From positions 248,001 through 312,000 of the forward strand of contig NZ_JAHFZZ010000003.1 in the NCBI RefSeq assembly GCF_018603905.1: a DNA stretch of 64,000 nucleotides, given 5' to 3'. The notes under the pieces are model-generated. The model worked only from the letters and a program-made list of their open reading frames with translations. It made no database searches and had not been told where the DNA came from. This stretch comes from Nonomuraea sp. NEAU-A123. Lineage in GTDB: Bacteria; Actinomycetota; Actinomycetes; Streptosporangiales; Streptosporangiaceae. Shown here piece after piece: positions 1-64,000 of the stretch. Both the position numbers and the translations under genes were made by a program. The stretch's first letter is position 1; each line of letters begins with the position of its first letter.

Positions 1-499
1 GCAGGGCGATCAGCGGCACCTTCAGCATGCCGTACATGAAATCGATCAGTGCGGCCGTGCGGGACGGTTCGTTGACGAGCCAGACCAGGCCGAGCAGAAG
101 AGCGCAGGCGATGGCGTACGCGAGGACCATGCGGAGCCAGAAGCCCCACTCGTAGCGGGCGCGGGCCATGCCGCCCTCGGGTGGTTTCCAGGGAGGTGGG
201 CCGTCGGCGAAGCGGTGGCGGAACTTGGCGTCGGCCCAGCGGATCGTGCGGTGGCCGAAGACGATGGAGTACGCCAGGTACGCGGCTGCTAGGCCGTGCC
301 TCAGGTCGGCCGTGGCGCCGCCGCGCATGTCTATGACGGCTGCCGCCAGGAGGATCACGTCCAGGAGCGGTACGCAGATGAGGAGGGCGGTGCTGAGTCG
401 GCGGCGGTTCCAGAGGTAGCGGCTGGCGAGGCCGAGTCCGAGCAGGAGCCAGAAGCCGACTTCGCAGCCGATCAGGATGGCGACAATCACGCATTCCAT
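1..499 (-). CDS. integral membrane protein, partial (3' end outside window)
   Basis: The reading frame begins at ATG 499 behind a GAAGAGG ribosome-binding site about 7 nt upstream and runs open to the window edge, so the C-terminus is missing. The visible 166 residues begin MECVIVAILIGCEVGFWLLL, a first membrane span. A second span (about residues 36-55), a possible short third one, and after a charged segment (MARARYEWGFWLRMVLAYA) another hydrophobic stretch follow. The pattern matches a common actinobacterial membrane protein of unknown function with about four spans. It is divergent from the histidine kinase gene, and an 11-bp inverted repeat lies between them. No catalytic motif is visible; function unknown. 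Confidence 0.75.
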   Translation of the reverse strand, partial: MECVIVAILIGCEVGFWLLLGLGLASRYLWNRRRLSTALLICVPLLDVILLAAAVIDMRGGATADLRHGLAAAYLAYSIVFGHRTIRWADAKFRHRFADGPPPWKPPEGGMARARYEWGFWLRMVLAYAIACALLLGLVWLVNEPSRTAALIDFMYGMLKVPLIAL

Positions 500-541
500 C
501 CTTTTCGCCTCTTCTCCCCGGCACATCGTCAGTGAAGACGA

Positions 542-575
542 GCCTGTGGATACATCGAAGTGTTTATCCACAGGC
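542..575. promoter_or_regulatory. 11-bp perfect inverted repeat with DnaA-box-like arms
   Basis: GCCTGTGGATA (542-552) and TATCCACAGGC (565-575) form a perfect inverted repeat with a 12-nt spacer, in the intergenic gap between two divergent genes. The right arm contains a perfect TTATCCACA and the left arm the complement of GTATCCACA. It could be an operator, paired DnaA boxes or an RNA hairpin; the sequence alone does not decide. Confidence 0.55.
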
Positions 576-615
576 GGACCCGCGGAGGAGGGAACCGGGG
601 CCGGATGGTGGTGGG

Positions 616-1785
616 ATGAGGGGCATGAAACGCGAGGCGTCGTGGGCCGGGCTGGTCTTCGTCGTGGGCCTGCTCCTGATCGTGGGTGGAGCCTACACAC
701 ATCGCGGGGTGCCCATGGGGTGGCTCGTGGTGCCGCTGGCGTTCGTGTGTTCGGGGGTTCTGGTACGGCAGCGCGCGCCGTTGGTGGGGCTGGGCTTGGG
801 GGTCGTGGGGATCGGCGTCGATCTGTTCCTGGGGCCGTCGTTGCCGACTGTCTTGATATTTACGGACAACGTGTATGCGGGGGCGTTGTACGGGCCAGCG
901 TGGTTCTCGCGGTGGCTGCTCGGGATCGCGACTGTGCTGGCGGTGTTGGCCGGGGCCGTGACGGGGGTCGTGGCACGTGACTGGCGGCTGCTGGCGGTGA
1001 TCGGGGTTCAGGCGGGGCTCGTGCTGGTCACGCCGGTGACGACGGCGATGGTGTTACGTCAGCAGCGTGACCAGGCCTTGGCCGAACGCGCCAGGGCCGA
1101 GCAGGTGGCGCGGCTGGCCGAGCTCGACCGGCAGGCGGCCATCGCGACGGAGCGTACGCGGATGGCCCGGGAGCTGCATGACATGATCGCCAACCACTTC
1201 AGCGCGATCGCCATCCAGTCGACGGGCGCGCTGTCGCGTACGGATCTGGATGCGGCGGCCGTGCGGAAGATCATGGAATCCGTTCGGGAGAACAGCCTGG
1301 AAGGGCTGGCCGAGATGCGGGCCATGATCGGGCTGTTGCGGCAGGAAGGGGATGAGCCCGAGGCCACCCGGCCGCGGCTGGCCGACGCCGAGAGTCTGGT
1401 CGAGCGGTCGCGGCGGGCGGGGATGCCGGCTGATCTACGTGTGGAAGGGGAGGCGCGGGAGCTGTCACCGGCGGTCGATCTGGCTGGATATCGGATCTTG
1501 CAGGAGGCGCTGACCAATGCGCTCAAGCATGGCGGGCGGCCGGTTGCGGTCGAGGTCGTCTATGAGCCGGGACAGGTGACGGTGGCTGTGGATAACCCTG
1601 TGGACGAACGTACGGCTCGGCTGCCCGGCACTGGCGCGGGGATCGTCGGGATGAGGGAGCGGGCCGCTCTGGTCGGGGGGTCGTTCGAGGGTGGGGCGGA
1701 CGGGGGTTCGTGGCGGGTCAGGGCCACGCTGCCCACGCCAAACGGCTATGGGGAAAGGGTCCATGAACGCGTGGACGGCAAGTAG
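616..1785 (+). CDS. sensor histidine kinase, NarL/DesK-type
   Basis: Membrane-bound sensor kinase that should phosphorylate the response regulator encoded 21 bp downstream. The N-terminal part has about four to five hydrophobic spans, followed by a short coiled linker rich in Arg/Glu/Ala. A HisKA_3 dimerisation helix follows with the phospho-acceptor His in RELHDMIANHFSAI, and then a HATPase domain with an N-box (EALTNALKHGG) and a glycine-rich G-box (GTGAGIVGMRER). I prefer ATG 616 (MRGMKREASW), with ATG 625 as an alternative; an upstream in-frame start at 532 would add a hydrophilic tail made from the inverted-repeat region and is unlikely. GGAGGAG at 586-592 is rather far upstream. The signal sensed is unknown. 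Confidence 0.9.
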   Translation: MRGMKREASWAGLVFVVGLLLIVGGAYTHRGVPMGWLVVPLAFVCSGVLVRQRAPLVGLGLGVVGIGVDLFLGPSLPTVLIFTDNVYAGALYGPAWFSRWLLGIATVLAVLAGAVTGVVARDWRLLAVIGVQAGLVLVTPVTTAMVLRQQRDQALAERARAEQVARLAELDRQAAIATERTRMARELHDMIANHFSAIAIQSTGALSRTDLDAAAVRKIMESVRENSLEGLAEMRAMIGLLRQEGDEPEATRPRLADAESLVERSRRAGMPADLRVEGEARELSPAVDLAGYRILQEALTNALKHGGRPVAVEVVYEPGQVTVAVDNPVDERTARLPGTGAGIVGMRERAALVGGSFEGGADGGSWRVRATLPTPNGYGERVHERVDGK

Positions 1786-1806
1786 GGGATCGGTACTGGT
1801 GGTGAG

Positions 1807-2433
1807 ATGACGATCAAGGTGCTGGTCGCGGACGATCATGCGGCCGTCAGGGCGGGGCTGGTGCTGATTCTCGGTGGGGCTCCGGACATCGAGGTCGTCG
1901 GGGAGGCGGCCGATGGTGAGCAGGCGGTGGAGTTGGCTCGCGAGACCCGGCCCGACGTGGTGTTGATGGATGTGCGGATGCCGAAGCTCGACGGCATCTC
2001 GGCGACCAGGGAGCTTGCCGGGGTGGCCGATGTGTTGATTTTGACGACGTTCGATGTGGATGAGTATGTGTTCGGGGCGTTGCGGGCGGGGGCGGCGGGG
2101 TTTCTGGTGAAGAACACCGACGCGGAGTCGCTGATCGAGGCGGTACGACTGGTGGCCAGGGGTGATGGGCTGATCTCGCCTACGGTCACGCGGCGGTTGA
2201 TCGCTGCCTTCGCTGAGCAGCCGGTGCGTAAGGAGCAGCAGGTGGAGGGGTTGACGCCGCGTGAGCAGGAGGTGCTGGCCTGCGTCGGTCGCGGGCTGTC
2301 CAATGCCGAGATCGCCAGGGAGCTCGACATGGCTGAGGCGACCACGAAGACGCATGTGAGCCGGGTGTTGAACAAGCTGGGTCTCAAAAGCCGGGTGCAA
2401 GCGGCGATTTATTACTCGGAAGGCCCCCGCTAG
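1807..2433 (+). CDS. response regulator, NarL/LuxR family
   Basis: Partner of the upstream kinase. The receiver domain (residues 1-120) shows the acidic pair D9/D10, phospho-acceptor D55 in LMDVRMPKLDG, T80 and K102. The C-terminal LuxR-type helix-turn-helix includes LTPREQEVLACVGRGLSNAE and TTKTHVSRVLNKL. At 208 aa the length is normal for the family. It is a DNA-binding transcription factor, and its targets cannot be read from the sequence. The next genes on the same strand start 10 bp downstream and may be co-transcribed, so they are candidates for part of its regulon. Confidence 0.95.
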   Translation: MTIKVLVADDHAAVRAGLVLILGGAPDIEVVGEAADGEQAVELARETRPDVVLMDVRMPKLDGISATRELAGVADVLILTTFDVDEYVFGALRAGAAGFLVKNTDAESLIEAVRLVARGDGLISPTVTRRLIAAFAEQPVRKEQQVEGLTPREQEVLACVGRGLSNAEIARELDMAEATTKTHVSRVLNKLGLKSRVQAAIYYSEGPR

Positions 2434-2443
2434 TCTGAAGGTC

Positions 2444-2767
2444 GTGACCATGCCACCGCCTCCCCAGCCGCCCCAGCCGCCGCGGCCGACGGGCTTGATC
2501 GTTGGCTTGGCGTTCGCCGGGGCCTTTGGGTACTGGGTTCTCAATGTGATCGTCGGACTCATCGCCTTGAGCGCGGGGTCGACGGTCGCGATCGGGGTGG
2601 GCGCGGGATTCCTGGCTGTGGTCGGGCTCGGTGCGGGGATCGTGCTCGTGGTGCTGCGTAAGCCGTGGATGCTGGGGTTGGGGCTGGGGTTGATGATCGG
2701 GTGGGCGCTCGCCTCGATCGTCACGGCCGGCTACTGCACGGGGCTGAATCCGGGCATGTACACATGA
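2444..2767 (+). CDS. small membrane protein, paralogue of the next gene
   Basis: A 107-aa protein starting at GTG 2444, with a proline-rich N-terminus (PPPPQPPQPPRP) followed by three hydrophobic segments. Its C-terminal half (LRKPWMLGLGLGLMIGWAL) is nearly the same as that of the following gene, so the two arose by duplication. It overlaps that gene by 4 bp. Proline-rich tails on small membrane proteins often serve as flexible spacers or docking sites, but nothing here identifies a function. I see no catalytic residues. Confidence 0.75.
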   Translation: MTMPPPPQPPQPPRPTGLIVGLAFAGAFGYWVLNVIVGLIALSAGSTVAIGVGAGFLAVVGLGAGIVLVVLRKPWMLGLGLGLMIGWALASIVTAGYCTGLNPGMYT

Positions 2768-3360
2768 CCGTCCCGACACCGGATGGCCACAACGAGGGTG
2801 CGCCACCACTGGGTGGAAACGCCCCGACGCTAGAGGACGGGAGCGACGGAGGGTCGCCCAGAGAAATCGGCGGGTTTCCGCCTAAGCAAGCCGACAGACC
2901 GCCGCCCGGAGAAATCGGCGAGCCTCCGCCTAAGCAAGCCGACGGAGGGCCGCCCGGACGAACCAGCGGACCACCGCCCGGACAAACGAGCGGACCACCG
3001 CCTCGGCAGGCCGACGACCCACCGACCGGGCAAACCGGCCCGCCACCGCCCCGGGGCAGGCAGAAGCCACTGATCATCGGGCTGGCGTTCGCCAGCCTCG
3101 TCGCCTACAGCATCGTCAACGCCATCCTAGGCATCCTGATCTTCATCAGCACCCTGGACCAGAACGGCCCGAACCACCCCATCATCATCTCCTGCACGAT
3201 CTTCCTCGCCCTCCTCGGCCTGGGCGCCGGAGCGGGTCTCCAGTTCCTGCGCAAACCGTGGGCCACCGGCCTGGGCCTGGGGTTCCTGATCGGCTGGGCG
3301 CTGTGGTCGATCCTGTCCGCCGGGATCTGCACCGGCATCAGCCCGGACCTGTACACCTGA
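2764..3360 (+). CDS. proline-rich membrane protein with repeat linker
   Basis: ATG 2764 overlaps the preceding stop codon (ATGA). The 198-aa product has a hydrophilic N-terminal half (about residues 1-100) of degenerate Pro/Gly/Gln repeats (units such as GEIGEPPPKQAD and RTSGPPPGQ), then the same three-segment membrane domain as the previous gene, with the shared LRKPW-x3-GLGLGF-IGWAL core and a C-terminal CTGISPDLYT that mirrors CTGLNPGMYT there. It belongs to the run leading into the Lgt-like and radical SAM genes. Function unknown. Confidence 0.75.
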   Translation: MTVPTPDGHNEGAPPLGGNAPTLEDGSDGGSPREIGGFPPKQADRPPPGEIGEPPPKQADGGPPGRTSGPPPGQTSGPPPRQADDPPTGQTGPPPPRGRQKPLIIGLAFASLVAYSIVNAILGILIFISTLDQNGPNHPIIISCTIFLALLGLGAGAGLQFLRKPWATGLGLGFLIGWALWSILSAGICTGISPDLYT

Positions 3361-3361
3361 C

Positions 3362-4093
3362 ATGCCCCTCCACGAGATCTTCGTCGGCCTGGGGGTGCTG
3401 GTCGCGTCCGTGGTCTTCGTACACGAGGCCCGCCGCCGCGGCGCGCTGAACGAGCAGTCGCTGGTGACCGTGACCGGCGCCCTGGTCGGCGGCGCGATCG
3501 GGATGCGGCTGGCAGGCTGGCTGGAGACGCTGAACCTGTCCGACCTCTGGTTGTACGGCTCGCGCAGCATCCTCGGCGGCTTGACCGGCGCCTACATAGG
3601 CGTACTGATTGCCAAGAGGATCATCGGCTACAAGCAGCGCACCGGCGACCTGTTCGCCCCGGCGGTGGCGCTGGGCATGGCGGTGGGCCGGATCGGCTGC
3701 CATCTGACCGAGGCGCCGGGCCGCCCGACCGAGCTGCCCTGGGGCGTACACGCTCCCCCGACGACGCCCGAGTGCCCCGGCTGCCTGACCGGCCAGGCCA
3801 TGCACCCGTCGTTCATCTACGAGATCATCTTTCAGCTCGCCGTGTTCGCGGCGCTGCTCTGGGCGCGCAGGCGGCTTACCGAGCCGGGTGAGCTGTTCAC
3901 GCTGTACCTGGCGGCGTACGCCGTCTTCCGCTTCCTCGTCGAGTTCACCCGCGCCAACGAGACCGTCTGGCTCGATCTCACCAGGCCGCAGTGGTTCCTG
4001 ATCCCTGGCCTGCTGCTGCTCGCCCTGAGGCTGCGGTACGGCTGGCGGCGCGGCCACTACGATCCCCTCTTCAAGCGGAAGGTCATGACATGA
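3362..4093 (+). CDS. Lgt-like prolipoprotein diacylglyceryl transferase family protein
   Basis: A 243-aa polytopic membrane protein with about six to seven spans. It carries the Lgt hallmark GRIGCHLTEAPGRPTELPWG, matching the GR-G-N/H...G-PT-LPW signature of phosphatidylglycerol:prolipoprotein diacylglyceryl transferase, and HPSFIYEIIF, matching the HPTQLYE motif. A FRFLVEFTR segment near the C-terminus fits the family Arg/Glu region. It is shorter than typical Lgt (about 270-320 aa). It starts 1 bp after the previous stop and overlaps the radical SAM gene by 4 bp. The coupling suggests it works on a lipid or lipidated substrate together with that enzyme rather than being the housekeeping Lgt. 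That is inference. Confidence 0.8.
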   Translation: MPLHEIFVGLGVLVASVVFVHEARRRGALNEQSLVTVTGALVGGAIGMRLAGWLETLNLSDLWLYGSRSILGGLTGAYIGVLIAKRIIGYKQRTGDLFAPAVALGMAVGRIGCHLTEAPGRPTELPWGVHAPPTTPECPGCLTGQAMHPSFIYEIIFQLAVFAALLWARRRLTEPGELFTLYLAAYAVFRFLVEFTRANETVWLDLTRPQWFLIPGLLLLALRLRYGWRRGHYDPLFKRKVMT

Positions 4094-5631
4094 GCACCGG
4101 AATGGGACTGCGGGGTGACCGCATCCTCAGGTACGTCAACGCCTTCTGCCCCCACTGCCACGGCCAGGACCTGGAGCGGGTCGAACGGCTGAGCGGCTAC
4201 CTGGCCGTCCGCGACGAGCGCGTGTGGCTGGAGCGCGGCTGCCGCGAACACGGCCTAGTCAGGACTCTCTACGACGAAGACCCAGAAATCCTGAAATATC
4301 TCGAGGAATGGACCGCCCCCACAAAGCACCACATGCCGGATATGAACGGCAACTTCCAGCCGGTCCCCGCCGCCTACCTCCAAGGGCTGCCCGAGATGCA
4401 GACCCAGCACACCTGCATCCTGCTCGAAGACATCGCCGAAGCCTGCAACCTGCGCTGCCCCACCTGCTTCGCCGACAGCTCCCCCGACCTGACCGGCATC
4501 GTCCCCATCACCGACATCCTGGCGAACTTCGACCAGCGCCTGGCCCGCGAGAACGGCCGGCTCGACGTCCTCATGCTGAGCGGCGGCGAGCCCACCCTCC
4601 ACCCCGAGCTCGCCCAGCTGCTCGCCGAGCTCCACCAGCGCCCCGTCACCCGCATCCTGATCAACACCAACGGCGTCCTCATCGCCAGGGACGACGCCCT
4701 GCTCGACCTTCTCACCGAGCACCGCGAGCGGGTGGAGGTCTACCTCCAGTACGACGGCAGCTCGGCCGAGGCGTCCAAGCACCACCGGGGCGGCGACCTG
4801 CGGCACCTCAAAGCGCAGGCCGTACAACGGCTGTCGGAGCGGGAGATCTTCACCACGCTGGTGATGACCGCCGCGCTGGGCGTCAACGACGGGGAGATCG
4901 GCGACGTCGTACGGCTGGCGCTCGACACGCCGTTCGTCGGCGGTGTGTCGTTGCAGCCGCAGTTCGGCTCGGGCAGGTCGGGACCGATCGACCCGATGGA
5001 CCGACTCACCCACACCGGCGTGCTCAAGCGGCTCGGCCCGCAGACCGACGGCCTGGTGACCTGGCGCGACCTCACCGCGCTGCCCTGCTCGCACCCGCAC
5101 TGCTGCTCGGTCGGCTACCTGATCCGCGACGACGCGCAGCAGTGGCGTTCGCTGGTCGCGCTGATCGGCCACGACCGGCTCAAGGCGAACCTGGGCCTGG
5201 TCTCCAACCGCATCGCCGACACCGAGATCCCGCGCGAGCTGCGGCTGGCCGTACAGGAATCGCTGCTCGGACTGCTGTCGGAGCAGTCGTCACTGTCGCA
5301 CCCGCAGATCGGCGACCTGTGGCGGGACATCTGCGAGAACTGCGACCTCGGCGTGTCCACGCTGCTCACGCTGGCCTCTTCGGCGCTGCCCGGCAGGCGG
5401 AAGAAGCTCCGCAAACTGCTCGGCGAGCGGGTGGTGCGGGTGACGGTCAAGCCGTTCATGGACATCTCGACCATGATCGAGGAGCGGCTCACGCAGTGCT
5501 GCGTGCACGTCGGCACCCGGGCCGAGCAGGACCAGTGCGCGCCGTTCTGCGCGGTGCAGGCCTGGCCGCAGTTGTCGGAGCAACGGCTGTCGGCGGTGGC
5601 CTCCAGACCTCAGCTCAAGGTGATCACGTGA
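4090..5631 (+). CDS. radical SAM protein resembling the tetraether-synthase/MJ0619 group
   Basis: A 513-aa enzyme with the canonical CxxxCxxC iron-sulfur motif (C119, C123, C126 in ACNLRCPTCFADS) and a glycine-rich SAM-binding GGEPTLHPEL. An N-terminal zinc/rubredoxin-like module has C20/C23 (FCPHCHG) and C51/H54 (RGCREHG). More cysteine groups follow: CSHPHCC near residue 340, CENCDLG near 420, and a C-terminal set QCCVHVG...QCAPFC. This N-terminal module plus CNLRCPxCFA resembles MJ0619-like radical SAM proteins, a group that includes archaeal enzymes joining lipid chains. ATG 4090 overlaps the Lgt-like stop codon. The lipid context makes a lipid-modifying reaction plausible; the substrate is unknown. 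Confidence 0.8.
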   Translation: MSTGMGLRGDRILRYVNAFCPHCHGQDLERVERLSGYLAVRDERVWLERGCREHGLVRTLYDEDPEILKYLEEWTAPTKHHMPDMNGNFQPVPAAYLQGLPEMQTQHTCILLEDIAEACNLRCPTCFADSSPDLTGIVPITDILANFDQRLARENGRLDVLMLSGGEPTLHPELAQLLAELHQRPVTRILINTNGVLIARDDALLDLLTEHRERVEVYLQYDGSSAEASKHHRGGDLRHLKAQAVQRLSEREIFTTLVMTAALGVNDGEIGDVVRLALDTPFVGGVSLQPQFGSGRSGPIDPMDRLTHTGVLKRLGPQTDGLVTWRDLTALPCSHPHCCSVGYLIRDDAQQWRSLVALIGHDRLKANLGLVSNRIADTEIPRELRLAVQESLLGLLSEQSSLSHPQIGDLWRDICENCDLGVSTLLTLASSALPGRRKKLRKLLGERVVRVTVKPFMDISTMIEERLTQCCVHVGTRAEQDQCAPFCAVQAWPQLSEQRLSAVASRPQLKVIT

Positions 5632-5861
5632 AGGATCCGCTGCGGTTGTGCGTGTACGCGACCGTCGCGCTGCTGGCCTGGCTGCTGGGGCCGTGGGCGG
5701 TGCTGGGGTTCGCGGTCCTCGGGTTCGCCGGGTACTGGAAGGCGCGCCGGGCCGGGCTGACCCAGAGCAAGTGCGTGCTCAAGGACACCCGGCTCGTACT
5801 GGCCTATCTCGGGCTGCTGGCGCTCGTCGCGGCGGCGGCGATCATCCATTCCCTGTGGTGA
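5628..5861 (+). CDS. small membrane protein, 77 aa
   Basis: Starts at GTG 5628 inside the radical SAM stop (GTGA overlap). Two hydrophobic segments (about residues 9-35 and 54-74) flank a short basic loop KARRAGLTQSK, so it is probably a two- or three-span membrane protein. The tight coupling makes it the last gene of the Lgt-like/radical SAM run. Its 3' end overlaps the convergent MaoC gene by 20 bp. Function unknown; it may anchor or assist the radical SAM protein. Confidence 0.7.
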   Translation: MKDPLRLCVYATVALLAWLLGPWAVLGFAVLGFAGYWKARRAGLTQSKCVLKDTRLVLAYLGLLALVAAAAIIHSLW

Positions 5862-6318
5862 ACCCCTCGGGGATGTACAGGCTGAGCGTCTCGGCGATGC
5901 AGGCGGGGCGCCGCTCGCCCTCGATCTCGATCGTCATCTTCAGGTTGGACAGGTAGCCGGCGGGCGTGCCCTTGACGTCGCTCAGCTCGCCCAGTGCCCT
6001 GACCCGCGCGCCGACGGGCACCGGCCTGGGGAAACGCACCTTGTTCAGGCCGTAGTTGACGCCCATCTGGATGCCGTCGACGCGCACCAGCTCGAACATG
6101 AACGACGGCAGCAGCGACAGGCTCAGATAGCCATGCGCGATCGTGCCGCCGAACGGCCCTTCCTTGGCCCGCTCCACGTCGACGTGGATCCACTGGTGGT
6201 CGTCGGTGGCGTCGGCGAAGAGATTGACCTGCTCTTGAGTGATCGTGCGCCACTCGGTCGGGCCGAACTTCTCGCCGACGGCCGCCTTGAGTTCCTGTAC
6301 GTTCGCGAAGGTCCGCAT
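5842..6318 (-). CDS. MaoC family dehydratase (enoyl-CoA hydratase-like, hot-dog fold)
   Basis: A 158-aa protein with the hydratase-2 signature FADATDDHQWIHVD...GPFGGTIAHGYLSLSL, where the Asp and His of D-x(4)-H correspond to the active-site pair of (R)-specific enoyl-CoA hydratases. The rest (NYGLNKVRFPRPVPVGARVR) matches the conserved second half of the fold. Expected reaction: reversible hydration of 2-enoyl-CoA, in fatty-acid or polyketide-type metabolism. ATG 6318 gives the standard length. It lies 11 bp from the gene ending at 6330 on the same strand but has a different theme, so it may be expressed separately. Confidence 0.9.
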   Translation of the reverse strand: MRTFANVQELKAAVGEKFGPTEWRTITQEQVNLFADATDDHQWIHVDVERAKEGPFGGTIAHGYLSLSLLPSFMFELVRVDGIQMGVNYGLNKVRFPRPVPVGARVRALGELSDVKGTPAGYLSNLKMTIEIEGERRPACIAETLSLYIPEGFTTGNG

Positions 6319-6329
6319 GGCTCCGAACG

Positions 6330-7559
6330 CTATTGCGCGGGCGGGACGGCTGCCAAGTTGAGGACCCAGTACTTGTCGGGCTGCTTCCCCTTCGTGGCGT
6401 CCCAGTAGAGGATCGTGCTGGGCTCCGATGAGGTGCCGACGCTGGCTCTCTCGATACTCGCCCCATTGCCGGCGTTCAGGTCGTACACGGCATCGCCTGC
6501 TCGCAGGAAGCGGTCGAGGATGGGGTACGGCCTGGGCCCCCCGAGGAATCCGAACCCCGGCACCATCGCGATTCTGGCCCCGTCGATGCGCTGGGAGAAA
6601 GCAGTGCCGCCCAGGCGGCCAGTGCACCAGACCGGCCCGCATCGCAAGCCCTTCATCTTGTCCTTGATCACAACCTTGGTCACAGTCCCATCCGCCAAGT
6701 TAACGATCTTGGACTGGTTGCGATCAGGCTCACTGAACACGTTGCCGGCATCGCCCGCCCACGGCCAGCTGATCAGGTGCAGCCCATCGCCCTTCCGCAC
6801 ACGCTCGGGAGTACCGCCGGTGAACGGCACCCGGTACACGCCGCTCTTCTGCGTCGACCAGACGATGTCCTGGCCGTCCACGCCGACGGCGTCGACATTT
6901 GCCGCGTCACCGGTCAACGTGACGGCCAGCTTGGCCTTGCCACCGGACAGCGGAGCCCACCAGAGCTCGGCGATCCAGATCCCGTTCTTCCTCGCATTGG
7001 AGTACCAGACGACGTTCCTGCCGTCGGTCGAGGCAGCTGCCTGGAAGTATTCCTTCAGTCCCGGGGTCCTCGGGACCTCTGTCACCACCCGGGACGTACC
7101 GGTCTTGGTGTCGTACACCTCGATCGTGCCGACCTTATTGACCGGGGACACCGCGTTGAGCAGCACCTCGGTGGCGCTGATGCCGGTGATCGGGCGGTAG
7201 GGCCAGCCGTCGGCGTTCTTGGCGGGCATCTGGAAGACCGCCTGCGGCCAGAGCTTCGCGACCGGCATCCCTTTGACCTGCGCCTGCGGTCTCGGAGTCA
7301 CGGTTATGGTCTTCTCAGGCCTGGGCCCGGTCGTGGTCGACGTGGCTGCCGCCTCTTCTCCGCCCCCGCTGGAGAAGGCCCCTCGGGCGACGACCGTACT
7401 CGTGCCCACCACCGCGACCACCGCGGCCGCCGCGAGCAGTTGCGCGCGCCGCCTGGTCCGCTGCCGCCTGCGCTCGCCGACCCCGGCGAGCAGGTCGAGC
7501 TCGGGAGCCCGGTCCGCCGCATCGCGCAGCGCGCCGCTCAGTTCGTTCTCTGTCCTCAT
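6330..7559 (-). CDS. membrane-anchored beta-propeller-like protein coupled to a SigE-family sigma factor
   Basis: A 409-aa protein with a cytoplasmic N-terminus (residues 1-38, acidic then Arg-rich RRRQRTRRR), one membrane span (about 39-60, LLAAAAVVAVVGTSTVV) and an extracytoplasmic region of repeated short beta-strand units (such as VVWYSNARKNGIWIAELWW and IVWSTQKSGVYRVPFTGG) typical of TolB/WD40-like propellers. Its start overlaps the sigma-factor stop by 4 bp, the position where a regulator of the sigma factor is usually found. No zinc-binding anti-sigma (ZAS) motif is visible in the cytoplasmic segment, so the anti-sigma role is inference. Confidence 0.75.
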   Translation of the reverse strand: MRTENELSGALRDAADRAPELDLLAGVGERRRQRTRRRAQLLAAAAVVAVVGTSTVVARGAFSSGGGEEAAATSTTTGPRPEKTITVTPRPQAQVKGMPVAKLWPQAVFQMPAKNADGWPYRPITGISATEVLLNAVSPVNKVGTIEVYDTKTGTSRVVTEVPRTPGLKEYFQAAASTDGRNVVWYSNARKNGIWIAELWWAPLSGGKAKLAVTLTGDAANVDAVGVDGQDIVWSTQKSGVYRVPFTGGTPERVRKGDGLHLISWPWAGDAGNVFSEPDRNQSKIVNLADGTVTKVVIKDKMKGLRCGPVWCTGRLGGTAFSQRIDGARIAMVPGFGFLGGPRPYPILDRFLRAGDAVYDLNAGNGASIERASVGTSSEPSTILYWDATKGKQPDKYWVLNLAAVPPAQ

Positions 7560-8041
7560 GCCCGTCCCCTTTCCAGCACAGCGGGCCGGATCCGGAGCGT
7601 GGCGAGCGCCCGGTACGCCTGGCTGCGCACAGTTCCCCGTGAGATGCCGAGGATCGCGGCGATCTCCTCATCCGGCAGGTCCTCGTAGTAGCGCAGGACC
7701 AGCACGGTCCGCTGCTTCCTGGGCAGCGTCGCGAGCTCCTTCCAGAGCTCGCCGAAGGAATGTCTGTCGTGATAGATGCCTTCGGGGACGTCGTCGGTCA
7801 GGTGCTCCCTGCGCCGCCTGCGCCACCAGCTGATGTGCTGACGGGCCATGGTCGTGCGTACATATGCCTCGGGACTGTCCTTGTTGCGGACCCGGCTCCA
7901 GGTGTCGCTCAGCTTGAGCAGCGCCTCCTGGACCAGATCAGCGGCGTCCTCGGCGTTGCCGGTGAGCACGTAGCCGTACCTGATCAGAGCCGAACCTCTG
8001 GCCCGGACGAATTCCTCGAACTCCACATCACCGGGACGCAC
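7556..8041 (-). CDS. RNA polymerase sigma factor, SigE/ECF type
   Basis: Compact sigma-70 family protein with region 2 (ALIRYGYVLTGNAEDAADLVQ...YVRTTMARQHISWWRRRRR) and region 4 (LPRKQRTVLVLRYYEDLPDEEIAAILGISRGTVRSQAYRAL). It directs RNA polymerase to specific promoters. I chose GTG 8041 (VRPGDVEFEEF), which fits the usual N-terminus of this family; a TTG at 8062 in the same frame and GTG 8026 are alternatives. The 4-bp overlap with the downstream membrane protein implies co-translation. No extra SnoaL-like domain is present. Confidence 0.9.
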   Translation of the reverse strand: MRPGDVEFEEFVRARGSALIRYGYVLTGNAEDAADLVQEALLKLSDTWSRVRNKDSPEAYVRTTMARQHISWWRRRRREHLTDDVPEGIYHDRHSFGELWKELATLPRKQRTVLVLRYYEDLPDEEIAAILGISRGTVRSQAYRALATLRIRPAVLERGRA

Positions 8042-8163
8042 GAGCCGCCCGCTCTGTTGCAAAGATCTTTACTCGAAACCATCGCGCACGTGTTCGAGTG
8101 CGCGCTACAGTTCTGGGTACCGACTCGAACAAGGGTTCGGCCTGGTGGGAGGGGGTGTGTCCG

Positions 8164-9441
8164 ATGACGATACTGGCGACGGCCCCTGCTCGGACACGCC
8201 GTAGCGCTTTCTTCCCAAATCTAAGACGGCCGCTATATCCCGCAATAAAGTCCGAGAGCGTGGACCCCGTGCGCAATCCTTACGCCCCCGGAGCCGGACA
8301 GCGTCCGCCGGAGCTCGCCGGGCGCGACCGCGAGCTGCAGCAGTTCGAGGTCGTGCTGGAGCGGGTGGCCCGCGGCCGTCCCGAGCGCAGCATGGTCGTC
8401 ACCGGCCTGCGCGGCGTCGGCAAGACCGTGCTCCTCAACACGTTCAAGTCCATGGCGATGCAGCGGCTGTGGGGCACGGGCAAGATCGAGGCCCGGCCCG
8501 ACCAGTCGATCCGCCGTCCCGTCTCGGCCGCGCTGCACATGGCGATCCGCGAGCTGGCTCCCCGGCATCGCGCGCCGGAGCGCATCGAGCAGTTCCTGGG
8601 CGTGCTCAAGGCGTTCGCGATGCGCGACCCGGCCGCCGCCAAGGGCACCTCGCACTGGTCGCCCGGGATCGAGGTGCCGGCCAGCCGTGGCCGCGCCGAC
8701 TCCGGCGACCTTGAGATCGACCTCACCGAGCTGTTCGTGGACGCCGCGAGCGTGGCCACCGACCTGGGCGTCGGCATCGCGCTGTTCATCGACGAGATGC
8801 AGGACGTGCAGCCCGCCGACGTCTCGGCGCTCTGCGCCGCCTGCCACGAGCTGTCGCAGTCCGGCGGGCCGCTGATCGTGGTCGGCGCGGGCCTGCCCCA
8901 CCTGCCGAGCGTGCTGTCGGCCAGCAAGAGCTACTCCGAGCGGCTCTTCCGCTACGCCCGCATCGACAAGCTCGACCGCGAGGCGGCCGATCTCGCGCTG
9001 ATGCTGCCGGCGCGGGAGGAAAAGGTCGAGTTCACGCAGGACGCGCTCGACGCCCTATACGAGGCGGCCGACGGTTATCCCTACTTCGTCCAGGCCTACG
9101 GAAAAGTCGCCTGGGATCTGGCGCCGAGCAGCCCGATCACCCTCGACGATGTCAGAGTGTCCGCGCCCGAGGCCGAGGAGGAGCTGGCGGTGGGCTTCTT
9201 CGGCAGCCGCTACGAGCGGGCCACTCCGGCCGAGCGCGACTACATGCACGCCATGGCGCAGATCGGCGACGAGCCGGTCCCCACCGCCGACGTGGCCGAC
9301 GCGCTGGGGCGCAAGCCGTCCAGCCTGTCGCCCGCCCGCGACAGCCTCATCAAGAAGGGGCTCATCTACAGCGCTGAGCGCGGCCTGATCGCGTTCACCG
9401 TGCCGCATTTCGGGAGGTTCCTGCGTGCCCAACCGATCTAG
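8164..9441 (+). CDS. AAA/STAND-like ATPase with C-terminal winged-helix
   Basis: A 425-aa protein starting at ATG 8164 behind a strong GGGAGGGGG ribosome-binding site. It has a Walker A (GLRGVGKTVLL, residues 81-91), Walker B (IALFIDEMQD) and a Sensor-like IVVGAGLPHL, all typical of the AAA_16/archaeal-ATPase group. The C-terminal about 90 residues (RDYMHAMAQIGDEPVPTADV...LSPARDSLIKKGLIY) look like a winged-helix domain, suggesting nucleic-acid or partner binding. Proteins of this type are common in actinomycetes with unknown targets. It is monocistronic, followed by a large hairpin. Confidence 0.85.
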   Translation: MTILATAPARTRRSAFFPNLRRPLYPAIKSESVDPVRNPYAPGAGQRPPELAGRDRELQQFEVVLERVARGRPERSMVVTGLRGVGKTVLLNTFKSMAMQRLWGTGKIEARPDQSIRRPVSAALHMAIRELAPRHRAPERIEQFLGVLKAFAMRDPAAAKGTSHWSPGIEVPASRGRADSGDLEIDLTELFVDAASVATDLGVGIALFIDEMQDVQPADVSALCAACHELSQSGGPLIVVGAGLPHLPSVLSASKSYSERLFRYARIDKLDREAADLALMLPAREEKVEFTQDALDALYEAADGYPYFVQAYGKVAWDLAPSSPITLDDVRVSAPEAEEELAVGFFGSRYERATPAERDYMHAMAQIGDEPVPTADVADALGRKPSSLSPARDSLIKKGLIYSAERGLIAFTVPHFGRFLRAQPI

Positions 9442-9456
9442 GCGACACCCCTAGTC

Positions 9457-9500
9457 CTCTATTGGGCTGTCTAGTGGGGAAGCTAGATAGCCCAATAGAG
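9457..9500. terminator. large bidirectional hairpin between convergent genes
   Basis: CTCTATTGGGCTGTCTAG (9457-9474) and CTAGATAGCCCAATAGAG (9483-9500) form an 18-bp stem (one position G:T) around an 8-nt loop, between the convergent ATPase and MauE genes. It has no long T tract but is symmetric enough to act on both strands. Confidence 0.6.
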
Positions 9501-9520
9501 TCATATCTTCTTTCGAGGGT

Positions 9521-9539
9521 TCTATAGCGCTGTCTAGTG
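9521..9539 (+). repeat. third, degenerate copy of the hairpin arm
   Basis: TCTATAGCGCTGTCTAGTG at 9521-9539 repeats the left arm sequence TCTATTGGGCTGTCTAGTG (9458-9476) with three mismatches, and ends right against the stop codon of the MauE-like gene. Three copies in 83 bp is more than a plain terminator needs. Confidence 0.55.
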
Positions 9540-10340
9540 TCAGGCCGATACAGGCGTATAGACCGGCATAGCGCCGCTGTCCTCCGCGTTGACCACGGCC
9601 ACCCGTACGGCCGGGCGCCGCCCGCTGAGATAGACCGCGAACACGACGTCGGCCCCATCCCGCCGCTCGAAGGCGAAGAAGCGCCAGCACAGCTCGCGCC
9701 AACTGTCGTACGGCTCCGCCGCGGTGAGTTGCTCCTGGTGCAGCCGCCAGGGGCCGCTCGACCGGAGCCTGGCCAGCGTGACCTCCACGGCCGGGCCCCG
9801 GCGCTGCTCGCACGGCGCCCGATAACGCAGCCGATCCGCCATCTCCTCGAGCTCCGGCGACAGTACGAGGAGCACGACTATCCCGGCGGCCACGAACCAC
9901 GACGGCTGCGCGAACGCGAGCCAGCCGGGCTCCTCGGCCCACAGCGACAGCACGGCCATCCCGGTGAGCACCGTGGTCCTGGCGACCGAGCGCAGCCCGA
10001 CGGGCGCCCCGCTCACCTCGCCGAAGCATCCGCATCCCACGTCGGGCCGCCGCCTGCGTACCTCCAGCAGCACGTACGTACACATGGCGAAGAACGCGAC
10101 CGCCATCCACCTGAAGATCGGGGCCGTAGTCACCAGCAGGCCCGTCGCGATCACCAGCTCACCGATGGCGCAGACGATCAGCATCGGAACCTCGACGCGA
10201 GCGGGCACCAGCGCCGCGGGCCCCAGCCGGGCCAGCGAGCCCACCTCCCCGCCTGAACGCACGGTGAGCACCTTCGCCACCGCCCCTAAGACGAGCAGCA
10301 CGATCAGAGCAGGCAGCTGCGATGCCAGCACGAGCGTCAC
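9540..10340 (-). CDS. MauE/DoxX-like redox-associated membrane protein
   Basis: A 266-aa protein starting at GTG 10340, which overlaps the preceding stop (GTGA). The first half has four hydrophobic spans with a short periplasmic-type motif DVGCGCFGE containing a C-x-C pair, the hallmark of MauE-like proteins that pass electrons to secreted thiol proteins. The second half (about residues 175-266) is a soluble domain with no family I recognise (YDSWRELCWRFFAFERRDGA). Coupling to the Cys-rich upstream product suggests it helps form or repair that protein's disulfides. Confidence 0.75.
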   Translation of the reverse strand: MTLVLASQLPALIVLLVLGAVAKVLTVRSGGEVGSLARLGPAALVPARVEVPMLIVCAIGELVIATGLLVTTAPIFRWMAVAFFAMCTYVLLEVRRRRPDVGCGCFGEVSGAPVGLRSVARTTVLTGMAVLSLWAEEPGWLAFAQPSWFVAAGIVVLLVLSPELEEMADRLRYRAPCEQRRGPAVEVTLARLRSSGPWRLHQEQLTAAEPYDSWRELCWRFFAFERRDGADVVFAVYLSGRRPAVRVAVVNAEDSGAMPVYTPVSA

Positions 10341-11278
10341 CCCAATCCGATCTGCGCGTTGAAGCACCCTTTGACCAGGTCGCCGCCCAGCTCGACGTAC
10401 GAGAAAGGCGAGAGCTCGACGATCCGCCCGCGGGGAGAGGTGTCGCACTCGACGCATCGGTCGCAGAAACGCCCGGCCACGCAACCACACGCCACGATCG
10501 GCACGTTAGCGGATCGATGGGTACAGGCGTTCCGCACCTGCAACATCGACCCGATGGCCAGGTACGGCAGGCCCACGCACGACACCTCGGCGTCCGAGCA
10601 GCCCACGTCGGAGCGCTCCACCATGGGGTAGGCGGCCCCCCGATCCTCCTCGTCGAAGACGTCGGACCACGTCGCGGTCCCGGAGATGCGTGACTGCAGG
10701 CCGGCGTAGGCGGGCGGCGGAGCGGGCACGGCCCGTGCCGGATAGGCGGGCTGCGAGGTCGCGGGCAGCAAGGCCAGACTGACCCCGTCCTTTCTGATAC
10801 CGATCGCGTCGAACAGGAACCCCGGCTCGAACCGCGCATGGCGTACCAGGATGCGGCCGGTCGCGCGGTACGGGACGACGATTGTCCGGCGGCCCCGGTG
10901 CGGCCCGCAGTCAAGCTGAACCGTCACGTCCTTGCGTCCCTCGACGGACAGGATGGTCCCGGTCAGCCGCGTGATGCCGGCCCAGAGCCGCTCGACCACC
11001 CGGCCGTCGCGCAACGTGCGCATGATGACCGTCGAGCCCACCGGCAGATCGCCCGGCACCAGTTCGCCACCGTGCCAGGCGGTGGCCCATGGCGCGATGA
11101 CGAGCCGCTCTTCGTCGCCCTCGGGGGTCTCGATGATGACCAGGTGCGGGCTGATGTCGCGGATGTCCCCCATGACCGCGCGCAGCGGATCCGCTTGCTC
11201 GGAACCTGGGGCCCCGACTTCCCGGCCCAGTGCCGCAGCCGCGAGCACCCGGCGGCGTTCCACGCTCGGATACCCCAT
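10337..11278 (-). CDS. Cys-rich protein with C-terminal double-psi beta-barrel (RlpA-like) domain
   Basis: A 313-aa protein behind a GGGGAGGGA ribosome-binding site. The N-terminus has an RRRVLAAAALG stretch that faintly recalls a Tat signal, but the hydrophobic part is too short to be sure. Residues about 35-190 form a beta-rich domain of unknown type. The C-terminal about 110 residues start SGTATWSDVF and end RIVELSPFSYVELGGDLVKG, matching the layout of RlpA-like double-psi barrels (GxATWY...RxxDLSxxAFxxLG). This part holds about ten cysteines (such as VACGCVAGRFCDRCVEC), far more than ordinary RlpA domains. An extracellular cell-wall role is likely but unproven. Confidence 0.65.
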   Translation of the reverse strand: MGYPSVERRRVLAAAALGREVGAPGSEQADPLRAVMGDIRDISPHLVIIETPEGDEERLVIAPWATAWHGGELVPGDLPVGSTVIMRTLRDGRVVERLWAGITRLTGTILSVEGRKDVTVQLDCGPHRGRRTIVVPYRATGRILVRHARFEPGFLFDAIGIRKDGVSLALLPATSQPAYPARAVPAPPPAYAGLQSRISGTATWSDVFDEEDRGAAYPMVERSDVGCSDAEVSCVGLPYLAIGSMLQVRNACTHRSANVPIVACGCVAGRFCDRCVECDTSPRGRIVELSPFSYVELGGDLVKGCFNAQIGLG

Positions 11279-11495
11279 CAGTCCCTCCCCAGTCGCACTA
11301 ATAGGGTCACACGACTCCAAGGGCTGCTTCGCCGCACCCGTGCATTGAGAGCAAAATACGCACCCCTCAGGACAGGAGTTGACCCCCGGCGACGTACAAA
11401 CCGCCACCGACCTTGACCTACCTTTATCGTCGGCGGGCCGAATCCTGAATTCCGGTTGCGCCCGATCTCGGCCTTTGGCTGCGATTCTGGCCACG

Positions 11496-12002
11496 ATGCA
11501 GACCTTCAGGTGGGAAGAGGAGTTCCGCGAGTACGTCGTTGCGCGCGGGCCCGCCCTGCTGCGCACCGCCCACCAGCTCACCGGACATCCGCTGGACGCG
11601 GAAGATCTTCTGCAGAACGCGCTGACCAAGACGTACCTCGCATGGGACCGCATCCAGGACAGAGCCGCGCTCGACGGATATGTACGGCGGGCGATGATCA
11701 ACATCAACATCTCGCAGTGGCGGCGGCGCCGGCTGGAGGAGTACCCGTCAGAGGACCTGCCGGAGATCGCCCCGGAGCCCGAAGCCAGCGGTGACCTGCA
11801 CGACCTCCTGGAGCTTGCATTGCGGCGACTGCCCGACCGGATGCGGGCCGCGATCGTGCTGCGCTTCTACGAGGACATGACCGAGCCGGAGATCGCCAGA
11901 ACGCTGGGCATCACCCTCGGCACGGTCAAGAGCACGATGTCGCGCGCCATGGCCAAGCTCAGGGCTGAGCTGGGCATTCCTCCTCAACAGCCCCCGCCGT
12001 AG
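11496..12002 (+). CDS. RNA polymerase sigma factor, SigE/ECF type
   Basis: A 168-aa sigma factor from ATG 11496 (MQTFRWEEEFREYVVARG). Region 2 contains LLRTAHQLTGHPLDAEDLLQNAL and the WRRRR tail of region 2.4; region 4 contains LPDRMRAAIVLRFYEDMTEPEIA and LGTVKSTMSRAMAKLR. No partner gene follows: the next gene is convergent and overlaps its 3' end by 44 bp. It is divergent from the Cys-rich/MauE pair, which makes that pair a candidate target. A longer in-frame start at 11379 exists but the extra residues are not sigma-like. Confidence 0.9.
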   Translation: MQTFRWEEEFREYVVARGPALLRTAHQLTGHPLDAEDLLQNALTKTYLAWDRIQDRAALDGYVRRAMININISQWRRRRLEEYPSEDLPEIAPEPEASGDLHDLLELALRRLPDRMRAAIVLRFYEDMTEPEIARTLGITLGTVKSTMSRAMAKLRAELGIPPQQPPP

Positions 12003-12453
12003 CGCAGGGCCGTACGACATCCCGGATCCTGCGGAGGGTGGCCAGGAAGACTTCCAGCTCCTCCGCGCTGAGCAGGCCGGTCAGGCACGTGTCGATGTCG
12101 TCGAGGTGGCGGGGCAGCACCGTTTCGAGCTTCTCCCGACCGGCGTCGGTGAGCGTGGCGTAGGACGCCCGCCGATCGGTGGCGCAGGCTACCCTGGCGA
12201 CCAGATTGTCGCGTTCGAGCCGGTCGACCACCCTGGTCACGCCACTCGTGGACAGGCCCGTCTGTGCGGCCAGATCGCTCATCCGCAAGCTCTGCCGGGG
12301 AGAGCGCCCCAGCCGCAGCAGCGTCTCGAAATCGATCTCGGACAGCCTGGCAGCACCGAACACCGGCTGCAGCCGGGCCGTAAGACCTGCGTGAACCTCC
12401 GCGAGCAGGCCCATGGCCGTCAACCGGGGGTCGTCAATGTTGACCACGTTCAT
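11959..12453 (-). CDS. MarR family transcriptional regulator
   Basis: A 164-aa winged-helix regulator with the MarR core LRMSDLAAQTGLSTSGVTRVVDRLERDNLVAR and the beta-wing CATDRRASYATLTDAGREKL. Residues 1-40 and the last 50 form the helical dimer interface. It is divergent from the yceI-like gene and a 16-bp perfect palindrome lies between them, so it very likely represses both itself and that gene. Such repressors often respond to oxidants or phenolic ligands; no sensing cysteine is conspicuous. ATG 12453 is followed by the standard family length. Confidence 0.92.
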   Translation of the reverse strand: MNVVNIDDPRLTAMGLLAEVHAGLTARLQPVFGAARLSEIDFETLLRLGRSPRQSLRMSDLAAQTGLSTSGVTRVVDRLERDNLVARVACATDRRASYATLTDAGREKLETVLPRHLDDIDTCLTGLLSAEELEVFLATLRRIRDVVRPCATAGAVEEECPAQP

Positions 12454-12473
12454 ACTGTAGCGGACGATAGTTG

Positions 12474-12495
12474 ACGCGAGGAATATTCCTCGTGT
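12474..12495. promoter_or_regulatory. MarR operator candidate, 16-bp palindrome
   Basis: CGAGGAATATTCCTCG at 12477-12492 is a perfect palindrome, extended by an A-C / G-T pair on each side (12474-12495) with one mismatch. It lies 21 bp upstream of the MarR start and 62 bp upstream of the yceI-like start, where a shared operator should be. Confidence 0.7.
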
Positions 12496-12556
12496 AGACA
12501 TTTGTTGCCGCAAACATCCGCACAGCAAGCACCTAGCCCATCCTGAGGAGAACCCC

Positions 12557-13120
12557 ATGACCACCCGCACCTGGGAAGGCCTGACCGTCCCCGCCGCCGG
12601 CACCTACAACCTGGACGTCGCCCACACCCGCATCGGTTTCGTCGTCAAGCACATGATGGTCAGCAAGGTGCGCGGCAGCTTCGGCGACTTCACCGGCTCC
12701 GTGACCATCGCCGAGAACCCGCTCGAGTCGTCCGCCGAGCTCACGATCAAGACCGAGAGCCTCACCACCGGCGTCGCCGACCGTGACGGCCACCTGCGCA
12801 GCGACGACTTCCTGTCGGCCGAGAAGTACCCGGCGCTCACCTTCAAGAGCACCCGCGTGGTGAGCCACTCGGGCGACGAGTTCACCGTCGTCGGCGACCT
12901 GACCATCCGCGACGTCACCCAGCCGGTCGAACTCACGGTCGAGTACGGCGGCGCCGGCACGAACCCGTGGGGCCAGGCAGTATGGGGCTTCTCCATCACC
13001 ACCGAGATCGACCGCGAGGAGTTCGGTCTGACCTGGAACCAGGCCCTGGAGACGGGCGGCGTCCTGGTGGGCAAGAAGGTCAAGATCGAGATCGAGGGCG
13101 AGGCCAACCCGGCCGCGTAA
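12557..13120 (+). CDS. YceI family protein (lipocalin-like, isoprenoid-binding fold)
   Basis: A 187-aa protein from ATG 12557 behind GAGGAG. It contains the YceI pattern: YNLDVAHTRIGFVVKHMMVSKVRGSFG near the start, then DGHLRSDDFLSAEKYPALTFKSTRV and the C-terminal strands ending KVKIEIEGEA. The fold is an extended beta-barrel that binds polyisoprenoid or amide-type lipids. There is no signal peptide, as in most actinobacterial members. It is divergently paired with MarR, a common arrangement for stress-induced YceI genes. Confidence 0.93.
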   Translation: MTTRTWEGLTVPAAGTYNLDVAHTRIGFVVKHMMVSKVRGSFGDFTGSVTIAENPLESSAELTIKTESLTTGVADRDGHLRSDDFLSAEKYPALTFKSTRVVSHSGDEFTVVGDLTIRDVTQPVELTVEYGGAGTNPWGQAVWGFSITTEIDREEFGLTWNQALETGGVLVGKKVKIEIEGEANPAA

Positions 13121-13147
13121 CCCCTTCGACCTCGAGCTCCGCGCACC

Positions 13148-13166
13148 GGACCCGCTCAGCGGGTCC
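13148..13166 (+). terminator. hairpin downstream of the yceI-like gene
   Basis: GGACCCGC (13148-13155) and GCGGGTCC (13159-13166) form an 8-bp stem with a 3-nt loop, 27 bp after the stop codon. There is only a short TT after it, so termination strength is uncertain. Confidence 0.5.
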
Positions 13167-13231
13167 TTGCGCCGGACCTCCGCACTGAGCCCGTCCCTGT
13201 ACGCTTTGGGGCGGGCTTGCTGTCTGCCGCG

Positions 13232-13266
13232 TTGTCCACAGGGAGTTATGCACAGGCAGTGGATAA
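13232..13266. promoter_or_regulatory. cluster of three DnaA-box-like 9-mers
   Basis: TTGTCCACA (13232-13240, the preferred actinomycete form), TTATGCACA (13246-13254) and TTATCCACT on the opposite strand (13258-13266) lie within 35 bp, upstream of the tRNA gene. A fourth weak match (complement of TGTCCAAAG) follows. No origin genes are near, so this may be a DnaA-binding site outside oriC. Confidence 0.45.
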
Positions 13267-13347
13267 CCTTTGGACAGGCCGGGATGGGCAACCGCTTTGC
13301 TGCCTTGGCAGAAGGCCGGTACGCTGTCCTGAGCCGCGTGGCTACCA

Positions 13348-13436
13348 GGAGGATTCGCCTAGTCAGGTCTATGGCGCCGCACTGCTAATGCGGTTTGGTG
13401 GCAACACCATCCGGGGTTCAAATCCCCGATCCTCCG
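13348..13436 (+). tRNA. tRNA-Ser (anticodon GCU)
   Basis: The acceptor stem GGAGGAT (13348-13354) pairs with ATCCTCC (13429-13435) and is followed by discriminator G. The anticodon stem CCGCA/TGCGG encloses the loop CTGCTAA with anticodon GCT at 13384-13386. A long variable arm (GTTTGGTGGCAACACCATC region) marks it as a class II serine tRNA, and the T arm has GGTTCAAATCC. CCA is not encoded. A rho-independent terminator follows. Confidence 0.95.
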
Positions 13437-13445
13437 CACGTCGAG

Positions 13446-13478
13446 GGCCCTTCCCAGATTCTGTGGAAGGGCCTTTTT
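13446..13478 (+). terminator. rho-independent terminator of the tRNA
   Basis: GGCCCTTCC (13446-13454) and GGAAGGGCC (13465-13473) form a 9-bp perfect stem followed by five T residues (13474-13478), ten bases after the tRNA 3' end. Confidence 0.85.
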
Positions 13479-13512
13479 CGATCTCTGTGGGGTTCAGGGT
13501 TGCAGTTGGCTT

Positions 13513-13690
13513 CTAGCCAGGGCCCCAGAGCGCCTCGTCCATGCGGTCGCTGGCGTCTCTCATCTGCGTCGTTGCTACGTGGGTGTAGCGCTCTGTGGTG
13601 GTCACGCGGGTGTGGCCGAGGATCTCTTGGACTACTCGGATGTGTACGCCTTGCTCGATAAACAGGGTCGCGTCGTGGACTCTGCGTGTG
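13513..13690 (-). pseudogene. tyrosine recombinase (phage integrase) C-terminal remnant
   Basis: The last about 58 codons read as the C-terminus of a tyrosine integrase: HDATLFIEQGVHIRVVQEIL, then LGHTRVTTTERYTHVA with the conserved His of LGH and the nucleophilic Tyr of RYTHV, and the typical actinobacterial ending MDEALWGPG. Upstream the frame degenerates and no catalytic Arg or N-terminal domains are found. It lies next to tRNA-Ser, a classic integration target, so this is probably the scar of a lost integrative element. Confidence 0.75.
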
Positions 13691-13751
13691 GATCGGCACA
13701 GCCGTGCAGCCGGGCGCTGCTGCCGGCGATCGTGGACGGAGCCGCAGGCGG

Positions 13752-14249
13752 TCAACGCGATGGCAGGCGGCGCATCATGACGCCGACGAACTGGTCGCCC
13801 CGCACGAAGCCGAAGTCCCGGGAATCCCAACTGGTGTCCGGGTTGTCGCCCAGCACGACCAGGGCGCAAGGGGGCACGACGGTCTCGGGCACGTCGCGGA
13901 GCGCCGGGAAGGTCTGTCTCGGCACAGGTTCGCCGGCCACCGCGACCGCCCGCTTGACGAGCAAGTGCCAGCCAGGATCCGATCTCTCCGGCACCTTGTC
14001 CTCGTCGCCGGGTTCGATGCCCGGCGGCAGACCGTCCAGCGGTGGAGGATTCGGGATCCTGACGACCACGATCTGGCCGGCGCGGACTCGCCTCGTCCTG
14101 CGAACGAGCAGTCTGTCTCCGGAACGCAGGGTGGGCTCCATACTGGGCCCGCTGACAGTGGCGACCAGGTACCGCCGACGGATCCACCACAGCGACATTC
14201 CCAACGTCAGCAAGCCGAGTGCCGGCAGGAGCAGATTGCCGGCCTTCAT
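13752..14249 (-). CDS. signal peptidase I-like protein (peptidase S26)
   Basis: A 165-aa membrane peptidase with one N-terminal span (residues 5-23). It carries the S26 boxes: SGPSMEPTL with catalytic Ser36, LLVKRAVAVAGE with catalytic Lys99, and LGDNPDTSWDSRDFGFV, the box D/E region. It is smaller than housekeeping LepB. The start overlaps the ABC exporter stop by 4 bp, so the two are a unit: the peptidase may process a leader from whatever the exporter carries. The exporter is frameshifted in this copy, so the system may be inactive. Confidence 0.85.
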   Translation of the reverse strand: MKAGNLLLPALGLLTLGMSLWWIRRRYLVATVSGPSMEPTLRSGDRLLVRRTRRVRAGQIVVVRIPNPPPLDGLPPGIEPGDEDKVPERSDPGWHLLVKRAVAVAGEPVPRQTFPALRDVPETVVPPCALVVLGDNPDTSWDSRDFGFVRGDQFVGVMMRRLPSR

Positions 14250-16074
14250 CGCACCTCCTGGTATCCCGAGGCCTGGAGCCGGAACAGGCGGGCGTAGTGT
14301 CCGTCCGCGGCGAACAGTGCCTCATGCGGTCCCTGTTCGGCGATCCGCCCGTCGTGGAGCACGGCGATGAGGTCGGCATCCCGTACGGCGCTGAGCCGGT
14401 GGGAGATCAGCAGGCTCGTGCGACCGGCCCGATGCTCCCGGATGCTGGTGTGGACCTCGTGCTCGGCCTCCGGATCCAGGCCAGAGCTGGGCTCGTCGAG
14501 GATCATCAGGTCTCTGCCGTCGCGGACGAGGGCTCTGGCCAGCGCGAGGCGTTGCCACTGTCCGCCGGACAGGACCACTCCCGTCTCCGGATCGCCCTTA
14601 TCGGCCTCGGAGAAGAAGATACGGGTGAGCAGCGTGTCGTAGCCTCGCGGCAGCCCCGAGAGCGTCTCGTGCACTCCCGCGCGGACGCCCGCCTCCTTGA
14701 TCCGGGCCGGGTCGTCCAGGGCGGGCAGGTCGCCGAGTCCGATGTTCTCGGCGGCGGACATGTCGTAGTTCATGTGGTCCTGGAACACGGCACTGATTCG
14801 ATCGCGAAGATCAGCGGGCGGATGTCCCGCAGATCCACACCGTCCCACAGGATCCGGCCGCGCGTCGGGTCGTACATCCTGCACAGCAACCTGATAAGGG
14901 TGCTCTTACCGGCGCCGTTCAACCCCACGAGGGCGACCGAACGACCGTGCGGAATCGTCAGATCGACCCCGCGCAGCACCCATGGATGGTCGTCGCTGTA
15001 GCGGAACCAGACGTCCCGCAGTTCGATGCCCCGGCGCAGCGCGGGGGCCGTACCCTCATCGACGCTCGCCAGGTCGGGCTCGGCCCTGATCACCGCGACG
15101 TAGTGCGAGAAGGTGAGGAGCCGCGCGTGGACGGACGCCATCGAGGAGACGAGTGTGTTGAGCGCTGTCTGCACCCCGCCGACGGCCGCCACGAACATGG
15201 CGACGTCGCCGACGCTGAGGGAGCCCTGGCGGGCGGACGTGATCGCCCACCACAGACCGGCACCCGCGACCGCCGCGCTCAGCGTGGTCAGGCCGCCCTG
15301 AGTGACCAGTTCCCGGCGGTCCATCCGAATTTCGGCGGTGTCGGCCCTGCGCCGCTCGGCCATCATTCGTACACGAAGGAACGCGCCGATGCCGAACAAC
15401 CGGATCTCCGTAGCGGCCTGGACACCGGTGAGCAGCCGGCTGTAGAAGAACTCGCGGCGGTGGATCTGCTCGAGGTCCCACTGCTTGGTGGCCCGCCTCC
15501 GCGACAGCAGCAGTTCGGCGACGAGTGCTGGGACGGCGGCCAGCAGTACCAGGGCGGTCATGGCGGGGCTGAGGATCAGAAGGGAGCCCACGAAGCCGAT
15601 GAGGGACAGGACTCCGGTCAGGCTTCCGCAGACTCCGCTGACGAGGTCGCCAGTGGTCCCCGCGCCCTCCTGCGCGAGGCGCAGCCGGTCGGGGAACACC
15701 GGATCCTCGAAACGCCGCAGGCCGACCTGCCGCTCGGCCGCCGCGAACAGCCGGTCGATCGCTTCGGCTCGCGCGAGGCGCCCGGTCTGGGCGCGCAGAT
15801 AGCGGCCGATCCCCGGGAGCGCGGCGGCGGCCAGACCGGCCGCGGCCAGCCCGAGCGCGAGGCCCGCGACCGCGCCGTCGGGAGTCGTCAGCCGGTCGAT
15901 GACCGATTTGGTCAGCCATACGGTGGCGATCGGGGCCGCCGCTTCGGCGAGCGTCAGAAAGACGTAGCCGGTGACCCCTCCTGGTGCCGACCGCCAGGTC
16001 AGCGACATGGCCTCCACGGCGGCCGTGGCCAAGCCCCGGATCCCGGCCCGTCGGCTCGTACCCGGGTCGCTCAT
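14246..16074 (-). pseudogene. ABC exporter (fused permease/ATPase), frameshifted
   Basis: Two overlapping frames together make one about 609-aa half-transporter. The upstream frame (from ATG 16074) has six membrane spans and Walker A GLNGAGKSTLIRLL, then leaves frame after DGVDLRDIRP near 14815. The downstream frame resumes with ADLRDRISAVFQD (Q-loop), signature LSGGQWQRLALARAL, Walker B LMILDEPSSGLD and H-loop LLISHRLS. Adding one base in the GCGGGCGG stretch at about 14813-14822 restores a single frame. It is therefore either a recent pseudogene or a sequencing error. The permease resembles peptide/bacteriocin-type exporters, which would suit the coupled signal peptidase. Confidence 0.8.
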
Positions 16075-16580
16075 GCCGTGATGCGACGGAGAGGTCCTCC
16101 AGGCGTCCGCCCGTGGCGATGACGCGGTGATCGGAGCCGAGCAGGTAGAGCGCGAAGACGATCACGTATCCGGTGGCGGTTCCCGCCACCGTCGGACCTG
16201 TCGATCACCTGCACTGATTGGACCGCTCCGGGGCCGTTGGCCGTGATACACCGGGGTTGCGGTTTGGGTTGAAGGTCACCGCTGTCCCATGCCGTTCGAG
16301 AGAGACCGACCCGGCATGCTGGTCCATATTGGACCGATCGGGATGGCGCTGCTCCGAGCTGCGCGCCCAGCTCCCCACGGGACTCAGGGCCGCGCGCCGC
16401 ACCCAGCACCCGCCACCCCCATGCAACCCGCCGCACCGAGCCACGCCGCCCTGAACGACGTTGGCGACGCGACGGATGCAGCGGCAGCCGCGCAGACCGA
16501 GCGTCGTCGCGACCCGATGGAGGTACGAGGAAAGGGAGCGTTCCCCATCAGTGAACCGAGGACTGCGGCGCGCCGCTCCA
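16075..16580. other. gene-poor stretch with a 15-bp inverted repeat
   Basis: About 500 bp with no convincing gene. It contains GGTCCATATTGGACC at 16321-16335 (inverted repeat GGTCCA-TAT-TGGACC) and a related half site TTGGACC near 16218. The short hydrophobic frame reading MAGTATGYVIVFALYLLG from 16189 on the minus strand runs into the exporter gene out of frame and may be a relic. Confidence 0.4.
16320..16335. repeat. TGGTCCATATTGGAC motif, copy 1
   Basis: TGGTCCATATTGGAC at 16320-16334 recurs exactly at 43749-43763; the inner bases form an inverted repeat. A 15-bp exact intergenic match within 64 kb is unlikely by chance in DNA this GC-rich. Confidence 0.5.
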
Positions 16581-17540
16581 TTACCCGGTCCTGCGGTTCT
16601 TGTTGTATTCCTCGACCAGCTTCAAGAACCCGGATTCGGAGTCGGCGAACTTCGTGACGCTCTTCTCCGGATCGGTCGTCACGAAGTACAGCCAGGGCCC
16701 AGCGTCCGGCTTCAGGGCAGCCTCGATGGCGTCGGCGCCCGGGTTACAGATGGGACCAGGCGGCAGGCCGAGGCGCGCAAAGGTGTTGTACCGCGACCGG
16801 CTCTTGAGATCCTCGTTCGAGGCCCTGATGCCGAACTTGTTCAGGCCGTACATGAGCGTGCTGTCCATTCTCAGCCTCATCTCGGGCGTGTGGTTTAGCC
16901 GGTTGTAGATAACCCGCGCGATCTTGGGCATGTCGCGCTTGTTGGTCGACTCGGCCTGGACGATGCTGGCGATGGTCAGGATCTCCAGTGGCGTACGGCC
17001 GACACGCCTGGCACCGTCCACCAGATTGCTGTCCTCGGCGGCGCGATTGAAGCGTGTCACCATCGCGGCGAGGATCTCGTCGGGGCTCGACGTGGGCGAG
17101 ACCTCATAGGTTCCGGAGAAGGCGAATCCTTCCAGCGCGCCCTTCGCGTAGGCCGGAAGGCCAAGCGCCCTGCCGTCCTTGGCGGCCCGCTTGAACTCCA
17201 CCAGCGGTCTGCCGGTGGCGGTCGACAACTGCTCCAAGATCTGTGAGAGCCGTAGTCCTTCTCTCACGGTCAGGGTGGTCTGTCCCTGTTTGGTCTCCAC
17301 AAGTGCCTCGCCAGGGCCCTGCTCGGCGACGTCCTTGGAGACCGGCACCCGAGAAGACAGTCCCTGGACCACGAGCGTGGATCCGACCGCCATCACGGTC
17401 ACGGCCGCCGCTGCCGCCAGGGCGAGGCTGCGCCGACGAGATCGACTCCGGTTGACCTGGAGGAACCGGCCCGGTGGGGGTGGCTGCTCCTCATGGGCCA
17501 TGTCGGAAAGGGTCTCGCGCAGCAGATCCTCGATGTTCAT
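16581..17540 (-). CDS. MltG-like endolytic transglycosylase coupled to a sigma factor
   Basis: A 319-aa protein with a cytoplasmic N-terminus (residues 1-37), one membrane span (about 38-60) and an extracytoplasmic MltG domain. LEGFAFSGTYEV matches the LEG-L-PDTY motif, and catalytic Glu197 lies in ASIVQAESTNKRDMPKIARVIYNRL. MltG cuts nascent peptidoglycan strands and sets glycan length. The N-terminal segment before the span and the 4-bp overlap with the upstream sigma gene place it where an anti-sigma factor normally lies, so a wall enzyme may be tied to sigma control. That link is inference. It is shorter than housekeeping MltG and lacks the usual LysM-like part. Confidence 0.85.
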   Translation of the reverse strand: MNIEDLLRETLSDMAHEEQPPPPGRFLQVNRSRSRRRSLALAAAAAVTVMAVGSTLVVQGLSSRVPVSKDVAEQGPGEALVETKQGQTTLTVREGLRLSQILEQLSTATGRPLVEFKRAAKDGRALGLPAYAKGALEGFAFSGTYEVSPTSSPDEILAAMVTRFNRAAEDSNLVDGARRVGRTPLEILTIASIVQAESTNKRDMPKIARVIYNRLNHTPEMRLRMDSTLMYGLNKFGIRASNEDLKSRSRYNTFARLGLPPGPICNPGADAIEAALKPDAGPWLYFVTTDPEKSVTKFADSESGFLKLVEEYNKNRRTG

Positions 17541-18049
17541 CCGAACTCCCTCACGGTGCTCAGTTCAGGTGCGGCCTTCTTCAGACGCTCCAACGACCGG
17601 TAAATCTGGCTGCGCACCGACCCCACCCTGACACCGAGCAGCCGCGCGATCTCGGTCTCGGACAGGTCTTCGAAGTAGCGCAGCACGAGCATGGTCCGCT
17701 GCCGGGATGTCAGCCGGGCAAGAGCCGCGCGCATCACCAGGCGAAGATCCACCATCTCGGCGTGCCCATCGCCGATCTGTTCGGGCAGCCATCCAGTGGA
17801 CACTTCCGCGATGCGGGAACGGCGCCGCCACCAGCTCACCTGCTCGTGGTACATGACGCGGCGGACATAGCCCTCGATGGCCACGGTGTCGCGCAGGCCG
17901 CGCCACTTCGCGGCGGTCTTCGCCAGCGCCGTCTGTATCAAGTCCTCAGCGGCGTGTCGGTCACCGGTCAGTAGGTACGCGGTACGGAACAGCGCCCCTG
18001 ATCGATTGATGACGAACTCCTGGAAGTCCGCCTCAAATCCTGGATCCAC
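17537..18049 (-). CDS. RNA polymerase sigma factor, SigE/ECF type
   Basis: A 170-aa sigma factor. GTG 18049 (VDPGFEADFQEF) sits just after GAGGAGGACGG, a strong ribosome-binding site; a TTG at 18073 is possible but less likely. Region 2 has LFRTAYLLTGDRHAAEDLIQTAL and WWRRRSR; region 4 has LTSRQRTMLVLRYFEDLSETEIA and RVGSVRSQIYRSLERLK. It is the third such sigma factor in about 10 kb and is translationally coupled to the MltG-like protein. Confidence 0.92.
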   Translation of the reverse strand: MDPGFEADFQEFVINRSGALFRTAYLLTGDRHAAEDLIQTALAKTAAKWRGLRDTVAIEGYVRRVMYHEQVSWWRRRSRIAEVSTGWLPEQIGDGHAEMVDLRLVMRAALARLTSRQRTMLVLRYFEDLSETEIARLLGVRVGSVRSQIYRSLERLKKAAPELSTVREFG

Positions 18050-18593
18050 CCGTCCTCCTCGCGATGTCACCAAGCAAGGACGCGGTGGGGGCGATGATCT
18101 ATGCCAGCATGTCCGAACTGATCTGCATCAAAGACTGCATGCCCTGACCTTCATCATCTACCTCCGCCACTTGCGGGCCTCAGCCTGAAACGGCCGTTTA
18201 AAGGGCGAAGGGCACGGGGTGAGTTCTCGACGAGGACGCGGTTCTGGATCGGTGCCGCCCTCCCGATCGCCTGATGGTGGCTGATCTCCGCTCAGGGCCG
18301 GGCGCGATTCCGACTGGGCATGTTCCGCGTCCCAGGACACCACCAGACCGTAGGCAGACCGACCCCCCGGGCCGCCTCGGAGTGGTGATCTCCCTGTCGG
18401 TGGAGATGACCCTGTGCCGGGGATGCCCGCAAGCCCAGTCCTGGCCCCGCCGCTGGAGTCACTCACCAGCCGGCCGCTGTCGCGGCAGGTGTGGCCGAAC
18501 ACGGGAGGCTCCCCATGCGACGGCAGCCGGCCGAGGCCTGACGCCCGACGCCTTGCGCCGCGCTAATCGCCGCCTTATATCGCACTTATTTCT
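18050..18593. other. intergenic region, no gene recognised
   Basis: About 540 bp between the divergently transcribed sigma factor and glucanase genes. Several open frames are possible but none has a ribosome-binding site or recognisable protein pattern. It presumably holds the two promoters. Confidence 0.4.
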
Positions 18594-18612
18594 AGAGAGC
18601 GCTCTCTTGACA
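18594..18612 (+). promoter_or_regulatory. LacI/CebR-type palindrome overlapping a TTGACA box
   Basis: AGAGAGCGCTCTCT (18594-18607) is a perfect 14-bp palindrome with the AGCGCT centre typical of LacI-family operators that control actinomycete glycoside hydrolases. TTGACA (18607-18612) overlaps its right edge, so binding would block a promoter. A clear -10 box is not visible. The glucanase ATG is 70 bp downstream. Confidence 0.6.
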
Positions 18613-18677
18613 CGGTAACTGATATTGCTGGAAGGTTTCGGTAAAGTCACATCCGTGAATCCGGTGAGGTAACTCGT

Positions 18678-19919
18678 ATGGACCGCACCCCCCGTTCCAG
18701 AACGTTGCTCGCCATCGGTGCCGCTCTCGCCACCGTCATCGGGATGCTCGTCCCGATGACCGGCACCGCCAACGCCGCCCCCGCCCCCGGCCCGCTGGTC
18801 TGGTCCGATGAGTTCAACGGATCCGCCGGCAGCGCCGTCGACCAGTCGAAGTGGCGCTTCGACATCGGCGGCAGCGGCTGGGGCAACAACGAGCAGCAGT
18901 ACTACACCAACAGCACCCGTAACGCCGCCATGGACGGCGCCGGCAACCTGGCGATCACCGCCCGCCGGGAGAACCCGTCCAACTACCAGTGCCACTACGG
19001 CACCTGCCAGTACACCTCCGCCCGCCTGCTCACCTCCGCCACCTTCACCCGGGCCTACGGGCGGTTCGAGGCGCGCATGAAACTGCCCCGCGGCCAGGGC
19101 ATCTGGCCCGCGTTCTGGATGCTCGGCAACGACATCGGGTCGGTCGGCTGGCCCAACAGCGGCGAGCTCGACATCATGGAGAACATCGGCCGCGAACCCA
19201 GCACCGTTCACGGCACCATCCACGGCCCCGGCTACTCCGGCGCCGCCGGCATCGGCGCCCCCTACTCGATCGCCGGCGCGTTCGCCGACGCGTTCCACAC
19301 CTTCTCCGTCGACTGGTCCCCGAACCTGATCATCTGGTACGTCGACGGCATCGAATACCAGCGCCGGACGCCGGCCAGCCTCAACGGCAACCGCTGGGTC
19401 TTCGACCACCCGTTCTTCATGATCATGAACGTGGCGGTCGGCGGGTACTGGCCCGGCTACCCTGACAGCTCCACTACCTTCCCGCAGACCCTGACCGTCG
19501 ACTACGTCCGCGTTTATGCCCCGCCCACCGGCGGCTCCGGTGGCCAGATCACCGGCATCGGCGGCAAGTGCATCGACGTGGCAAGTGCCGGCACCGCCAA
19601 CGGCACCGCCATCCAGCTCTACGACTGCAACTCCACCGCCGCCCAGAGCTGGACGTGGAACAGCGACGGCTCGGTCCGCGCGCTCGGCAAGTGCATGGAC
19701 GTCAGCGGCGGCTCCACGGCCAATGGCGCACAGGTGCAGCTCTACGACTGCAATGGCAGCGGTGCTCAAGGATGGACCTACAACTCCAGCACCGGCCAGA
19801 TAGTCAATCCTCAGGCCAACAAGTGCCTCGACGCGACCGGCGCCAGCTCGGCCAACGGCACCCGGCTGCAGATCTGGGACTGCTCCGGCGGCACCAACCA
19901 GCGGTGGACACGCGCCTGA
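18678..19919 (+). CDS. secreted GH16 beta-glucanase with ricin-type (CBM13) lectin domain
   Basis: A 413-aa secreted enzyme. A signal peptide (residues 1-33, basic start, long hydrophobic core, cleavage near TANA-AP) precedes a glycoside hydrolase family 16 domain (about 38-275) with the catalytic motif GELDIMENIG (E163, D165, E168) and substrate-binding tryptophans (IWPAFWML). A C-terminal ricin B-like lectin (about 285-413) shows three repeats ending in QSWTW, QGWTY and QRWTR. Expected activity: endo-hydrolysis of beta-1,3- or mixed-linkage glucans, with the lectin binding polysaccharide. Control by a LacI-type repressor is suggested by the upstream palindrome. Start ATG 18678 follows GGTGAGG. 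Confidence 0.93.
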   Translation: MDRTPRSRTLLAIGAALATVIGMLVPMTGTANAAPAPGPLVWSDEFNGSAGSAVDQSKWRFDIGGSGWGNNEQQYYTNSTRNAAMDGAGNLAITARRENPSNYQCHYGTCQYTSARLLTSATFTRAYGRFEARMKLPRGQGIWPAFWMLGNDIGSVGWPNSGELDIMENIGREPSTVHGTIHGPGYSGAAGIGAPYSIAGAFADAFHTFSVDWSPNLIIWYVDGIEYQRRTPASLNGNRWVFDHPFFMIMNVAVGGYWPGYPDSSTTFPQTLTVDYVRVYAPPTGGSGGQITGIGGKCIDVASAGTANGTAIQLYDCNSTAAQSWTWNSDGSVRALGKCMDVSGGSTANGAQVQLYDCNGSGAQGWTYNSSTGQIVNPQANKCLDATGASSANGTRLQIWDCSGGTNQRWTRA

Positions 19920-20130
19920 CACGCGCATCCTGCCAACATCACCTTCCTGTCGAGGGTCGCCGTCTCCGCAAAGGCGGCCACCACACCGAGGCCCTGGCCC
20001 AGGCCTAGAGCGATGTCGAGACGCCGGCCGGCGCGGTGCGAGCCGCGCCGGCCGGCGCGGCGGAGTACACGACAACGGGTCCCGGAACGAGCAGCAGGTG
20101 GGATCGCGGCGACGGTGAATATCGCCACCC

Positions 20131-20778
20131 TTGTTTTGGTGGAATGTCGCTGATAATGAGAACGCGCTCTCTCGGGAGCATGCCGCTTCTACCGAGGGCC
20201 GAGTACTACATTCAGCCGCGGCCAAGCTCCCGGAGGCCTTCTCCCGCAGGCCGTGGTTCCTGATGCGGCGCATGGCCTGGTACCTGACCAGGATCTGGAT
20301 CGAGGTCACACCGCTGCGGATGTGGTGGTGGCCGGACGAACAGGACGCCGAGCCGAAGCGGTGGGAGGCGGCGCGCCGCATGGGCGCCCCGGTTCTGACC
20401 AGCACCGACGCCGACGGCTTCGTCGTACGGACCGGCCCGCTCGGCGCCGCGGCCTCCGGGCAGGTCTGCCTGACCTTCCGCACCCACACCCATGACATGA
20501 GCGGCCAGGAGGAGACGCCACGCCGGTCGCCGACGGTGTGCACGTGCGGGTGGATCGCGCTGCCGGACTTCAGCGTGAGCGGCGGCCCGATCCAGTCGCT
20601 CCGCGAGCTGGCGGGTCATGCCCGCGTGCTGAAACCCCGTCTGGAGTACGAGGCCGCGCGCCGCGGCCAGCCCGTCCCCATCCCGCGCCGCCCCGCTGAG
20701 CCGATTCCACGTTTCCCCACGTCGGCGGCCCCAGGCGGGAGAAGGAACGATGTTGGAACTCGATGGAACGCCTTCTAG
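20131..20778 (+). pseudogene. pyridoxamine-5'-phosphate-oxidase-like protein, N-terminally truncated
   Basis: From about residue 28 the frame resembles the second half of actinobacterial PPOX-fold proteins (LPEAFSRRPWFLMRRMAWYL, then TRIWIEVTPLRMWWWP). The preceding N-terminal FMN-binding half is missing and the first about 25 residues are unlike the family. The C-terminal part includes a CTCGW pair and a Pro/Arg-rich tail. It may be a remnant of a rearranged gene, or a novel short protein that captured the segment. There is no good ribosome-binding site at 20131. It lies directly before the giant operon but shows no coupling to it. Confidence 0.5.
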
Positions 20779-20841
20779 GAAAGGCGGCCCTGCCTCTGGA
20801 AAACCCCTGAGGCCGATCCGCAGCCTATGAGGGGGTAGTCG

Positions 20842-22821
20842 ATGACGGGTGAGCCCGTCCGGGGGTCGCGGGACTTCCGGTTGATGGTGGCGCCGGAGCC
20901 GTTCGATCCGGTGGAGGCACGGCCGTCCGTCATGGCGGCGGGGCAGCAGGCGACGGTCGTGCAGTTCGCGGCGTTGCCGAGCGAGCCGGACATCGCCCGT
21001 CTCAAGGCGTCGTACGGCCTCCGCCTGGACAAGTTCATCCCGAACCTGGCCTACCTGGAACGCCTGGACACCGCGACCGCCGACCGCGTACGCGCGGACT
21101 TCCTGGTCAGGGCGGTCACCCCATTCCCGCAGGCGTCGAAGCTCGCCCCCACGATCCCCGCCACCGGGCCGCTCGACCTGACGATGGTGCTGTTCGAGGA
21201 CTCGGACCCCGCCGCCGTCACGGCCGCGCTGACCGCGATCGGCGCGCGTGACATCGCCACGACCGACGACCGGGAGAGCGGCGGGCGGTTGCGGTTGCAC
21301 CTCACGCTCGACGATCCGTCCAGGGTCGCCCAGGCCGCGGCGATCGACGACGTCATCTGGATCGAGCCCGAGCCCGAGTTCACCCTCATGGACGCCGGGG
21401 CGGCACGGGTGATCCAGTCGGGCGACCCGTCCAGCGGCCCGGTTTGGATCCACAACCTGCACGGCGAGGACCAGGTGATCGGGATGATCGACCAGGGCGG
21501 CGTCGACCTGGATCACTGCTTCTTCGCCGACAACCCGCCGAACAAGCCCGGTCCGAACCATCGCAAGGTGGTCCGGGCGTTCAACGAAGGCGTCGTCGGC
21601 ACCCACTTCATGTGGATGGCCGGCATCATCGCCGGTGACCAGCTCGGCTTCTCCGGCAATCACCCGAACCGTGGCGGTGCGTGGGCCGCCAAGCTCGTCA
21701 CCCGCAGCCTCGGGGACCTGAAGCGAGAGAAGATCAGTACGGGTTTCATGGTCTTCAGCCTCGAGACCCTGCTGAAGGCGTCGAGCGACGAAGGTGCGCG
21801 CGTCCACAACCTGAGCTGGGCGACCGGCAAGGTGGCGGCCTACGACGTGATCGCCCAGGACGCGGACAGGTTCAGCTTCGACCACGAGGAGCAGTTGCTG
21901 GTCGCGGCCGGCCAGAACGTGGAGCAGGGGCCGGAGAACCTGCCGCCCGGGATCGCGTTCAACACGCTCTGCGTCGCGGCCACGAAAGCCTTCCCCGACC
22001 ACATGTCGCGGGGCAACGGGGTGAACGGTCCGACGCCCGACGGCCGCCGCAAGCCGGACCTCATGGCGGTCGGCTGCGGCATCACCACCTCGACGATCCC
22101 TACGCCCCCTCCCAAAGGCCCGTTCTGCGACGTGGAAACGATCGCGTGCGGCTGCAGCGCCGCGACGGCGAACACGTCGGCCGCGGCCGCGCTGGTGCGC
22201 CAGTACTTCCAGAGGGGCTTCTACCCGGCCGGCGAACCGCGGCCAGACAAGGTCATCAAGCAGCCGTCAGGAGCGCTGATCAAGGCGGTGCTGCTCAACT
22301 CGACCGTCCGCATGACCGATCATCCCGGCTACCCGAACGACATCACGGGCTGGGGGATCATCCAGCTCGACCGGACGCTGTTCTTCAAGGACTCCTCCAC
22401 CCGCAGGCTGATCGTCAAGGACGTCCCGAAGAGCGCCGGCCTGCGGATGGACGAGACGCGTACGTCCCAGTTCTTCGTCAACAGCGGCACGGAGCCGCTG
22501 AAGATCACCCTGGTGTGGGTCAACCGGCCGTCGTCCGACCAGAACATGCCGCATCCCCGGGTGGACGCCATCAGGTTCGAGGTGGAGGACTCCCAAGGCA
22601 ACTTTTACATGGGCAACGACTTCGACGGGATCGCCGGGGTCTCGCGGAAGCTGGCGACGGCCCCGGCCAACCCGCCGGACGCGATCAACAACGTCCAGAT
22701 GGTCATCGTGCAACAGCCCACTCCAGGGACCTGGAGGATCAGGCTGCGCCAGTCCGGGCACCGGGAGAAACAGCGCTACGCGCTCGTGGTCTCCGGTGAC
22801 GTCCTCGTGGACGAGCTATGA
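20842..22821 (+). CDS. subtilisin-like (S8) protein, paralogue 1 of 3
   Basis: First gene of the eight-gene operon; ATG 20842 follows GAGGGGG. The 659-aa protein has an N-terminal prodomain-like region (1-190, with ATVVQFAALPSEPDIARL and the conserved TPFPQASKL), a subtilase domain (about 200-460) and a C-terminal beta-sandwich (about 540-655) like that of KP-43-type subtilases (LKITLVWVN, NNVQMVI). Putative catalytic residues: D217 in GMIDQGG, H255 in GTHFMWMAGIIAG (three extra residues after His), N359 in AAGQN, S439 in GCSAATA. All four are present, though in unusual contexts. There is no signal peptide, which is rare for subtilases. It overlaps the next gene by 4 bp. Confidence 0.8.
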   Translation: MTGEPVRGSRDFRLMVAPEPFDPVEARPSVMAAGQQATVVQFAALPSEPDIARLKASYGLRLDKFIPNLAYLERLDTATADRVRADFLVRAVTPFPQASKLAPTIPATGPLDLTMVLFEDSDPAAVTAALTAIGARDIATTDDRESGGRLRLHLTLDDPSRVAQAAAIDDVIWIEPEPEFTLMDAGAARVIQSGDPSSGPVWIHNLHGEDQVIGMIDQGGVDLDHCFFADNPPNKPGPNHRKVVRAFNEGVVGTHFMWMAGIIAGDQLGFSGNHPNRGGAWAAKLVTRSLGDLKREKISTGFMVFSLETLLKASSDEGARVHNLSWATGKVAAYDVIAQDADRFSFDHEEQLLVAAGQNVEQGPENLPPGIAFNTLCVAATKAFPDHMSRGNGVNGPTPDGRRKPDLMAVGCGITTSTIPTPPPKGPFCDVETIACGCSAATANTSAAAALVRQYFQRGFYPAGEPRPDKVIKQPSGALIKAVLLNSTVRMTDHPGYPNDITGWGIIQLDRTLFFKDSSTRRLIVKDVPKSAGLRMDETRTSQFFVNSGTEPLKITLVWVNRPSSDQNMPHPRVDAIRFEVEDSQGNFYMGNDFDGIAGVSRKLATAPANPPDAINNVQMVIVQQPTPGTWRIRLRQSGHREKQRYALVVSGDVLVDEL

Positions 22822-24758
22822 CGGGCCGGAGTCCCGACTTCCGGCTGATGGTGGGGCCGGAGCCGTTCGATCCCGTGGAGCTCGTACAGGAGAGCGCGGC
22901 GGCTGGGGCGCGGGCGACGGTCGTGCAGTTCGCGGCGTCGCTGAGCGGGCCGGACATCGCCCGGCTCCAGGCGGCGTACGGGCTGCGGCTGGACCGGTTC
23001 GTCCCGAATCTGGCCTACCTCGAACGGCTGGACGCGGCGACGGCCGACCGGGTGCGCGCGGACTTTCTGGTCCGGGCGGTCACCCCGTTCCCGCAGGCGT
23101 CCAAGCTCTCGCCCGACATCCCGGCCACCGGGCCGCTCAACCTGACAGCGGTGCTGTTCGACGACTCCGATGCCACCGCCGTCACAGCGGCGTTGACCGC
23201 ACTCGGCGCGCGCGACGTCGCGACGAGCGACGCCCGCGAGTTCGGCGGCAGGCTGCGCCTGGTCTTCGGGCTCGACGACGCGACCAGGCTCGCCCAGGTC
23301 GCGGCGCTGGACGACGTCACGTGGCTCGAACCGGCGCCCGCGGTCGAGAACCAGGACGTGCCGTCCGCCCAGACGCTCCAGTCCGGCGACCCGGCCCGGG
23401 GCACCGTGTGGGATCGGCACCTGCACGGCGAGGACCAGGTGATCCAGATCATCGAAGAGGGCACGCTCGACCTCAACCACTGCTTCTTCGCCGATGCCGC
23501 CCCGAACAGGCCAGGCCCGGGTCATCGCAAGGTACGCGCGCTGTTCAAAAGGGCCAACACCGCGCTCGACAGCCACTTCATGAAGGTCGCGGGCATCGCC
23601 GCCGGCGACGAGATCGGCAACTCCGGCCAGCACCAGGACCGCGGCGGCGCCTGGGCCGCGAAGATCGTCGGCAACGACAGCGCCGCGCTGCGCGACCTGG
23701 GCCCGAATCACCGCAGCGTCCACCAGTTCCTGGAGGACGGGAGGGGCGTCGGCGCGACCGTCCACAACTTCAGTTGGGTCAACGCCATCACCGTCCGCTA
23801 CGAGTCCACTGCCCGGGACGTGGACGCGTTCTGTTTCGCCCGCGAGGAGCAGGTGGTGGTCGCCGGCGGGCCGAACACGCGGCCGAACGCGAAGAACCTG
23901 CCGCCCGGCATCGCGCTCAACGCGATCTGCGTCGCGGCGGCCAGGGCCCACCCCGGCCACATGTCGCGGGGCAGCGGCGTGGACGGGCCGTCGTTCGACA
24001 GCCGCCGCAAGCCGGACCTGATGGCCGTCGGCTGCGGCATCAGGACCTCCGTCCTGCCGCCCGCGCCGTCCCAGGGCCTGTACTGCGACACCGCCCTCCA
24101 GGCGTGCGGCACCAGCTTCGCGACGCCGAACGCGTCGGCCGCCGCCGCCCTCGTACGCCAGTACTTCACGCAGGGCTTCTACCCGAACGGCAAGCCCGAG
24201 CAGGACAAGGTCGTCAAGCAGCCGTCAGGCGCGCTGATCAAGGCGGTGCTGCTGAACGCGACCGTCGACATGACCGGCCACCCCGGCTATCCGAGCGACA
24301 TCGAGGGCTGGGGGCTCATCCAGCTCGACCGGGCCCTGTTCTTCGAGAACGGCACGCGCAAGCTGATCGTGCACGACGTCCGGCGCGCCGCCGCCCTGGG
24401 GACGTCCACGACCCGCTCGTACGGCTTCACCGTCGACAACGCGGGCGAGCAGTTGAAGATCACCTTCGTCTGGACGAGCCAGGCGATGACCGAGGTGGCG
24501 CCGTTCACCCCGGACCCCATCCGGTTCGAGGTGGAGGACCCCGCCGGGGGCTTCTACATGGGCAACGACTTCGACGTGCCCAACGGCGTCTCGCGGAAGC
24601 TGGCGGCGCCCCCGAAAGCGCCGCCCGACATCGCCAACAACGTCCAGATGGTCGTCGTGAACAACCCCGCTCCCGGCGCCTGGACGATCCGGCTCCGCCC
24701 CGTGCTCACGCGGGCGCCGCAGGGCTTCGCGCTGGTGATCACGGGGGGTGTGCGATGA
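22818..24758 (+). CDS. subtilisin-like (S8) protein, paralogue 2, catalytic Asp replaced
   Basis: A 646-aa tandem paralogue of the preceding protein with the same three-part layout. The subtilase His (H253, DSHFMKVAGIAAG) and Ser (S433, canonical GTSFATPNAS) are intact, but the position of the catalytic Asp reads E213 (QIIEEGTLD instead of IDxG). N353 (AGGPN) is the likely oxyanion Asn. Asp-to-Glu usually cripples subtilases, so this may be a weak protease, a regulated one or a structural subunit. No signal peptide; ATG 22818 lies inside the previous stop. Confidence 0.8.
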   Translation: MTGRSPDFRLMVGPEPFDPVELVQESAAAGARATVVQFAASLSGPDIARLQAAYGLRLDRFVPNLAYLERLDAATADRVRADFLVRAVTPFPQASKLSPDIPATGPLNLTAVLFDDSDATAVTAALTALGARDVATSDAREFGGRLRLVFGLDDATRLAQVAALDDVTWLEPAPAVENQDVPSAQTLQSGDPARGTVWDRHLHGEDQVIQIIEEGTLDLNHCFFADAAPNRPGPGHRKVRALFKRANTALDSHFMKVAGIAAGDEIGNSGQHQDRGGAWAAKIVGNDSAALRDLGPNHRSVHQFLEDGRGVGATVHNFSWVNAITVRYESTARDVDAFCFAREEQVVVAGGPNTRPNAKNLPPGIALNAICVAAARAHPGHMSRGSGVDGPSFDSRRKPDLMAVGCGIRTSVLPPAPSQGLYCDTALQACGTSFATPNASAAAALVRQYFTQGFYPNGKPEQDKVVKQPSGALIKAVLLNATVDMTGHPGYPSDIEGWGLIQLDRALFFENGTRKLIVHDVRRAAALGTSTTRSYGFTVDNAGEQLKITFVWTSQAMTEVAPFTPDPIRFEVEDPAGGFYMGNDFDVPNGVSRKLAAPPKAPPDIANNVQMVVVNNPAPGAWTIRLRPVLTRAPQGFALVITGGVR

Positions 24759-26707
24759 GGAGTGAGGGACAGGACTTCCGGCTGCTGGTGGGGCCGGAGC
24801 CGTTCGACCCCGCGCAGGTCGAGCCCGCCGTCGCGGCGGCCGGACCGCAGGCGACGGTCGTGCAGTTCGCGGCGTTGCTGAGCGGGCCGGACATCGCCCG
24901 TCTCAAGGTGGCGTACGGGCTGCGGCTGGACCGGTTCATTCCGAACCTGGCCTATCTCGAACGGCTGGACGCCGCGACCGCTGGCCGCGTACGCGCGGAC
25001 TTCCTGGTCAGGGCGGTCACGCCGTTCCCGCAGGCGTCGAAACTCGCCCCGGACATCCCGGCCACCGGGCCGCTCGACCTGACAGCGGTGCTGTTCGACG
25101 ACTCCGACGCCACCGCCGTCACCGCGGCGCTGACGACGCTCGGCGCACGCGACGTCGCGACGAGCGACGCCCGGGCGTTCGGCGGCCGGTTGCGCCTGCG
25201 CCTCACCCTCGACGTCGCGACCAAGCTCGCCCAGGTCGCGGCGGTCGAGGACATCACGTGGATCGAACCGGTGCCCACGATCGTGGACGCGGACGTGCCC
25301 TCCGCCCAGACGACCCAGTCCGGCGACCCGGCACGGGGCACGATCTGGGCCCACGAGCTGCATGGCGAGAACCAGGTGATCCAGATCATCGAGCGGGGCA
25401 CGCTCGACCTCAACCACTGCTTCTTCGCCGACACCGCCCCCAACAAGCCCGGCCCGGGCCACCGCAAGGTGCGTGAGCTGTTCAATCCGACGAGCGCCGC
25501 ACCCCGCGACCACTTCATGAAGGTCGCGGGCATCGCCGCCGGGGACGAGCTGGGCAACTCCGGGCAGCACCAGGACCGCGGCGGCGCCTGGGCCGCGAAG
25601 ATCGCCGGCAACGACGCCAACCTGTTCCTCGCGCCGCCGGACCGGAATCGGGGTACGCGAACCCTCCACGACCTGCTGGAGGACGGGAGGGGCGTCGGCG
25701 CGACCATCCACAACATGAGCTGGAACACCAACCTCCGCTACGACATCGCCGCCCGGGACGTGGACGCGTTCTGCATCGCCCGCGAGGAACAGGTGGTGGT
25801 CGCCGCCGGTGAGAACACGGGCGTCAATCCGAAGAATGCCTCCCCCAGCGTCGCGTTCAACACGATCTGCGTCGCGGCGGCCAAGGCTCATCCCGACCAC
25901 ATGTCGCGAGGCAGCGGGGTGGACGGGCCGTCGATCGACGGCCGCCGCAAGCCGGACCTGTTGGCCGTCGGCTGCGGCATCAGGACCTCCGTCCTGCCTC
26001 CCACGCCGTCCACGGGCCTGTACTGCGACACCGCCCTCCAGACCCGGTGCAGCACCAGCTTCGCGGCGCCCAACGTGTCGGCCGCAGCCGCCCTCGTACG
26101 CCAGTACTTCACGCAGGGCTTCTACCCCCTGGGCCGACCGGTGGACGGGAACCGCGTCCTCAGCCCGTCAGGGGCGCTGATCAAGGCGGTGCTGCTGAAC
26201 GCGACCGTCGACATGACGGGCCATCCCGGCTATCCGACCGACACCGAGGGCTGGGGGCTCATCCAGCTCGACCGCACGCTCGTCTTCGACGGCCCCGGCA
26301 CCCGCTCGCTGATCACGATCGACATCCCGAGCCGGGCCGGGCTGCGCCTGGCCGAGACCCGCTCGTACCGCTTCGGCGTCAGAGACCCGAACGAGCCGTT
26401 GAAGATCACCTTCGTGTGGGCGAACCGGCCGCCGTCCGAGCACGTGGTGCTTCCCACCGTGCAGGCGATCAGGTTCGAGGTCGAGGATCCCGCCGGGAAC
26501 CTCTACGCGGGCAACGACTTCGACGTGCCCAGCGGTTTCTCCCGGCAACGGAAGACCAGCCCGCCCGTTCCGCCGGACATCACGAACAACGTCCAGATGG
26601 TCGTCCTGCCGAGCCCCGTCGTCGGTCCATGGACGATCCGGCTCCGCCCTTATTTGAACCTGGAAACCCAGGGCTACGCGCTGGTCATATCCGGCGGCGT
26701 GACCTAG
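24755..26707 (+). CDS. subtilisin-like (S8) protein, paralogue 3, catalytic Asp replaced
   Basis: A 650-aa paralogue, closest to paralogue 2. It shares the Glu substitution (E213 in QIIERGTLD), with H253 (RDHFMKVAGIAAG), N354 (AAGEN) and S435 (STSFAAPN, slightly off the canonical GTSMATP). The prodomain-like N-terminus and C-terminal sandwich are conserved. ATG 24755 overlaps the previous stop by 4 bp, although the frame stays open far upstream as a shadow of paralogue 2. Three copies in a row imply subunits with different roles in one assembly. Confidence 0.8.
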   Translation: MRSEGQDFRLLVGPEPFDPAQVEPAVAAAGPQATVVQFAALLSGPDIARLKVAYGLRLDRFIPNLAYLERLDAATAGRVRADFLVRAVTPFPQASKLAPDIPATGPLDLTAVLFDDSDATAVTAALTTLGARDVATSDARAFGGRLRLRLTLDVATKLAQVAAVEDITWIEPVPTIVDADVPSAQTTQSGDPARGTIWAHELHGENQVIQIIERGTLDLNHCFFADTAPNKPGPGHRKVRELFNPTSAAPRDHFMKVAGIAAGDELGNSGQHQDRGGAWAAKIAGNDANLFLAPPDRNRGTRTLHDLLEDGRGVGATIHNMSWNTNLRYDIAARDVDAFCIAREEQVVVAAGENTGVNPKNASPSVAFNTICVAAAKAHPDHMSRGSGVDGPSIDGRRKPDLLAVGCGIRTSVLPPTPSTGLYCDTALQTRCSTSFAAPNVSAAAALVRQYFTQGFYPLGRPVDGNRVLSPSGALIKAVLLNATVDMTGHPGYPTDTEGWGLIQLDRTLVFDGPGTRSLITIDIPSRAGLRLAETRSYRFGVRDPNEPLKITFVWANRPPSEHVVLPTVQAIRFEVEDPAGNLYAGNDFDVPSGFSRQRKTSPPVPPDITNNVQMVVLPSPVVGPWTIRLRPYLNLETQGYALVISGGVT

Positions 26708-26723
26708 ACCGGAGGTATCCGCG

Positions 26724-29700
26724 ATGGCATTGTCCGTCGAATCTTTGATGCTCGAGGTTGGCAAGGCGTTCGCACCTTTGGAGCAGCGCCTGCGCGGCGA
26801 TGAGATCCCGCTGTTGTTCGCCGAGATCGGCTTGCCGGCGCCCGGCGTCGTGCTGGCCGCGCAACCCGTACGCACCGCGGTGGAGGGCGCCGCCACGGCG
26901 CTGAGCGGATTGCCCCGCTCGCTGTCGGACCTGGCCGCGGCGATCGAGGCCCGGGACGCCGGACGGATCGCGGAGACCGTGTCCGCGGTCGGCTCGCTGA
27001 TCACGACCGTGGCCGACGCGGTCGGCGTGGTGGCCGGCGCGATCCGGGCGGCCGCGGCGGCGGCCGGGCCGAACCGGCCCGAGGTCGAGGCGTTCGCCGG
27101 CGAACTGGCGGAGCGGCTGTTCGGCTTCGCGCTGATCACCTACCTCCAGGACCGGAAACCGATCGTGGCGAACGTCCTGGAGCTGATCGGCGTCCTGGAG
27201 TCGACCCCGATCGCCGCGACCCCCGGGGCGCCCACGCACGTGCGCCGGGTGCTGCGCCTGGACCGGGTGAGCGGTTTCCTGCACGACCCCGTCGGCACGC
27301 TGAGGGAGCTCTACCGCTGGGGCGACCCGGACTTCGACTGGGACCTGCTGCTCCAGCGGCTGTCGATCTTCCTCACCACGGTGTCGAACTTCGCCTTCCC
27401 GCAGCCGGGGCCACCGCCGTTCCTGCGGGTCATCGGGGTGGACATCGGCAGGACCGACGACCAGATCCCCGGCGTGGCGGCCACGCTGCGGCTCGACGCG
27501 AAGGACCACCTCCAGCTCACCGTGCCCGTCAACGACGCCGTGGCGCTGGTCGCGACGTCCGACGCGGCGATGGAGGCCGGGGCGGCGGTCGAGCTGCTGC
27601 CGCCCGCCGACCTGCGGGTCGTCCCGCCGACCGGGGAGGTGCGGGGCTCGGTGCGGTTCGGCGTCCAGGCGCCGCCCGCCAACGGCGGCCCGCCGCTCGT
27701 CATCCTCGGCACGGCCGGCGGGTCCCGGATCGAGGCGCGGTCACTGCGCATCGCGGGCGGGGCGGACCTCGACTGGAACGCCGCGGCGCGCCGCGCCGAG
27801 GGCGCCCTGGTGCTGGAGGCCGCCCTTGAGGGCGGCAAGATCGTGCTGAACCTGGCGGACGCGGACGGCTTTCTCGGCGCGATCCTGCCGTCCGGCTCCA
27901 TCGAGCTCGACGCCGACGTGGGACTGTCCTGGTCGAGCGCGACCGGGCTGCGCTTCCGCGGTACGGGAGGGGTCGAGGCCGACATCCCTGTCGACCTGCA
28001 CGCCGGCCCGGTGGACATCCGCTCGCTGCACCTCGGCCTGCGCCTGACCGACGACGGGGTGGCGTTTGAGGTGTCCGGCACGGTCGGTGCCCGGCTCGGC
28101 CCGATCGCGGCCGTGGCCGACCGGACCGGGGCCATCCTTCACCTGTCGCGGCAGAACGGCGTCCTTGGGCTCAGCGCCGACTTCAAGCCGCCCACGGGGG
28201 TCGGGCTGACCGTCAGCGCGCCCGGCGCGTCCGGCGGCGGGTTCCTCTCCTTCGACGCCGAACGCGGCGAGTACGCCGGCGCGCTGGAACTGGAGATCGT
28301 GGACTTCCTCGCGGTCAAGGGCATCGGGCTCATCACCACCCGCCAGCCGGACGGCTCACCGGGCTTCTCGCTGCTCATCGTGCTCACCGCGGAATTCCCC
28401 TCAGGCATCCAGCTCGGCGCCGGCTTCACGCTGCTGGCCGTCGGCGGGCTGCTCGGCCTCAACCGGAGGATGAACCTCCAGGCGCTCGTCGAAGGCGTGC
28501 AGAGCGGGGCGATCGAGTCGGTCGCGTTCCCGAAGGACGTGGTCGCGAACGCGCCGCGGATCCTGTCCGACCTCGGCCGGTTCTTCCCCGCCGATCCGGG
28601 CACGTTCCTCATCGGCCCCATGGCCAAGATCGGCTGGGGCACGCCGGCCCTCATCACCGCCTCGGTCGGCCTGATCATCGAGGTGCCCGGGAACATCGCG
28701 GTCCTCGGCGTGGTACGGGCCGCGCTGCCCTCCCCCGACGACCCGCTGCTGCTCCTGCAGGCCCAGTTCGTCGGCGCGCTGGAGCCGGACAAGGGACGGC
28801 TGTGGTTCTTCGCCAAGCTCTTCGAGTCGCGCATCGTGGGGATGACCGCCGAGGGCGGTATGGGCCTGCTGGTGCAGTGGAGCGGCGACCGCGAGCTGAT
28901 CGTGACCATCGGCGGCTTCCACCCCGGTTTCCGGCCGCCGCCGCTGCCGTTCCCCACGCCGGGCCGGCTCGCGGTGGACCTGCTCAACCGGGGCAGGCAA
29001 CTGATCCGGGTGACCGGCTACTTCGCGATCACCCCCAACACCGTGCAGTTCGGCGGCAGCGTCGAGGTGCGGCTGGGGTTCAGCTCGTTCGGGGTCGAGG
29101 GTCATCTCGCGCTCGACGGGCTGATCAACCGCGACCCGTTCCGGTACAAGGCGCACAGCTCGGGGCATGTGTCGCTCAAGGCGTTCGGCGTCGGCGTGTT
29201 CAGCATCAGCCTGGACTTCACGCTGGAGGGCCCGGCGCCGTGGCGGGTGCACGGGCGCGGCTCGATCGGGTTCCTGTTCTTCTCCATCTCCGCCGACTTC
29301 GACTTCTCCTTCGGCGAGGAACTGGCGCTGTTCCTGCCGCCGATCCCCGTGCTCCCGCTGCTGGCGGCGGAGTTCGCCAAGAACGAGAGCTGGGAGACCC
29401 GGCTGCCCGACGGCGGTGTCCGTACGCTGGTCTCCCTGCGTCGTCTGCCCGCGAGCGACGACCTGGTGCTGCATCCGCTCGGCACGCTCGTCGTCCGGCA
29501 GCGGGCGCTGCCGCTGGACGTCCGGGTGGACCGGGTAGGCGGGCAGCGGGCCAGCGACGGGCGGCGGTTCAGCGTCACCACGCCGGACGGCGGCGGGTTC
29601 ACCCAGAAGTCGGTCACCGGCGAGAAGTTCGCGATGGCCCAGTTCCAGGACATGTCCGACGCGGCCAAGCTGTCGCGCCCCTCGTTCGAGACGCAGGACG

Positions 29701-31331
29701 CCGGCCTGGAGCTCACCTCCGACAAGGGCGCGCTGGCGACCGCCCGGGTGGTGCGCCGCGCGGTCCGGTTCGAGCTGCACCTCATCGACAGCGCCGGGGG
29801 ACAGCCGGCCGGGGTCGCCACTCTGGCGGCCGCGACCGCCACGCCCGTACAGCGCTTCCACAGCGTCAGCGGGCCGGTGTTCGACGAGCTGCTGCGCGGT
29901 TCGAGCACCAGCCGGTCGGCGTTGTCGGCCCGGCAGGCCCGGCAGCGGCAGCCGTTCCTGGCCGAGGACACCGTGCGGGTCGACGAGCAGCGGTTCGTGG
30001 TCGCGTACGTGAAGAGCAACCGCCAGGCGTTCCCGCCGAGCCGGCCGGACCGGACCACGCGCCGGGTGCCCACGACGTTCCGCAGCCGGGCGACGGCCGA
30101 GGACGCGCTGGCCGGCTTCGTGACGGCCGACCCCTCCCTGACCGGGCAGCTCCACGTGATCCCCGCGGCCGAGGCGGCCGTCACACCGGGCGTGCCCGGC
30201 ACGTGGTCGCCCGCCGGCGTGCTGCTCACGCCGGTGTCCGAGGTGGACCTGGTGCCGTTGCAGAACGGCCGCGTCCTGATCGCGGGCGGCACCACCGCGG
30301 ACGGCGCGCCCGTCGCGGCCGTCCAGCTTTTCGACCCCGCCGGCGATTCATGGTCCGCCGGGCCCGCGCTCGGCGCCGCGCGCCGGCGGCACGCCACCAC
30401 CCGCTTGTCCGACGGCCGCGTGCTCGTCACGGGCGGGCAGGGCGGCGGGCAGGGCGGCGGGCAGGGCGGCGGGCAGGGCGACCAGCGCCTGCCGCTCGCC
30501 TCCGCCGAGGTCTTCGACCCGGCCGCCGGCCGGTGGACCCCGGCGCCCGGCATGGCCGGCGCCCGCCACGGCCACTCGGCCACTCTGCTGGGCGACAGCC
30601 GCGTGCTGGTGGCGGGCGGCAGCGGCGCGCGAGACGGCACGGGCGGCGACACGGGCGGCACGGAGGATGGCGCGCTCGCCTCCGCCGAACTGTACGACCC
30701 GGAGACCGCCACGTGGACCACCACCGGCGCGCTGACCAGCGCCCGCACCGGCCATCAGGCGGTCCTGCTGCACGACGGCCGGGTACTGGTCACCGGCGGC
30801 CTGCTTCCCACCGGAGCGGGCCGCGCGGAGCCGCTGGCCTACTGCGAGATGTTCGACCCGGCCAGCGGTGAGTGGAGCACCACCGGCAGCCTCGGCACAG
30901 CGCGGGCCGGCCACCAGGCCGTCCTGCTGCCCGACCACCGGGTGCTGGTGACCGGCGGCGACCCGGTCGTGGCCGCCGACGGCACGCTGGACCCGCACAG
31001 CCTCGCGACCGCCGAGCTGTACGACCCGGCCACCGGAGTCTGGAGCCCGGCGCCGCCGATGCCGGGCGGCGGCCGCTCCGGCCACCGCGCGCTCGTGCTG
31101 CGCTCCGGCGAGGTGCTGGTGACCGGCGGCGCCGGCGCGCCCGAACGGACCACCGGCTTCCGGTCGGTCATCTCCTACGACCCGCGGGCCGGAACGTGGC
31201 GCACGCTGGGCGGCCTGCTGCGCGGCCGTGCCGCCCACGCCGTCGCCGAACTGCCCGACGACCGGGTGCTGGCCGCCGCGGGCGTCTCCGGCACCGACCC
31301 CACCGGCACCGGCGAGGTGCTGATCCCATGA
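26724..31331 (+). CDS. DUF6603-like giant protein fused to C-terminal kelch repeats
   Basis: A 1535-aa protein behind GGAGGT. Residues 1-190 are helical and Ala-rich (LSDLAAAIEA...ITTVADAVGVV). Residues about 230-860 are beta-rich and end in DFTLEGPAPWRVHGRGSIG and FFSISADFDFSFGE, which match my memory of the DUF6603 family (unknown function, found in bacteria and fungi). A linker of about 250 residues follows, then about six kelch repeats (1150-1535, units such as NGRVLIAGG...AVQLFDPAGDSW) that should fold as a beta-propeller. A glycine/glutamine stretch lies in the first repeats. No signal peptide or membrane span. Likely a scaffold or binding component of the operon product; function unknown. 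Confidence 0.7.
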   Translation: MALSVESLMLEVGKAFAPLEQRLRGDEIPLLFAEIGLPAPGVVLAAQPVRTAVEGAATALSGLPRSLSDLAAAIEARDAGRIAETVSAVGSLITTVADAVGVVAGAIRAAAAAAGPNRPEVEAFAGELAERLFGFALITYLQDRKPIVANVLELIGVLESTPIAATPGAPTHVRRVLRLDRVSGFLHDPVGTLRELYRWGDPDFDWDLLLQRLSIFLTTVSNFAFPQPGPPPFLRVIGVDIGRTDDQIPGVAATLRLDAKDHLQLTVPVNDAVALVATSDAAMEAGAAVELLPPADLRVVPPTGEVRGSVRFGVQAPPANGGPPLVILGTAGGSRIEARSLRIAGGADLDWNAAARRAEGALVLEAALEGGKIVLNLADADGFLGAILPSGSIELDADVGLSWSSATGLRFRGTGGVEADIPVDLHAGPVDIRSLHLGLRLTDDGVAFEVSGTVGARLGPIAAVADRTGAILHLSRQNGVLGLSADFKPPTGVGLTVSAPGASGGGFLSFDAERGEYAGALELEIVDFLAVKGIGLITTRQPDGSPGFSLLIVLTAEFPSGIQLGAGFTLLAVGGLLGLNRRMNLQALVEGVQSGAIESVAFPKDVVANAPRILSDLGRFFPADPGTFLIGPMAKIGWGTPALITASVGLIIEVPGNIAVLGVVRAALPSPDDPLLLLQAQFVGALEPDKGRLWFFAKLFESRIVGMTAEGGMGLLVQWSGDRELIVTIGGFHPGFRPPPLPFPTPGRLAVDLLNRGRQLIRVTGYFAITPNTVQFGGSVEVRLGFSSFGVEGHLALDGLINRDPFRYKAHSSGHVSLKAFGVGVFSISLDFTLEGPAPWRVHGRGSIGFLFFSISADFDFSFGEELALFLPPIPVLPLLAAEFAKNESWETRLPDGGVRTLVSLRRLPASDDLVLHPLGTLVVRQRALPLDVRVDRVGGQRASDGRRFSVTTPDGGGFTQKSVTGEKFAMAQFQDMSDAAKLSRPSFETQDAGLELTSDKGALATARVVRRAVRFELHLIDSAGGQPAGVATLAAATATPVQRFHSVSGPVFDELLRGSSTSRSALSARQARQRQPFLAEDTVRVDEQRFVVAYVKSNRQAFPPSRPDRTTRRVPTTFRSRATAEDALAGFVTADPSLTGQLHVIPAAEAAVTPGVPGTWSPAGVLLTPVSEVDLVPLQNGRVLIAGGTTADGAPVAAVQLFDPAGDSWSAGPALGAARRRHATTRLSDGRVLVTGGQGGGQGGGQGGGQGDQRLPLASAEVFDPAAGRWTPAPGMAGARHGHSATLLGDSRVLVAGGSGARDGTGGDTGGTEDGALASAELYDPETATWTTTGALTSARTGHQAVLLHDGRVLVTGGLLPTGAGRAEPLAYCEMFDPASGEWSTTGSLGTARAGHQAVLLPDHRVLVTGGDPVVAADGTLDPHSLATAELYDPATGVWSPAPPMPGGGRSGHRALVLRSGEVLVTGGAGAPERTTGFRSVISYDPRAGTWRTLGGLLRGRAAHAVAELPDDRVLAAAGVSGTDPTGTGEVLIP
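30435..30480 (+). repeat. 12-bp in-frame tandem repeat (3.8 copies)
   Basis: The unit GGGCAGGGCGGC is repeated from 30435 to 30480, inside the kelch region, encoding a GQGG-type Gly/Gln loop. Copy number can change by slippage without breaking the frame. Confidence 0.8.
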
Positions 31332-32515
31332 CGAGCGAAGGAACCGCGACCATGCCCCCATCCAGCGCACTCCCGTCCATCGCGCCACCCGCCGGCACCT
31401 GGAAGAGCGCCGGCGACCTGCCCACCCCGGCCGCCTGGTACGGCCAGCACGACGGGCCTGTCCTGCTCACCGGCGGCGCCGTGCTGGTGGCCGGCGGCGC
31501 CGACGCGGCGTCCGGCTCGCTCGCCGACGCGGCCCTGTTCGACAAGGACCACGACAGGTGGGACCCGGCTGACCCGATGGGCACACCGCGGCGTCTGCAC
31601 TCGCTCACCCGCCTGGCGGACGGGCGCGTGCTCGCCGTCGGCGGCCTGAACGGCACCGCCGAGCTGATGTCCGCCGAGCTGTACAACCCGGCGACGGGAC
31701 ACTGGAGCCCGACCGGCCAGCTCATCACCGGCCGCTGGGGACACAGCGCGACGCTGCTGGACGACGGGAGCGTCCTGGTCGCCGGCGGCAGCGCGGCGCG
31801 CCCCTCGGGCGGCACGATCGCGTTGCGCTCGGCCGAGCTGTTCGACCCCGGCAAGGAGAAGTGGCGCTCCGCCGGCGTCATGAGCGACGCGCGTACCGGC
31901 CACACGGCGGTGCTGCTCGACGACGGGATCGTCCTGGTCGTCGGCGGTATCGCACCGGTCGGCTCCCCCGACGACCCGGCACTCGCGTTCTGCGAGCTGT
32001 ACGACAAGGCGCACGACAAGTGGACGCCGACCGGCAGCCTGATCACGGGACGCCGGCACCACCGCGCGACCCGGCTGTCGGACACCAAGGTGCTCATCAC
32101 CGGCGGGACCGCGCCCGGCTCGCCCGGCACCGCGCCCTACGACCCGTTCAGCCAGCGCACGGCCGAGGTGTTCGACCTGGACACCGGCAAGTGGACGGCG
32201 AAGACCGCGATGCCCTCCGGCCGCGCGCTGCACCGCGCCGTCCTTCTGCCGGGCGGCCAGGTCCTGGTGGCCGGCGGCGCGGCGAGCGACCGGGACGAGT
32301 CCGGATTCCGCAGCGTGCTGGCCTACGACGTCGCGGGTGACGCGTGGGCGTCCGTGCCGGGCCTGGCGACGGGCCGCTGGTCGTTCGCGGCCATCGTGCT
32401 GTCCGACGGCCGGGTGCTGGTCGCCGGCGGTGTCGCCCGCTCCGGGCTGGCCGCGGCGGACCCGGCCGCCACCGAGCTGACCCCCACCTCCGAGGTGTTC
32501 GGGGAGAGCTCGTGA
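31328..32515 (+). CDS. kelch-repeat beta-propeller protein
   Basis: A 395-aa protein made almost entirely of six or seven kelch repeats, each with the pattern DGRVLxVGG ... AELYNPATGHW (for instance GSVLVAGG and AELFDPGKEKW). It is closely related to the C-terminus of the preceding protein, so the propeller was probably duplicated. There is no signal peptide, unlike secreted kelch enzymes such as galactose oxidase, and I see no copper-ligand pattern. ATG 31328 overlaps the previous stop by 4 bp and its own stop overlaps the next GTG by 4 bp. Probably a protein-interaction platform. Confidence 0.85.
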   Translation: MTSEGTATMPPSSALPSIAPPAGTWKSAGDLPTPAAWYGQHDGPVLLTGGAVLVAGGADAASGSLADAALFDKDHDRWDPADPMGTPRRLHSLTRLADGRVLAVGGLNGTAELMSAELYNPATGHWSPTGQLITGRWGHSATLLDDGSVLVAGGSAARPSGGTIALRSAELFDPGKEKWRSAGVMSDARTGHTAVLLDDGIVLVVGGIAPVGSPDDPALAFCELYDKAHDKWTPTGSLITGRRHHRATRLSDTKVLITGGTAPGSPGTAPYDPFSQRTAEVFDLDTGKWTAKTAMPSGRALHRAVLLPGGQVLVAGGAASDRDESGFRSVLAYDVAGDAWASVPGLATGRWSFAAIVLSDGRVLVAGGVARSGLAAADPAATELTPTSEVFGESS

Positions 32516-35500
32516 CCGACAACGCGTACACCTTCCTGCCGTGGCTGCGGGCCGGGATCAACACCCGGATCACCACGGACCCGGGCGCGGCGGCGCGAGC
32601 CACCGTGCACATCCCGCTCAACCTCTCCGGTGAGGCGCTCGACGGCGGCACGATCACCCACGACGCCGGGCGCCCCGTACAGATGTACGGACCGGGCGAC
32701 GTGGTCGGCGTGGACCCGCGGGCGATCTCGCGGGCCGAGCCGCGGCCGGGCACCGCCAACGTGGAGCCGAACTTCCTCGCGCACATCGAGTTCGTGGACG
32801 AGGACTTCCCCTGGCGCTACAGCCCCGCCCCGTCCGGTCCGGCGACCGCGCGTCTCACCCCGTGGGTCGCCCTGGTGGTGCTGGCCGCCGACACCGAGTT
32901 CACCGATGCCGCCGGCACGGACCCGCTGCCGGCCATCGACATCACCGACCCTGTCCGTACCATGCCACCCGCCGACCAGCTCGGCGCCTGGGCGCACGTG
33001 CACGTGAACGGCTCGCTCGCCGACCCGGTGGCCACCGACAGCACGGCCGGCGCGCTGACCGCACTGGACGCCGTGCTGACCACCGACCCGGACAGCGCCT
33101 GCTCGCGGCTGATCTGCCCGCGGCACCTGCGGCCGGAGACCGCGTACGAGGCGTTCCTGGTGCCGGCCTTCGAGACCGGGCGGCTGGCCGGTCTCGGCTT
33201 CGACCCGGCGGGCGCGCCGAGCGGGCTGTACTCGAGCTGGGGCCCGCCGTACGCGAACCGCCCGGTCGGCAACCGCATGCCGTACTACCACCGCTGGGCC
33301 TTCCGCACCGGTACGGCCGGCGACTTCGAGTTCCTGGTGCGCCAGCTCCAGCCGCAGCACGCGGACGCCCGGGTGGGCCGCCGGGAGATCGACGTGCACG
33401 ACTCGCCCGGCTTCGACCTGGACGGCATCCCCGACCAGGGCGGCGTGCTGCCGCTGGGCGGCGCCTTACGGGTGCCGGAGACCGTCGACCCGGCGGACAA
33501 CTGGGACCATTTCGCCGACCCGCCGTCGCCGACCCCGCTCTACCCGCACCCGTTCGAGCAGGCGCTGGCCCGGGTCATCAACCTGGCCGACGACTTCCAG
33601 CAGGAGACGCCGCCGAAGGCCGGCGCCGGGCCGGACCCGATCGTCACGCCGCCGCTGTACGGCCGGTGGCACGCGCTCACCTCGCGCCTGCTGCGCGACC
33701 GGAACGACACCCCGGTGTCCACGGAGGAGAGCCACAACTGGGTGCACCGGCTGAACCTGGATCCGCGCTTCCGCGTCGCGGCCAACCTCGGCGCGCAGGT
33801 GGTGAAGGACCACGACGAGGAGCTGATGGCGGCCGCGTGGGCGCAGGTCGGGGACGTGCTGGTGGCCAACGGCCGGATCCGCGCCGCCCAGTTGGCCCGC
33901 GAGGTGGGCCACGTGCTCCAGACCCGGCACCTCGAACTGCCGGCCGGCACGGCGCGGACCGCGGCGGCGGCCGCGCCCTCGGGACGCGCGCTCACCCTCA
34001 CCGCCCCGGCCCACTCCCGGGTCACCACCACGCTCACGGCGACGAACTCGCTGGTGGCGGGGCAGGACAGCGAGGTCGCCGTCGGGTTCCACGTGGCCGG
34101 CAGCCGGGTCGCGGCCGCGCCTGTGTCGCCCGCCATGCGGCGGATCATCCGCCCCGGCTCGCGGCTGATGCGCTCGCTGGACTTCGCGGAGGGCCGGCGG
34201 GGAGACGCCCTGCTGTTCCGCATGGACGACCCGGTCAACCCGGTCGTCGCCGCCCCCGTCAAGATCACCCCCGGCGCGCTGGTCACCCCCGCCGACGTCA
34301 ACGCCGTGCTCCACCCGGACCGGCCGCCCGGCACCGACCCGGTCGACGTCCTCGCGCACAGCCCCGACTTCGTGCTCCGCGCGCCCGGCGATCCGGTCAC
34401 CCCGCACCCCGGCACCAGTGACAGCGCCGAGGCGACCCGGTTCAAGACCGCGCTGCGCGAGCTGCACCAGGGGATCGACGCCGGCGTGGCGGTCGGCCAG
34501 ACCCCGCGGCCGCCCGCGCTCGACCTGACCACCACCACCACGGACACGCTCACCGGCCTGCGCTCCGACACGACCGTGCCGCGCGCGCTGCTGGATGGGG
34601 CGGTCAGCCTGCCGGAGCGCCTGCGACCGTTCGCGGCCGCGTTCACCGAGGCCATGGCGTACCCCGTGTTCGACATCCCGATGTTCCGGTCGCTGATCGA
34701 CATCTCGCTCGACGCGTTCGTACCGAACCTGAACCTGCTGCCGCCGAACTCGCTGACGCTCCTGGACAACAACCACGAGTTCATCGAGTCGTACATGGCG
34801 GGGCTCAACCACGAGATGGCCCGCGAGATGCTGTGGCGGGAGTTCCCGACCGATCAGCGCGGCACCCCGTTCCGCCAGTTCTGGGACCCGGTCACCGCCC
34901 TGCCGGAGCCGGGCGTGTCGCCCGCCGACCGCCGGGAGCGCGACTACGACATCCCGCCGATGCACCTCTGGCCGACGACCGCCAGGCTCGGGGAGAACGC
35001 CAACCCGCACGACGGGATCGTCCTGGTCGTCCGGGGCGAGCTGCTCAGGAAGTACCCGACGACCGCCATCTACGCGCACCGGGCCGAGTGGCCGCCCGGC
35101 GCGGACGGCCTGCCCGACAAGTCGCAGCCGCGCCGCCTGGTCACGATCACCGGCCAACCGACGACCGACCAGATCCAGTTGCCCCGTTTCGAGGCGACCG
35201 TGGATCCGGACATCTACCTGATCGGGTTCGGCCTCACCGCCGACAAGGCGGTCGGCGGGCCGGACGACCCCGGCTGGTTCTTCGTGCTGAAGGAACGGCC
35301 CGGCGACCCCAGGTTCGGCCTGGACGACAGGGACCCTGGCCGACCGGCCGAGCCCATCGAGGTGTGGAACGACCTGACCTGGAGCGACGTCGACCCCGCC
35401 GGCCGCGGGTTCGTCACGCTCGACCCCGCCGTGACCGTACCGCTGGCCGGACTGGACGGATCGGACGACGCCGGGAAGCTCGACCAGCACGCCGAGGACG

Positions 35501-35610
35501 AGAACCTGCCGCTGTGGTTCAGCGGGCTGGGTTCCGCCGACCTCGCCTACATCTTGCTCCAGGTGCCCGTCATGGTCGCCGTCCACGCTCAGGAAATGGT
35601 GCCGCGATGA
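32512..35610 (+). CDS. large cytosolic protein of unknown function, 1032 aa
   Basis: Starts at GTG 32512 within the previous stop. No enzyme motif is visible. Noted blocks are YTFLPWLRAGINTRI at the N-terminus, FPWRYSPAPS, RLTPWVALVVLAAD, a mid-region with HNWVHRLNLDPRFRVAANLG, and a C-terminal half with HEMAREMLWREFPTDQRGTPF and RPAEPIEVWNDLTWSDVDP. It has no membrane spans or signal. My recollection is that similar hypothetical proteins occur in scattered bacteria beside the next two genes, but I cannot confirm this. The strict coupling says it is made with its neighbours in fixed proportion. Confidence 0.6.
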   Translation: MTDNAYTFLPWLRAGINTRITTDPGAAARATVHIPLNLSGEALDGGTITHDAGRPVQMYGPGDVVGVDPRAISRAEPRPGTANVEPNFLAHIEFVDEDFPWRYSPAPSGPATARLTPWVALVVLAADTEFTDAAGTDPLPAIDITDPVRTMPPADQLGAWAHVHVNGSLADPVATDSTAGALTALDAVLTTDPDSACSRLICPRHLRPETAYEAFLVPAFETGRLAGLGFDPAGAPSGLYSSWGPPYANRPVGNRMPYYHRWAFRTGTAGDFEFLVRQLQPQHADARVGRREIDVHDSPGFDLDGIPDQGGVLPLGGALRVPETVDPADNWDHFADPPSPTPLYPHPFEQALARVINLADDFQQETPPKAGAGPDPIVTPPLYGRWHALTSRLLRDRNDTPVSTEESHNWVHRLNLDPRFRVAANLGAQVVKDHDEELMAAAWAQVGDVLVANGRIRAAQLAREVGHVLQTRHLELPAGTARTAAAAAPSGRALTLTAPAHSRVTTTLTATNSLVAGQDSEVAVGFHVAGSRVAAAPVSPAMRRIIRPGSRLMRSLDFAEGRRGDALLFRMDDPVNPVVAAPVKITPGALVTPADVNAVLHPDRPPGTDPVDVLAHSPDFVLRAPGDPVTPHPGTSDSAEATRFKTALRELHQGIDAGVAVGQTPRPPALDLTTTTTDTLTGLRSDTTVPRALLDGAVSLPERLRPFAAAFTEAMAYPVFDIPMFRSLIDISLDAFVPNLNLLPPNSLTLLDNNHEFIESYMAGLNHEMAREMLWREFPTDQRGTPFRQFWDPVTALPEPGVSPADRRERDYDIPPMHLWPTTARLGENANPHDGIVLVVRGELLRKYPTTAIYAHRAEWPPGADGLPDKSQPRRLVTITGQPTTDQIQLPRFEATVDPDIYLIGFGLTADKAVGGPDDPGWFFVLKERPGDPRFGLDDRDPGRPAEPIEVWNDLTWSDVDPAGRGFVTLDPAVTVPLAGLDGSDDAGKLDQHAEDENLPLWFSGLGSADLAYILLQVPVMVAVHAQEMVPR

Positions 35611-38600
35611 CCACGCTCAGCGACGCGTTCCCGGTTCTGCTCGCGCCCGTGCGGGTCGAGACCCGGTTCACGCCGACGGAACTGCTGGTCCGGGTGTTCC
35701 CGGACGAGTGGGCCGTGGACAAGTTCGAGACCAAGCCCACCGACGCCGAGATCACCGCGATCGACGCGTACTGGACCGCCCGGTGGGCGGCCGGCGGGCG
35801 CGCCGCGGGACTCCAGGCCGCCTGGCAGGAGCTGGCCACACGGATACCGCCCGGCCGCGCGGCGTGGCTGCTGCGCGGCCGCGTCCCGGCCAACCCGAAC
35901 GAGGAGCCGGCCGGAGTGGCCGATGGCGCCGTGGTGCTGGTCATCCGCGGCGCCGCGCCCCCGGCCGCGAACAACCGCCAGCCGTCGGTCACGTACTGGA
36001 GCGCGGTGTGGCGGGCGCACGGCGACCGGCTGCGGCTGCGCCAGGCCGACGCCGCGCTGGTCACGGCGGTCGGCGTCCCGCGGGCGAACGTCATCCGCGC
36101 CAACCGCCCGTTCGGGGTGGACGGCGCGCTGACGACCCCGACCGACGACGTGCACGTCGCGTTCCTCGTGCTGACGCCGCCCGCCACGGGCACGACGGCG
36201 ACGGACGCCTGGACGCAGGGCGCCCGGGCCCGCCTGCTGCCGGACCGGTTCCAGGTCCTCGGGTTCAACGGCGGCCGCCAGGTGGTGTCGATGACCGGCG
36301 CCGCGGTGCCGGCCACGCTCGCGGTGAGCCCGGACCCGGCCGCCGGCGACCAGATCTCCGTCAACGAGCAGACCGGCGTCCTGCACGTGCCGGACGCGCT
36401 GCGCTGGCTCGTCGACTTCGACCGGGCCGTGACCGTCGGCATGGGCGTACGGATCCCGCTCACCGACGAGATCCGCGGCGGCCTGGAACGCCTGGTCGTG
36501 CTGGGCCTGCGCGAGCAGGCGGCGCCCACGCAGACGGCGGCCGACCTCACCGACCTGATCAACCGCCACCTGCGCGGCCCGGACGGGTTCGCCCTGCTGC
36601 CGCAGGGCACGCCGACCAACAACTCCGAGATCGTGCCGGCCGGCCAGGACGAGGAGAGCGAGGCGGCCGCCGCGCTGCGCGCCTCCGGCGGGGTCGCCGC
36701 CGCGGCGGCGCGGGACTGGACGACCCTGACCGACGGCCGGCAGCTCACTGACCTGCTCGGCATCGACCCCGGCGTGCTGTCCGGCATGCCGAACGCGGAC
36801 GGCCGGGACCAGCGGGACGCCCGGGCGGCCAACACCGCGCTGTGGCCGGCGACGTGGGGCTACTTCCTCCAGACGGCGCTGCACCCACTGCTCGGTCCGG
36901 CCGCGGTCGCCGAGACCCGCGACTTCTTCCTGAAGTACGTCTCCGGCCGCGGCCCGCTGCCCGTGGTGAAGATCGGACGGCAGCCGTACGGGATCCTGCC
37001 CACCACCGCGTTCTCCCGGCTGACGTTCCCGGACTCCGCGGCGCACCGCCGGGCGCTCAACCGGGTTCTGACCGAGGCGGGCAAGGACTGGGCGGCAGCC
37101 GCGGCGCGGGTGCCGCACCTCGGCGACGGCGCGAGCGACGCGCACCAGCAGTTGCTCGACCTGGTCGCGCTGCACCCGACGTCGGCCGAGTACCACCAGC
37201 GGTACGCGCAGAGCGTCGAGGACCTGTTCAACCGGGAGAACCTCGCCGGGCGGGGCGCCACCGTCCTGTCCACGGTGGACGGGCTCGGGCTGGCCGCCCC
37301 GGTGCGCGCCCTGCTCGGCCGGTTCGGCGCGGACACCGGCCCCGGCCGGGACCCGGACCTGCTGCGCCGGCTGTTCACCGATTTCCACCAGCCGCTGCTT
37401 GCGCCCCTGGTGGACGACCGCCCGCTGTCCGAGACCGCCCATATCCGGCCGTACACCACCGACGGGCGCGACTACCTGACCTGGCTGGCCGCGCTTGCCC
37501 GCACCAACCTGAACGGCATCCGGCTGGAGTCGGGCTTCGCCGAGGGCTCCCGCCCGGCGACGCTGCTGTACCTGCTGCTGCGGCACGCGATCCTGCTCGG
37601 CTGGGACGACGCGGCCCGCGCGCTCCTGGCCGCCGCCGGCCAGTCCGCCGGGCCGCCGGTCGACCCGCCGTTCATCCACGTGCACCTGCCCGGGCCCGGC
37701 GAGGACGCCTCCAGCGAGAGCCGCTTCCGGCTGCTGTACTCGCCTGCCCCCGCCGTCACGGGAAACCCCGATCAGCTCCTGGTCAACTTCATCCCGAGCG
37801 TGCTGAACCAGCCGGGCCCGACGGCCGCGCTCGCCGACCAGGCCCGCGCGCTGGAGGTCCTGGCCACCCTGCCGACCGCGCGGCTGGAACGGGTGCTCGC
37901 CGAGCACCTGGACCTGGCCACGTACCGGCTGGACGCGTGGCGGCTGGGCCTGGCCACCGAGCGCCTCGGCGAGCTGCGGTTCGCGCCCGACGGCACCGCA
38001 CGGCCCGGCCTGCACCTGGGGGCGTACGGCTACCTGGAGAACGTACGGCCGCATGCCGCGAACCTGGAGCCCGTCCCGCTCACCGGCCCGCTCGCGACGG
38101 TGTTCGCCGGCGCCCAGCCGCTGCTGCACGACCCGGAGAACGAGGGCTTCGTGCACGCGCCGTCGCTCGGTCACGCCCGTACGGCTGCCGTGCTGCGGGC
38201 CGGGTACGTCGCCAACGCCGACCGGGACAGCCCGGGACCGTTCGCGGTGAACCTCAGCTCCGACCGGGTCCGGCTCGCACTGTCGATCCTGGACGGGATG
38301 CGGCGCGGTCAGTCGCTCGGCGCGCTGCTGGGCTACCGGTTCGAGCGCGGCCTGCACGACCGGCACGGCCAGGCCGAGGTGGACCAATTCATCGGGGGGC
38401 TGCGGTTCGCGTTCCCGTTGCGGGCGGGCCGGATTCCACAGACCGCGGACGCCGGGCTGGACCAGATCGGGCAGGACGAGATCGAGCCGGACCGGATCGG
38501 GCGGGTCGAGGCGCGCAACGTGATCGACGGCCTGGCCCTGGCCCGCCACCTGACCCGCGGCGGCGTGTCGCGGACGTACCCGTTCGACATCGAGGGCCTG

Positions 38601-40835
38601 CCGGAGGCCGATTCCGGGCAGAGGGCGGCGATCAGCAAGGAGGCCGACCGGCTGCTGGACGCCCACGACGCGGTCGCCGACCTCGCCGTCGCCGAGGCCA
38701 CGCACCAGGCGCTGGCCGGCAATCCCGAGCGCGCGTCCGCGACCCTCGACGCGTACGCCAAGGAGGGGCTGCCGCCCGACCCCGAGGTGGTCAGGTCGCC
38801 GCGCAGCGGCACCACGCTCACCCACCGGTTCGGGCTGCGCCTGCGGGCGGGTCTGCGCCCGGGCAACGGGGACACCCCCCGCGCGCAGGCCGAGCCGGCC
38901 GTGGACGACTGGCTGCCGAGTCTGCTGCCGCCGGACGGGTCCGTCGCCGCGCGCGTCACCTGGACCGACCCGGTCAACGGCCATGCCCACGAGCACGTGG
39001 TCACCCAGGACGACGTCGGCCTGGCGCCGATCGACCTGCTGTGGGCGGTGCGGCCGACGGACGCGGCGGCGATGACCGACCTGGACGACCGGATCATCGG
39101 CGTCGTGGTGGACCGGGACGACCCGCGCCCGGACGCCGAGCTGACCATCCGCTACACCGAGCGGATCAACGGCAAGGTCACGTTCTTCGAACTGTCCCCG
39201 CTGATCACCGCGCTGCGCACGCTGCTGACCACGGGCCGGCCGCTGAAGCCGACCGACCTGGTGCCGGCGTCCGGCCCGGTCACGCTCGACCGGAGGATGG
39301 ACGACGCGGTGACAGTGCCCCGGCAGCGGCCGGTCGCGGTCCGCGAGGCGCTCGACGACCTGGGCGACGACGTGGCCGACCTGCTGGCCGACCTGGTCCG
39401 GCTGTACCCGCCGGCCCCGGCGCCGCCGCGGCGCGAGGACATCGTCGACGACATCGACGCGCTGCTGACCCGCTACGCCCGGCTGGTCACCAGGGCGGCC
39501 GGGTTCGGCATGGTGCGCAGCGGCTGGGGCGAGCTGACCGCCTGGCGGCGCGGCGTGTTCTCCCAGGTGCTGGCGGACGTGGCCGCCACCGCGGCCCGGC
39601 TGGCGCGTACGCTCGCCCGGGCCGACGCGCTGCTGGCCGCCTACGACGCGCTGCCGCGGCGCACCCCGGACGACGAGCGGTTCCGCCGGCTGCACGAAGT
39701 GGAGCCGCTGCTCACGACCACGCCGGACCCCGACCCGCCGGACCGGCCCGACCGGTTCCGCAACGACATCGGGCGCCTGCGCGACACCTTCGCCCGGCGC
39801 CAGGACGACCTGGAGGACATCGCCAGGACCAGCCGGACGAGCCTGAGCGGCCTGCTGGACCAGGTCGGCGACCTGCTGCCGCTGACCGGCCTCGATCCGG
39901 CCGGCCTGGACCTGACCCCGGCGCTGGACAGGGTCGTCGCGTTCGGCGCGGAACTGCTGTCCCGTACGGGGGCTCTGCGGGCCGAGATCACCGGCCGCCT
40001 CGCCTCGGCCACGGCCGCGCTGACGAGCGCCGACAACGCCGTCACCGACCCGGACCGCGCGAAGGCGACCACCGACGCGCTGCGGGCGCTGCTCGGCCCG
40101 GACGCGCTGGTCGTGCCGGAGTACACGCTGACCGACGATCTCGGCGACGAACTGCACGACGCGTTCGACGACAGCGACGACCTGGTCAGGCACCTGACCC
40201 GGGCGCCGGTCTCGCGGGACTTCCCGGTCGACGACTGGCTGCACGGCCTGGCCCGGGTCCGGGAGATGCCGCGGCTGTGGGAGCGGGTGACGCTGCTCAG
40301 CGACGCGCTCCGCAACGACGACCTCGACGACATCGAGGATCGGGAGCCGCGGCTGCGGCCGGTCCAGTTGCCGTTCGCGGACAATGACCACTGGCTGGCC
40401 ATGGAGTTCGCGGACGGCGCCGTGATCGACCAGGACCGGCTGCTGTTCACCGCGCACTACGCCGACGACCCGCCCCGCGGGTCCGGGCCCGCGAGCGGTC
40501 TGCTGTTCGACGAGTGGACCGAGGTGCTGCCCACCGAGCGGGAGACGACCGGGATCGCCGTGCACGCCGACGGCCCGGACTCCGAGCCGCCGCAGAGCAT
40601 GCTGCTGGTCGTGCCGCCCGTACGTACTGGATCATGGCAGGCGGACGACCTCGTCGCGGCGGTCACCGAGACCTTCGACCTGGCCCGCGCGCGGCTGGTG
40701 GAGCCCGCGCAGCTCGACGACACCGGGTACGCGCACCTGCTGCCCGCGACCGTCCTGTCCGCGACCCGCCAGCCCATCACCATCAGCACCGACCTCGCCG
40801 TCGCCAACGCAAGGTGGAAGGCCGACCATGAGTGA
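35607..40835 (+). CDS. giant cytosolic protein of unknown function, 1742 aa
   Basis: ATG 35607 overlaps the previous stop; the protein begins MTTLSDAFPVLLAPVRVETR. It is soluble, rich in Asp/Arg/Leu, with several recognisable blocks: GRQPYGILPTTAFSRL, LLGYRFERGLHDRHG followed by EVDQFIGGLRFAFPL, a helical section with long Leu/Asp/Arg heptads (about 1480-1650), and RPVQLPFADNDHWLAMEF near the C-terminus. No nucleotide-binding, protease or toxin motif is apparent. Blocks such as LGYRFERGLH look family-wide to me, but I cannot name a function. Its last 8 bp overlap the next start. Confidence 0.6.
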   Translation: MTTLSDAFPVLLAPVRVETRFTPTELLVRVFPDEWAVDKFETKPTDAEITAIDAYWTARWAAGGRAAGLQAAWQELATRIPPGRAAWLLRGRVPANPNEEPAGVADGAVVLVIRGAAPPAANNRQPSVTYWSAVWRAHGDRLRLRQADAALVTAVGVPRANVIRANRPFGVDGALTTPTDDVHVAFLVLTPPATGTTATDAWTQGARARLLPDRFQVLGFNGGRQVVSMTGAAVPATLAVSPDPAAGDQISVNEQTGVLHVPDALRWLVDFDRAVTVGMGVRIPLTDEIRGGLERLVVLGLREQAAPTQTAADLTDLINRHLRGPDGFALLPQGTPTNNSEIVPAGQDEESEAAAALRASGGVAAAAARDWTTLTDGRQLTDLLGIDPGVLSGMPNADGRDQRDARAANTALWPATWGYFLQTALHPLLGPAAVAETRDFFLKYVSGRGPLPVVKIGRQPYGILPTTAFSRLTFPDSAAHRRALNRVLTEAGKDWAAAAARVPHLGDGASDAHQQLLDLVALHPTSAEYHQRYAQSVEDLFNRENLAGRGATVLSTVDGLGLAAPVRALLGRFGADTGPGRDPDLLRRLFTDFHQPLLAPLVDDRPLSETAHIRPYTTDGRDYLTWLAALARTNLNGIRLESGFAEGSRPATLLYLLLRHAILLGWDDAARALLAAAGQSAGPPVDPPFIHVHLPGPGEDASSESRFRLLYSPAPAVTGNPDQLLVNFIPSVLNQPGPTAALADQARALEVLATLPTARLERVLAEHLDLATYRLDAWRLGLATERLGELRFAPDGTARPGLHLGAYGYLENVRPHAANLEPVPLTGPLATVFAGAQPLLHDPENEGFVHAPSLGHARTAAVLRAGYVANADRDSPGPFAVNLSSDRVRLALSILDGMRRGQSLGALLGYRFERGLHDRHGQAEVDQFIGGLRFAFPLRAGRIPQTADAGLDQIGQDEIEPDRIGRVEARNVIDGLALARHLTRGGVSRTYPFDIEGLPEADSGQRAAISKEADRLLDAHDAVADLAVAEATHQALAGNPERASATLDAYAKEGLPPDPEVVRSPRSGTTLTHRFGLRLRAGLRPGNGDTPRAQAEPAVDDWLPSLLPPDGSVAARVTWTDPVNGHAHEHVVTQDDVGLAPIDLLWAVRPTDAAAMTDLDDRIIGVVVDRDDPRPDAELTIRYTERINGKVTFFELSPLITALRTLLTTGRPLKPTDLVPASGPVTLDRRMDDAVTVPRQRPVAVREALDDLGDDVADLLADLVRLYPPAPAPPRREDIVDDIDALLTRYARLVTRAAGFGMVRSGWGELTAWRRGVFSQVLADVAATAARLARTLARADALLAAYDALPRRTPDDERFRRLHEVEPLLTTTPDPDPPDRPDRFRNDIGRLRDTFARRQDDLEDIARTSRTSLSGLLDQVGDLLPLTGLDPAGLDLTPALDRVVAFGAELLSRTGALRAEITGRLASATAALTSADNAVTDPDRAKATTDALRALLGPDALVVPEYTLTDDLGDELHDAFDDSDDLVRHLTRAPVSRDFPVDDWLHGLARVREMPRLWERVTLLSDALRNDDLDDIEDREPRLRPVQLPFADNDHWLAMEFADGAVIDQDRLLFTAHYADDPPRGSGPASGLLFDEWTEVLPTERETTGIAVHADGPDSEPPQSMLLVVPPVRTGSWQADDLVAAVTETFDLARARLVEPAQLDDTGYAHLLPATVLSATRQPITISTDLAVANARWKADHE

Positions 40836-42624
40836 GCCCCGTATCGCCGATCTCCCCACGGCGCTGGCCCATCGCGACTTCCCCACGGTGGGCCTGTGGA
40901 ACCGCCTGGAGGGGCGTCCCCGTACCACCGACTTCGGCAGGGCGCTGCGGGCCGAGGTACGCGACCCGCTGTGGCTGCTGGCCCGGCAGTGGCAGCTCGG
41001 CGAGTTCCGCGCCACCGACGGCGGCTCGCCGGTGACGGCCACGTACTCGGTCGTCGCCAGCCCGCTCACCCGCTTCCGCCCCGACGCCGATCCGGCCCCG
41101 GCGCCGGGACCGCTGCCCGCCGGCCGTCCGCTGGAGACGGTGGTGGAGAGGCGGCCGCTGCCGTTCGCGTTCGGCGCCGAGCCGATCTCGTTCGACCTGC
41201 GGCTGTCGCTGGGCCGCCGCTGGCTGAAGCTCGTGGCGCGGGCCTCGCTCCAGCACAACCGCGAGGTCGCCGAACAGTACGTCGCCCGCTACCGCATCAC
41301 CCTCCCCGACCCGGACGCCGAGGCCGACGCCCAGCGCGTGGCGCACCCGGAGGTCTGGGCGGGCATGCAGGCGGTGGCCGGCCGCCGGATGGACGGCTAC
41401 CTGCTGTACCAGCACGTCAAGGGTGGCGGAACGGCCGCCGACGGGATCACCGGGCTGCGGCGGCAGGACCGCGACGCGCTCAACGCCCTCGGCCCCCGCC
41501 TGATCGCCTGGTTCGACCAGCTCATCGACCAGCCGGGCGCGGCGAGCGCGTGGGACCCGCGACGGCTGGAGCACCGCTTCTCGGTCGCCGCGGCGGCGCC
41601 CGGCGGCGAGACGGTGCTGTCGGCCCCCGAGTACCCGGGCGGCGAGCTGGACTGGCACGCGTTCTCGGCGGCCCCCGACGACACCCTCGGCGGCGCCGGC
41701 ACCGCGCCCGCCGCGCTGAACCGCACGGTGTTCCCCACGCCGGCCCGCTTCTCCGGCATGCCGCTGCCACGCTGGTGGGCGGTCGAGGACGGCCGCACCA
41801 ACTTCGCCGCGGTCACCCCGGACAGCACCGACCTGGCCCGGCTGATCTTCCTCGAGTTCGCGCTCGTGTTCAGCAACGACTGGTACATCCTGCCGTGCGA
41901 CGTGCCGGCCGGCACGTTCGCGGCCGTGCAGGGGCTCGCGGTGACCGACGTGTTCGGCGCGCGGCGCTGGATCACCCCCGCCGGCACGGGCGCCGCGCAC
42001 GACTGGCAGCTCTGGTCGATGTACGTCCACGGCGACGCGCCGGGCCTCCTCCTCCCGCCCGGGACGCCGAAGGTGGCCGACGGCCCGGGGCTGGAAGAGG
42101 TCATGCTGGCGCGGGACGAGAACGCCAACATGGTGTGGGGCATCGAACAGACCGTCCGGATGCCCACCGGCGAGCCGCGCTCCGGCGCCGAGGCGGCCGC
42201 CGAGACCCTCGCCTTCCGCCGCCGGGTGCGCCCGCCCGCGCTGGCCGACGATCCGCGCGCGCCGGTCGCGTACCGGCTGATGAGCTCGGTCCCGGAGAAC
42301 TGGATCCCGTTCATCCCGGTCCACGTCCCCGGCGACAACCGCAGCGTGCAGTTGCGGCGCGCCACGATGCCCAGCGAGGTGGACGCCTCTCCCGTCCCTG
42401 CCCGGACCGCGCTCCTTCGCGAGGGCTTCGACGCCGGCCACGGCTACTTCATCAACGAGGAGGAGGTACCCGCCACGGGCACCCGCCTGACCGCCGCGTA
42501 CAACCGCACCCGCACCCGGACCGGCCAGGTGATCGTCTGGCTCACCGTACGGCGCGACACCGGCCGGGGCGGACGGTCCAGCGGCCTGTCCTTCGACCTG
42601 CTGACCGACACACCGGCGAGCTGA
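40828..42624 (+). CDS. cytosolic protein of unknown function, 598 aa
   Basis: Last gene of the operon, starting 8 bp inside the preceding one (ATG 40828). It contains NRLEGRPRTTDFGRALRAEV, DPLWLLARQWQLGEFRATDG, ALVFSNDWYILPCDVPAG and RRATMPSEVD. These blocks look conserved and structural rather than enzymatic. No membrane segments or signal peptide. A 13-bp hairpin follows 14 bp after the stop and should end the transcript. Its role is probably tied to the 1742-aa protein, with which it shares a similar tone of composition. Function unknown. Confidence 0.6.
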   Translation: MSEPRIADLPTALAHRDFPTVGLWNRLEGRPRTTDFGRALRAEVRDPLWLLARQWQLGEFRATDGGSPVTATYSVVASPLTRFRPDADPAPAPGPLPAGRPLETVVERRPLPFAFGAEPISFDLRLSLGRRWLKLVARASLQHNREVAEQYVARYRITLPDPDAEADAQRVAHPEVWAGMQAVAGRRMDGYLLYQHVKGGGTAADGITGLRRQDRDALNALGPRLIAWFDQLIDQPGAASAWDPRRLEHRFSVAAAAPGGETVLSAPEYPGGELDWHAFSAAPDDTLGGAGTAPAALNRTVFPTPARFSGMPLPRWWAVEDGRTNFAAVTPDSTDLARLIFLEFALVFSNDWYILPCDVPAGTFAAVQGLAVTDVFGARRWITPAGTGAAHDWQLWSMYVHGDAPGLLLPPGTPKVADGPGLEEVMLARDENANMVWGIEQTVRMPTGEPRSGAEAAAETLAFRRRVRPPALADDPRAPVAYRLMSSVPENWIPFIPVHVPGDNRSVQLRRATMPSEVDASPVPARTALLREGFDAGHGYFINEEEVPATGTRLTAAYNRTRTRTGQVIVWLTVRRDTGRGGRSSGLSFDLLTDTPAS

Positions 42625-42637
42625 TCCGGCCATCGGA

Positions 42638-42669
42638 CCGCTACGCGCGCCTGACGGCGGGCGTAGCGG
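42638..42669 (+). terminator. terminator of the giant operon
   Basis: CCGCTACGC (42638-42646) pairs with GCGTAGCGG (42661-42669), and inside it CGCC (42648-42651) pairs with GGCG (42656-42659) around the loop TGAC. The stem is 13 bp with a single G/G mismatch. No T tract, as is common in high-GC actinomycetes. Confidence 0.7.
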
Positions 42670-42685
42670 GCACGCCCACCCCGAG

Positions 42686-42916
42686 GTGGCCGGCCCAACA
42701 GATGTGGAACGCGCGATCGAGCAGATCAAAGCGGCACAACCAGCCCTTCACTTCCACATTGAACGCATCCTTGCTGACGCCGATCGGATCGCAGCCATCG
42801 GCAGCGTTCGCCAAGGACAGGACCCCGACACGCCAGGGACCGGCATGATCTGGCTGGTTCGGATGGCGGATGGACAGATGGCCGAAATGTGGACGTACCG
42901 CAGCACCACCCGATGA
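42686..42916 (+). pseudogene. SnoaL/NTF2-like fold fragment
   Basis: A 76-aa frame from GTG 42686. Its second half (HIERILADADRIAAIGSVR and WLVRMADGQMAEMWTYRS) resembles the C-terminal strands of SnoaL-like NTF2-fold proteins (such as ADGDRVA and RIADGKIAEHW). The N-terminal helices that complete the cone-shaped fold are missing, and there is no good ribosome-binding site. Probably the tail of a broken gene. Confidence 0.5.
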
Positions 42917-43051
42917 TCAAGCGATCTTTGAATCGCCCCAATCTCACAGGTCAGCATCACTCGTGGACACCTCAGCCGCCGACGGCGACCGCGTCGGGTC
43001 ACCGCAGCAGCAGATCCGCGCGGCGCCGAGCTGTGCATGTAAAATGAAGGC

Positions 43052-43330
43052 ATGCCTAGGAACATGCAGATCCGCGATGTTCCCGACAACATCGCCGACG
43101 CGATCGCAGCCCGAGCCCGTGCCATGGGGCAGTCCGCGCAGGCCTACATGCTGGGTCTCCTGGCGGCGGATGCACGCCGTTCCCGCAACATCGACCTCAT
43201 CGCCCGGTTCGAGGGGCGTGACGACGGCATGCACAGCGCTCCAGGGCAGGCTGCTGAACTCGTTCACCAGGCACGAAACGAGCGGGAGGAGCAGCTCGCA
43301 GATACCACGGGAGACTGCCCGTGCTCGTGA
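43052..43330 (+). CDS. antitoxin, FitA/VapB-like ribbon-helix-helix
   Basis: A 92-aa protein whose first about 45 residues (MPRNMQIRDVPDNIADAIAA...MGQSAQAYMLGLLAADARR) are the FitA-type ribbon-helix-helix DNA-binding fold with a strong N-terminal strand. The remaining acidic tail should wrap and neutralise the toxin. It overlaps the PIN-domain gene by 10 bp, the standard toxin-antitoxin layout. It should also repress its own promoter. The region around it is otherwise decayed. Confidence 0.85.
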   Translation: MPRNMQIRDVPDNIADAIAARARAMGQSAQAYMLGLLAADARRSRNIDLIARFEGRDDGMHSAPGQAAELVHQARNEREEQLADTTGDCPCS

Positions 43331-43716
43331 TCGATGCCTCCGTCATGATCAATGCACTGACGGAGGACGGAGAGGCCGGCCGTGCCGCACGCAAGGCCAT
43401 CATGACCGATCCCGCCTGGATCGCGCCCGCCCACATGCCCAGCGAAGTCGCCCACGTCGTCACCCGCCTCGTCAGGCAAGAACTGATCACACAAACGCGT
43501 GGAGGGAACGCCTTTGAGGCGCTCGCCCGGGCCGAGATCGAGTTGGCGGACATCCGGCCTCTCCTGCCTCGGATCTGGGAATTGCGTGGCAATATCAAGA
43601 CTTACGACGCTGCCTACGTGGCGCTGGCCGAGGCTGAAGGTTGCACCCTGATCACCGGTGATGCGAAGCTCGCCAGCCTCCCGGTGGTGGTCGGCTGCGA
43701 CATTCGTCTGGTCTAG
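43321..43716 (+). CDS. PIN-domain ribonuclease toxin, VapC-like
   Basis: A 131-aa PIN protein starting at GTG 43321 (reads VLVIDASVMI). The acidic metal-binding set is complete: D5, E42 (MPSEVAHV), D96 (KTYDAAYVALAE) and D114 (LITGDAKLA). The toxin should cleave RNA, commonly a tRNA or rRNA, when not bound by its partner. Overlap with the antitoxin gene couples their translation. Confidence 0.92.
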   Translation: MLVIDASVMINALTEDGEAGRAARKAIMTDPAWIAPAHMPSEVAHVVTRLVRQELITQTRGGNAFEALARAEIELADIRPLLPRIWELRGNIKTYDAAYVALAEAEGCTLITGDAKLASLPVVVGCDIRLV

Positions 43717-43748
43717 CGCCTGAAGTCGCGCCCAGGATGCCCCGCTAT

Positions 43749-43763
43749 TGGTCCATATTGGAC
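43749..43763. repeat. TGGTCCATATTGGAC motif, copy 2
   Basis: Exact 15-bp copy of the element at 16320-16334, 33 bp downstream of the toxin stop codon. Shared flanks are short, so this is a conserved site rather than a long duplication. Confidence 0.5.
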
Positions 43764-44104
43764 GGTGCGGAATGCCCCCGCTTCTCCTCACCGATGCCGG
43801 CCGACCAGGTGGAGAATGTGAGAAAGGCCGACGGCTGCCCCGGCCTGTGATACGGCCCCAATAATGCGACGCCAGAGCCCCTCACCAGTGATCTGGAGAG
43901 GGGCTCTTCAATGCCTGGGCATATATTTATCCATAAATCCCGATAATTGCTCGCATCCATCACCCGTGAATAACTACAAGCCAGGCATACCAATACATCC
44001 CGCCAGCCACAGTTGCACAATTTCCCACGATTCCCCTCGCTTCCCTAAACAGGAATTCCGAAGATGGAGCGGAAAGGGATCCGCCACAAAAGGAGGCCGA
44101 GAGA
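43764..44104. other. intergenic stretch with one terminator
   Basis: About 340 bp without a recognisable gene. It contains the hairpin at 43874-43908, an AT-richer portion (43921-43960), and the AAAGGAGG ribosome-binding site (44089-44096) of the next gene. Confidence 0.45.
43874..43908 (+). terminator. hairpin terminator after the toxin-antitoxin region
   Basis: AGAGCCCCTC (43874-43883) and GAGGGGCTCT (43898-43907) form a perfect 10-bp stem with a 14-nt loop, followed by a short TTC. Confidence 0.7.
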
Positions 44105-44864
44105 TTGACTGTCACATGGGATGTCGTCTTCGCTCAGCTCATCCGCAAAGACCGGCAGGGCTACTGGGGCAACTGGTCGCTGAACCCGGCGATCGTGCCC
44201 GGCGCCGTCGGCGTTCTGGACCCGGGCACTGGGACGTTCACGCCGGCCGGAGTGGCCATCCCCGGCCTGACGACCACATCACGGCGGCGTGAACATCGCA
44301 GAGCAGTCGGAGAACACGACGTTCTCCCTGAGCGGATCCGTCGGCGCGGTCCACGACATGCTCGGGCAGGGGTCGGGACAGGGATCGTTCGCGACCGCCT
44401 CTGCTGACAAGAGCGTCTCTCGGCACCTCTGGCCGGAGACGCCCGAATCCCTGGCCCCACGCCCCGCGCCCATCGCCTACACCTTCGCCTCGTTCGACGG
44501 CAGGACGGTGATCGAGAAGTGGACGGGCGTCCTCGGCTCCTTCGAACTGCTGCTGAACAGCGTCCCCGGCTGCACCTATGTCGTGAACGCGACCCTTACC
44601 TACGACACGGAGGCGGACCGGTCCGTGACCAGAACCGCTCTGATTCCCGCCGGGCTCAGTGCGACCATCGGGGCAGTACCCCTCGATGCCACCAACCTGG
44701 TTCTCGATCTCGCCTTCAAGGGCGTGTTCTCCGACGAGCACCACCGCTTCGAATGGAACACACCGCTGGGCCAGTGGGCCGGCGGCGTACGCCAGATCGA
44801 CCTCAGCGGCGTCTGGCCGGGCAGCACCTCGGCGCTCGACGTCCAGTCAGGCAACGCGCGCTGA
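44105..44864 (+). pseudogene. unknown beta-rich protein gene, frameshifted
   Basis: A strong AAAGGAGG (44089-44096) lies 8 nt before TTG 44105, which opens a frame reading MTVTWDVVFAQLIRKDRQGY with continuing sense (GNWSLNPAIVPGAVG, FTPAGVAIPGL). Near 44275-44288 the sensible frame moves by one base; from about 44289 a second frame continues to 44864 with NIAEQSENTTFSLSGSVGA, FELLLNSVPGCTYVVNATL and FEWNTPLGQWAG. Together they would encode about 250 aa. It is either a pseudogene or a sequencing error. No family recognised; the beta-rich pattern with few Cys suggests a soluble or surface protein. Confidence 0.6.
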
Positions 44865-44877
44865 ACTCCAAGCCCGA

Positions 44878-44899
44878 GGGGGCCCGCCTCCGGGCCCCC
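44878..44899 (+). terminator. hairpin terminator
   Basis: GGGGGCCCG (44878-44886) and CGGGCCCCC (44891-44899) form a perfect 9-bp stem with loop CCTC, 13 bp after the stop of the frameshifted gene. Confidence 0.7.
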
Positions 44900-44985
44900 G
44901 ACCGGGTCGGCGAAGCGGGGCTTTCGGCCTCAACTGCCGTATCGCTACCATCAGGCACGAATCATCTATATTGGCGATTTTCGTC

Positions 44986-47460
44986 ATGGGCGCATCGACC
45001 GGTGAGGAGAGTGTCCGGCACGTGGCTGGATTGGGCAGGGTCGGGCGGCGAAGAACACGGACCGTGGGCGACGAGAACGGGTTACCGGGGTCGACCAGCG
45101 GCCGGCCGCGTCGACCGGCCGGTGGCCGCCGACTGCCCTTGCGTACGGTGCTGATCATCGTGGTGTTCGTACCGAGCATCACTTTCGCCCCGCTGTTGGC
45201 TTCGGGCATGTACCAACTGTTCACTCAGTGGCAGTCCGAGAAGGCCCAGATGGATCTGGCCACCACCACCGTCGGCAGACCCGCGGCCAACCTGTTCTTC
45301 ACCCTTGACCAGGAGCGGCGACTCACCGCGGAGGCCCAGGCCGACCCCCGTAACGCCTCCCGTGACAAGCTCGCCAAGCAGCGCGCGGTGACCGACAAGG
45401 CCGTGAGCGTCTTCCGTCCGCTGGCGGCTCTGGACGCCCCCAACGGGCAGGATGGGCTCACCGAGGCCGTCACCCGGACCGTACGCGGCCTCGGCCTCCT
45501 CGACCAGCAGCGCCGGGCGGTGGACGGCGCTTCGTCCAGCCCGCAGAAGGCGTTCGACTACTACAGCGGCGTCATCGAGTCCGACCTCAGCGTATTGACC
45601 GCCCTCAGCCACACCGAGCACGGCGAGGTGGGCACCAAGGCGCAGACACTGGTCGACCTCTTCTGGGTCATCGACATGCTCGGCCGCGAAGACGCCATTC
45701 TGGCCCGCGGCTGGGACACGGGGCACCTGACGAAGGACGAGTGGGACCTGGTCGCCGACGCCATCGGCACCAAGGAGCACCTCCTGCGCTCCCGGGTGGC
45801 CCCCAGCCTCCTGCCGAACGAGAGCCAGTACGGAACGCTGACGGCCAGCAAGGCGTGGCAGGCCCTGACCGCTCTGGAGGAGCGGCTGGTCACCTCCGGG
45901 ACCGGCGGCGAGAGCGGCCAGGTGTCACTCCGCGAGGTCAGCGGCCCCTGGCGCTCCTCGATGGACACGATCTCCCCGCAACTGCTGCAAGTCCTCAGCC
46001 TCCGGCTCGACAACGTCAGCACGATCGGCTACGCCCACGCCCGCACGCTCTTCGTGGTCTTCATGAGCGTCAGCAGCGTGGGCCTGCTCGCCCTGATCCT
46101 GGTCGTCGTCACCAGTTGGCGCCTGACCGCCATCCTTCGCCGGCGCATCCGCCACCTGCGCGAGGAGGCCCAGGAACTCCAGGAGCGGCTGCCCGACGTG
46201 GTGGCCCGCTTGGGGCGCGGCGAGGACGTCGACGTGGACGCGGAAGTACACATGGTCGAGCCCACTCCCGACGAGCTCGGCGAGCTCGGGCAGGCCCTCA
46301 ATCTGGCCAGCCGCAGCGCTGTGCTCACCGCCGTACGGCAGGCCGAACAGCACCGTGGCTTCCAGCGCATGCTCCAGCGCATCGCCCGCCGTACCCAGAT
46401 CCTCATCGGTCTTCAGCTGAAGAAGCTGGACGAACTGGAGCGCAAGCACGAGGATCCCGAGGTGCTGGAGGGCCTGTTCGACCTGGACCATCTCACCGCC
46501 CGGCTGCGCCGCTACGAGGAGAACCTGGTGATCCTCGGCGGCGGCCAGCCGCAACGCCGCTGGCGCAAGCCGGTACGCCTGCTCGACGTCCTGCGCGCCG
46601 CGCAGGGCGAGGTCCAGGACTACCGACGGATCTTGATCGAGGTCGAGGGCGAACCCTGGATTGCCGAGCGCGCGGTGGGACCGCTGGTCCACGTCCTGGC
46701 GGAGCTGATGGAGAACGCCACCGCCTTCTCCAAGCCGCCGACCCCCGTCGAGGTGCGGGCCGCATCGGTCAGCCGGGGCATCGCGGTGGAGATCGAGGAC
46801 CGCGGCCTGGGCATGGAACCCGAGCAGTACGTCGCCGCCAACGCCCTCATGCAGTCGCCGCCGCAGCTCGATGTGATGACGCACGCCGACGATGTGCGGC
46901 TCGGCCTGTACGTGGTCGCCCGGCTCGCCGCGAGCCTGGGACTCCAGGTAACGCTGCGGACGTCGGCCTTCGGCGGCACCCGCGTCATCGTGCTGCTGCC
47001 GAAGTCGCTGGTGGTGGACCGCCCCCGGGCGGTACCCAAGCCGGCCGCGGTTCCCGAGGAGGTCCCCACCGATCCGCAGCCCCACCCGCAGGAAAGTGCC
47101 CCACCCCAGGATGAGACACAGTTGCCGACCCGCTCCAGGGGACGCGCGATGGCACATGTGACAGCACCCGCCGCCGGATCGCCGGATCAGGGCGACGCAC
47201 CCCCGTCTTCCGACCTCGGCCCGCTGCCTCAGCGGGTGCGCCAGGCGAACCTGGTCACCGAGCTCAGAGCCCCGGCGGACCGGGACGAACAGGCCGACCA
47301 GGAGAGCTGGGCCGTACGCGACCAACCCAGCCGATCCAGTGCCACAATCGGTGCGTTCCAGAGGCAGTCCCGCAGGAGCCGGACCGGTGACGACGCCTTG
47401 CAGCCCCGGCAGGACGGAACCGCCGAACCCGGTTCCCCTAGGACGGAAGATCGAGGATGA
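44986..47460 (+). CDS. cvnA: conservon sensor kinase-like protein CvnA (NIT domain)
   Basis: An 824-aa membrane protein. A cytoplasmic basic N-terminus leads to a first span (about 50-75, VLIIVVFVPSITFAPLL), an extracytoplasmic nitrate/nitrite-sensing NIT-like helical domain (about 80-345), a second span (about 350-378, VFMSVSSVGLLALILVVVT), a HAMP-like linker, and a HATPase domain with N-box HVLAELMENATAFS and G-box EDRGLGMEP. A Pro/Ser-rich C-terminal tail follows. The typical His-box is degenerate, as in other CvnA proteins. ATG 44986 is used; GTG 45022 would also be possible. TATATT near 44967 suggests a -10 box and a short leader. Confidence 0.88.
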   Translation: MGASTGEESVRHVAGLGRVGRRRTRTVGDENGLPGSTSGRPRRPAGGRRLPLRTVLIIVVFVPSITFAPLLASGMYQLFTQWQSEKAQMDLATTTVGRPAANLFFTLDQERRLTAEAQADPRNASRDKLAKQRAVTDKAVSVFRPLAALDAPNGQDGLTEAVTRTVRGLGLLDQQRRAVDGASSSPQKAFDYYSGVIESDLSVLTALSHTEHGEVGTKAQTLVDLFWVIDMLGREDAILARGWDTGHLTKDEWDLVADAIGTKEHLLRSRVAPSLLPNESQYGTLTASKAWQALTALEERLVTSGTGGESGQVSLREVSGPWRSSMDTISPQLLQVLSLRLDNVSTIGYAHARTLFVVFMSVSSVGLLALILVVVTSWRLTAILRRRIRHLREEAQELQERLPDVVARLGRGEDVDVDAEVHMVEPTPDELGELGQALNLASRSAVLTAVRQAEQHRGFQRMLQRIARRTQILIGLQLKKLDELERKHEDPEVLEGLFDLDHLTARLRRYEENLVILGGGQPQRRWRKPVRLLDVLRAAQGEVQDYRRILIEVEGEPWIAERAVGPLVHVLAELMENATAFSKPPTPVEVRAASVSRGIAVEIEDRGLGMEPEQYVAANALMQSPPQLDVMTHADDVRLGLYVVARLAASLGLQVTLRTSAFGGTRVIVLLPKSLVVDRPRAVPKPAAVPEEVPTDPQPHPQESAPPQDETQLPTRSRGRAMAHVTAPAAGSPDQGDAPPSSDLGPLPQRVRQANLVTELRAPADRDEQADQESWAVRDQPSRSSATIGAFQRQSRRSRTGDDALQPRQDGTAEPGSPRTEDRG

Positions 47461-47888
47461 CGCAGCGAACCACCGCCACCGACACAGACCTGGACTGGCT
47501 CCTGGACGGCCTGGTCGCTCAGGTCGCGGGCACCCGGCACGCCATCGTGCTGTCCGACGACGGCCTGGTGATCAGCCGGTCCCAGACCATCGAACGCGCG
47601 GACGCCGAACGCCTCGCCGCGATCGCCACAGGCCAGCAGAGCCTGGCTCGCGGCGTCGGGCAACTCTTCAGCGGCGGACCGGTTCACCAGGTCATCATCG
47701 AGATGGCCGACCTGTGGCTGTTCATCACGTCCGCGGGCCGCGGCACCCATCTGGCCGTGGTCGCGTCCCAGGAGGTCGACGCCGAACTGATGGCCGTCGC
47801 GATGCACACCCTGGTCCAGCAGGTCGGCCAGAGGCTGGGAACCGACGCGCGTAACCCGCAGGCCGATGACGCGGGGAGACACGGATGA
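47457..47888 (+). CDS. cvnB: conservon roadblock/LC7 protein CvnB
   Basis: A 143-aa roadblock/LC7 fold protein with the expected pattern DWLLDGLVAQVAGTRHAIVLSDDGL, AAIATGQQSLARGVGQLF and a central QVIIEMADLWLFITSAGRGT. It overlaps cvnA and cvnC by 4 bp each. In characterised conservons the roadblock protein binds the GTPase and acts as its partner or GAP-like element, so it should connect the membrane sensor with the CvnD GTPase. Confidence 0.93.
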   Translation: MTQRTTATDTDLDWLLDGLVAQVAGTRHAIVLSDDGLVISRSQTIERADAERLAAIATGQQSLARGVGQLFSGGPVHQVIIEMADLWLFITSAGRGTHLAVVASQEVDAELMAVAMHTLVQQVGQRLGTDARNPQADDAGRHG

Positions 47889-48283
47889 AACACTGGACGG
47901 AGGGCTTCGACGACGCTGGCGCCGACGAGTCCCTTGTCCGTCCCTATACGATCACCGGCGGACGAACCATCTCCGAACGGGACGACCTCACACTGATCAC
48001 CCTGCTGACGGCGATCCCCGAGGTCTCTTCGGACACCGGACACGACCGCCGGAGAATGCAGCCGGAGCACCGCACCATCCTCGCTCTGTGCAAGCGGCCG
48101 CTGGCGGTGGCCGAGGTCGCCTCCGCGCTGAACCTCCCGGTGTCGGTGACCAAGATCCTCATCGGCGATCTGATCGAGGCCAGGCAACTGCGGGCCCGGC
48201 CACCCCTGGCCTTCGCCCAGGCAGGCGGCCTTCCCGGTATGGCAATCCTTGAGGCGGTGAGGGATGGGCTACGCAATCTCTGA
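47885..48283 (+). CDS. cvnC: conservon DUF742 protein CvnC
   Basis: A 132-aa DUF742 protein with VRPYTITGGRT near the N-terminus and a C-terminal winged-helix-like part (EHRTILALCKRPLAVAEVASAL, VTKILIGDLIEA). DUF742 proteins are always found in conservons, and the winged-helix similarity hints at nucleic-acid or protein binding. It overlaps cvnB by 4 bp and cvnD by 20 bp. Confidence 0.93.
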   Translation: MKHWTEGFDDAGADESLVRPYTITGGRTISERDDLTLITLLTAIPEVSSDTGHDRRRMQPEHRTILALCKRPLAVAEVASALNLPVSVTKILIGDLIEARQLRARPPLAFAQAGGLPGMAILEAVRDGLRNL

Positions 48284-48863
48284 CCACGGGGACAGTGCTC
48301 CCCTGGCGGTGAAGATCCTTATCGCCGGTGGTTTCGGCGTCGGGAAGACGACCCTGGTCGGCGCGGTGAGCGAAGTCGCTCCCCTGCGTACCGAGGAGTA
48401 TCTGACCGATGCCAGCGTCGGCGTGGACGATCTGGAAGGGCTGAGCGGCAAGTCCACCACAACCGTCGCACTGGACTTCGGGCGCATCACCCTCAACAGC
48501 CAGCTCGTGCTCTACCTGTTCGGCACCCCCGGGCAGGAACGCTTCTGGTTCATGTGGAACGACCTGGTCAACGGAGCGATGGGAGCGATCGTCCTGGTCG
48601 ACACCCGCCGGCTGGACGTGAGCTTCGCGTCGATCGACTTCTTCGAGAGCCGCGGCATCCCCTTCGTCATCGGCGTGAACTGCTTCCACGGCGTCAAAGA
48701 CCGGACGCAGGAGGAGATCCGCAAGGCACTCGACCTCGATCCGCAGGTGCCGCTGGTGCTCTGTGACGCCCGCGACCGGACGGCGGGCCGCGATGTCCTG
48801 CTGGCGCTCATCGAGCACCTGATGGCCGCCCAGTCCCGCGTCGCGCCCCACCCTGTGGCCTGA
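48264..48863 (+). CDS. cvnD: conservon Ras-like GTPase CvnD
   Basis: A 199-aa small GTPase with P-loop GGFGVGKTTLV, switch region TDASVG, DFG (RITL context) and a G3-like LFGTPGQERF. Like other CvnD proteins it has GTPGQ in place of the DxxGQ of Ras. VNCFHG sits in the G4 position. It is the switch of the conservon, which in Streptomyces affects development and antibiotic production. It ends 9 bp before a convergent gene. Confidence 0.93.
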   Translation: MGYAISDHGDSAPLAVKILIAGGFGVGKTTLVGAVSEVAPLRTEEYLTDASVGVDDLEGLSGKSTTTVALDFGRITLNSQLVLYLFGTPGQERFWFMWNDLVNGAMGAIVLVDTRRLDVSFASIDFFESRGIPFVIGVNCFHGVKDRTQEEIRKALDLDPQVPLVLCDARDRTAGRDVLLALIEHLMAAQSRVAPHPVA

Positions 48864-48872
48864 CCGGGCCCG

Positions 48873-49892
48873 TCAAGGGGTCCAGGTCGTGGACAGCAGG
48901 GTGGGCACGACGCCTTGTTTGGCCGTGACGAAGACGAGGGCCGGCGCGTTCACGGGCGCCGGGAGCTCGAGTTCGGTGGTGTTGCCGCTCGTCGACTGGA
49001 TCGGCGGCGCCAGGTCGCCGTCCTGAATGCTCAGGACCTGCCGTACGGTCGGCGCGCCTGCTCTGAGGGCCCAGCCGTTGCCCCCGGGCCGGGCCTTCCG
49101 GATCAGCGCCCGAACTCGCCTGCCCGATGTGGCCTCCGCCCTGCTGCCGAGGCGAATGGTCAGGGCGCCTCCCGAGCCGAAGACGCCCGGAGGCACGGGG
49201 TTGACGATGAGCAGGCCGGAGCGGAGCGAGCGGCTGTCGCGGCGGCCGGCCGAGCCGCCGCAGCTGATCAAGGAGGATTCCTCGCTGCCCGCGCCTCCCC
49301 ACGTCTGGCGGGCGGCGGCCATGACCTGGCCCTCCGCCGGACTCACGGCGAAGGCCACACTGTCGATGCGCAGCCCGGCTACGCCGTCTTCCATGACGGA
49401 TCCCGCCACGGCTTCGCGGACCGCGCCGGAAACGCCGCGGCCCTCCATGATGTCCAGCGCCTCGACGCAGATCAGACCATCGTCCGGCATCTCCTCGGGC
49501 AGCAGGTCGAAGACGACCACACTCCTCTTGATGCGGCTGCCGGCCTTCAGCAGCACGCATTGGCGCAACCGCCCCTGAGAGCGGATCTGGATGAGCCGTG
49601 GCAGGCCCTTACCGGCCTCCGCCGCGTCCGGCTCTCCCCCGTGCCAACCGCGCACCGAACCGGCGTCCACGGCCAGCGTGACCGTGACCCGCAGCCGACG
49701 GCCCGCGGCGGCCACCTTGAAGCCGGCCAGTCCCGAGCGCTCGAACCGGCCCACGATCTGGACGCCACGATGCACCTGGTCGGCGACCTGCAGCGCCGCC
49801 TCCTGGCCGCTGGCGATCTCGATCGGCACCGCGCAGGGAACGACGAGCTTGTCGAAGTCGGTGGCGGTGCCGGCGATCGGCGATGTGCTCAT
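48873..49892 (-). CDS. hypothetical protein, 339 aa, coupled to a capsule-transferase-like protein
   Basis: ATG 49892 overlaps the stop of the gene encoded upstream on the same strand by 4 bp. The product looks like a soluble mixed beta-rich protein with two Gly/Ala-rich domains (GLAGFKVAAAGRRLRVTVTL and TIRLGSRAEATSGRRVRALI). It has no signal peptide, spans or known motif. The coupling suggests it serves the upstream transferase-like product. I do not recognise the family. Confidence 0.65.
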   Translation of the reverse strand: MSTSPIAGTATDFDKLVVPCAVPIEIASGQEAALQVADQVHRGVQIVGRFERSGLAGFKVAAAGRRLRVTVTLAVDAGSVRGWHGGEPDAAEAGKGLPRLIQIRSQGRLRQCVLLKAGSRIKRSVVVFDLLPEEMPDDGLICVEALDIMEGRGVSGAVREAVAGSVMEDGVAGLRIDSVAFAVSPAEGQVMAAARQTWGGAGSEESSLISCGGSAGRRDSRSLRSGLLIVNPVPPGVFGSGGALTIRLGSRAEATSGRRVRALIRKARPGGNGWALRAGAPTVRQVLSIQDGDLAPPIQSTSGNTTELELPAPVNAPALVFVTAKQGVVPTLLSTTWTP

Positions 49893-51532
49893 GACGCGCT
49901 CCTCGAAGCGGCCAGGGCCGCGGCGAACCCGCCGGCATCCTGGAAGTCGAACCGGGACAGCAGCGGGTCGCGCCGCTCCCACATCCTGCGTACCGAGCAG
50001 TAGAGCGGGTCGCCGTCACGCTCCACGTGCCGCAGGCCGGCGACGAGCGTACTCAGGTACTCGTTGCCCTGCCCGACCTCCCAGTGCGGCACCAGCGGTG
50101 AGGGCACGTCGGCCCCGCTGCGGTAGAGCCAGAGCCACAGTCGGGCCCGCTCCCGCTGCTCGGCTCCCAGGATGGACTCGCCCTTCGCGTGCTTGGCGAC
50201 GGCCTCGCCGAGCAGCCGCCAATAGTCGTCCCGCGTCTGGGCGACGTGCGACAGCCCGCATCCGCTCCACTCGGACCAACCGGCCTGGATGACGGGGATG
50301 CCGAAAGCAGGCAGCTCATTGGAGACGCTCCCCCGGACTGTCACCCCCACCTCGGTCATGCTCCACAGCACGTTCTTCGACAGCGCCAGGCTGGGCATGA
50401 AAGCCATATGCGCATGCGCTGAATGGCGGGCGGCGACCGCGGCGAAATGGCCGGTCGTGTCATACCGGAACTGGCTCGGATGATCCAGGAAGAGCCAGCT
50501 CACAGAGTCGTTCCCGGCGGCGAAGTCCGCGGTCTCCTCGAACCATTGCGCCAGATCATCGAACAGCTCCCTGTTGGTGCCGAGAGCGTCGGAGACGGCA
50601 TGGTGGAAGACGGTGAACACCGGCCGGTCCGGGTCGATCCCGAAACGTTCGCACGCGTGCTGGCGAATCTGGCGCCGCTCCGTTTCGGTATGCAGTTCGA
50701 AATCGCTTACATTTCCGGCCCGCCACCAGCTCGGCCTGCCGAGGTTGACCTTCGCCCGCCACGCCAGCAACTCCGCGCTCGGCTTGAGGAGGTCCCGGTA
50801 CGGCCAGACGAACTCCTCGAAATACTCGGCGATCTGGCCGGTCAGCTCCGCCCGGAAAGTGCCGAGTCCCCTGCGCCGCTCCGGGAAGAGCGCGTAAGCC
50901 TTCAGGGTCCCGGTGCTCTGTACATGCACGACCGGGATCTCCCGGCGTATGGCCGTATCGACCGCCAGCCCCCACTGGTCGTAGTCGACATGGCTGGTGA
51001 CCAGCGCGTCCGGCGACAGCTCGGCGAACAGCCGGTCGTAGACGGCGGAGAAGGCCCTGGTCCGGCTGCGCCGCGATCGATGCCAAGGCTCTTCGGCGTC
51101 CGGCAGTCGCGGCACCCGGCCCAGCCGGATCAGCGTCGCCTTCTCCACGACGTCGATCGTCTCGAGGTCACTCACCTCGGTCGGGCTGTCACCTCGGTCG
51201 GCCAGGTGGCGATTCACGAGGTCATGCACGTCGAACACCTTGGCGGCACCGAACGCCTCGGCCAGCCGCCGAACCCGCTCGATGTCGAACTGCTCCCAAA
51301 GCGCCTCGTTCCACTCCCGGTCCGTGCCGGTGAGCACGACCAGCCGGGCCGACCTCAGTTCACAGATCGCGTTCGCCACCAGGAGGTTGCGCACGATGAC
51401 CCTGATGTCCTCGTGCAACGCCTCCGCCACGACCACTGGCCCGCTGTCGTCCCTAGGAGGGCGATGTTCGCCATATGACCGGGCAGCGACGAGCAGGCGC
51501 TCGAACTGCTCGTCATCCCCGACAAGGTTCAT
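49889..51532 (-). CDS. capsule polysaccharide/glycerophosphotransferase-like protein
   Basis: A 547-aa protein without spans. The middle resembles GT-B-type capsule or CDP-glycerol transferases: VYDRLFAELSPDALVTSHVD, IPVVHVQSTGTLKAYALF, FTVFHHAVSDALG, SWLFLDHPSQFRY and a C-terminal VRGSVSNELPAFGIPVIQAG, which matches the G-S-x-x-x-E-x-P-x-x-G phosphate-binding motif of this superfamily. The acceptor is unknown. I prefer ATG 51532 behind GGCGGAGAG; ATG 51547 is five codons longer. No capsule cluster is nearby, so it may act on a secreted or small-molecule substrate together with the unknown downstream protein. Confidence 0.7.
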   Translation of the reverse strand: MNLVGDDEQFERLLVAARSYGEHRPPRDDSGPVVVAEALHEDIRVIVRNLLVANAICELRSARLVVLTGTDREWNEALWEQFDIERVRRLAEAFGAAKVFDVHDLVNRHLADRGDSPTEVSDLETIDVVEKATLIRLGRVPRLPDAEEPWHRSRRSRTRAFSAVYDRLFAELSPDALVTSHVDYDQWGLAVDTAIRREIPVVHVQSTGTLKAYALFPERRRGLGTFRAELTGQIAEYFEEFVWPYRDLLKPSAELLAWRAKVNLGRPSWWRAGNVSDFELHTETERRQIRQHACERFGIDPDRPVFTVFHHAVSDALGTNRELFDDLAQWFEETADFAAGNDSVSWLFLDHPSQFRYDTTGHFAAVAARHSAHAHMAFMPSLALSKNVLWSMTEVGVTVRGSVSNELPAFGIPVIQAGWSEWSGCGLSHVAQTRDDYWRLLGEAVAKHAKGESILGAEQRERARLWLWLYRSGADVPSPLVPHWEVGQGNEYLSTLVAGLRHVERDGDPLYCSVRRMWERRDPLLSRFDFQDAGGFAAALAASRSAS

Positions 51533-51653
51533 ATTCTCTCCGCCCATACTCGCCGCCCGATCAGCAAGGCCGCGTCGACCCTGCCAGACCTGAGAACGAA
51601 GCGGCGCGGCCTTTGCCGCAACATCGCATGAGCCTTGCCGCGAAATGGTGCCG

Positions 51654-51698
51654 CTTCGGCGCCGCCGGCTTCGGCGCCGCCGGCTTCGGCGCCGCCGA
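51654..51698. repeat. three 15-bp tandem repeats
   Basis: CTTCGGCGCCGCCGG is repeated three times (last copy ends in A) from 51654 to 51698, in the gap between two minus-strand genes. The outer CTTCGGCG and CGCCGAAG ends (51654-51661 and 51693-51700) are also inverted, so the element can form a hairpin and may be a terminator. Confidence 0.75.
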
Positions 51699-51713
51699 AG
51701 CGAGCACGTCCGG

Positions 51714-52928
51714 TCAGCGTCGTCCGCGGAACGTACGCCGTAGGTCTTCGACCCACTCGTCCGGGATCTCCCACGGGATGAAATGCCCGCCGTGGTCGTG
51801 AGCGGTGATGTTGACGTGGTTGTACCAAGCGGCACGGTCGCTGTCGAGGAAGCTCTTCACCCGCTCGTCGCTGGTCGTCACGCCGGGCGGATTCTCATAG
51901 CCGACGAAGGTGATGCCTGTGGGCGCCTCGATCACCGGTTGGCGGTCATGCGACGGTGTCCACGGGTAGCGGTTGTTGTTGGCGTACGTGCGGATCGAGG
52001 TGTCGATGGCGTTGCCCGCCCAGTAGATCGTCGCGTGGGTGAGCAGATCGTCCCTGGTGAACACGTTTTCCACGTCCCCGTGGTTGTCGGACCAGTTCGT
52101 CCAACGTTCGAGAATCCAGGCCAGCATGCCGACCGGAGAGTCGGCCAGCCCGTAACCGAGCGTGGCCGAGTCGAGCATATGGGCTGCCAGGTGGACGGCG
52201 AAGCGCTTCTCCACCTCCATGAGCCGGTCGTGGATGGCCGGCGGCAGGTTCTCCGGGATGGGCCTGCCGCCGCTGATGTCCCAGGCGCGGTCGCCGTTGA
52301 AGAACGTGAGCTTCAGCGCGGACCCGATGTGGATCGCGTAGAGCTCGTCGGCGTACTTGTGCCCGAGCTGCCCGGTGACCAGTGCGCCGACGTCACAGCC
52401 GCCGGCCGCGTACTTTTTGTACCCGAGGACACCGGTCATCAGCTCGTGCCAGACATCGGCGATCTTCCAGAAGTTCATGTCCGGGTGATGCGTCAGCGGT
52501 GTCGAGAACCCGAAGCCGGGCAGCGACGGCACGATCACGTCGAACGCGTCCGCCGGATCGGCTCCGAACGCGGCCGGGTCGGCGAGCGGGTCGATGACCT
52601 TGGACCAGTGCCAGAACGTCCACGGCCAGCCGTGGCTGAGGATCAGCGGCACCGGATTCGGTCCGACACCCGGCTTACGCATGAAGTGGACCGGCACCCC
52701 GCCGACGTCGACGTGGTAGTGCTCGTAAGCGTTGATCGCACGCTCGGCGGCCCGCCAGTCGAACCCGTCCGCCCAGTACGCCACGAGCTGCTGCAAGTAC
52801 GAGCGGCGCACCCCGTAGTAGCCGTCGTCGTTGCCGGCGTCCAGCGGCCACTTGGTCGTGGTCAGTCGGCGACGCAGGTCATCAAGCACCTCGTCGGACA
52901 CGTGGATCGGCGTCGGCTCAAGGGGCAC
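51714..52928 (-). CDS. epoxide hydrolase (alpha/beta hydrolase, EHN type)
   Basis: A 404-aa enzyme with the N-terminal epoxide-hydrolase domain (residues 1-110: PIHVSDEVLDDLRRRL...TKWPLD) and an alpha/beta hydrolase core with the oxyanion HGWPW motif (99-103), nucleophile D179 in GGCDVGALV, and a C-terminal catalytic His in DHGGHFIPWE. Expected reaction: conversion of an epoxide to a vicinal diol, the substrate unknown. It is preceded on the same strand by a MarR gene 14 bp away, which very likely regulates it. ATG 52928 fits the family. Confidence 0.92.
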   Translation of the reverse strand: MPLEPTPIHVSDEVLDDLRRRLTTTKWPLDAGNDDGYYGVRRSYLQQLVAYWADGFDWRAAERAINAYEHYHVDVGGVPVHFMRKPGVGPNPVPLILSHGWPWTFWHWSKVIDPLADPAAFGADPADAFDVIVPSLPGFGFSTPLTHHPDMNFWKIADVWHELMTGVLGYKKYAAGGCDVGALVTGQLGHKYADELYAIHIGSALKLTFFNGDRAWDISGGRPIPENLPPAIHDRLMEVEKRFAVHLAAHMLDSATLGYGLADSPVGMLAWILERWTNWSDNHGDVENVFTRDDLLTHATIYWAGNAIDTSIRTYANNNRYPWTPSHDRQPVIEAPTGITFVGYENPPGVTTSDERVKSFLDSDRAAWYNHVNITAHDHGGHFIPWEIPDEWVEDLRRTFRGRR

Positions 52929-52942
52929 GATTGTCTCCTCAT

Positions 52943-53386
52943 CTAGTCGTCCGCGACATCGGACGCTGCGATCTCGGTCAGACGAGCCAGGACGCGCGCC
53001 GAACCAGCGAGCACCGCACGCTCTTGGTCGTTCAGCCGGTCCACGAGACGTGCCAGGTTCGCCACCCGGTCCGCGTGACGAGATCGGACAATCCGCCCGC
53101 CCTCCTCGGTCAGGGACAGCAGAACAGCACGGCCGTCGTTCGGGTCACGACGGCGTGACACCAGCCCGTCTCGCTCAAGCTTCGCCACCAGGCTCGTGAG
53201 CGCAGGCTGCTTCAGTTGCTCCGTGGCCGTCAGATCGGTCAGGCGCAGCGGTCCCTTGCGCGACAGGGTGTGGAGCACCGACAAGGTCGAGAAGTTGAAC
53301 CTCCGGACCGACGGAAGCCGGATGAAGACCGTGTTGAAGTCCTCGATCGCGGTGGTCAGCTCGTCGAGGTTCAGGGGGTGATCCAC
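52943..53386 (-). CDS. MarR family regulator
   Basis: A 147-aa winged-helix protein with LRLTDLTATEQLKQPALTSLVAKLERDGLVSR and a wing RRDPNDGRAVLLSLTEEGG. GTG 53386 follows a TATAGT box only 8-9 bases away, so the mRNA is probably leaderless. It is followed by the epoxide hydrolase and probably represses it in response to a substrate-like ligand. Confidence 0.9.
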   Translation of the reverse strand: MDHPLNLDELTTAIEDFNTVFIRLPSVRRFNFSTLSVLHTLSRKGPLRLTDLTATEQLKQPALTSLVAKLERDGLVSRRRDPNDGRAVLLSLTEEGGRIVRSRHADRVANLARLVDRLNDQERAVLAGSARVLARLTEIAASDVADD

Positions 53387-53444
53387 GCTCGTACTATATC
53401 GATGTTTGATGTAAATCTGCCCACAGGAGCTGAGGCGGCACCGA

Positions 53445-53873
53445 TCAGGCGAAGTCCTCGGGGGTGAATTCCTTGGGTTCGACGAGGACCAGCCAGTTGC
53501 CCGTGTTGTCGCGCATGACGGCCTCGACGCCGTACGGGCGGTCGGACGGCTCCTGGAGGAAGGTCACGCCCTTGGCGCTCAGTTCCTGATAGGTCTTGCG
53601 GCAGTCGTCGACCTGGAGACCGAGGCCGCCCATCTGGCCCTTTTCGAGCTGCCGCCGGATGAAGTCGGCGGCGTCGGCGTCGAGCGGCGGTCCGGGGATC
53701 ATCAAGGTGACCTCGAGTTCGGGCTGGCTGGGGTGGCCGATGGTGACCCAGCGGAAACCCTCTCCCATGGTGATGTCGGTGTGGGACTCGAAGCCCAGGT
53801 TCTCGACGTAGAAGTCGCGTGCCTTGTCCTGGTCGAGGCAGTAGACGGTGACCAGTGAGATGTTGGTAATCAT
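53445..53873 (-). CDS. VOC/glyoxalase-bleomycin-resistance fold protein
   Basis: A 142-aa VOC protein with the paired beta-alpha-beta-beta-beta modules: LVTVYCLDQDKARDFYVENLGFE and GLGLQVDDCRKTYQELSAKGVTF, with metal-ligand-like positions (VTVYC first strand, ELEVTLM, GLQVDD, LVLVEP). The C-terminal YGVEAVMRDNTGNWLVLVEP is standard. Whether it binds metal, detoxifies a small molecule or sequesters an antibiotic cannot be told. It is 39 bp from the AraC gene on the same strand and may be under its control. Confidence 0.9.
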   Translation of the reverse strand: MITNISLVTVYCLDQDKARDFYVENLGFESHTDITMGEGFRWVTIGHPSQPELEVTLMIPGPPLDADAADFIRRQLEKGQMGGLGLQVDDCRKTYQELSAKGVTFLQEPSDRPYGVEAVMRDNTGNWLVLVEPKEFTPEDFA

Positions 53874-53912
53874 GTGACTACGGTATGCGGCGACCTGCGG
53901 CGACCGCTTCTT

Positions 53913-54335
53913 TCAGATTGCGCTGTTGGGTCCGGCCGTACCACTCGGGTCGAGGACCCCGCGCATGAACAGGTAGCACCTGGGGACGTGCGGGCCGCCG
54001 CGAGCGGCCCACCGATCACGGTAGGCGGTGGGGCTTTCTCCCACGAGTTGCGTGAAGCGCGACGAGAACGATCCGAGGCTGGCGAACCCCACCGCCATGC
54101 ACACCTCGGTCACCGTGAGGTTCGCGACGCGCAGCAGGTCCTGGGCGCGCTCGATGCGGCGGCGGGTGAGATAGCGGATCGGCGTCTCGCCGTAGGCCGC
54201 CTCGAAGCTGCGGGCGAAGTGGAACTTGGACACCCCGGCGACGGCGGCGAGCTGGTCGAGATCCAGCGCCGCCTGGTAGTGACGGTCGATGTGGTCGTGC
54301 GCCCGGCGAAGATGCGGAAGCAGTCGCACAGTCAC
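53913..54335 (-). CDS. AraC-type regulator, compact
   Basis: A 140-aa protein starting at GTG 54335, inside the upstream stop. It consists almost only of the AraC helix-turn-helix pair: DLDQLAAVAGVSKFHFARSF and VTEVCMAVGFASLGSFSSRF, ending FTQLVGESPTAYRDR. There is no ligand-binding domain, so its activity may depend on expression level or on a partner. A C-terminal extension of about 25 residues with no clear fold (PRCYLFMRGVLDP) is present. It forms an operon with the XRE and membrane-protein genes. Confidence 0.88.
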   Translation of the reverse strand: MTVRLLPHLRRAHDHIDRHYQAALDLDQLAAVAGVSKFHFARSFEAAYGETPIRYLTRRRIERAQDLLRVANLTVTEVCMAVGFASLGSFSSRFTQLVGESPTAYRDRWAARGGPHVPRCYLFMRGVLDPSGTAGPNSAI

Positions 54336-54556
54336 TCTCCCGGGGACTCGGGGTACTGGAACACGTCGTCGAGCGGGACGCCGAACACCTGGGCGATCCG
54401 GAAGGCCATCTCCAGGGACGGCGAATACCGGCTCTGCTCGATGGCGATGATGGTCTGCCGGGTCACGCCGATGCGCTCGGCGAGGTCGGCCTGGGTCATC
54501 TCGTCGTGCGCGAAGCGCAGCGAGCGGATGCGGTTCGTGACGCGCGTCGACTTCAC
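54332..54556 (-). CDS. XRE-family HTH regulator, 74 aa
   Basis: GTG 54556 overlaps the upstream stop by 4 bp. The protein is a bare Cro/C1-type helix-turn-helix (MTQADLAERIGVTRQTIIAI, then EQSRYSPSLEMAFRIAQVFG), the usual partner of small membrane proteins in the YozG/DUF type pair. It presumably autoregulates the operon through the inverted repeats upstream (54996-55017). Confidence 0.9.
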   Translation of the reverse strand: MKSTRVTNRIRSLRFAHDEMTQADLAERIGVTRQTIIAIEQSRYSPSLEMAFRIAQVFGVPLDDVFQYPESPGE

Positions 54557-54993
54557 CACTGCGGCAGACTCCTGCGGTACACGATGACCTTCGTGATCCC
54601 GCCGACGACCGCCGACAGCACGAAGCAGAGGTAGACCACGTTGGCGATCCAGAACCGGTCCCACTCGGCCATCGCCATGACCATCGCCGCGACCGCGCCG
54701 ATGACGACGAACGACTGGCCGGTGTATTCGCCGAGCCGGCCGATCTCCCTGTCGCGCTCGTCCGTGGCGCGGGACGCCCTCGGGTTCACGATCGCGATCC
54801 CGATCTCGGCCACGATCGACGCGACGATGGCCGCGCCGACGGTCCAGAGCAGGGTGGTGGCGTACGGCACCTCAGGCAGGGGGCGTCCGTTGGCGCGGCT
54901 CAGGATGATGACCACATAGGCGGCGTACACGACCACGGCGACGACCAGCCTGATCCACGCGCGTTTCTCCTCATGTGTCACGGCCCACCCCAT
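54553..54993 (-). CDS. four-span membrane protein coupled to an XRE regulator
   Basis: A 146-aa protein from ATG 54993 (MGWAVTHEEKRAW), with four hydrophobic spans. The ATG follows a TATACAT box by a few bases, so it is probably leaderless; an upstream ATG at 55044 would place the start within the operator. This gene-plus-XRE pair is common in Gram-positive genomes, where the membrane protein is thought to sense a signal. No catalytic motif. Confidence 0.85.
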   Translation of the reverse strand: MGWAVTHEEKRAWIRLVVAVVVYAAYVVIILSRANGRPLPEVPYATTLLWTVGAAIVASIVAEIGIAIVNPRASRATDERDREIGRLGEYTGQSFVVIGAVAAMVMAMAEWDRFWIANVVYLCFVLSAVVGGITKVIVYRRSLPQW

Positions 54994-54995
54994 GC

Positions 54996-55017
54996 GATGT
55001 ATAGAATATTTGACATC
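54996..55017. promoter_or_regulatory. inverted repeat upstream of the membrane protein-XRE operon
   Basis: GATGT (54996-55000) and ACATC (55013-55017) flank a 12-nt AT-rich spacer covering the TATACAT box, and a further ACATCGCG occurs at 55059-55066. Probable binding site of the XRE protein, between the divergent operon and GNAT gene. Confidence 0.5.
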
Positions 55018-55089
55018 ATCAAGGTAGCCAGAATGCGACTCCATGTCTAGAAGATTTTACATCGCGTCGCCGATGCGGCCTCGGCCATC

Positions 55090-55560
55090 ATGTTGTGCAT
55101 GCCCATCAGGACCGCTGCCCCGGAAGATCTGCCGGCTCTGCTCGCCCTCGCCGTGGACTTCTACGAGGAGGACGGCTTCGCCACCTCGGAAGCCGATCTG
55201 CGGACCAACCTGGCCACGCTGATCGCCTCTCCCACGGCTCGCGTCGCGGTGAGCGAGGCGGACGATCGCGTGGTCGCGTGCGCCATCACCACGACCACGT
55301 TCGGGCTCGAATCCGGCCTGATCGCCGAGCTCGAAGACCTCTACGTCGCCCCGGACGCGCGCCGGCGCGGCGAGGCCCAGCGGCTCATCGAGGACAGCCT
55401 GCGCTGGTCAGCCGGCCGGGGCTGCGGCCGGCTCGAGATCGTGATCGCCCCCAACGGGCAGGACGTGAGCCACCTCTTCGACTTCTACCGCAAGCACGGC
55501 TTCCGGGACGAGGGCCGCCGGCTGCTCAGCCAGCCGCTGGAGCCGCACACTCGCGGGTAG
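55090..55560 (+). CDS. GNAT N-acetyltransferase
   Basis: A 156-aa GNAT with the acetyl-CoA loop LYVAPDARRRGEAQRLIEDSL (V-x-P-x-R-R-x-G-x-A variant) and a C-terminal HLFDFYRKHGFRDEGR. The substrate is unknown; the general outline (MPIRTAAPEDLPALLALAVDFY) resembles aminoglycoside 6'-type enzymes, but that is not enough to claim resistance. ATG 55099 (MPIRTAAPED) is an alternative to ATG 55090. Confidence 0.9.
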   Translation: MLCMPIRTAAPEDLPALLALAVDFYEEDGFATSEADLRTNLATLIASPTARVAVSEADDRVVACAITTTTFGLESGLIAELEDLYVAPDARRRGEAQRLIEDSLRWSAGRGCGRLEIVIAPNGQDVSHLFDFYRKHGFRDEGRRLLSQPLEPHTRG

Positions 55561-55603
55561 GGGCGAGCTTCGGTCGCCGGCCCTTTCCGGCAGGGCCCCC
55601 TCC

Positions 55604-56389
55604 TCAGAGATCGGGTATCGCGAGGTCGAGGTTGGGCTGGTCGATGCCGCCGTCGACCTCCAGCACCTTGCCGGTCAGGTAGCGCCCGGCGGGCGAGACC
55701 AGGTAGAGCACCGCGGCCGCCACGTCCTCCGGCTCGCCGATCCGCTTCAAGGGGGTGGCCTGCTCCATCTGGGTACGCAGGTTCTCGTCGGTCATGACGA
55801 TGTCGAGGGCGGAGGTGGCGACCGCGCCGACGGCGATCGCGTTGACGCGCACCCTGGGCGCCAGGTCGCGGGCGGCCAGCCGCGTGTAGTGCGTGAGCGC
55901 CGCCTTGGCGCTGCCGTACGCCAGATAACCACGGCCCGCCGTCCGGCCCACGGCGGAGGTGATGTTCACCACCGAGCCGCCGGTCTCGAGCAGGTACGGT
56001 ACGGCCGCCCGCGTCAGCTCATGGGCGATCCCGACATTGAACTGGAACGCGTTCTCAAGATGTCTCCGCGTGGTGTCGAGAAAGGCGCGGGGAAGCGCTC
56101 CGCCCACATTGTTGACGATCGCGTCCACCCGGCCGAAAGCGTCCACGGCCTGCTTCGCGAGCGCCTCCATGGCGCCCGGCACGCTCAAGTCGGCGGGGAC
56201 GATCAGCGCCCGCCTGCCCGCCTCCTCCACCTGGGCTGCGACGGCGCGTAGCTGCTCCTCCGTGCGGGCGGCAATCGCCACGTCCGCGCCCGCCTGCGCG
56301 AGGGCGATCGCGGTCGCCGCGCCGATGCCGCGGCCGGCACCGGTGACGATGGCGGCGTGGCCGGTGACGCGGAAGCGGTCCAGGATCAT
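55604..56389 (-). CDS. short-chain dehydrogenase/reductase (SDR), KstR-box regulated
   Basis: A 261-aa classical SDR with [21 protein letters not shown] (Rossmann TGxxxGIG), NNVGG, catalytic Ser in NITSAVGR and YGSAK (Tyr-x-x-x-Lys; YGSAKAAL), and a C-terminal DGGI. The [11 protein letters not shown] beginning resembles SDRs linked to steroid or fatty-acid catabolism in actinomycetes. A TNNAACNNGTTNNA site lies 34 bp upstream of the ATG, matching the KstR consensus for the cholesterol regulon of mycobacteria. An NAD(P)-dependent ketoreductase acting on steroid or acyl-CoA intermediates is the best guess. Confidence 0.88.
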
Positions 56390-56422
56390 GTCATGACCTC
56401 CGACCGCAGCCTAAGGTCAAAC

Positions 56423-56436
56423 TGAAACGTGTTTCA
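56423..56436 (-). promoter_or_regulatory. KstR-like operator upstream of SDR
   Basis: TGAAACGTGTTTCA at 56423-56436 has perfect inverted arms TGAAAC/GTTTCA and fits the TNNAACNNGTTNNA consensus. It sits just upstream of the SDR start. Confidence 0.6.
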
Positions 56437-56503
56437 ATACCGAGGGCGCGGCCGAGTGAGACTTACCACGATCGTAGGCGTAATGACCGGGCCCGAAGGG
56501 CAG

Positions 56504-57514
56504 TTACCCCCGGGTCTTGGCTCTCGGGAGAGTCCTTTTGCGGAGCCGGGCGCTCCGGCGCGGCGACTGCTTGACCTCGGGTTTCTTCTTGCTCGTGGTG
56601 ACCTTGGTCTTCTCCTTGCCCGGGTCGACCTCGGCCTTCTCCGGGCTCGTGCCGCTGATTTCGGCGCTGTCATCTTCGCTGTCGCTGCCGACCTCGGCTT
56701 TACTTTCGACACCGCCCCTGACCTTGCTTGTGCCGCCGCTCTTTTGCGGGGGCGAGTTTATTATCCGCTCCTTCATCCGCTTGTTATCGAACGAAACAGT
56801 ACTACGATCAAAAATCGGCGACTTGACCGTCTTACGCGCGCCCGACTTCTTTACTTCGCCCTCGTCGGCGCTCTTTTCGCGAGGCTTAGGTTTAGCGCTG
56901 ATCAATGTTAATGCGCCTTCCGACGGAGGACTCTGCGCAAGGCCACCCTCCTTGTACAGGCTGTCATCCACCGAGACGCCGGAAGCATCCATAGCGCTGA
57001 CCTTCGCGAGCTCCTCGAGCTGGGCATCGACATCGGTCCCGCGCGCCGTTCCGTAGTTGACCTGCAAGTACGGGTGGCACCATCCGATCTGGCTCTTGCC
57101 CTTTCCCTTGGCATTGCCATTGGTGATGCCGTACGCCGCGATCGTCGCCTTGCAGTAGGCACAGTTGGGCGACGTGCATTTGATATAGGCCACCCCGCCT
57201 CTCTTGCACGCGGCGAGTATGCACATTTCAGCGTGGTTGCTGGCCGTATCATTGGTGAATTTGCCAGCCAAATATACGTTATAAGCCTTGTAGTCGGGGT
57301 TGTCCTTGACGTGATCGAGAATCTTTTGTCCGGGTCCGGTTAGCTTGCTCCTCGATCCCACGGACAGTCCCCCCACCTTGGAGACGACCAGATCGCCTCC
57401 GGTCGTCACCGCCACAGTGTAATTACTGGCCTTTCTGAACGTCTTAGCGAGCCATTCGACGAGTAAGTCGGCTGCGGCGTTCGCCTCTGATTTCGGTTTC
57501 CGGTCCGGTTCCAT
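56504..57514 (-). CDS. free-standing deaminase-fold protein with a disordered basic tail
   Basis: A 336-aa protein. Residues about 85-130 hold the zinc-dependent deaminase signature: SNHAEMCIL (H94, E96) and CTSPNCAYC (C118, C121). The surrounding AYNVYLAGKFTND and ATIAAYGITNG fit the helix-strand-helix core. Residues about 190-336 form a low-complexity tail rich in Lys, Ser, Pro and Glu, ending in a histone-like SPRRSARLRKRTLPRAKTRG stretch. There is no signal peptide. DNA here is visibly less GC-rich than its neighbours, suggesting recent transfer. Bacterial toxins and nucleic-acid editors use this fold, and a basic tail could bind nucleic acid, but the substrate is unknown. No immunity gene is evident. 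Confidence 0.75.
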   Translation of the reverse strand: MEPDRKPKSEANAAADLLVEWLAKTFRKASNYTVAVTTGGDLVVSKVGGLSVGSRSKLTGPGQKILDHVKDNPDYKAYNVYLAGKFTNDTASNHAEMCILAACKRGGVAYIKCTSPNCAYCKATIAAYGITNGNAKGKGKSQIGWCHPYLQVNYGTARGTDVDAQLEELAKVSAMDASGVSVDDSLYKEGGLAQSPPSEGALTLISAKPKPREKSADEGEVKKSGARKTVKSPIFDRSTVSFDNKRMKERIINSPPQKSGGTSKVRGGVESKAEVGSDSEDDSAEISGTSPEKAEVDPGKEKTKVTTSKKKPEVKQSPRRSARLRKRTLPRAKTRG

Positions 57515-57626
57515 GGATCTCAGCCAACACGGATGCGCCCGCGAGATCGGCTTACCGGAAGGTAAGGTCCCCGTCCCGGCCGAAATCCGGTTGTCCGCCG
57601 AGCCCGCCGCTCAGCATGATCGACCC

Positions 57627-58382
57627 ATGAGATTCGCGGTCATCGGCGACATCCATGCCAACTTCGCCAAGGCCGACGCGATAGTCCGGCGGCACTGCGG
57701 TCCCGTCGACGCCATCTTCAGCGTCGGCGACGCCGAGCCCAACAGGACCGAGGCGGACAGCCTCGGCGTCGGCGGCCCGGCCAAATATCGCAAGGTCGGC
57801 GATTTCCCGGAGTTCGTCGCCGGGTGGCGCAGCATGAGCGCACCGGTCTACTTCATCGGCGGAAACCACGAGCCATGGCCGTCACTCGACGCCCAGGGCC
57901 CCGGCGAATGGGCGCCCGGCTTTCACTTTCTGGGGCGCTCCGGCGTACGGGAGGTGGCCGGTCTTCGGGTCGCCTTCCTGTCCGGCATCTACTCGCGCCA
58001 CTTCAGCGAGCCTGACACGCCTCCCGCCGTCACGCCGGAGCGGCTCAAGGAGTACGGCTATTTCACCAGGCCACAGGTCAACCTGCTGCTCGATCAGGCC
58101 CGCGGCAAGAGTGTCGACCTCCTGCTCACGCACGAATGGCCTTCCGGGCTGTCGTACCTTCACCGGGGGAAGGAGCCGGTGGGGCGGGACGCCATCCGGG
58201 CGCTGACCGACCGGCTCGCGCCTCAGGTGCACGCCTGCGGTCACATGCACACCCCGTTCAGGGAGCGGGTCGGTGCCACGGAGGTCGTCTGCCTTTCGCA
58301 GGTCGCCTACGGTCCCGACGCGGTGAGCGTGCTGGAACTCGCCTCGGACGGCACGCTGAAAGAGCTGCCGATCCACGTCTGA
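57627..58382 (+). CDS. metallophosphoesterase
   Basis: A 251-aa calcineurin-type phosphoesterase with GDIHAN near the start (residues 7-12), IFSVGDAEPN, FIGGNHEPWP, LLLTHEWPSG and CGHMHTPF, that is all metal-binding motifs D-x-H, GD-x, GNHE, H and GHxH. The NHEPW and early overall shape recall lariat-debranching-like phosphoesterases. ATG 57627 (MRFAVIGDIHAN) is the natural start; a longer frame starting at 57513 would overlap the deaminase start region. Substrate unknown. Divergent from the deaminase gene (112 bp apart), so the two may share control. Confidence 0.88.
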   Translation: MRFAVIGDIHANFAKADAIVRRHCGPVDAIFSVGDAEPNRTEADSLGVGGPAKYRKVGDFPEFVAGWRSMSAPVYFIGGNHEPWPSLDAQGPGEWAPGFHFLGRSGVREVAGLRVAFLSGIYSRHFSEPDTPPAVTPERLKEYGYFTRPQVNLLLDQARGKSVDLLLTHEWPSGLSYLHRGKEPVGRDAIRALTDRLAPQVHACGHMHTPFRERVGATEVVCLSQVAYGPDAVSVLELASDGTLKELPIHV

Positions 58383-58428
58383 CCCCACAAAGAGGTGGCG
58401 AAAATGGCCCGGTGCGCGCACACGACCG

Positions 58429-59001
58429 CTAGGGCAGGGGCTCCAGGCCCAGGCAGAGTTCGAACACCGCCGTGAGCCGGTCGACGTCGGCGGGTGACGG
58501 TGTCTCGGGGCCCACGAGGCGGCGGACCGAGCCGATGCCCAGGAAGACCGCCGTCGCCATCCGGGCCCTGGCGTGCGCGTCCGGGCCGCCGAGGAGGGCC
58601 TCGATGGGCTCGATCAAGACGGCCTGCAGGCGATCGCGGACGAGCGCCTGGATCTCCGGATCGCCCGCCGACCGTTCGAGTGAGCGCAGGATGGGACTCT
58701 CCGGGTCGTGGGACATGCGTTCGGCGGCGTACTCCGCCAGGCGTCTGGGCAGGCCCGCCCGGTCGCCCTCGACCACGGCGCGGACCGTCGGCTCGCCCGC
58801 CAGGACCTCGCCGAACAGGCCCGCCTTGGAGCCGAAGTAGCGGCCCACCAAGGCGATGTTGGCGCCCGCCGCCGAGGCGATCATGCGGACCGTCACCTGC
58901 TCGTAGCCGTACTCGCCGAACAGCATGCGCGCTGCTTCCAGCAGCCGCTGGCGGGTGGCCGCACGATCGCGCGGCCGGGCGTCCGTCAACTGCGCTTCCA
59001 T
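58429..59001 (-). CDS. TetR family regulator of the adjacent MFS transporter
   Basis: A 190-aa TetR protein starting at ATG 59001 (MEAQLTDARPRDRAATRQRL). The N-terminal HTH reads LFGEYGYEQVTVRMIASAAG followed by ALVGRYFGSKAGLF, and the C-terminal part is the helical ligand domain. It is divergent from a DHA2 drug-efflux gene, with a palindromic CGAG-CTCG element between them, so it very likely represses that transporter and is released by a substrate. Confidence 0.92.
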   Translation of the reverse strand: MEAQLTDARPRDRAATRQRLLEAARMLFGEYGYEQVTVRMIASAAGANIALVGRYFGSKAGLFGEVLAGEPTVRAVVEGDRAGLPRRLAEYAAERMSHDPESPILRSLERSAGDPEIQALVRDRLQAVLIEPIEALLGGPDAHARARMATAVFLGIGSVRRLVGPETPSPADVDRLTAVFELCLGLEPLP

Positions 59002-59049
59002 GGCCCGAACTCTACTCAAGAACACCCCACTTGCCGCGCGGCTAGTAAA

Positions 59050-59063
59050 CGAGCGTATACTCG
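59050..59063. promoter_or_regulatory. candidate TetR operator
   Basis: CGAG (59050-59053) and CTCG (59060-59063) flank GTATAC-like sequence (CGTATA), forming an inverted repeat between the TetR and MFS starts; the TATAC part may also be a -10 box. Confidence 0.55.
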
Positions 59064-59087
59064 CCGAGGAGAAATGGTAGGAAGGGG

Positions 59088-60902
59088 ATGTGGGTCTTGG
59101 TAGCCCAGACACAGGCCGCGGCCCCCGCGAGGCGGCAATACACTCACCGCGAAATTCTCGAGGTCATGTCCGGGCTCATGCTCGCCATGCTCACCTCGAT
59201 GATCTCGACCTCGGTGGTCGGCACGGCGTTGCCGACGATCGTGGGGGAACTCGGCGGCCAGGACCAGTACTCATGGGTGGCGACGGCGACCATGCTGACC
59301 ATGACGGTCTCCACGCCGTTGTGGGGCAAGCTGTCCGACCTGTGGGGCCGCAAGCTGCTGTTCCAGAGCGCCCTGGGGTTGTTCGTCGCGGCGTCGCTCG
59401 TGGCCGGTCTGTCGCAGAACATCGGGCAGCTCATCGCGGCGCGTGCCGTACAGGGGCTGGGTGTGGGTGGTCTGTCGGCCCTCGCTCAGGTGATCCTCGG
59501 CGACATCGTGTCACCGCGGGAGCGCGGCCGCTACTCGGGGTACATGGGCGCCGTCTTCGGCATCTCCACGGTCGCGGGGCCGCTGCTCGGCGGGTTCATC
59601 GTGGACACCGACTGGCTCGGCTGGCGCTGGTGCTTCTACGTGGTCGTGCCGTTCGCGTTGATCGCGTTCATCGTGATCCAGAAGGTGCTGAAGCTGCCGA
59701 GGATCCGGCGCAACACCTCCGTCGACATCTGGGGCGCGACCACCATCACGGCCAGCGCGAGCGCGTTGATGCTGCTGCTGACGCTGGGCGGCACGGAGTT
59801 CGAGTGGAACTCCTTCTGGACGTACGCCTTGGGCGCCATCAGCCTGCTCATGCTGGCCCTCGCGGTGCTCTCCGAGCGCACGGCCCGGAACCCGATCCTG
59901 CCGCCCAGGCTGTTCAGGAACCGGACGTTCGTGCTCACCGCGGCCGCCTCGCTGTTCGTCGGCGTGGCGATGTTCGGCGCGATGATCTACCTGCCGCAGT
60001 ACCTGCAGATCGTCAAGGGGCTGAGCCCCACCGAGTCGGGGCTGATGACGCTGCCCATGGTGGTGGCGCTGTTCCTGGGCGGAGTGATCTCCGGGAAGAT
60101 CGTCACCCAGACCGGCAAGTGGAAGATCTTCCCGGTGGCGGGCCTGCTGATCGTGGCCGTGGGGTTGTTCCTGCTGTCGCGGCTGCACGTGGAGTCGAGC
60201 GAGTGGCTCATCGGGTTCGACGTGGCCGTACTGGGCACCGGGCTCGGCCTGTCGATGCAGATGCTCATCCTCGCCGCGCAGAACGGCTCCGAACTGCGTG
60301 ACATGGCGTCCACCACGGCGGGTGTCTCGTTCTTCCGGTCGCTGGGCGGTGCCGTGGGCGTGGCCGCGTTCGGCGCGATCCTCACCAACCGCCTCAACAG
60401 CGAGATGACCGACATGCTGCGGGCCGCGCACATCGCGCTGCCCGGCGGCGACTCTCCCAAGCTGGGCAGCCCCACTGCCATCCAGTCGCTGCCCGGGCCG
60501 ATCAAGCACATCGTGCTCGAATCCTTCACCCGCGGCCTGGAGACCGTCTTCATGGTCGGCGTGCCGATCGCGCTGCTCGGCTTCGTGGCGACGCTCTTCC
60601 TCAAGGAACTGCCGCTCAGAGGCCCCGCGATGCCCGCGCCGGAGCCCAAGCCGCTCAGCAAGGACGACCTGGTCCTGGCCGGGCTGCTGCTGGAGCTCAT
60701 CGCCCAGCGGATCGAGCGGGTCAACGGCCAGCCGTCCGCGCTGCTGTCCGCGGTCGCCAGGATGGCGCCGCCCGATGACCGTACCGAACGGGAGCGCGCC
60801 CGATCGGTCGCGCAGAGCGTGCTGCGTCCCACCTCACGCGCTCTGATCGCGCAGGCCGCGCCGCCGCGGAAAGACCTCGTCATAGGAGGAGTCTCATCAT
60901 GA
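59088..60902 (+). CDS. MFS transporter, DHA2 (14-span) drug efflux type
   Basis: A 604-aa transporter with 14 predicted spans. Motif A is seen in LWGKLSDLWGRK (G-x-x-x-D-x-x-G-R-K variant), motif C in GPLLGGF and the DHA2 start is MTSMISTSVVGTALPTIVG-like (IVGELGG). A cytoplasmic C-terminal tail of about 100 residues, rich in Arg and Pro, extends past the last span. It probably exports a drug or metabolite by proton antiport and is repressed by the divergent TetR. ATG 59088 lies right after GGAAGGGG; a TTG at 59097 would give better spacing. It overlaps the next gene by 4 bp. Confidence 0.92.
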   Translation: MWVLVAQTQAAAPARRQYTHREILEVMSGLMLAMLTSMISTSVVGTALPTIVGELGGQDQYSWVATATMLTMTVSTPLWGKLSDLWGRKLLFQSALGLFVAASLVAGLSQNIGQLIAARAVQGLGVGGLSALAQVILGDIVSPRERGRYSGYMGAVFGISTVAGPLLGGFIVDTDWLGWRWCFYVVVPFALIAFIVIQKVLKLPRIRRNTSVDIWGATTITASASALMLLLTLGGTEFEWNSFWTYALGAISLLMLALAVLSERTARNPILPPRLFRNRTFVLTAAASLFVGVAMFGAMIYLPQYLQIVKGLSPTESGLMTLPMVVALFLGGVISGKIVTQTGKWKIFPVAGLLIVAVGLFLLSRLHVESSEWLIGFDVAVLGTGLGLSMQMLILAAQNGSELRDMASTTAGVSFFRSLGGAVGVAAFGAILTNRLNSEMTDMLRAAHIALPGGDSPKLGSPTAIQSLPGPIKHIVLESFTRGLETVFMVGVPIALLGFVATLFLKELPLRGPAMPAPEPKPLSKDDLVLAGLLLELIAQRIERVNGQPSALLSAVARMAPPDDRTERERARSVAQSVLRPTSRALIAQAAPPRKDLVIGGVSS

Positions 60903-61318
60903 TTCGCAAGTTCGTGGGCGCCGTCGCGGCCGCTCTGGCCTTCATGGCCGGGCTGTGGCTGATGATCGCCCCGTTCGCGCTCGGCACCCAGCCGGAGAAC
61001 GCCGACTGGACCGACCCGACCACCTCCGAATTCTTCACCGGCCTGGGCGTCGCCGTCGTCGGGCTCGTCGGCGTGGCCGCCTTCGTCGCGGCCATCCATG
61101 AGGAGCTCGTGGTCCGCGGCCTGGTGGCCGTACGGCAGAAGCAGGCCGAGCCGGAGCCCGAGCCGGTGGCGCCCGCGCCGCAGGGGTCGTCCGCGGAGCT
61201 GGCCAGCCTGCTCGCCCCGCTCGTCGAGGCGTTGCGCGAGGACCTGAACAACACCGGACGCGGCGACCACCGTCAGAACGGCAAGCCCGCCCTGGTGGGA
61301 GTGGAGGAGAACCGATGA
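60899..61318 (+). CDS. SPW-like two-span membrane protein with acidic-Pro tail
   Basis: A 139-aa protein (ATG 60899, 4-bp overlap with the MFS stop). Two spans (about 5-28 and 46-68) share a pattern AGLWLMIAPFALG and GLGVAVVGLVGVAAF with the next protein, resembling the SPW repeat. A cytoplasmic tail with QKQAEPEPEPVAPAP and a terminal helix follows. Function unknown; it may assist the transporter. Confidence 0.75.
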   Translation: MIRKFVGAVAAALAFMAGLWLMIAPFALGTQPENADWTDPTTSEFFTGLGVAVVGLVGVAAFVAAIHEELVVRGLVAVRQKQAEPEPEPVAPAPQGSSAELASLLAPLVEALREDLNNTGRGDHRQNGKPALVGVEENR

Positions 61319-61554
61319 AGGCCAAGCTGGGCGTCTCCGCCCTTGTCGTGCTGTTCCTGGCCGGCGTGTGGCTGATCGCGGCGCCGTTCGCGGTGGGCTA
61401 CCAGCCCCGGGGCGCGGCCTACGCCGACGCGACGGTCAACGATCTGTGGGTCGGCGGCGCGCTGGCCGGCGTCTCGTTCGTGGCCATCGTGATCTACGCC
61501 GCCGACGCGCTGCGCGAGCTCGCCGGCCGCGGCAAGCACGTCGCCGACGGCTGA
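61315..61554 (+). CDS. SPW-like two-span membrane protein, paralogue
   Basis: A 79-aa paralogue of the previous protein (AGVWLIAAPFAVGYQPRG and WVGGALAGVSFVAIVIY). ATG 61315 overlaps the previous stop by 4 bp. The pair makes a four-gene run with the transporter and is followed by a universal stress protein 15 bp on, so all are likely one transcript. Confidence 0.75.
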   Translation: MKAKLGVSALVVLFLAGVWLIAAPFAVGYQPRGAAYADATVNDLWVGGALAGVSFVAIVIYAADALRELAGRGKHVADG

Positions 61555-61569
61555 CGTGCGAGGCATGCC

Positions 61570-62055
61570 GTGTACGGCGGTAGCACAGACGACCGGTGGG
61601 AGCCCCTCCTAGGCAGGCTCCCCAGCGAGCAGTTCGAGATCGGCAAGGACGGCACCGGGCTGCTGGTGGTCGGCTTCGACGGATCGGGCCCGAGCCGCAA
61701 CGCGCTCGCGTACGCGGCCGGGCTCGCCCGGCGGGACAACGCCGCGCTGCTCATCGCGTTCGTGGAGACGCTCACCAGCGCCACGTTGTGGTTCTTCGCG
61801 GGCTCGCCGATCATCCCCGACTCGGCCGGAGACCTGACCGAGGACCTGCGGACCGAGCTGAGCGGGGTCGGCGTTCCGTGGCGGTTCGTCATGGTACGGG
61901 GTGACACGGCGCGTGAGCTGGAAACACTCGCGGACTCCTGCATGGCCGACGCCATCGTGGTGGGCCGGTCCCGCTCGCCGTGGCACACGTTCGGCGGCTC
62001 GGTGGCCGTGGGGCTGGCCAGGCGCGCTCGCCGTACCGTGCTGATCGTGCCCTGA
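61570..62055 (+). CDS. universal stress protein (UspA family)
   Basis: A 161-aa single-domain Usp starting at GTG 61570. LLVVGFDGSGPSRNALAYAA carries the first strand and DGS motif, and the nucleotide-binding loop appears as IVVGRSRSPWHTFGGSVA (G-x-R-x(9)-GSVA, a variant of G-x2-G-x9-GS). It probably binds ATP. It is in the same run as the efflux and SPW-like genes, hinting at a stress response. Confidence 0.9.
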   Translation: MYGGSTDDRWEPLLGRLPSEQFEIGKDGTGLLVVGFDGSGPSRNALAYAAGLARRDNAALLIAFVETLTSATLWFFAGSPIIPDSAGDLTEDLRTELSGVGVPWRFVMVRGDTARELETLADSCMADAIVVGRSRSPWHTFGGSVAVGLARRARRTVLIVP

Positions 62056-62109
62056 CCTGGCATCGCCGATAGCGCCCTGACCTCGTAGGACGTCGCGTAG
62101 GGTGGCCGC

Positions 62110-62850
62110 ATGAAACGTACTGCCGCTGCGTTCGTGGTGTTCGCGTCCGTTTCGTGCGGCGGGCAGGCGCCGGTCGCCGCACCGGCGCGGCCCGAGGTCC
62201 AGCCCCAGGCTCAGACCCAGCCGCCGGTGCCCGCGACGCCCACCCCGACGGCGAAGACCGCCGCACCCAAGCCCGCCGGGCCGCCGAAGTTCACCGCCAC
62301 GGTCACCAAGATCTCCCGCAGCCGCCTGCCCTACTCGTGGAAGCCCGGCTGCCCGGTCTCCTACCAGGACCTGCGGCTGATCACGATGACGTACTGGGGC
62401 TTCGACGACAAGGCGCACAACGGCGAGCTGGTCGTGCGCAAGACCGTCACCGGCGACGTCGTCAAGGTCTTCGGGAAGCTGTATGCCATGCGCTACCCGA
62501 TCAAGCAGATGCGGCTCGTCGACGTCTACAAGGGCGACGACTACGACTCGATCGACGCCGACAACACCTCGGCCTTCAACTGCCGCGCGGCCACCGGGTC
62601 CAGCAACTGGTCCAACCACGCCTACGGCGAGGCGATCGACCTCAACCCGCGCGAGAACCCGTATGTCACCGCAAGCGGCAGCACCGCCCATCAGAACGCC
62701 AAAAAGTTCGCCAAGCGCCCGGCGAAGGGCGAGGGCGTGATCAACCCGGGCGACCGGGTCGTCAGGGCCTTCGCCTCGGTGGGCTGGGGCTGGGGCGGCG
62801 CCTGGTCGGGCACCAAGGACTTCCAGCACTTCAGCCGCAACGGCCGGTAG
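62110..62850 (+). CDS. M15 peptidase lipoprotein (D-alanyl-D-alanine carboxypeptidase-like)
   Basis: A 246-aa lipoprotein with a signal and lipobox-like FASVSCGG (C16), a Pro/Ala/Gln spacer (17-60) and a C-terminal M15 domain. The zinc set is visible: SNHAYGEAID (H170, D177) and the C-terminal DFQHFS (H240). It should cleave peptidoglycan cross-link peptides or D-Ala termini outside the membrane. The spacer suits passage through the thick wall. Confidence 0.85.
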   Translation: MKRTAAAFVVFASVSCGGQAPVAAPARPEVQPQAQTQPPVPATPTPTAKTAAPKPAGPPKFTATVTKISRSRLPYSWKPGCPVSYQDLRLITMTYWGFDDKAHNGELVVRKTVTGDVVKVFGKLYAMRYPIKQMRLVDVYKGDDYDSIDADNTSAFNCRAATGSSNWSNHAYGEAIDLNPRENPYVTASGSTAHQNAKKFAKRPAKGEGVINPGDRVVRAFASVGWGWGGAWSGTKDFQHFSRNGR

Positions 62851-62876
62851 CGGCGCCGGGCTGACAGAATCAGACC

Positions 62877-63722
62877 ATGGCGGCGAAGGACGGCGACGGT
62901 TGGGCCCAATGCGAGCGCGGGCACCGGCACTGGGGGCTGCACGGGGCCTCGGGGCTCCTGGCCGTACACCATGACGGACAGGGCGTCCCGCACGTGCTCA
63001 TGCAGAAGCGGGTCTGGTGGAGCCACCACGGCGGCACGTGGGGGCTGCCGGGAGGTGCGCGCGACAGCCACGAGGACGCCGTGACGAGCGCGCTGCGCGA
63101 GGCGCACGAAGAGGCGTCCGTACACGGCGACGAGCTGCGCGTGCAGGGTGTCTACCTGGACGATCACGGCGGGTGGTCGTTCGAGACCGTGATCGCCGAG
63201 TCGGCCGAGCTGCTGGCCGCGGCGCCCGCCAACAACGAGAGCACCGAGCTGCGCTGGGTGCCGCTGCCCGAGGTCAAGTCCAGGAGGCTGCACCCCGGGT
63301 TCGCCGAGACGTGGGACAAGATCCAGCCGGAGCTCACCCCCGAGACGCTGGTGCTCGACGTCGCGAACATCATCGGCGCCCGCGCCGAGCACGGCTGGTG
63401 GAGGGACCGGCTGGGCGCGGCGACGCGGCTGCTGACCGACGTCGCGGGGCTGCGGCTGGCGCATTCCGTGCTCGCGCAGTGGTACCCGCGGATCGTGGCG
63501 GTCGTGGAGGGCGCCGCGAAGAGCGCGCCGGCCGTGCCCGGCATCCAGGTGGTGGCCGCGACGGGCAGCGGCGACGACGCGATCGTCGACGTCGTACGGC
63601 AGGCGCGGCCGTGGGAACGGGTGCTCGTGGTGACGGCGGACCGGGGGCTGAAGGAGCGCGTCAGCAAGCTGGGCGCCACGACCGTGGGCCCCAAGTGGCT
63701 GCTGTCACAGTTGGACGATTAG
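62877..63722 (+). CDS. NUDIX hydrolase fused to a NYN/PIN-like domain
   Basis: A 281-aa two-domain protein. Residues 1-135 form a NUDIX fold with the box GGARDSHEDAVTSALREAHEEAS (G-x5-E-x7-REA-HEE; the final G is S), so it should hydrolyse a nucleoside diphosphate derivative. Residues about 155-281 (LVLDVANIIGAR, then VVAATGSGDDAIVDVVR and VVTADRGLKERVSKLG) match the NYN/PIN-like nuclease pattern with Asp in LDVAN, GDDAI and TADRGL. Fusion suggests linked nucleotide clean-up and RNA cleavage. ATG 62877 is preceded by no clear ribosome-binding site. Confidence 0.85.
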   Translation: MAAKDGDGWAQCERGHRHWGLHGASGLLAVHHDGQGVPHVLMQKRVWWSHHGGTWGLPGGARDSHEDAVTSALREAHEEASVHGDELRVQGVYLDDHGGWSFETVIAESAELLAAAPANNESTELRWVPLPEVKSRRLHPGFAETWDKIQPELTPETLVLDVANIIGARAEHGWWRDRLGAATRLLTDVAGLRLAHSVLAQWYPRIVAVVEGAAKSAPAVPGIQVVAATGSGDDAIVDVVRQARPWERVLVVTADRGLKERVSKLGATTVGPKWLLSQLDD

Positions 63723-63730
63723 CCGCCCGG

Positions 63731-64000
63731 TCACGGCTGGGCGGTCAGGACGCTGTCGAAGGCGGCCTTCAGCCCGGTCACGTCGAGGACCCGGCGCAGC
63801 ACCCCCTGCACGCCCGTGAGCCGGAGCGACCCGCCACGCTCGCCCGCCTTGCGCTGATGCTCGACCAGCACCCACAACCCGCTGGAATCGCAGAACGCCA
63901 AGGCGGCCGTGTCGATGACGATCGAGACGTGACCTGCGGCGATGAGCTCAGCCATGACCTGCTTGAGCCCGGGCGCGGTGAGCTTGTCGAGATCACCGCG
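63731..64000 (-). CDS. STAS-domain anti-sigma factor antagonist, partial (5' end outside window)
   Basis: The frame runs open past the right edge; the visible part (RGDLDKLTAPGLKQVMAEL...IDTAALAFCDSSGLWVLVEH) is an SpoIIAA/STAS anti-anti-sigma domain with the phosphorylatable Ser in CDSSGL. It should bind an anti-sigma kinase and so free a sigma factor. It lies 8 bp from the convergent NUDIX gene. Its start and any N-terminal extension lie beyond the window. Confidence 0.88.
   Translation of the reverse strand, partial: RGDLDKLTAPGLKQVMAELIAAGHVSIVIDTAALAFCDSSGLWVLVEHQRKAGERGGSLRLTGVQGVLRRVLDVTGLKAAFDSVLTAQP

What the first reader, a model, noticed from the sequence alone, without database searches (positions are those of the whole stretch)
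20842..42624. Eight-gene, 21.8-kb operon of three subtilisin-like proteins, kelch propellers and three giant unknown proteins
All eight genes run in one direction; six of the seven junctions overlap by 4-8 bp and the other gap is 16 bp, and a strong hairpin follows the last stop. The products (659, 646, 650, 1535, 395, 1032, 1742, 598 aa) all lack signal peptides and membrane spans, which is unusual for subtilases and kelch proteins. There are no phage tail, sheath, secretion or polyketide genes. I know of no named system with this set. Strict translational coupling over about 22 kb is usually kept only for stoichiometric complexes. A large protease-linked cytosolic machine (for proteolytic maturation, defence or development) is inference.
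Basis: partly seen in the sequence, partly recalled or inferred. Interest (0 to 1): 0.92.

Follow-up and report, generated by a model that had tools for sequence, protein, structure and literature searches.

The report
Conserved protein machine with swappable enzymes
The eight genes form one operon of an apparently undescribed system, found in bacteria and archaea, in which four conserved proteins, three of them of unknown kind, sit behind an exchangeable enzyme, which suggests a machine that carries or deploys different enzymes.

Summary
Four genes (DUF6603 protein, g6, g7, g8) form a core found in the same order in seven bacterial phyla and in archaea. Of 61 loci classed, 59 have a recognisable enzyme in the slot before the core, from eight unrelated families: subtilases (two groups), trypsin-like proteases, M64-type and M14 metallopeptidases, PhoD-like phosphatases, phospholipase D, tyrosinase, galactose-oxidase-like. 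The window's three subtilases fill this slot. On a quick core tree the enzyme state changes at least 23 times, even between two sister Amycolatopsis. The first ~480 residues of the DUF6603 protein change with the enzyme; the rest of the core hardly does. Trypsin-like and half of the second subtilase group share a C-terminal domain seen only at these operons in 23 genomes searched. Active sites are complete in the three groups aligned; the window's subtilase group often has Glu for Asp. The DUF6603 domain is predicted as a giant amphipathic beta-sheet resembling membrane barrels; g6-g8 match no known family. Best reading: an effector complex that docks its enzyme by a matched adaptor onto a membrane-active scaffold. 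The modular design is well supported; delivery or killing is inference. No description was found in the open-access library searched.

The parts
20842..22821 (+). g1: S8 subtilase, cargo copy 1; Asp, His and Ser of the triad present
   Evidence: PF00082 1.4e-15; PDB 1wmd 1e-21; triad columns
22818..24758 (+). g2: S8 subtilase, cargo copy 2; Glu where the catalytic Asp is expected, His and Ser present
   Evidence: PF00082 2.5e-17
24755..26707 (+). g3: S8 subtilase, cargo copy 3; Glu where the catalytic Asp is expected, His and Ser present
   Evidence: PF00082 2.1e-19
26724..28163 (+). g4 residues 1-480: cargo-matched adaptor part of the DUF6603 protein (helical, then beta)
   Evidence: identity depends on cargo type in 37 loci, boundary at about residue 480-520; AF2
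27993..29663 (+). g4 residues 424-980: DUF6603 domain, predicted giant amphipathic beta-sheet or barrel
   Evidence: PF20248 2.8e-115; model pLDDT 84, pTM 0.53; fold matches; face contrast
30174..31331 (+). g4 residues 1151-1535: kelch repeats fused to the DUF6603 protein
   Evidence: PF01344, PF13964
31328..32515 (+). g5: separate kelch propeller protein, found by tblastn only in the actinobacterial clade
   Evidence: distribution
32512..35610 (+). g6: core protein of unknown family (1032 aa)
   Evidence: no Pfam, NCBIfam, PHROG, PADLOC or PDB hit; conserved
35607..40835 (+). g7: core protein of unknown family (1742 aa)
   Evidence: no credible family hit; conserved
40828..42624 (+). g8: core protein of unknown family (598 aa); a segment at residues 46-60 invariant in many columns lies in a stretch (19-64) of pLDDT under 50, perhaps a partner interface
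   Evidence: no fold match
42640..42696 (+). two hairpins after the operon, possible terminator

Best explanation
A modular effector complex. SHOWN: a conserved core (DUF6603 protein, g6, g7, g8) lies behind an enzyme slot, usually translationally coupled, whose occupant is exchanged among eight unrelated enzyme families, and the first ~480 residues of the DUF6603 protein change with the enzyme while the rest of the core hardly does. STRONGLY SUGGESTED: that N-terminal part is the docking adaptor for its enzyme; for trypsin-like and some subtilase cargo a C-terminal tail seen only at these operons may help loading. PREDICTED: the DUF6603 domain forms a wide amphipathic beta-sheet or barrel that meets membrane lipid. 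INFERRED: the complex is assembled in the cytosol (no convincing signal peptides), g6-g8 form its body, and on a trigger or on contact the sheet inserts in a membrane and brings the enzyme to or across it, to damage a target cell (competitor, predator or parasite) or the infected producer itself. In the window the cargo is a trio of subtilases of which g2 and g3 may be weakened.
For: Core order and distribution; co-occurrence in 296 genomes; cargo families; at least 23 cargo changes on the g7 tree, shuffled mean 38, least possible 10; adaptor test: residual identity difference +0.12 to +0.22 in residues 1-500, 0 of 500 permutations as high, -0.001 in 500-600, curves converging at 480-520, Amycolatopsis pair L032/L037 with g7 identity 0.76 but N-terminal identity 0.24; tail domain in 17 of 17 tail-cargo genomes only at the operon and in 0 of 6 with other cargo; active-site residues: S1 21 of 21 aligned proteins, S8 group B 12 of 12, M64-type 10 of 10; DUF6603 model like large barrels, amphipathic strands z 7; cargo dS 0.09-0.11 against core 0.19-0.24 between window and nearest relative; in S. 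hyaluromycini a DUF6603 remnant lies directly before the cargo genes, as a cassette insertion would leave.
Against: No direct evidence of delivery, toxicity or even complex formation. Linked recombination could exchange enzyme and N-terminus together without physical docking. The tail does not predict the adaptor: S1 against tailed S8 loci 0.32, against untailed 0.30; S1 adaptors are diverse (0.27-0.76). Glu replaces the catalytic Asp in 6 of 11 proteins of the window's subtilase group, and the PhoD motif is altered in some. Fold matches have TM-scores of 0.06-0.28, model pTM is 0.53, and I saw secondary structure, not coordinates. Such barrels usually live in outer membranes, which the window's host and haloarchaea lack (recalled). 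5 of 66 nearest-cargo proteins and 2 of 60 DUF6603 proteins rang the crude signal-peptide rule. Two of five plasmid records, Rhizobium and Halobellus, showed no recognised enzyme in the slot. Tyrosinase and galactose oxidase are unusual toxins.
Confidence: 0.42

Rival explanations
1. Intracellular defence: the core senses infection, the enzyme is the effector and the DUF6603 sheet permeabilises the cell's own membrane, as gasdermins do, so that the infected cell dies.
For: No convincing signal peptides, patchy distribution (4 of 54 same-genus genomes, the window's own included, with a close full-length g8), carriage on plasmids, exchangeable effectors; trypsin-like and subtilisin-like peptidases occur in described conflict systems (passages of PMC7159879).
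Against: No nuclease, NADase or NTPase among the slot families found; PADLOC finds only subtilase and IetS protease models on g1-g3; phosphatase, tyrosinase and oxidase cargo is odd for this role. Neighbouring genes were not searched for defence systems.
Confidence: 0.25
2. A secreted or surface enzyme platform for nutrients, matrix or cell wall, released by lysis or an unknown route, with exchangeable degradative enzymes.
For: Cargo belongs to families best known from outside the cell (recalled); kelch, lamin-tail, FG-GAP and peptidoglycan-binding domains occur in some members; an endolysin-like gene follows g8 in one Micromonospora locus.
Against: No signal peptides in 36 g6, 37 g7 and 45 g8 proteins by the crude rule; this does not explain the membrane-like sheet.
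Confidence: 0.15
3. A lipid-holding particle or lipid-transfer scaffold: the amphipathic DUF6603 sheet wraps lipid as ApoB does, and enzymes ride on it.
For: ApoB100 is among the Foldseek matches (9bdt, E 8.8e-4); one strongly hydrophobic sheet face.
Against: Barrel matches rank higher; cargo is rarely lipid-active (phospholipase D in 2 of 61 loci).
Confidence: 0.1
4. Proteolytic maturation machine.
For: Three subtilases in the window.
Against: The same slot holds a phosphatase, phospholipase, tyrosinase or oxidase in other loci.
Confidence: 0.04

Closest known systems
Tc (ABC) toxin complexes (start of abstract of PMC6868009 seen in a search listing)
   Same: Large multi-protein assembly with a membrane part and a non-conserved enzyme; the logic of a constant body and an exchangeable cargo
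   Different: No TcA, TcB/TcC or Rhs family hit in g1-g8; the enzyme is a separate gene
Cytoplasmic contractile injection systems of Streptomyces (start of abstract of PMC12237407 seen in a search listing)
   Same: A multi-protein machine in the cytoplasm of an actinomycete
   Different: No sheath, tube, baseplate or ATPase family in g1-g8
NTP-dependent conflict systems with trypsin-, caspase- and subtilisin-like peptidases (passages of PMC7159879 read)
   Same: Exchangeable peptidase effectors beside a constant core
   Different: No STAND, MoxR, vWA or GTPase part found in g1-g8; the constant core is g6-g8 plus DUF6603; effectors include phosphatase and oxidases
Large membrane beta-barrels: usher PapC, SprA, MtrB, OprD-family porins
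   Different: No detectable sequence relation; host without outer membrane (recalled); low TM-scores
Bacterial gasdermins with linked proteases (recalled)
   Same: Pore protein beside an exchangeable protease
   Different: No gasdermin model rang in Pfam; non-protease enzymes also fill the slot

Membership tests
DUF6603 (PF20248) | Pfam model above its cut-off | tested here: met
   386 bits against cut-off 27, g4 residues 424-980
Peptidase S8 | Pfam S8 above cut-off | tested here: met
   g1-g3 57.8-70.4 bits against 21.8
Peptidase S8 | Asp-His-Ser triad | tested here: inconclusive
   complete in g1; Glu at the Asp place in g2 and g3
Tc (ABC) toxin | TcA, TcB/TcC or Rhs families in the operon | tested here: not met
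   no such Pfam family at E up to 1 in g1-g8
Tc (ABC) toxin | pentameric syringe and cocoon architecture | not testable with these tools
   needs purified complex and cryo-EM
Contractile injection system | sheath, tube, baseplate and ATPase genes | tested here: not met
   none in g1-g8 by Pfam, NCBIfam and PHROGs; other loci were not scanned for them
Known anti-phage system of PADLOC-DB | core components of one listed system | tested here: not met
   only subtilase and IetS protease models ring, on g1-g3; none on g4-g8
Bacterial gasdermin | gasdermin-family pore protein | tested here: inconclusive
   no gasdermin model rang, but it is not known whether Pfam covers the bacterial ones
Outer-membrane beta-barrel | barrel fold | tested here: inconclusive
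Outer-membrane beta-barrel | signal peptide | tested here: not met
   none in g4 by a crude rule; 58 of 60 DUF6603 N-termini negative

The most novel reading that the evidence does not exclude
A prokaryote-wide class of effector machine: a giant beta-sheet or barrel translocon (DUF6603) plus three unknown giant proteins deploys any of many unrelated folded enzymes across a membrane, chosen by a swappable adaptor that is exchanged together with its enzyme.
Probability: 0.35. Interest if true: 0.95.

Novelty: categorically new. Interest (0 to 1): 0.86.

Why it matters
Three protein families of about 600-1740 aa, kept together from actinomycetes to haloarchaea, have no family name here and no known function. 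The exchange of unrelated enzymes at one slot, each with a matched N-terminal adaptor on a constant scaffold, points to a cargo-selection principle in an undescribed machine, and makes definite predictions (adaptor binds its own enzyme, sheet binds membrane). If it delivers folded enzymes, it would join the short list of such machines and would lie also in organisms without outer membranes.

Tried and rejected
Known families for g6-g8: Pfam, NCBIfam, PHROGs and PADLOC gave nothing credible; the T6SS immunity hit of g8 (E 0.015) and the phrog_18251 hit of g7 (E 0.087) are weak and treated as chance. PDB sequence profiles: g6 none, g7 six hits of E 0.05-0.82, taken as chance (g8 was not searched this way); DUF6603 by single sequence: none; one trypsin-like cargo by single sequence: none. 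g6 against g7 and g8: no relation; g7 against g8 weak, E 4e-4, probability 36, left open. g8 fold: no credible PDB or viral match. The idea that the shared C-terminal tail explains the adaptor was tested and not borne out. The tail search in 296 phylum genomes was empty and by itself shows nothing, so a positive control was run. Sigma-70-type promoter in 20300-21000: none found. Literature: DUF6603 and PF20248 have 0 papers; word searches listed no paper that I recognised as describing the set; subscription papers and preprints are not in the library. Immunity genes and defence neighbours were not searched for systematically.

My gene caller put wrong-strand genes in some high-GC loci; the upstream survey was redone with codon tables trained on the core genes, and two cases without a cargo call were checked by hand. 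The 'kel' label on distant DUF6603 proteins I take for a profile artefact. Rows dropped: L058 from the tree (no usable g7); 18 of the 78 loci were not classed for cargo (contig ends, no DUF6603 found, not held, or not asked for).
Full report
OBSERVATION. g1-g3 are S8 subtilases, g4 is a DUF6603 domain with kelch repeats, g5 a kelch protein, and g6, g7 and g8 match no family credibly. Hairpins follow. None of g1-g8 shows a signal peptide; the crude rule rang on its positive control, the window's GH16 protein.

DISTRIBUTION. g8 found 147 relatives among the candidate stretches of the genome collection; 78 loci were kept. Record titles, and the phyla that the tree tool gives for them, cover Actinomycetota, Cyanobacteriota, Pseudomonadota, Myxococcota, Planctomycetota, Acidobacteriota, Bacteroidota and a Nitrososphaerales archaeon; several are metagenome bins. 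Plasmids add haloarchaea. g6, g7 and g8 lie in that order on one strand in 75 of 78 loci (L026, L065 and L073 show g7-g8 only). DUF6603 is found in 37 of 37 and 28 of 30 of their genomes searched. In 296 genomes of the window's phylum, its own included, g8 is in 7, g6 in 6 and DUF6603 in 9; all 6 with g6 have the other two, three have DUF6603 alone, one a g8 piece alone. In the phylum of an Algoriphagus g8 is in 6 of 247, that genome included. In the window's genus 4 of 54 genomes, its own included, have a close full-length g8 and 5 more have weaker matches: it is an accessory system.

THE ENZYME SLOT. DNA upstream of the DUF6603 gene was read for 61 loci (60 of the 78, plus the window). In 59 the gene or genes before it are a recognisable enzyme, in most within about 20 bases or overlapping. 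Exceptions to tight spacing include five Bacteroidota PhoD loci (gaps of 37-106 bases) and the archaeal locus, where another gene on the other strand lies between. Types: S8 group A 4 loci (window, L002, L003, L040), S8 group B 13, S1 trypsin-like 12, PhoD-like 15, M64-type 10, phospholipase D 2, and one each of galactose-oxidase-like, M14 carboxypeptidase and tyrosinase; two unknown (L042, L054). Pfam calls rest on representatives; S1 rests on the aligned His, Asp and GDSG columns, since Pfam and a PDB search gave nothing; M64 is above the Pfam cut-off in L118 and below it in L092, PhoD above it in L090 and L095 and below it in L143; the remaining members were placed by BLAST clustering. Five plasmid records were looked at: Salinigranum has PhoD in the slot (protein 9), S. 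longwoodensis a 1514-aa gene homologous to a PhoD-cluster protein, Halobellus an unnamed gene without a Pfam hit, Rhizobium none recognised, and S. anthocyanicus only g8 with the end of g7. Active sites: S1 21 of 21 aligned proteins (11 of the 12 loci), S8 group B 12 of 12 (12 of the 13 loci), M64-type 10 of 10. Of 17 PhoD-cluster proteins 13 have the DDHE motif, two have DDHD, two lack it, one of these a gene piece. In S8 group A the Asp is Glu in 6 of 11 proteins, g2 and g3 among them, but each of the four loci keeps at least one copy with Asp.

EXCHANGE. On a g7 tree of 60 rows, 11 cargo states (the two S8 groups and the two unknowns counted apart) need at least 23 changes; 10 is the least possible and shuffled labels average 38. 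So cargo is inherited for a while and then replaced. Sister rows Amycolatopsis orientalis (S1) and Amycolatopsis sp. WAC 01376 (M64) are joined by a starred branch. The tree is a quick one, with long-branch warnings mostly outside the actinobacterial clade. In S. hyaluromycini (L003) a DUF6603 remnant of 328 aa lies directly before the two subtilase genes, as a cassette put in front of the domain would leave.

THE ADAPTOR. In 37 loci of that clade (666 pairs, 133 with the same cargo), identity in residues 1-500 of the DUF6603 protein depends on cargo after allowing for core divergence (residual +0.12 to +0.22; 0 of 500 permutations as high), but not in residues 500-600 (-0.001), and elsewhere only slightly (at most +0.015, in residues 600-700 and in g7 1351-1651). 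The permutations do not keep relatedness. The curves for same and different cargo meet at about residue 480-520. Pairs with different cargo have 0.17-0.38 identity there, whatever the core identity up to 0.80; pairs with the same cargo 0.27-0.96, the S1 group being the most diverse. Linked recombination explains the joint exchange; that the match has been kept through many exchanges argues for physical fit, which remains to be shown. Between the window and N. guangzhouensis the cargo genes have half the synonymous divergence of the core (0.09-0.11 against 0.19-0.24), one reading of which is recent movement of the cassette.

THE TAIL. A C-terminal domain of about 120 residues is shared by 20 of 21 S1 cargo proteins (19 of them in the profile) and, independently, by 6 of 12 S8 group B proteins, and by no other cargo searched. 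In 17 genomes with such cargo all 25 matches lie at the operon, and 6 genomes with other cargo have none (only 150 candidates were scored in most genomes). It does not predict the adaptor type.

MECHANISM AND STATUS. What is shown is modularity: constant core, exchangeable enzyme, matched adaptor. What it does with the enzyme is inferred; delivery or membrane attack fits best, abortive defence next. Tests of membership in Tc toxins, contractile systems and PADLOC systems by sequence failed for g1-g8; the working likeness to Tc toxins (constant body, variable enzyme) stands as an analogy only. No paper naming DUF6603 was found in the open-access library.

Noticed in passing
L101, L102, L104-L106, L108 (loci with DUF6603, no g6-g8 found in the 20 kb): A second DUF6603 setting: beside the DUF6603 gene lie proteins of two further families, homologous among these loci; in L101 they carry segments like phage structural repeats, in L102 an endonuclease/phosphatase-like gene precedes (weak).
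   Followed up: partly
L138 8772-9758 (oriented) before the subtilase genes of S. hyaluromycini: A DUF6603 remnant directly before the cargo genes: perhaps a scar of cassette exchange.
   Followed up: partly
L067 11901-14809, L069 11901-14809, L079 11862-15313: Genes just after g8 in Micromonospora loci; in L067, the only one scanned for the second gene, it looks like a phage endolysin with peptidoglycan-binding repeats.
   Followed up: partly
L143 and L177 (S. longwoodensis plasmid): The PhoD cargo in L143 and the 1514-aa gene in the slot of L177 carry a peptidoglycan-binding domain.
   Followed up: no
L172 17476-19806 (S. anthocyanicus plasmid): g8 with only the last part of g7, near IS5-family transposases: a remnant.
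   Followed up: partly
L107 1-11980 (Leptolyngbya, second locus): Different order in one genome: g7, g8, PhoD, DUF6603.
   Followed up: no
L169, L170 (haloarchaeal plasmids): g8 annotated with a lamin tail domain, found by Pfam in L169; the two Halobellus genes before DUF6603 are unnamed, the nearer one without a Pfam hit.
   Followed up: partly
g6 of L046, L049, L052: A strongly hydrophobic 19-residue stretch (hydropathy 2.8-2.9) in g6 of a myxobacterium, a planctomycete and a gammaproteobacterium, not in the other 33 g6 rows at a limit of 2.0.
   Followed up: no
L082 14538-17123 (+) and L089 2308-5265 (-): Two slot proteins of unknown family (861 and 985 aa); the first has HG and C motifs that recall caspase-like peptidases (recalled, not tested).
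   Followed up: no
L174 (MT835531.1): An unverified faecal scaffold deposited as phage carries a piece of DUF6603 and g6, g7 and g8 relatives in order; it may be bacterial DNA.
   Followed up: partly
window 44289-48863: Downstream genes look like a sensor-kinase cluster of the actinobacterial conservon type (by reading the translation, not searched).
   Followed up: no
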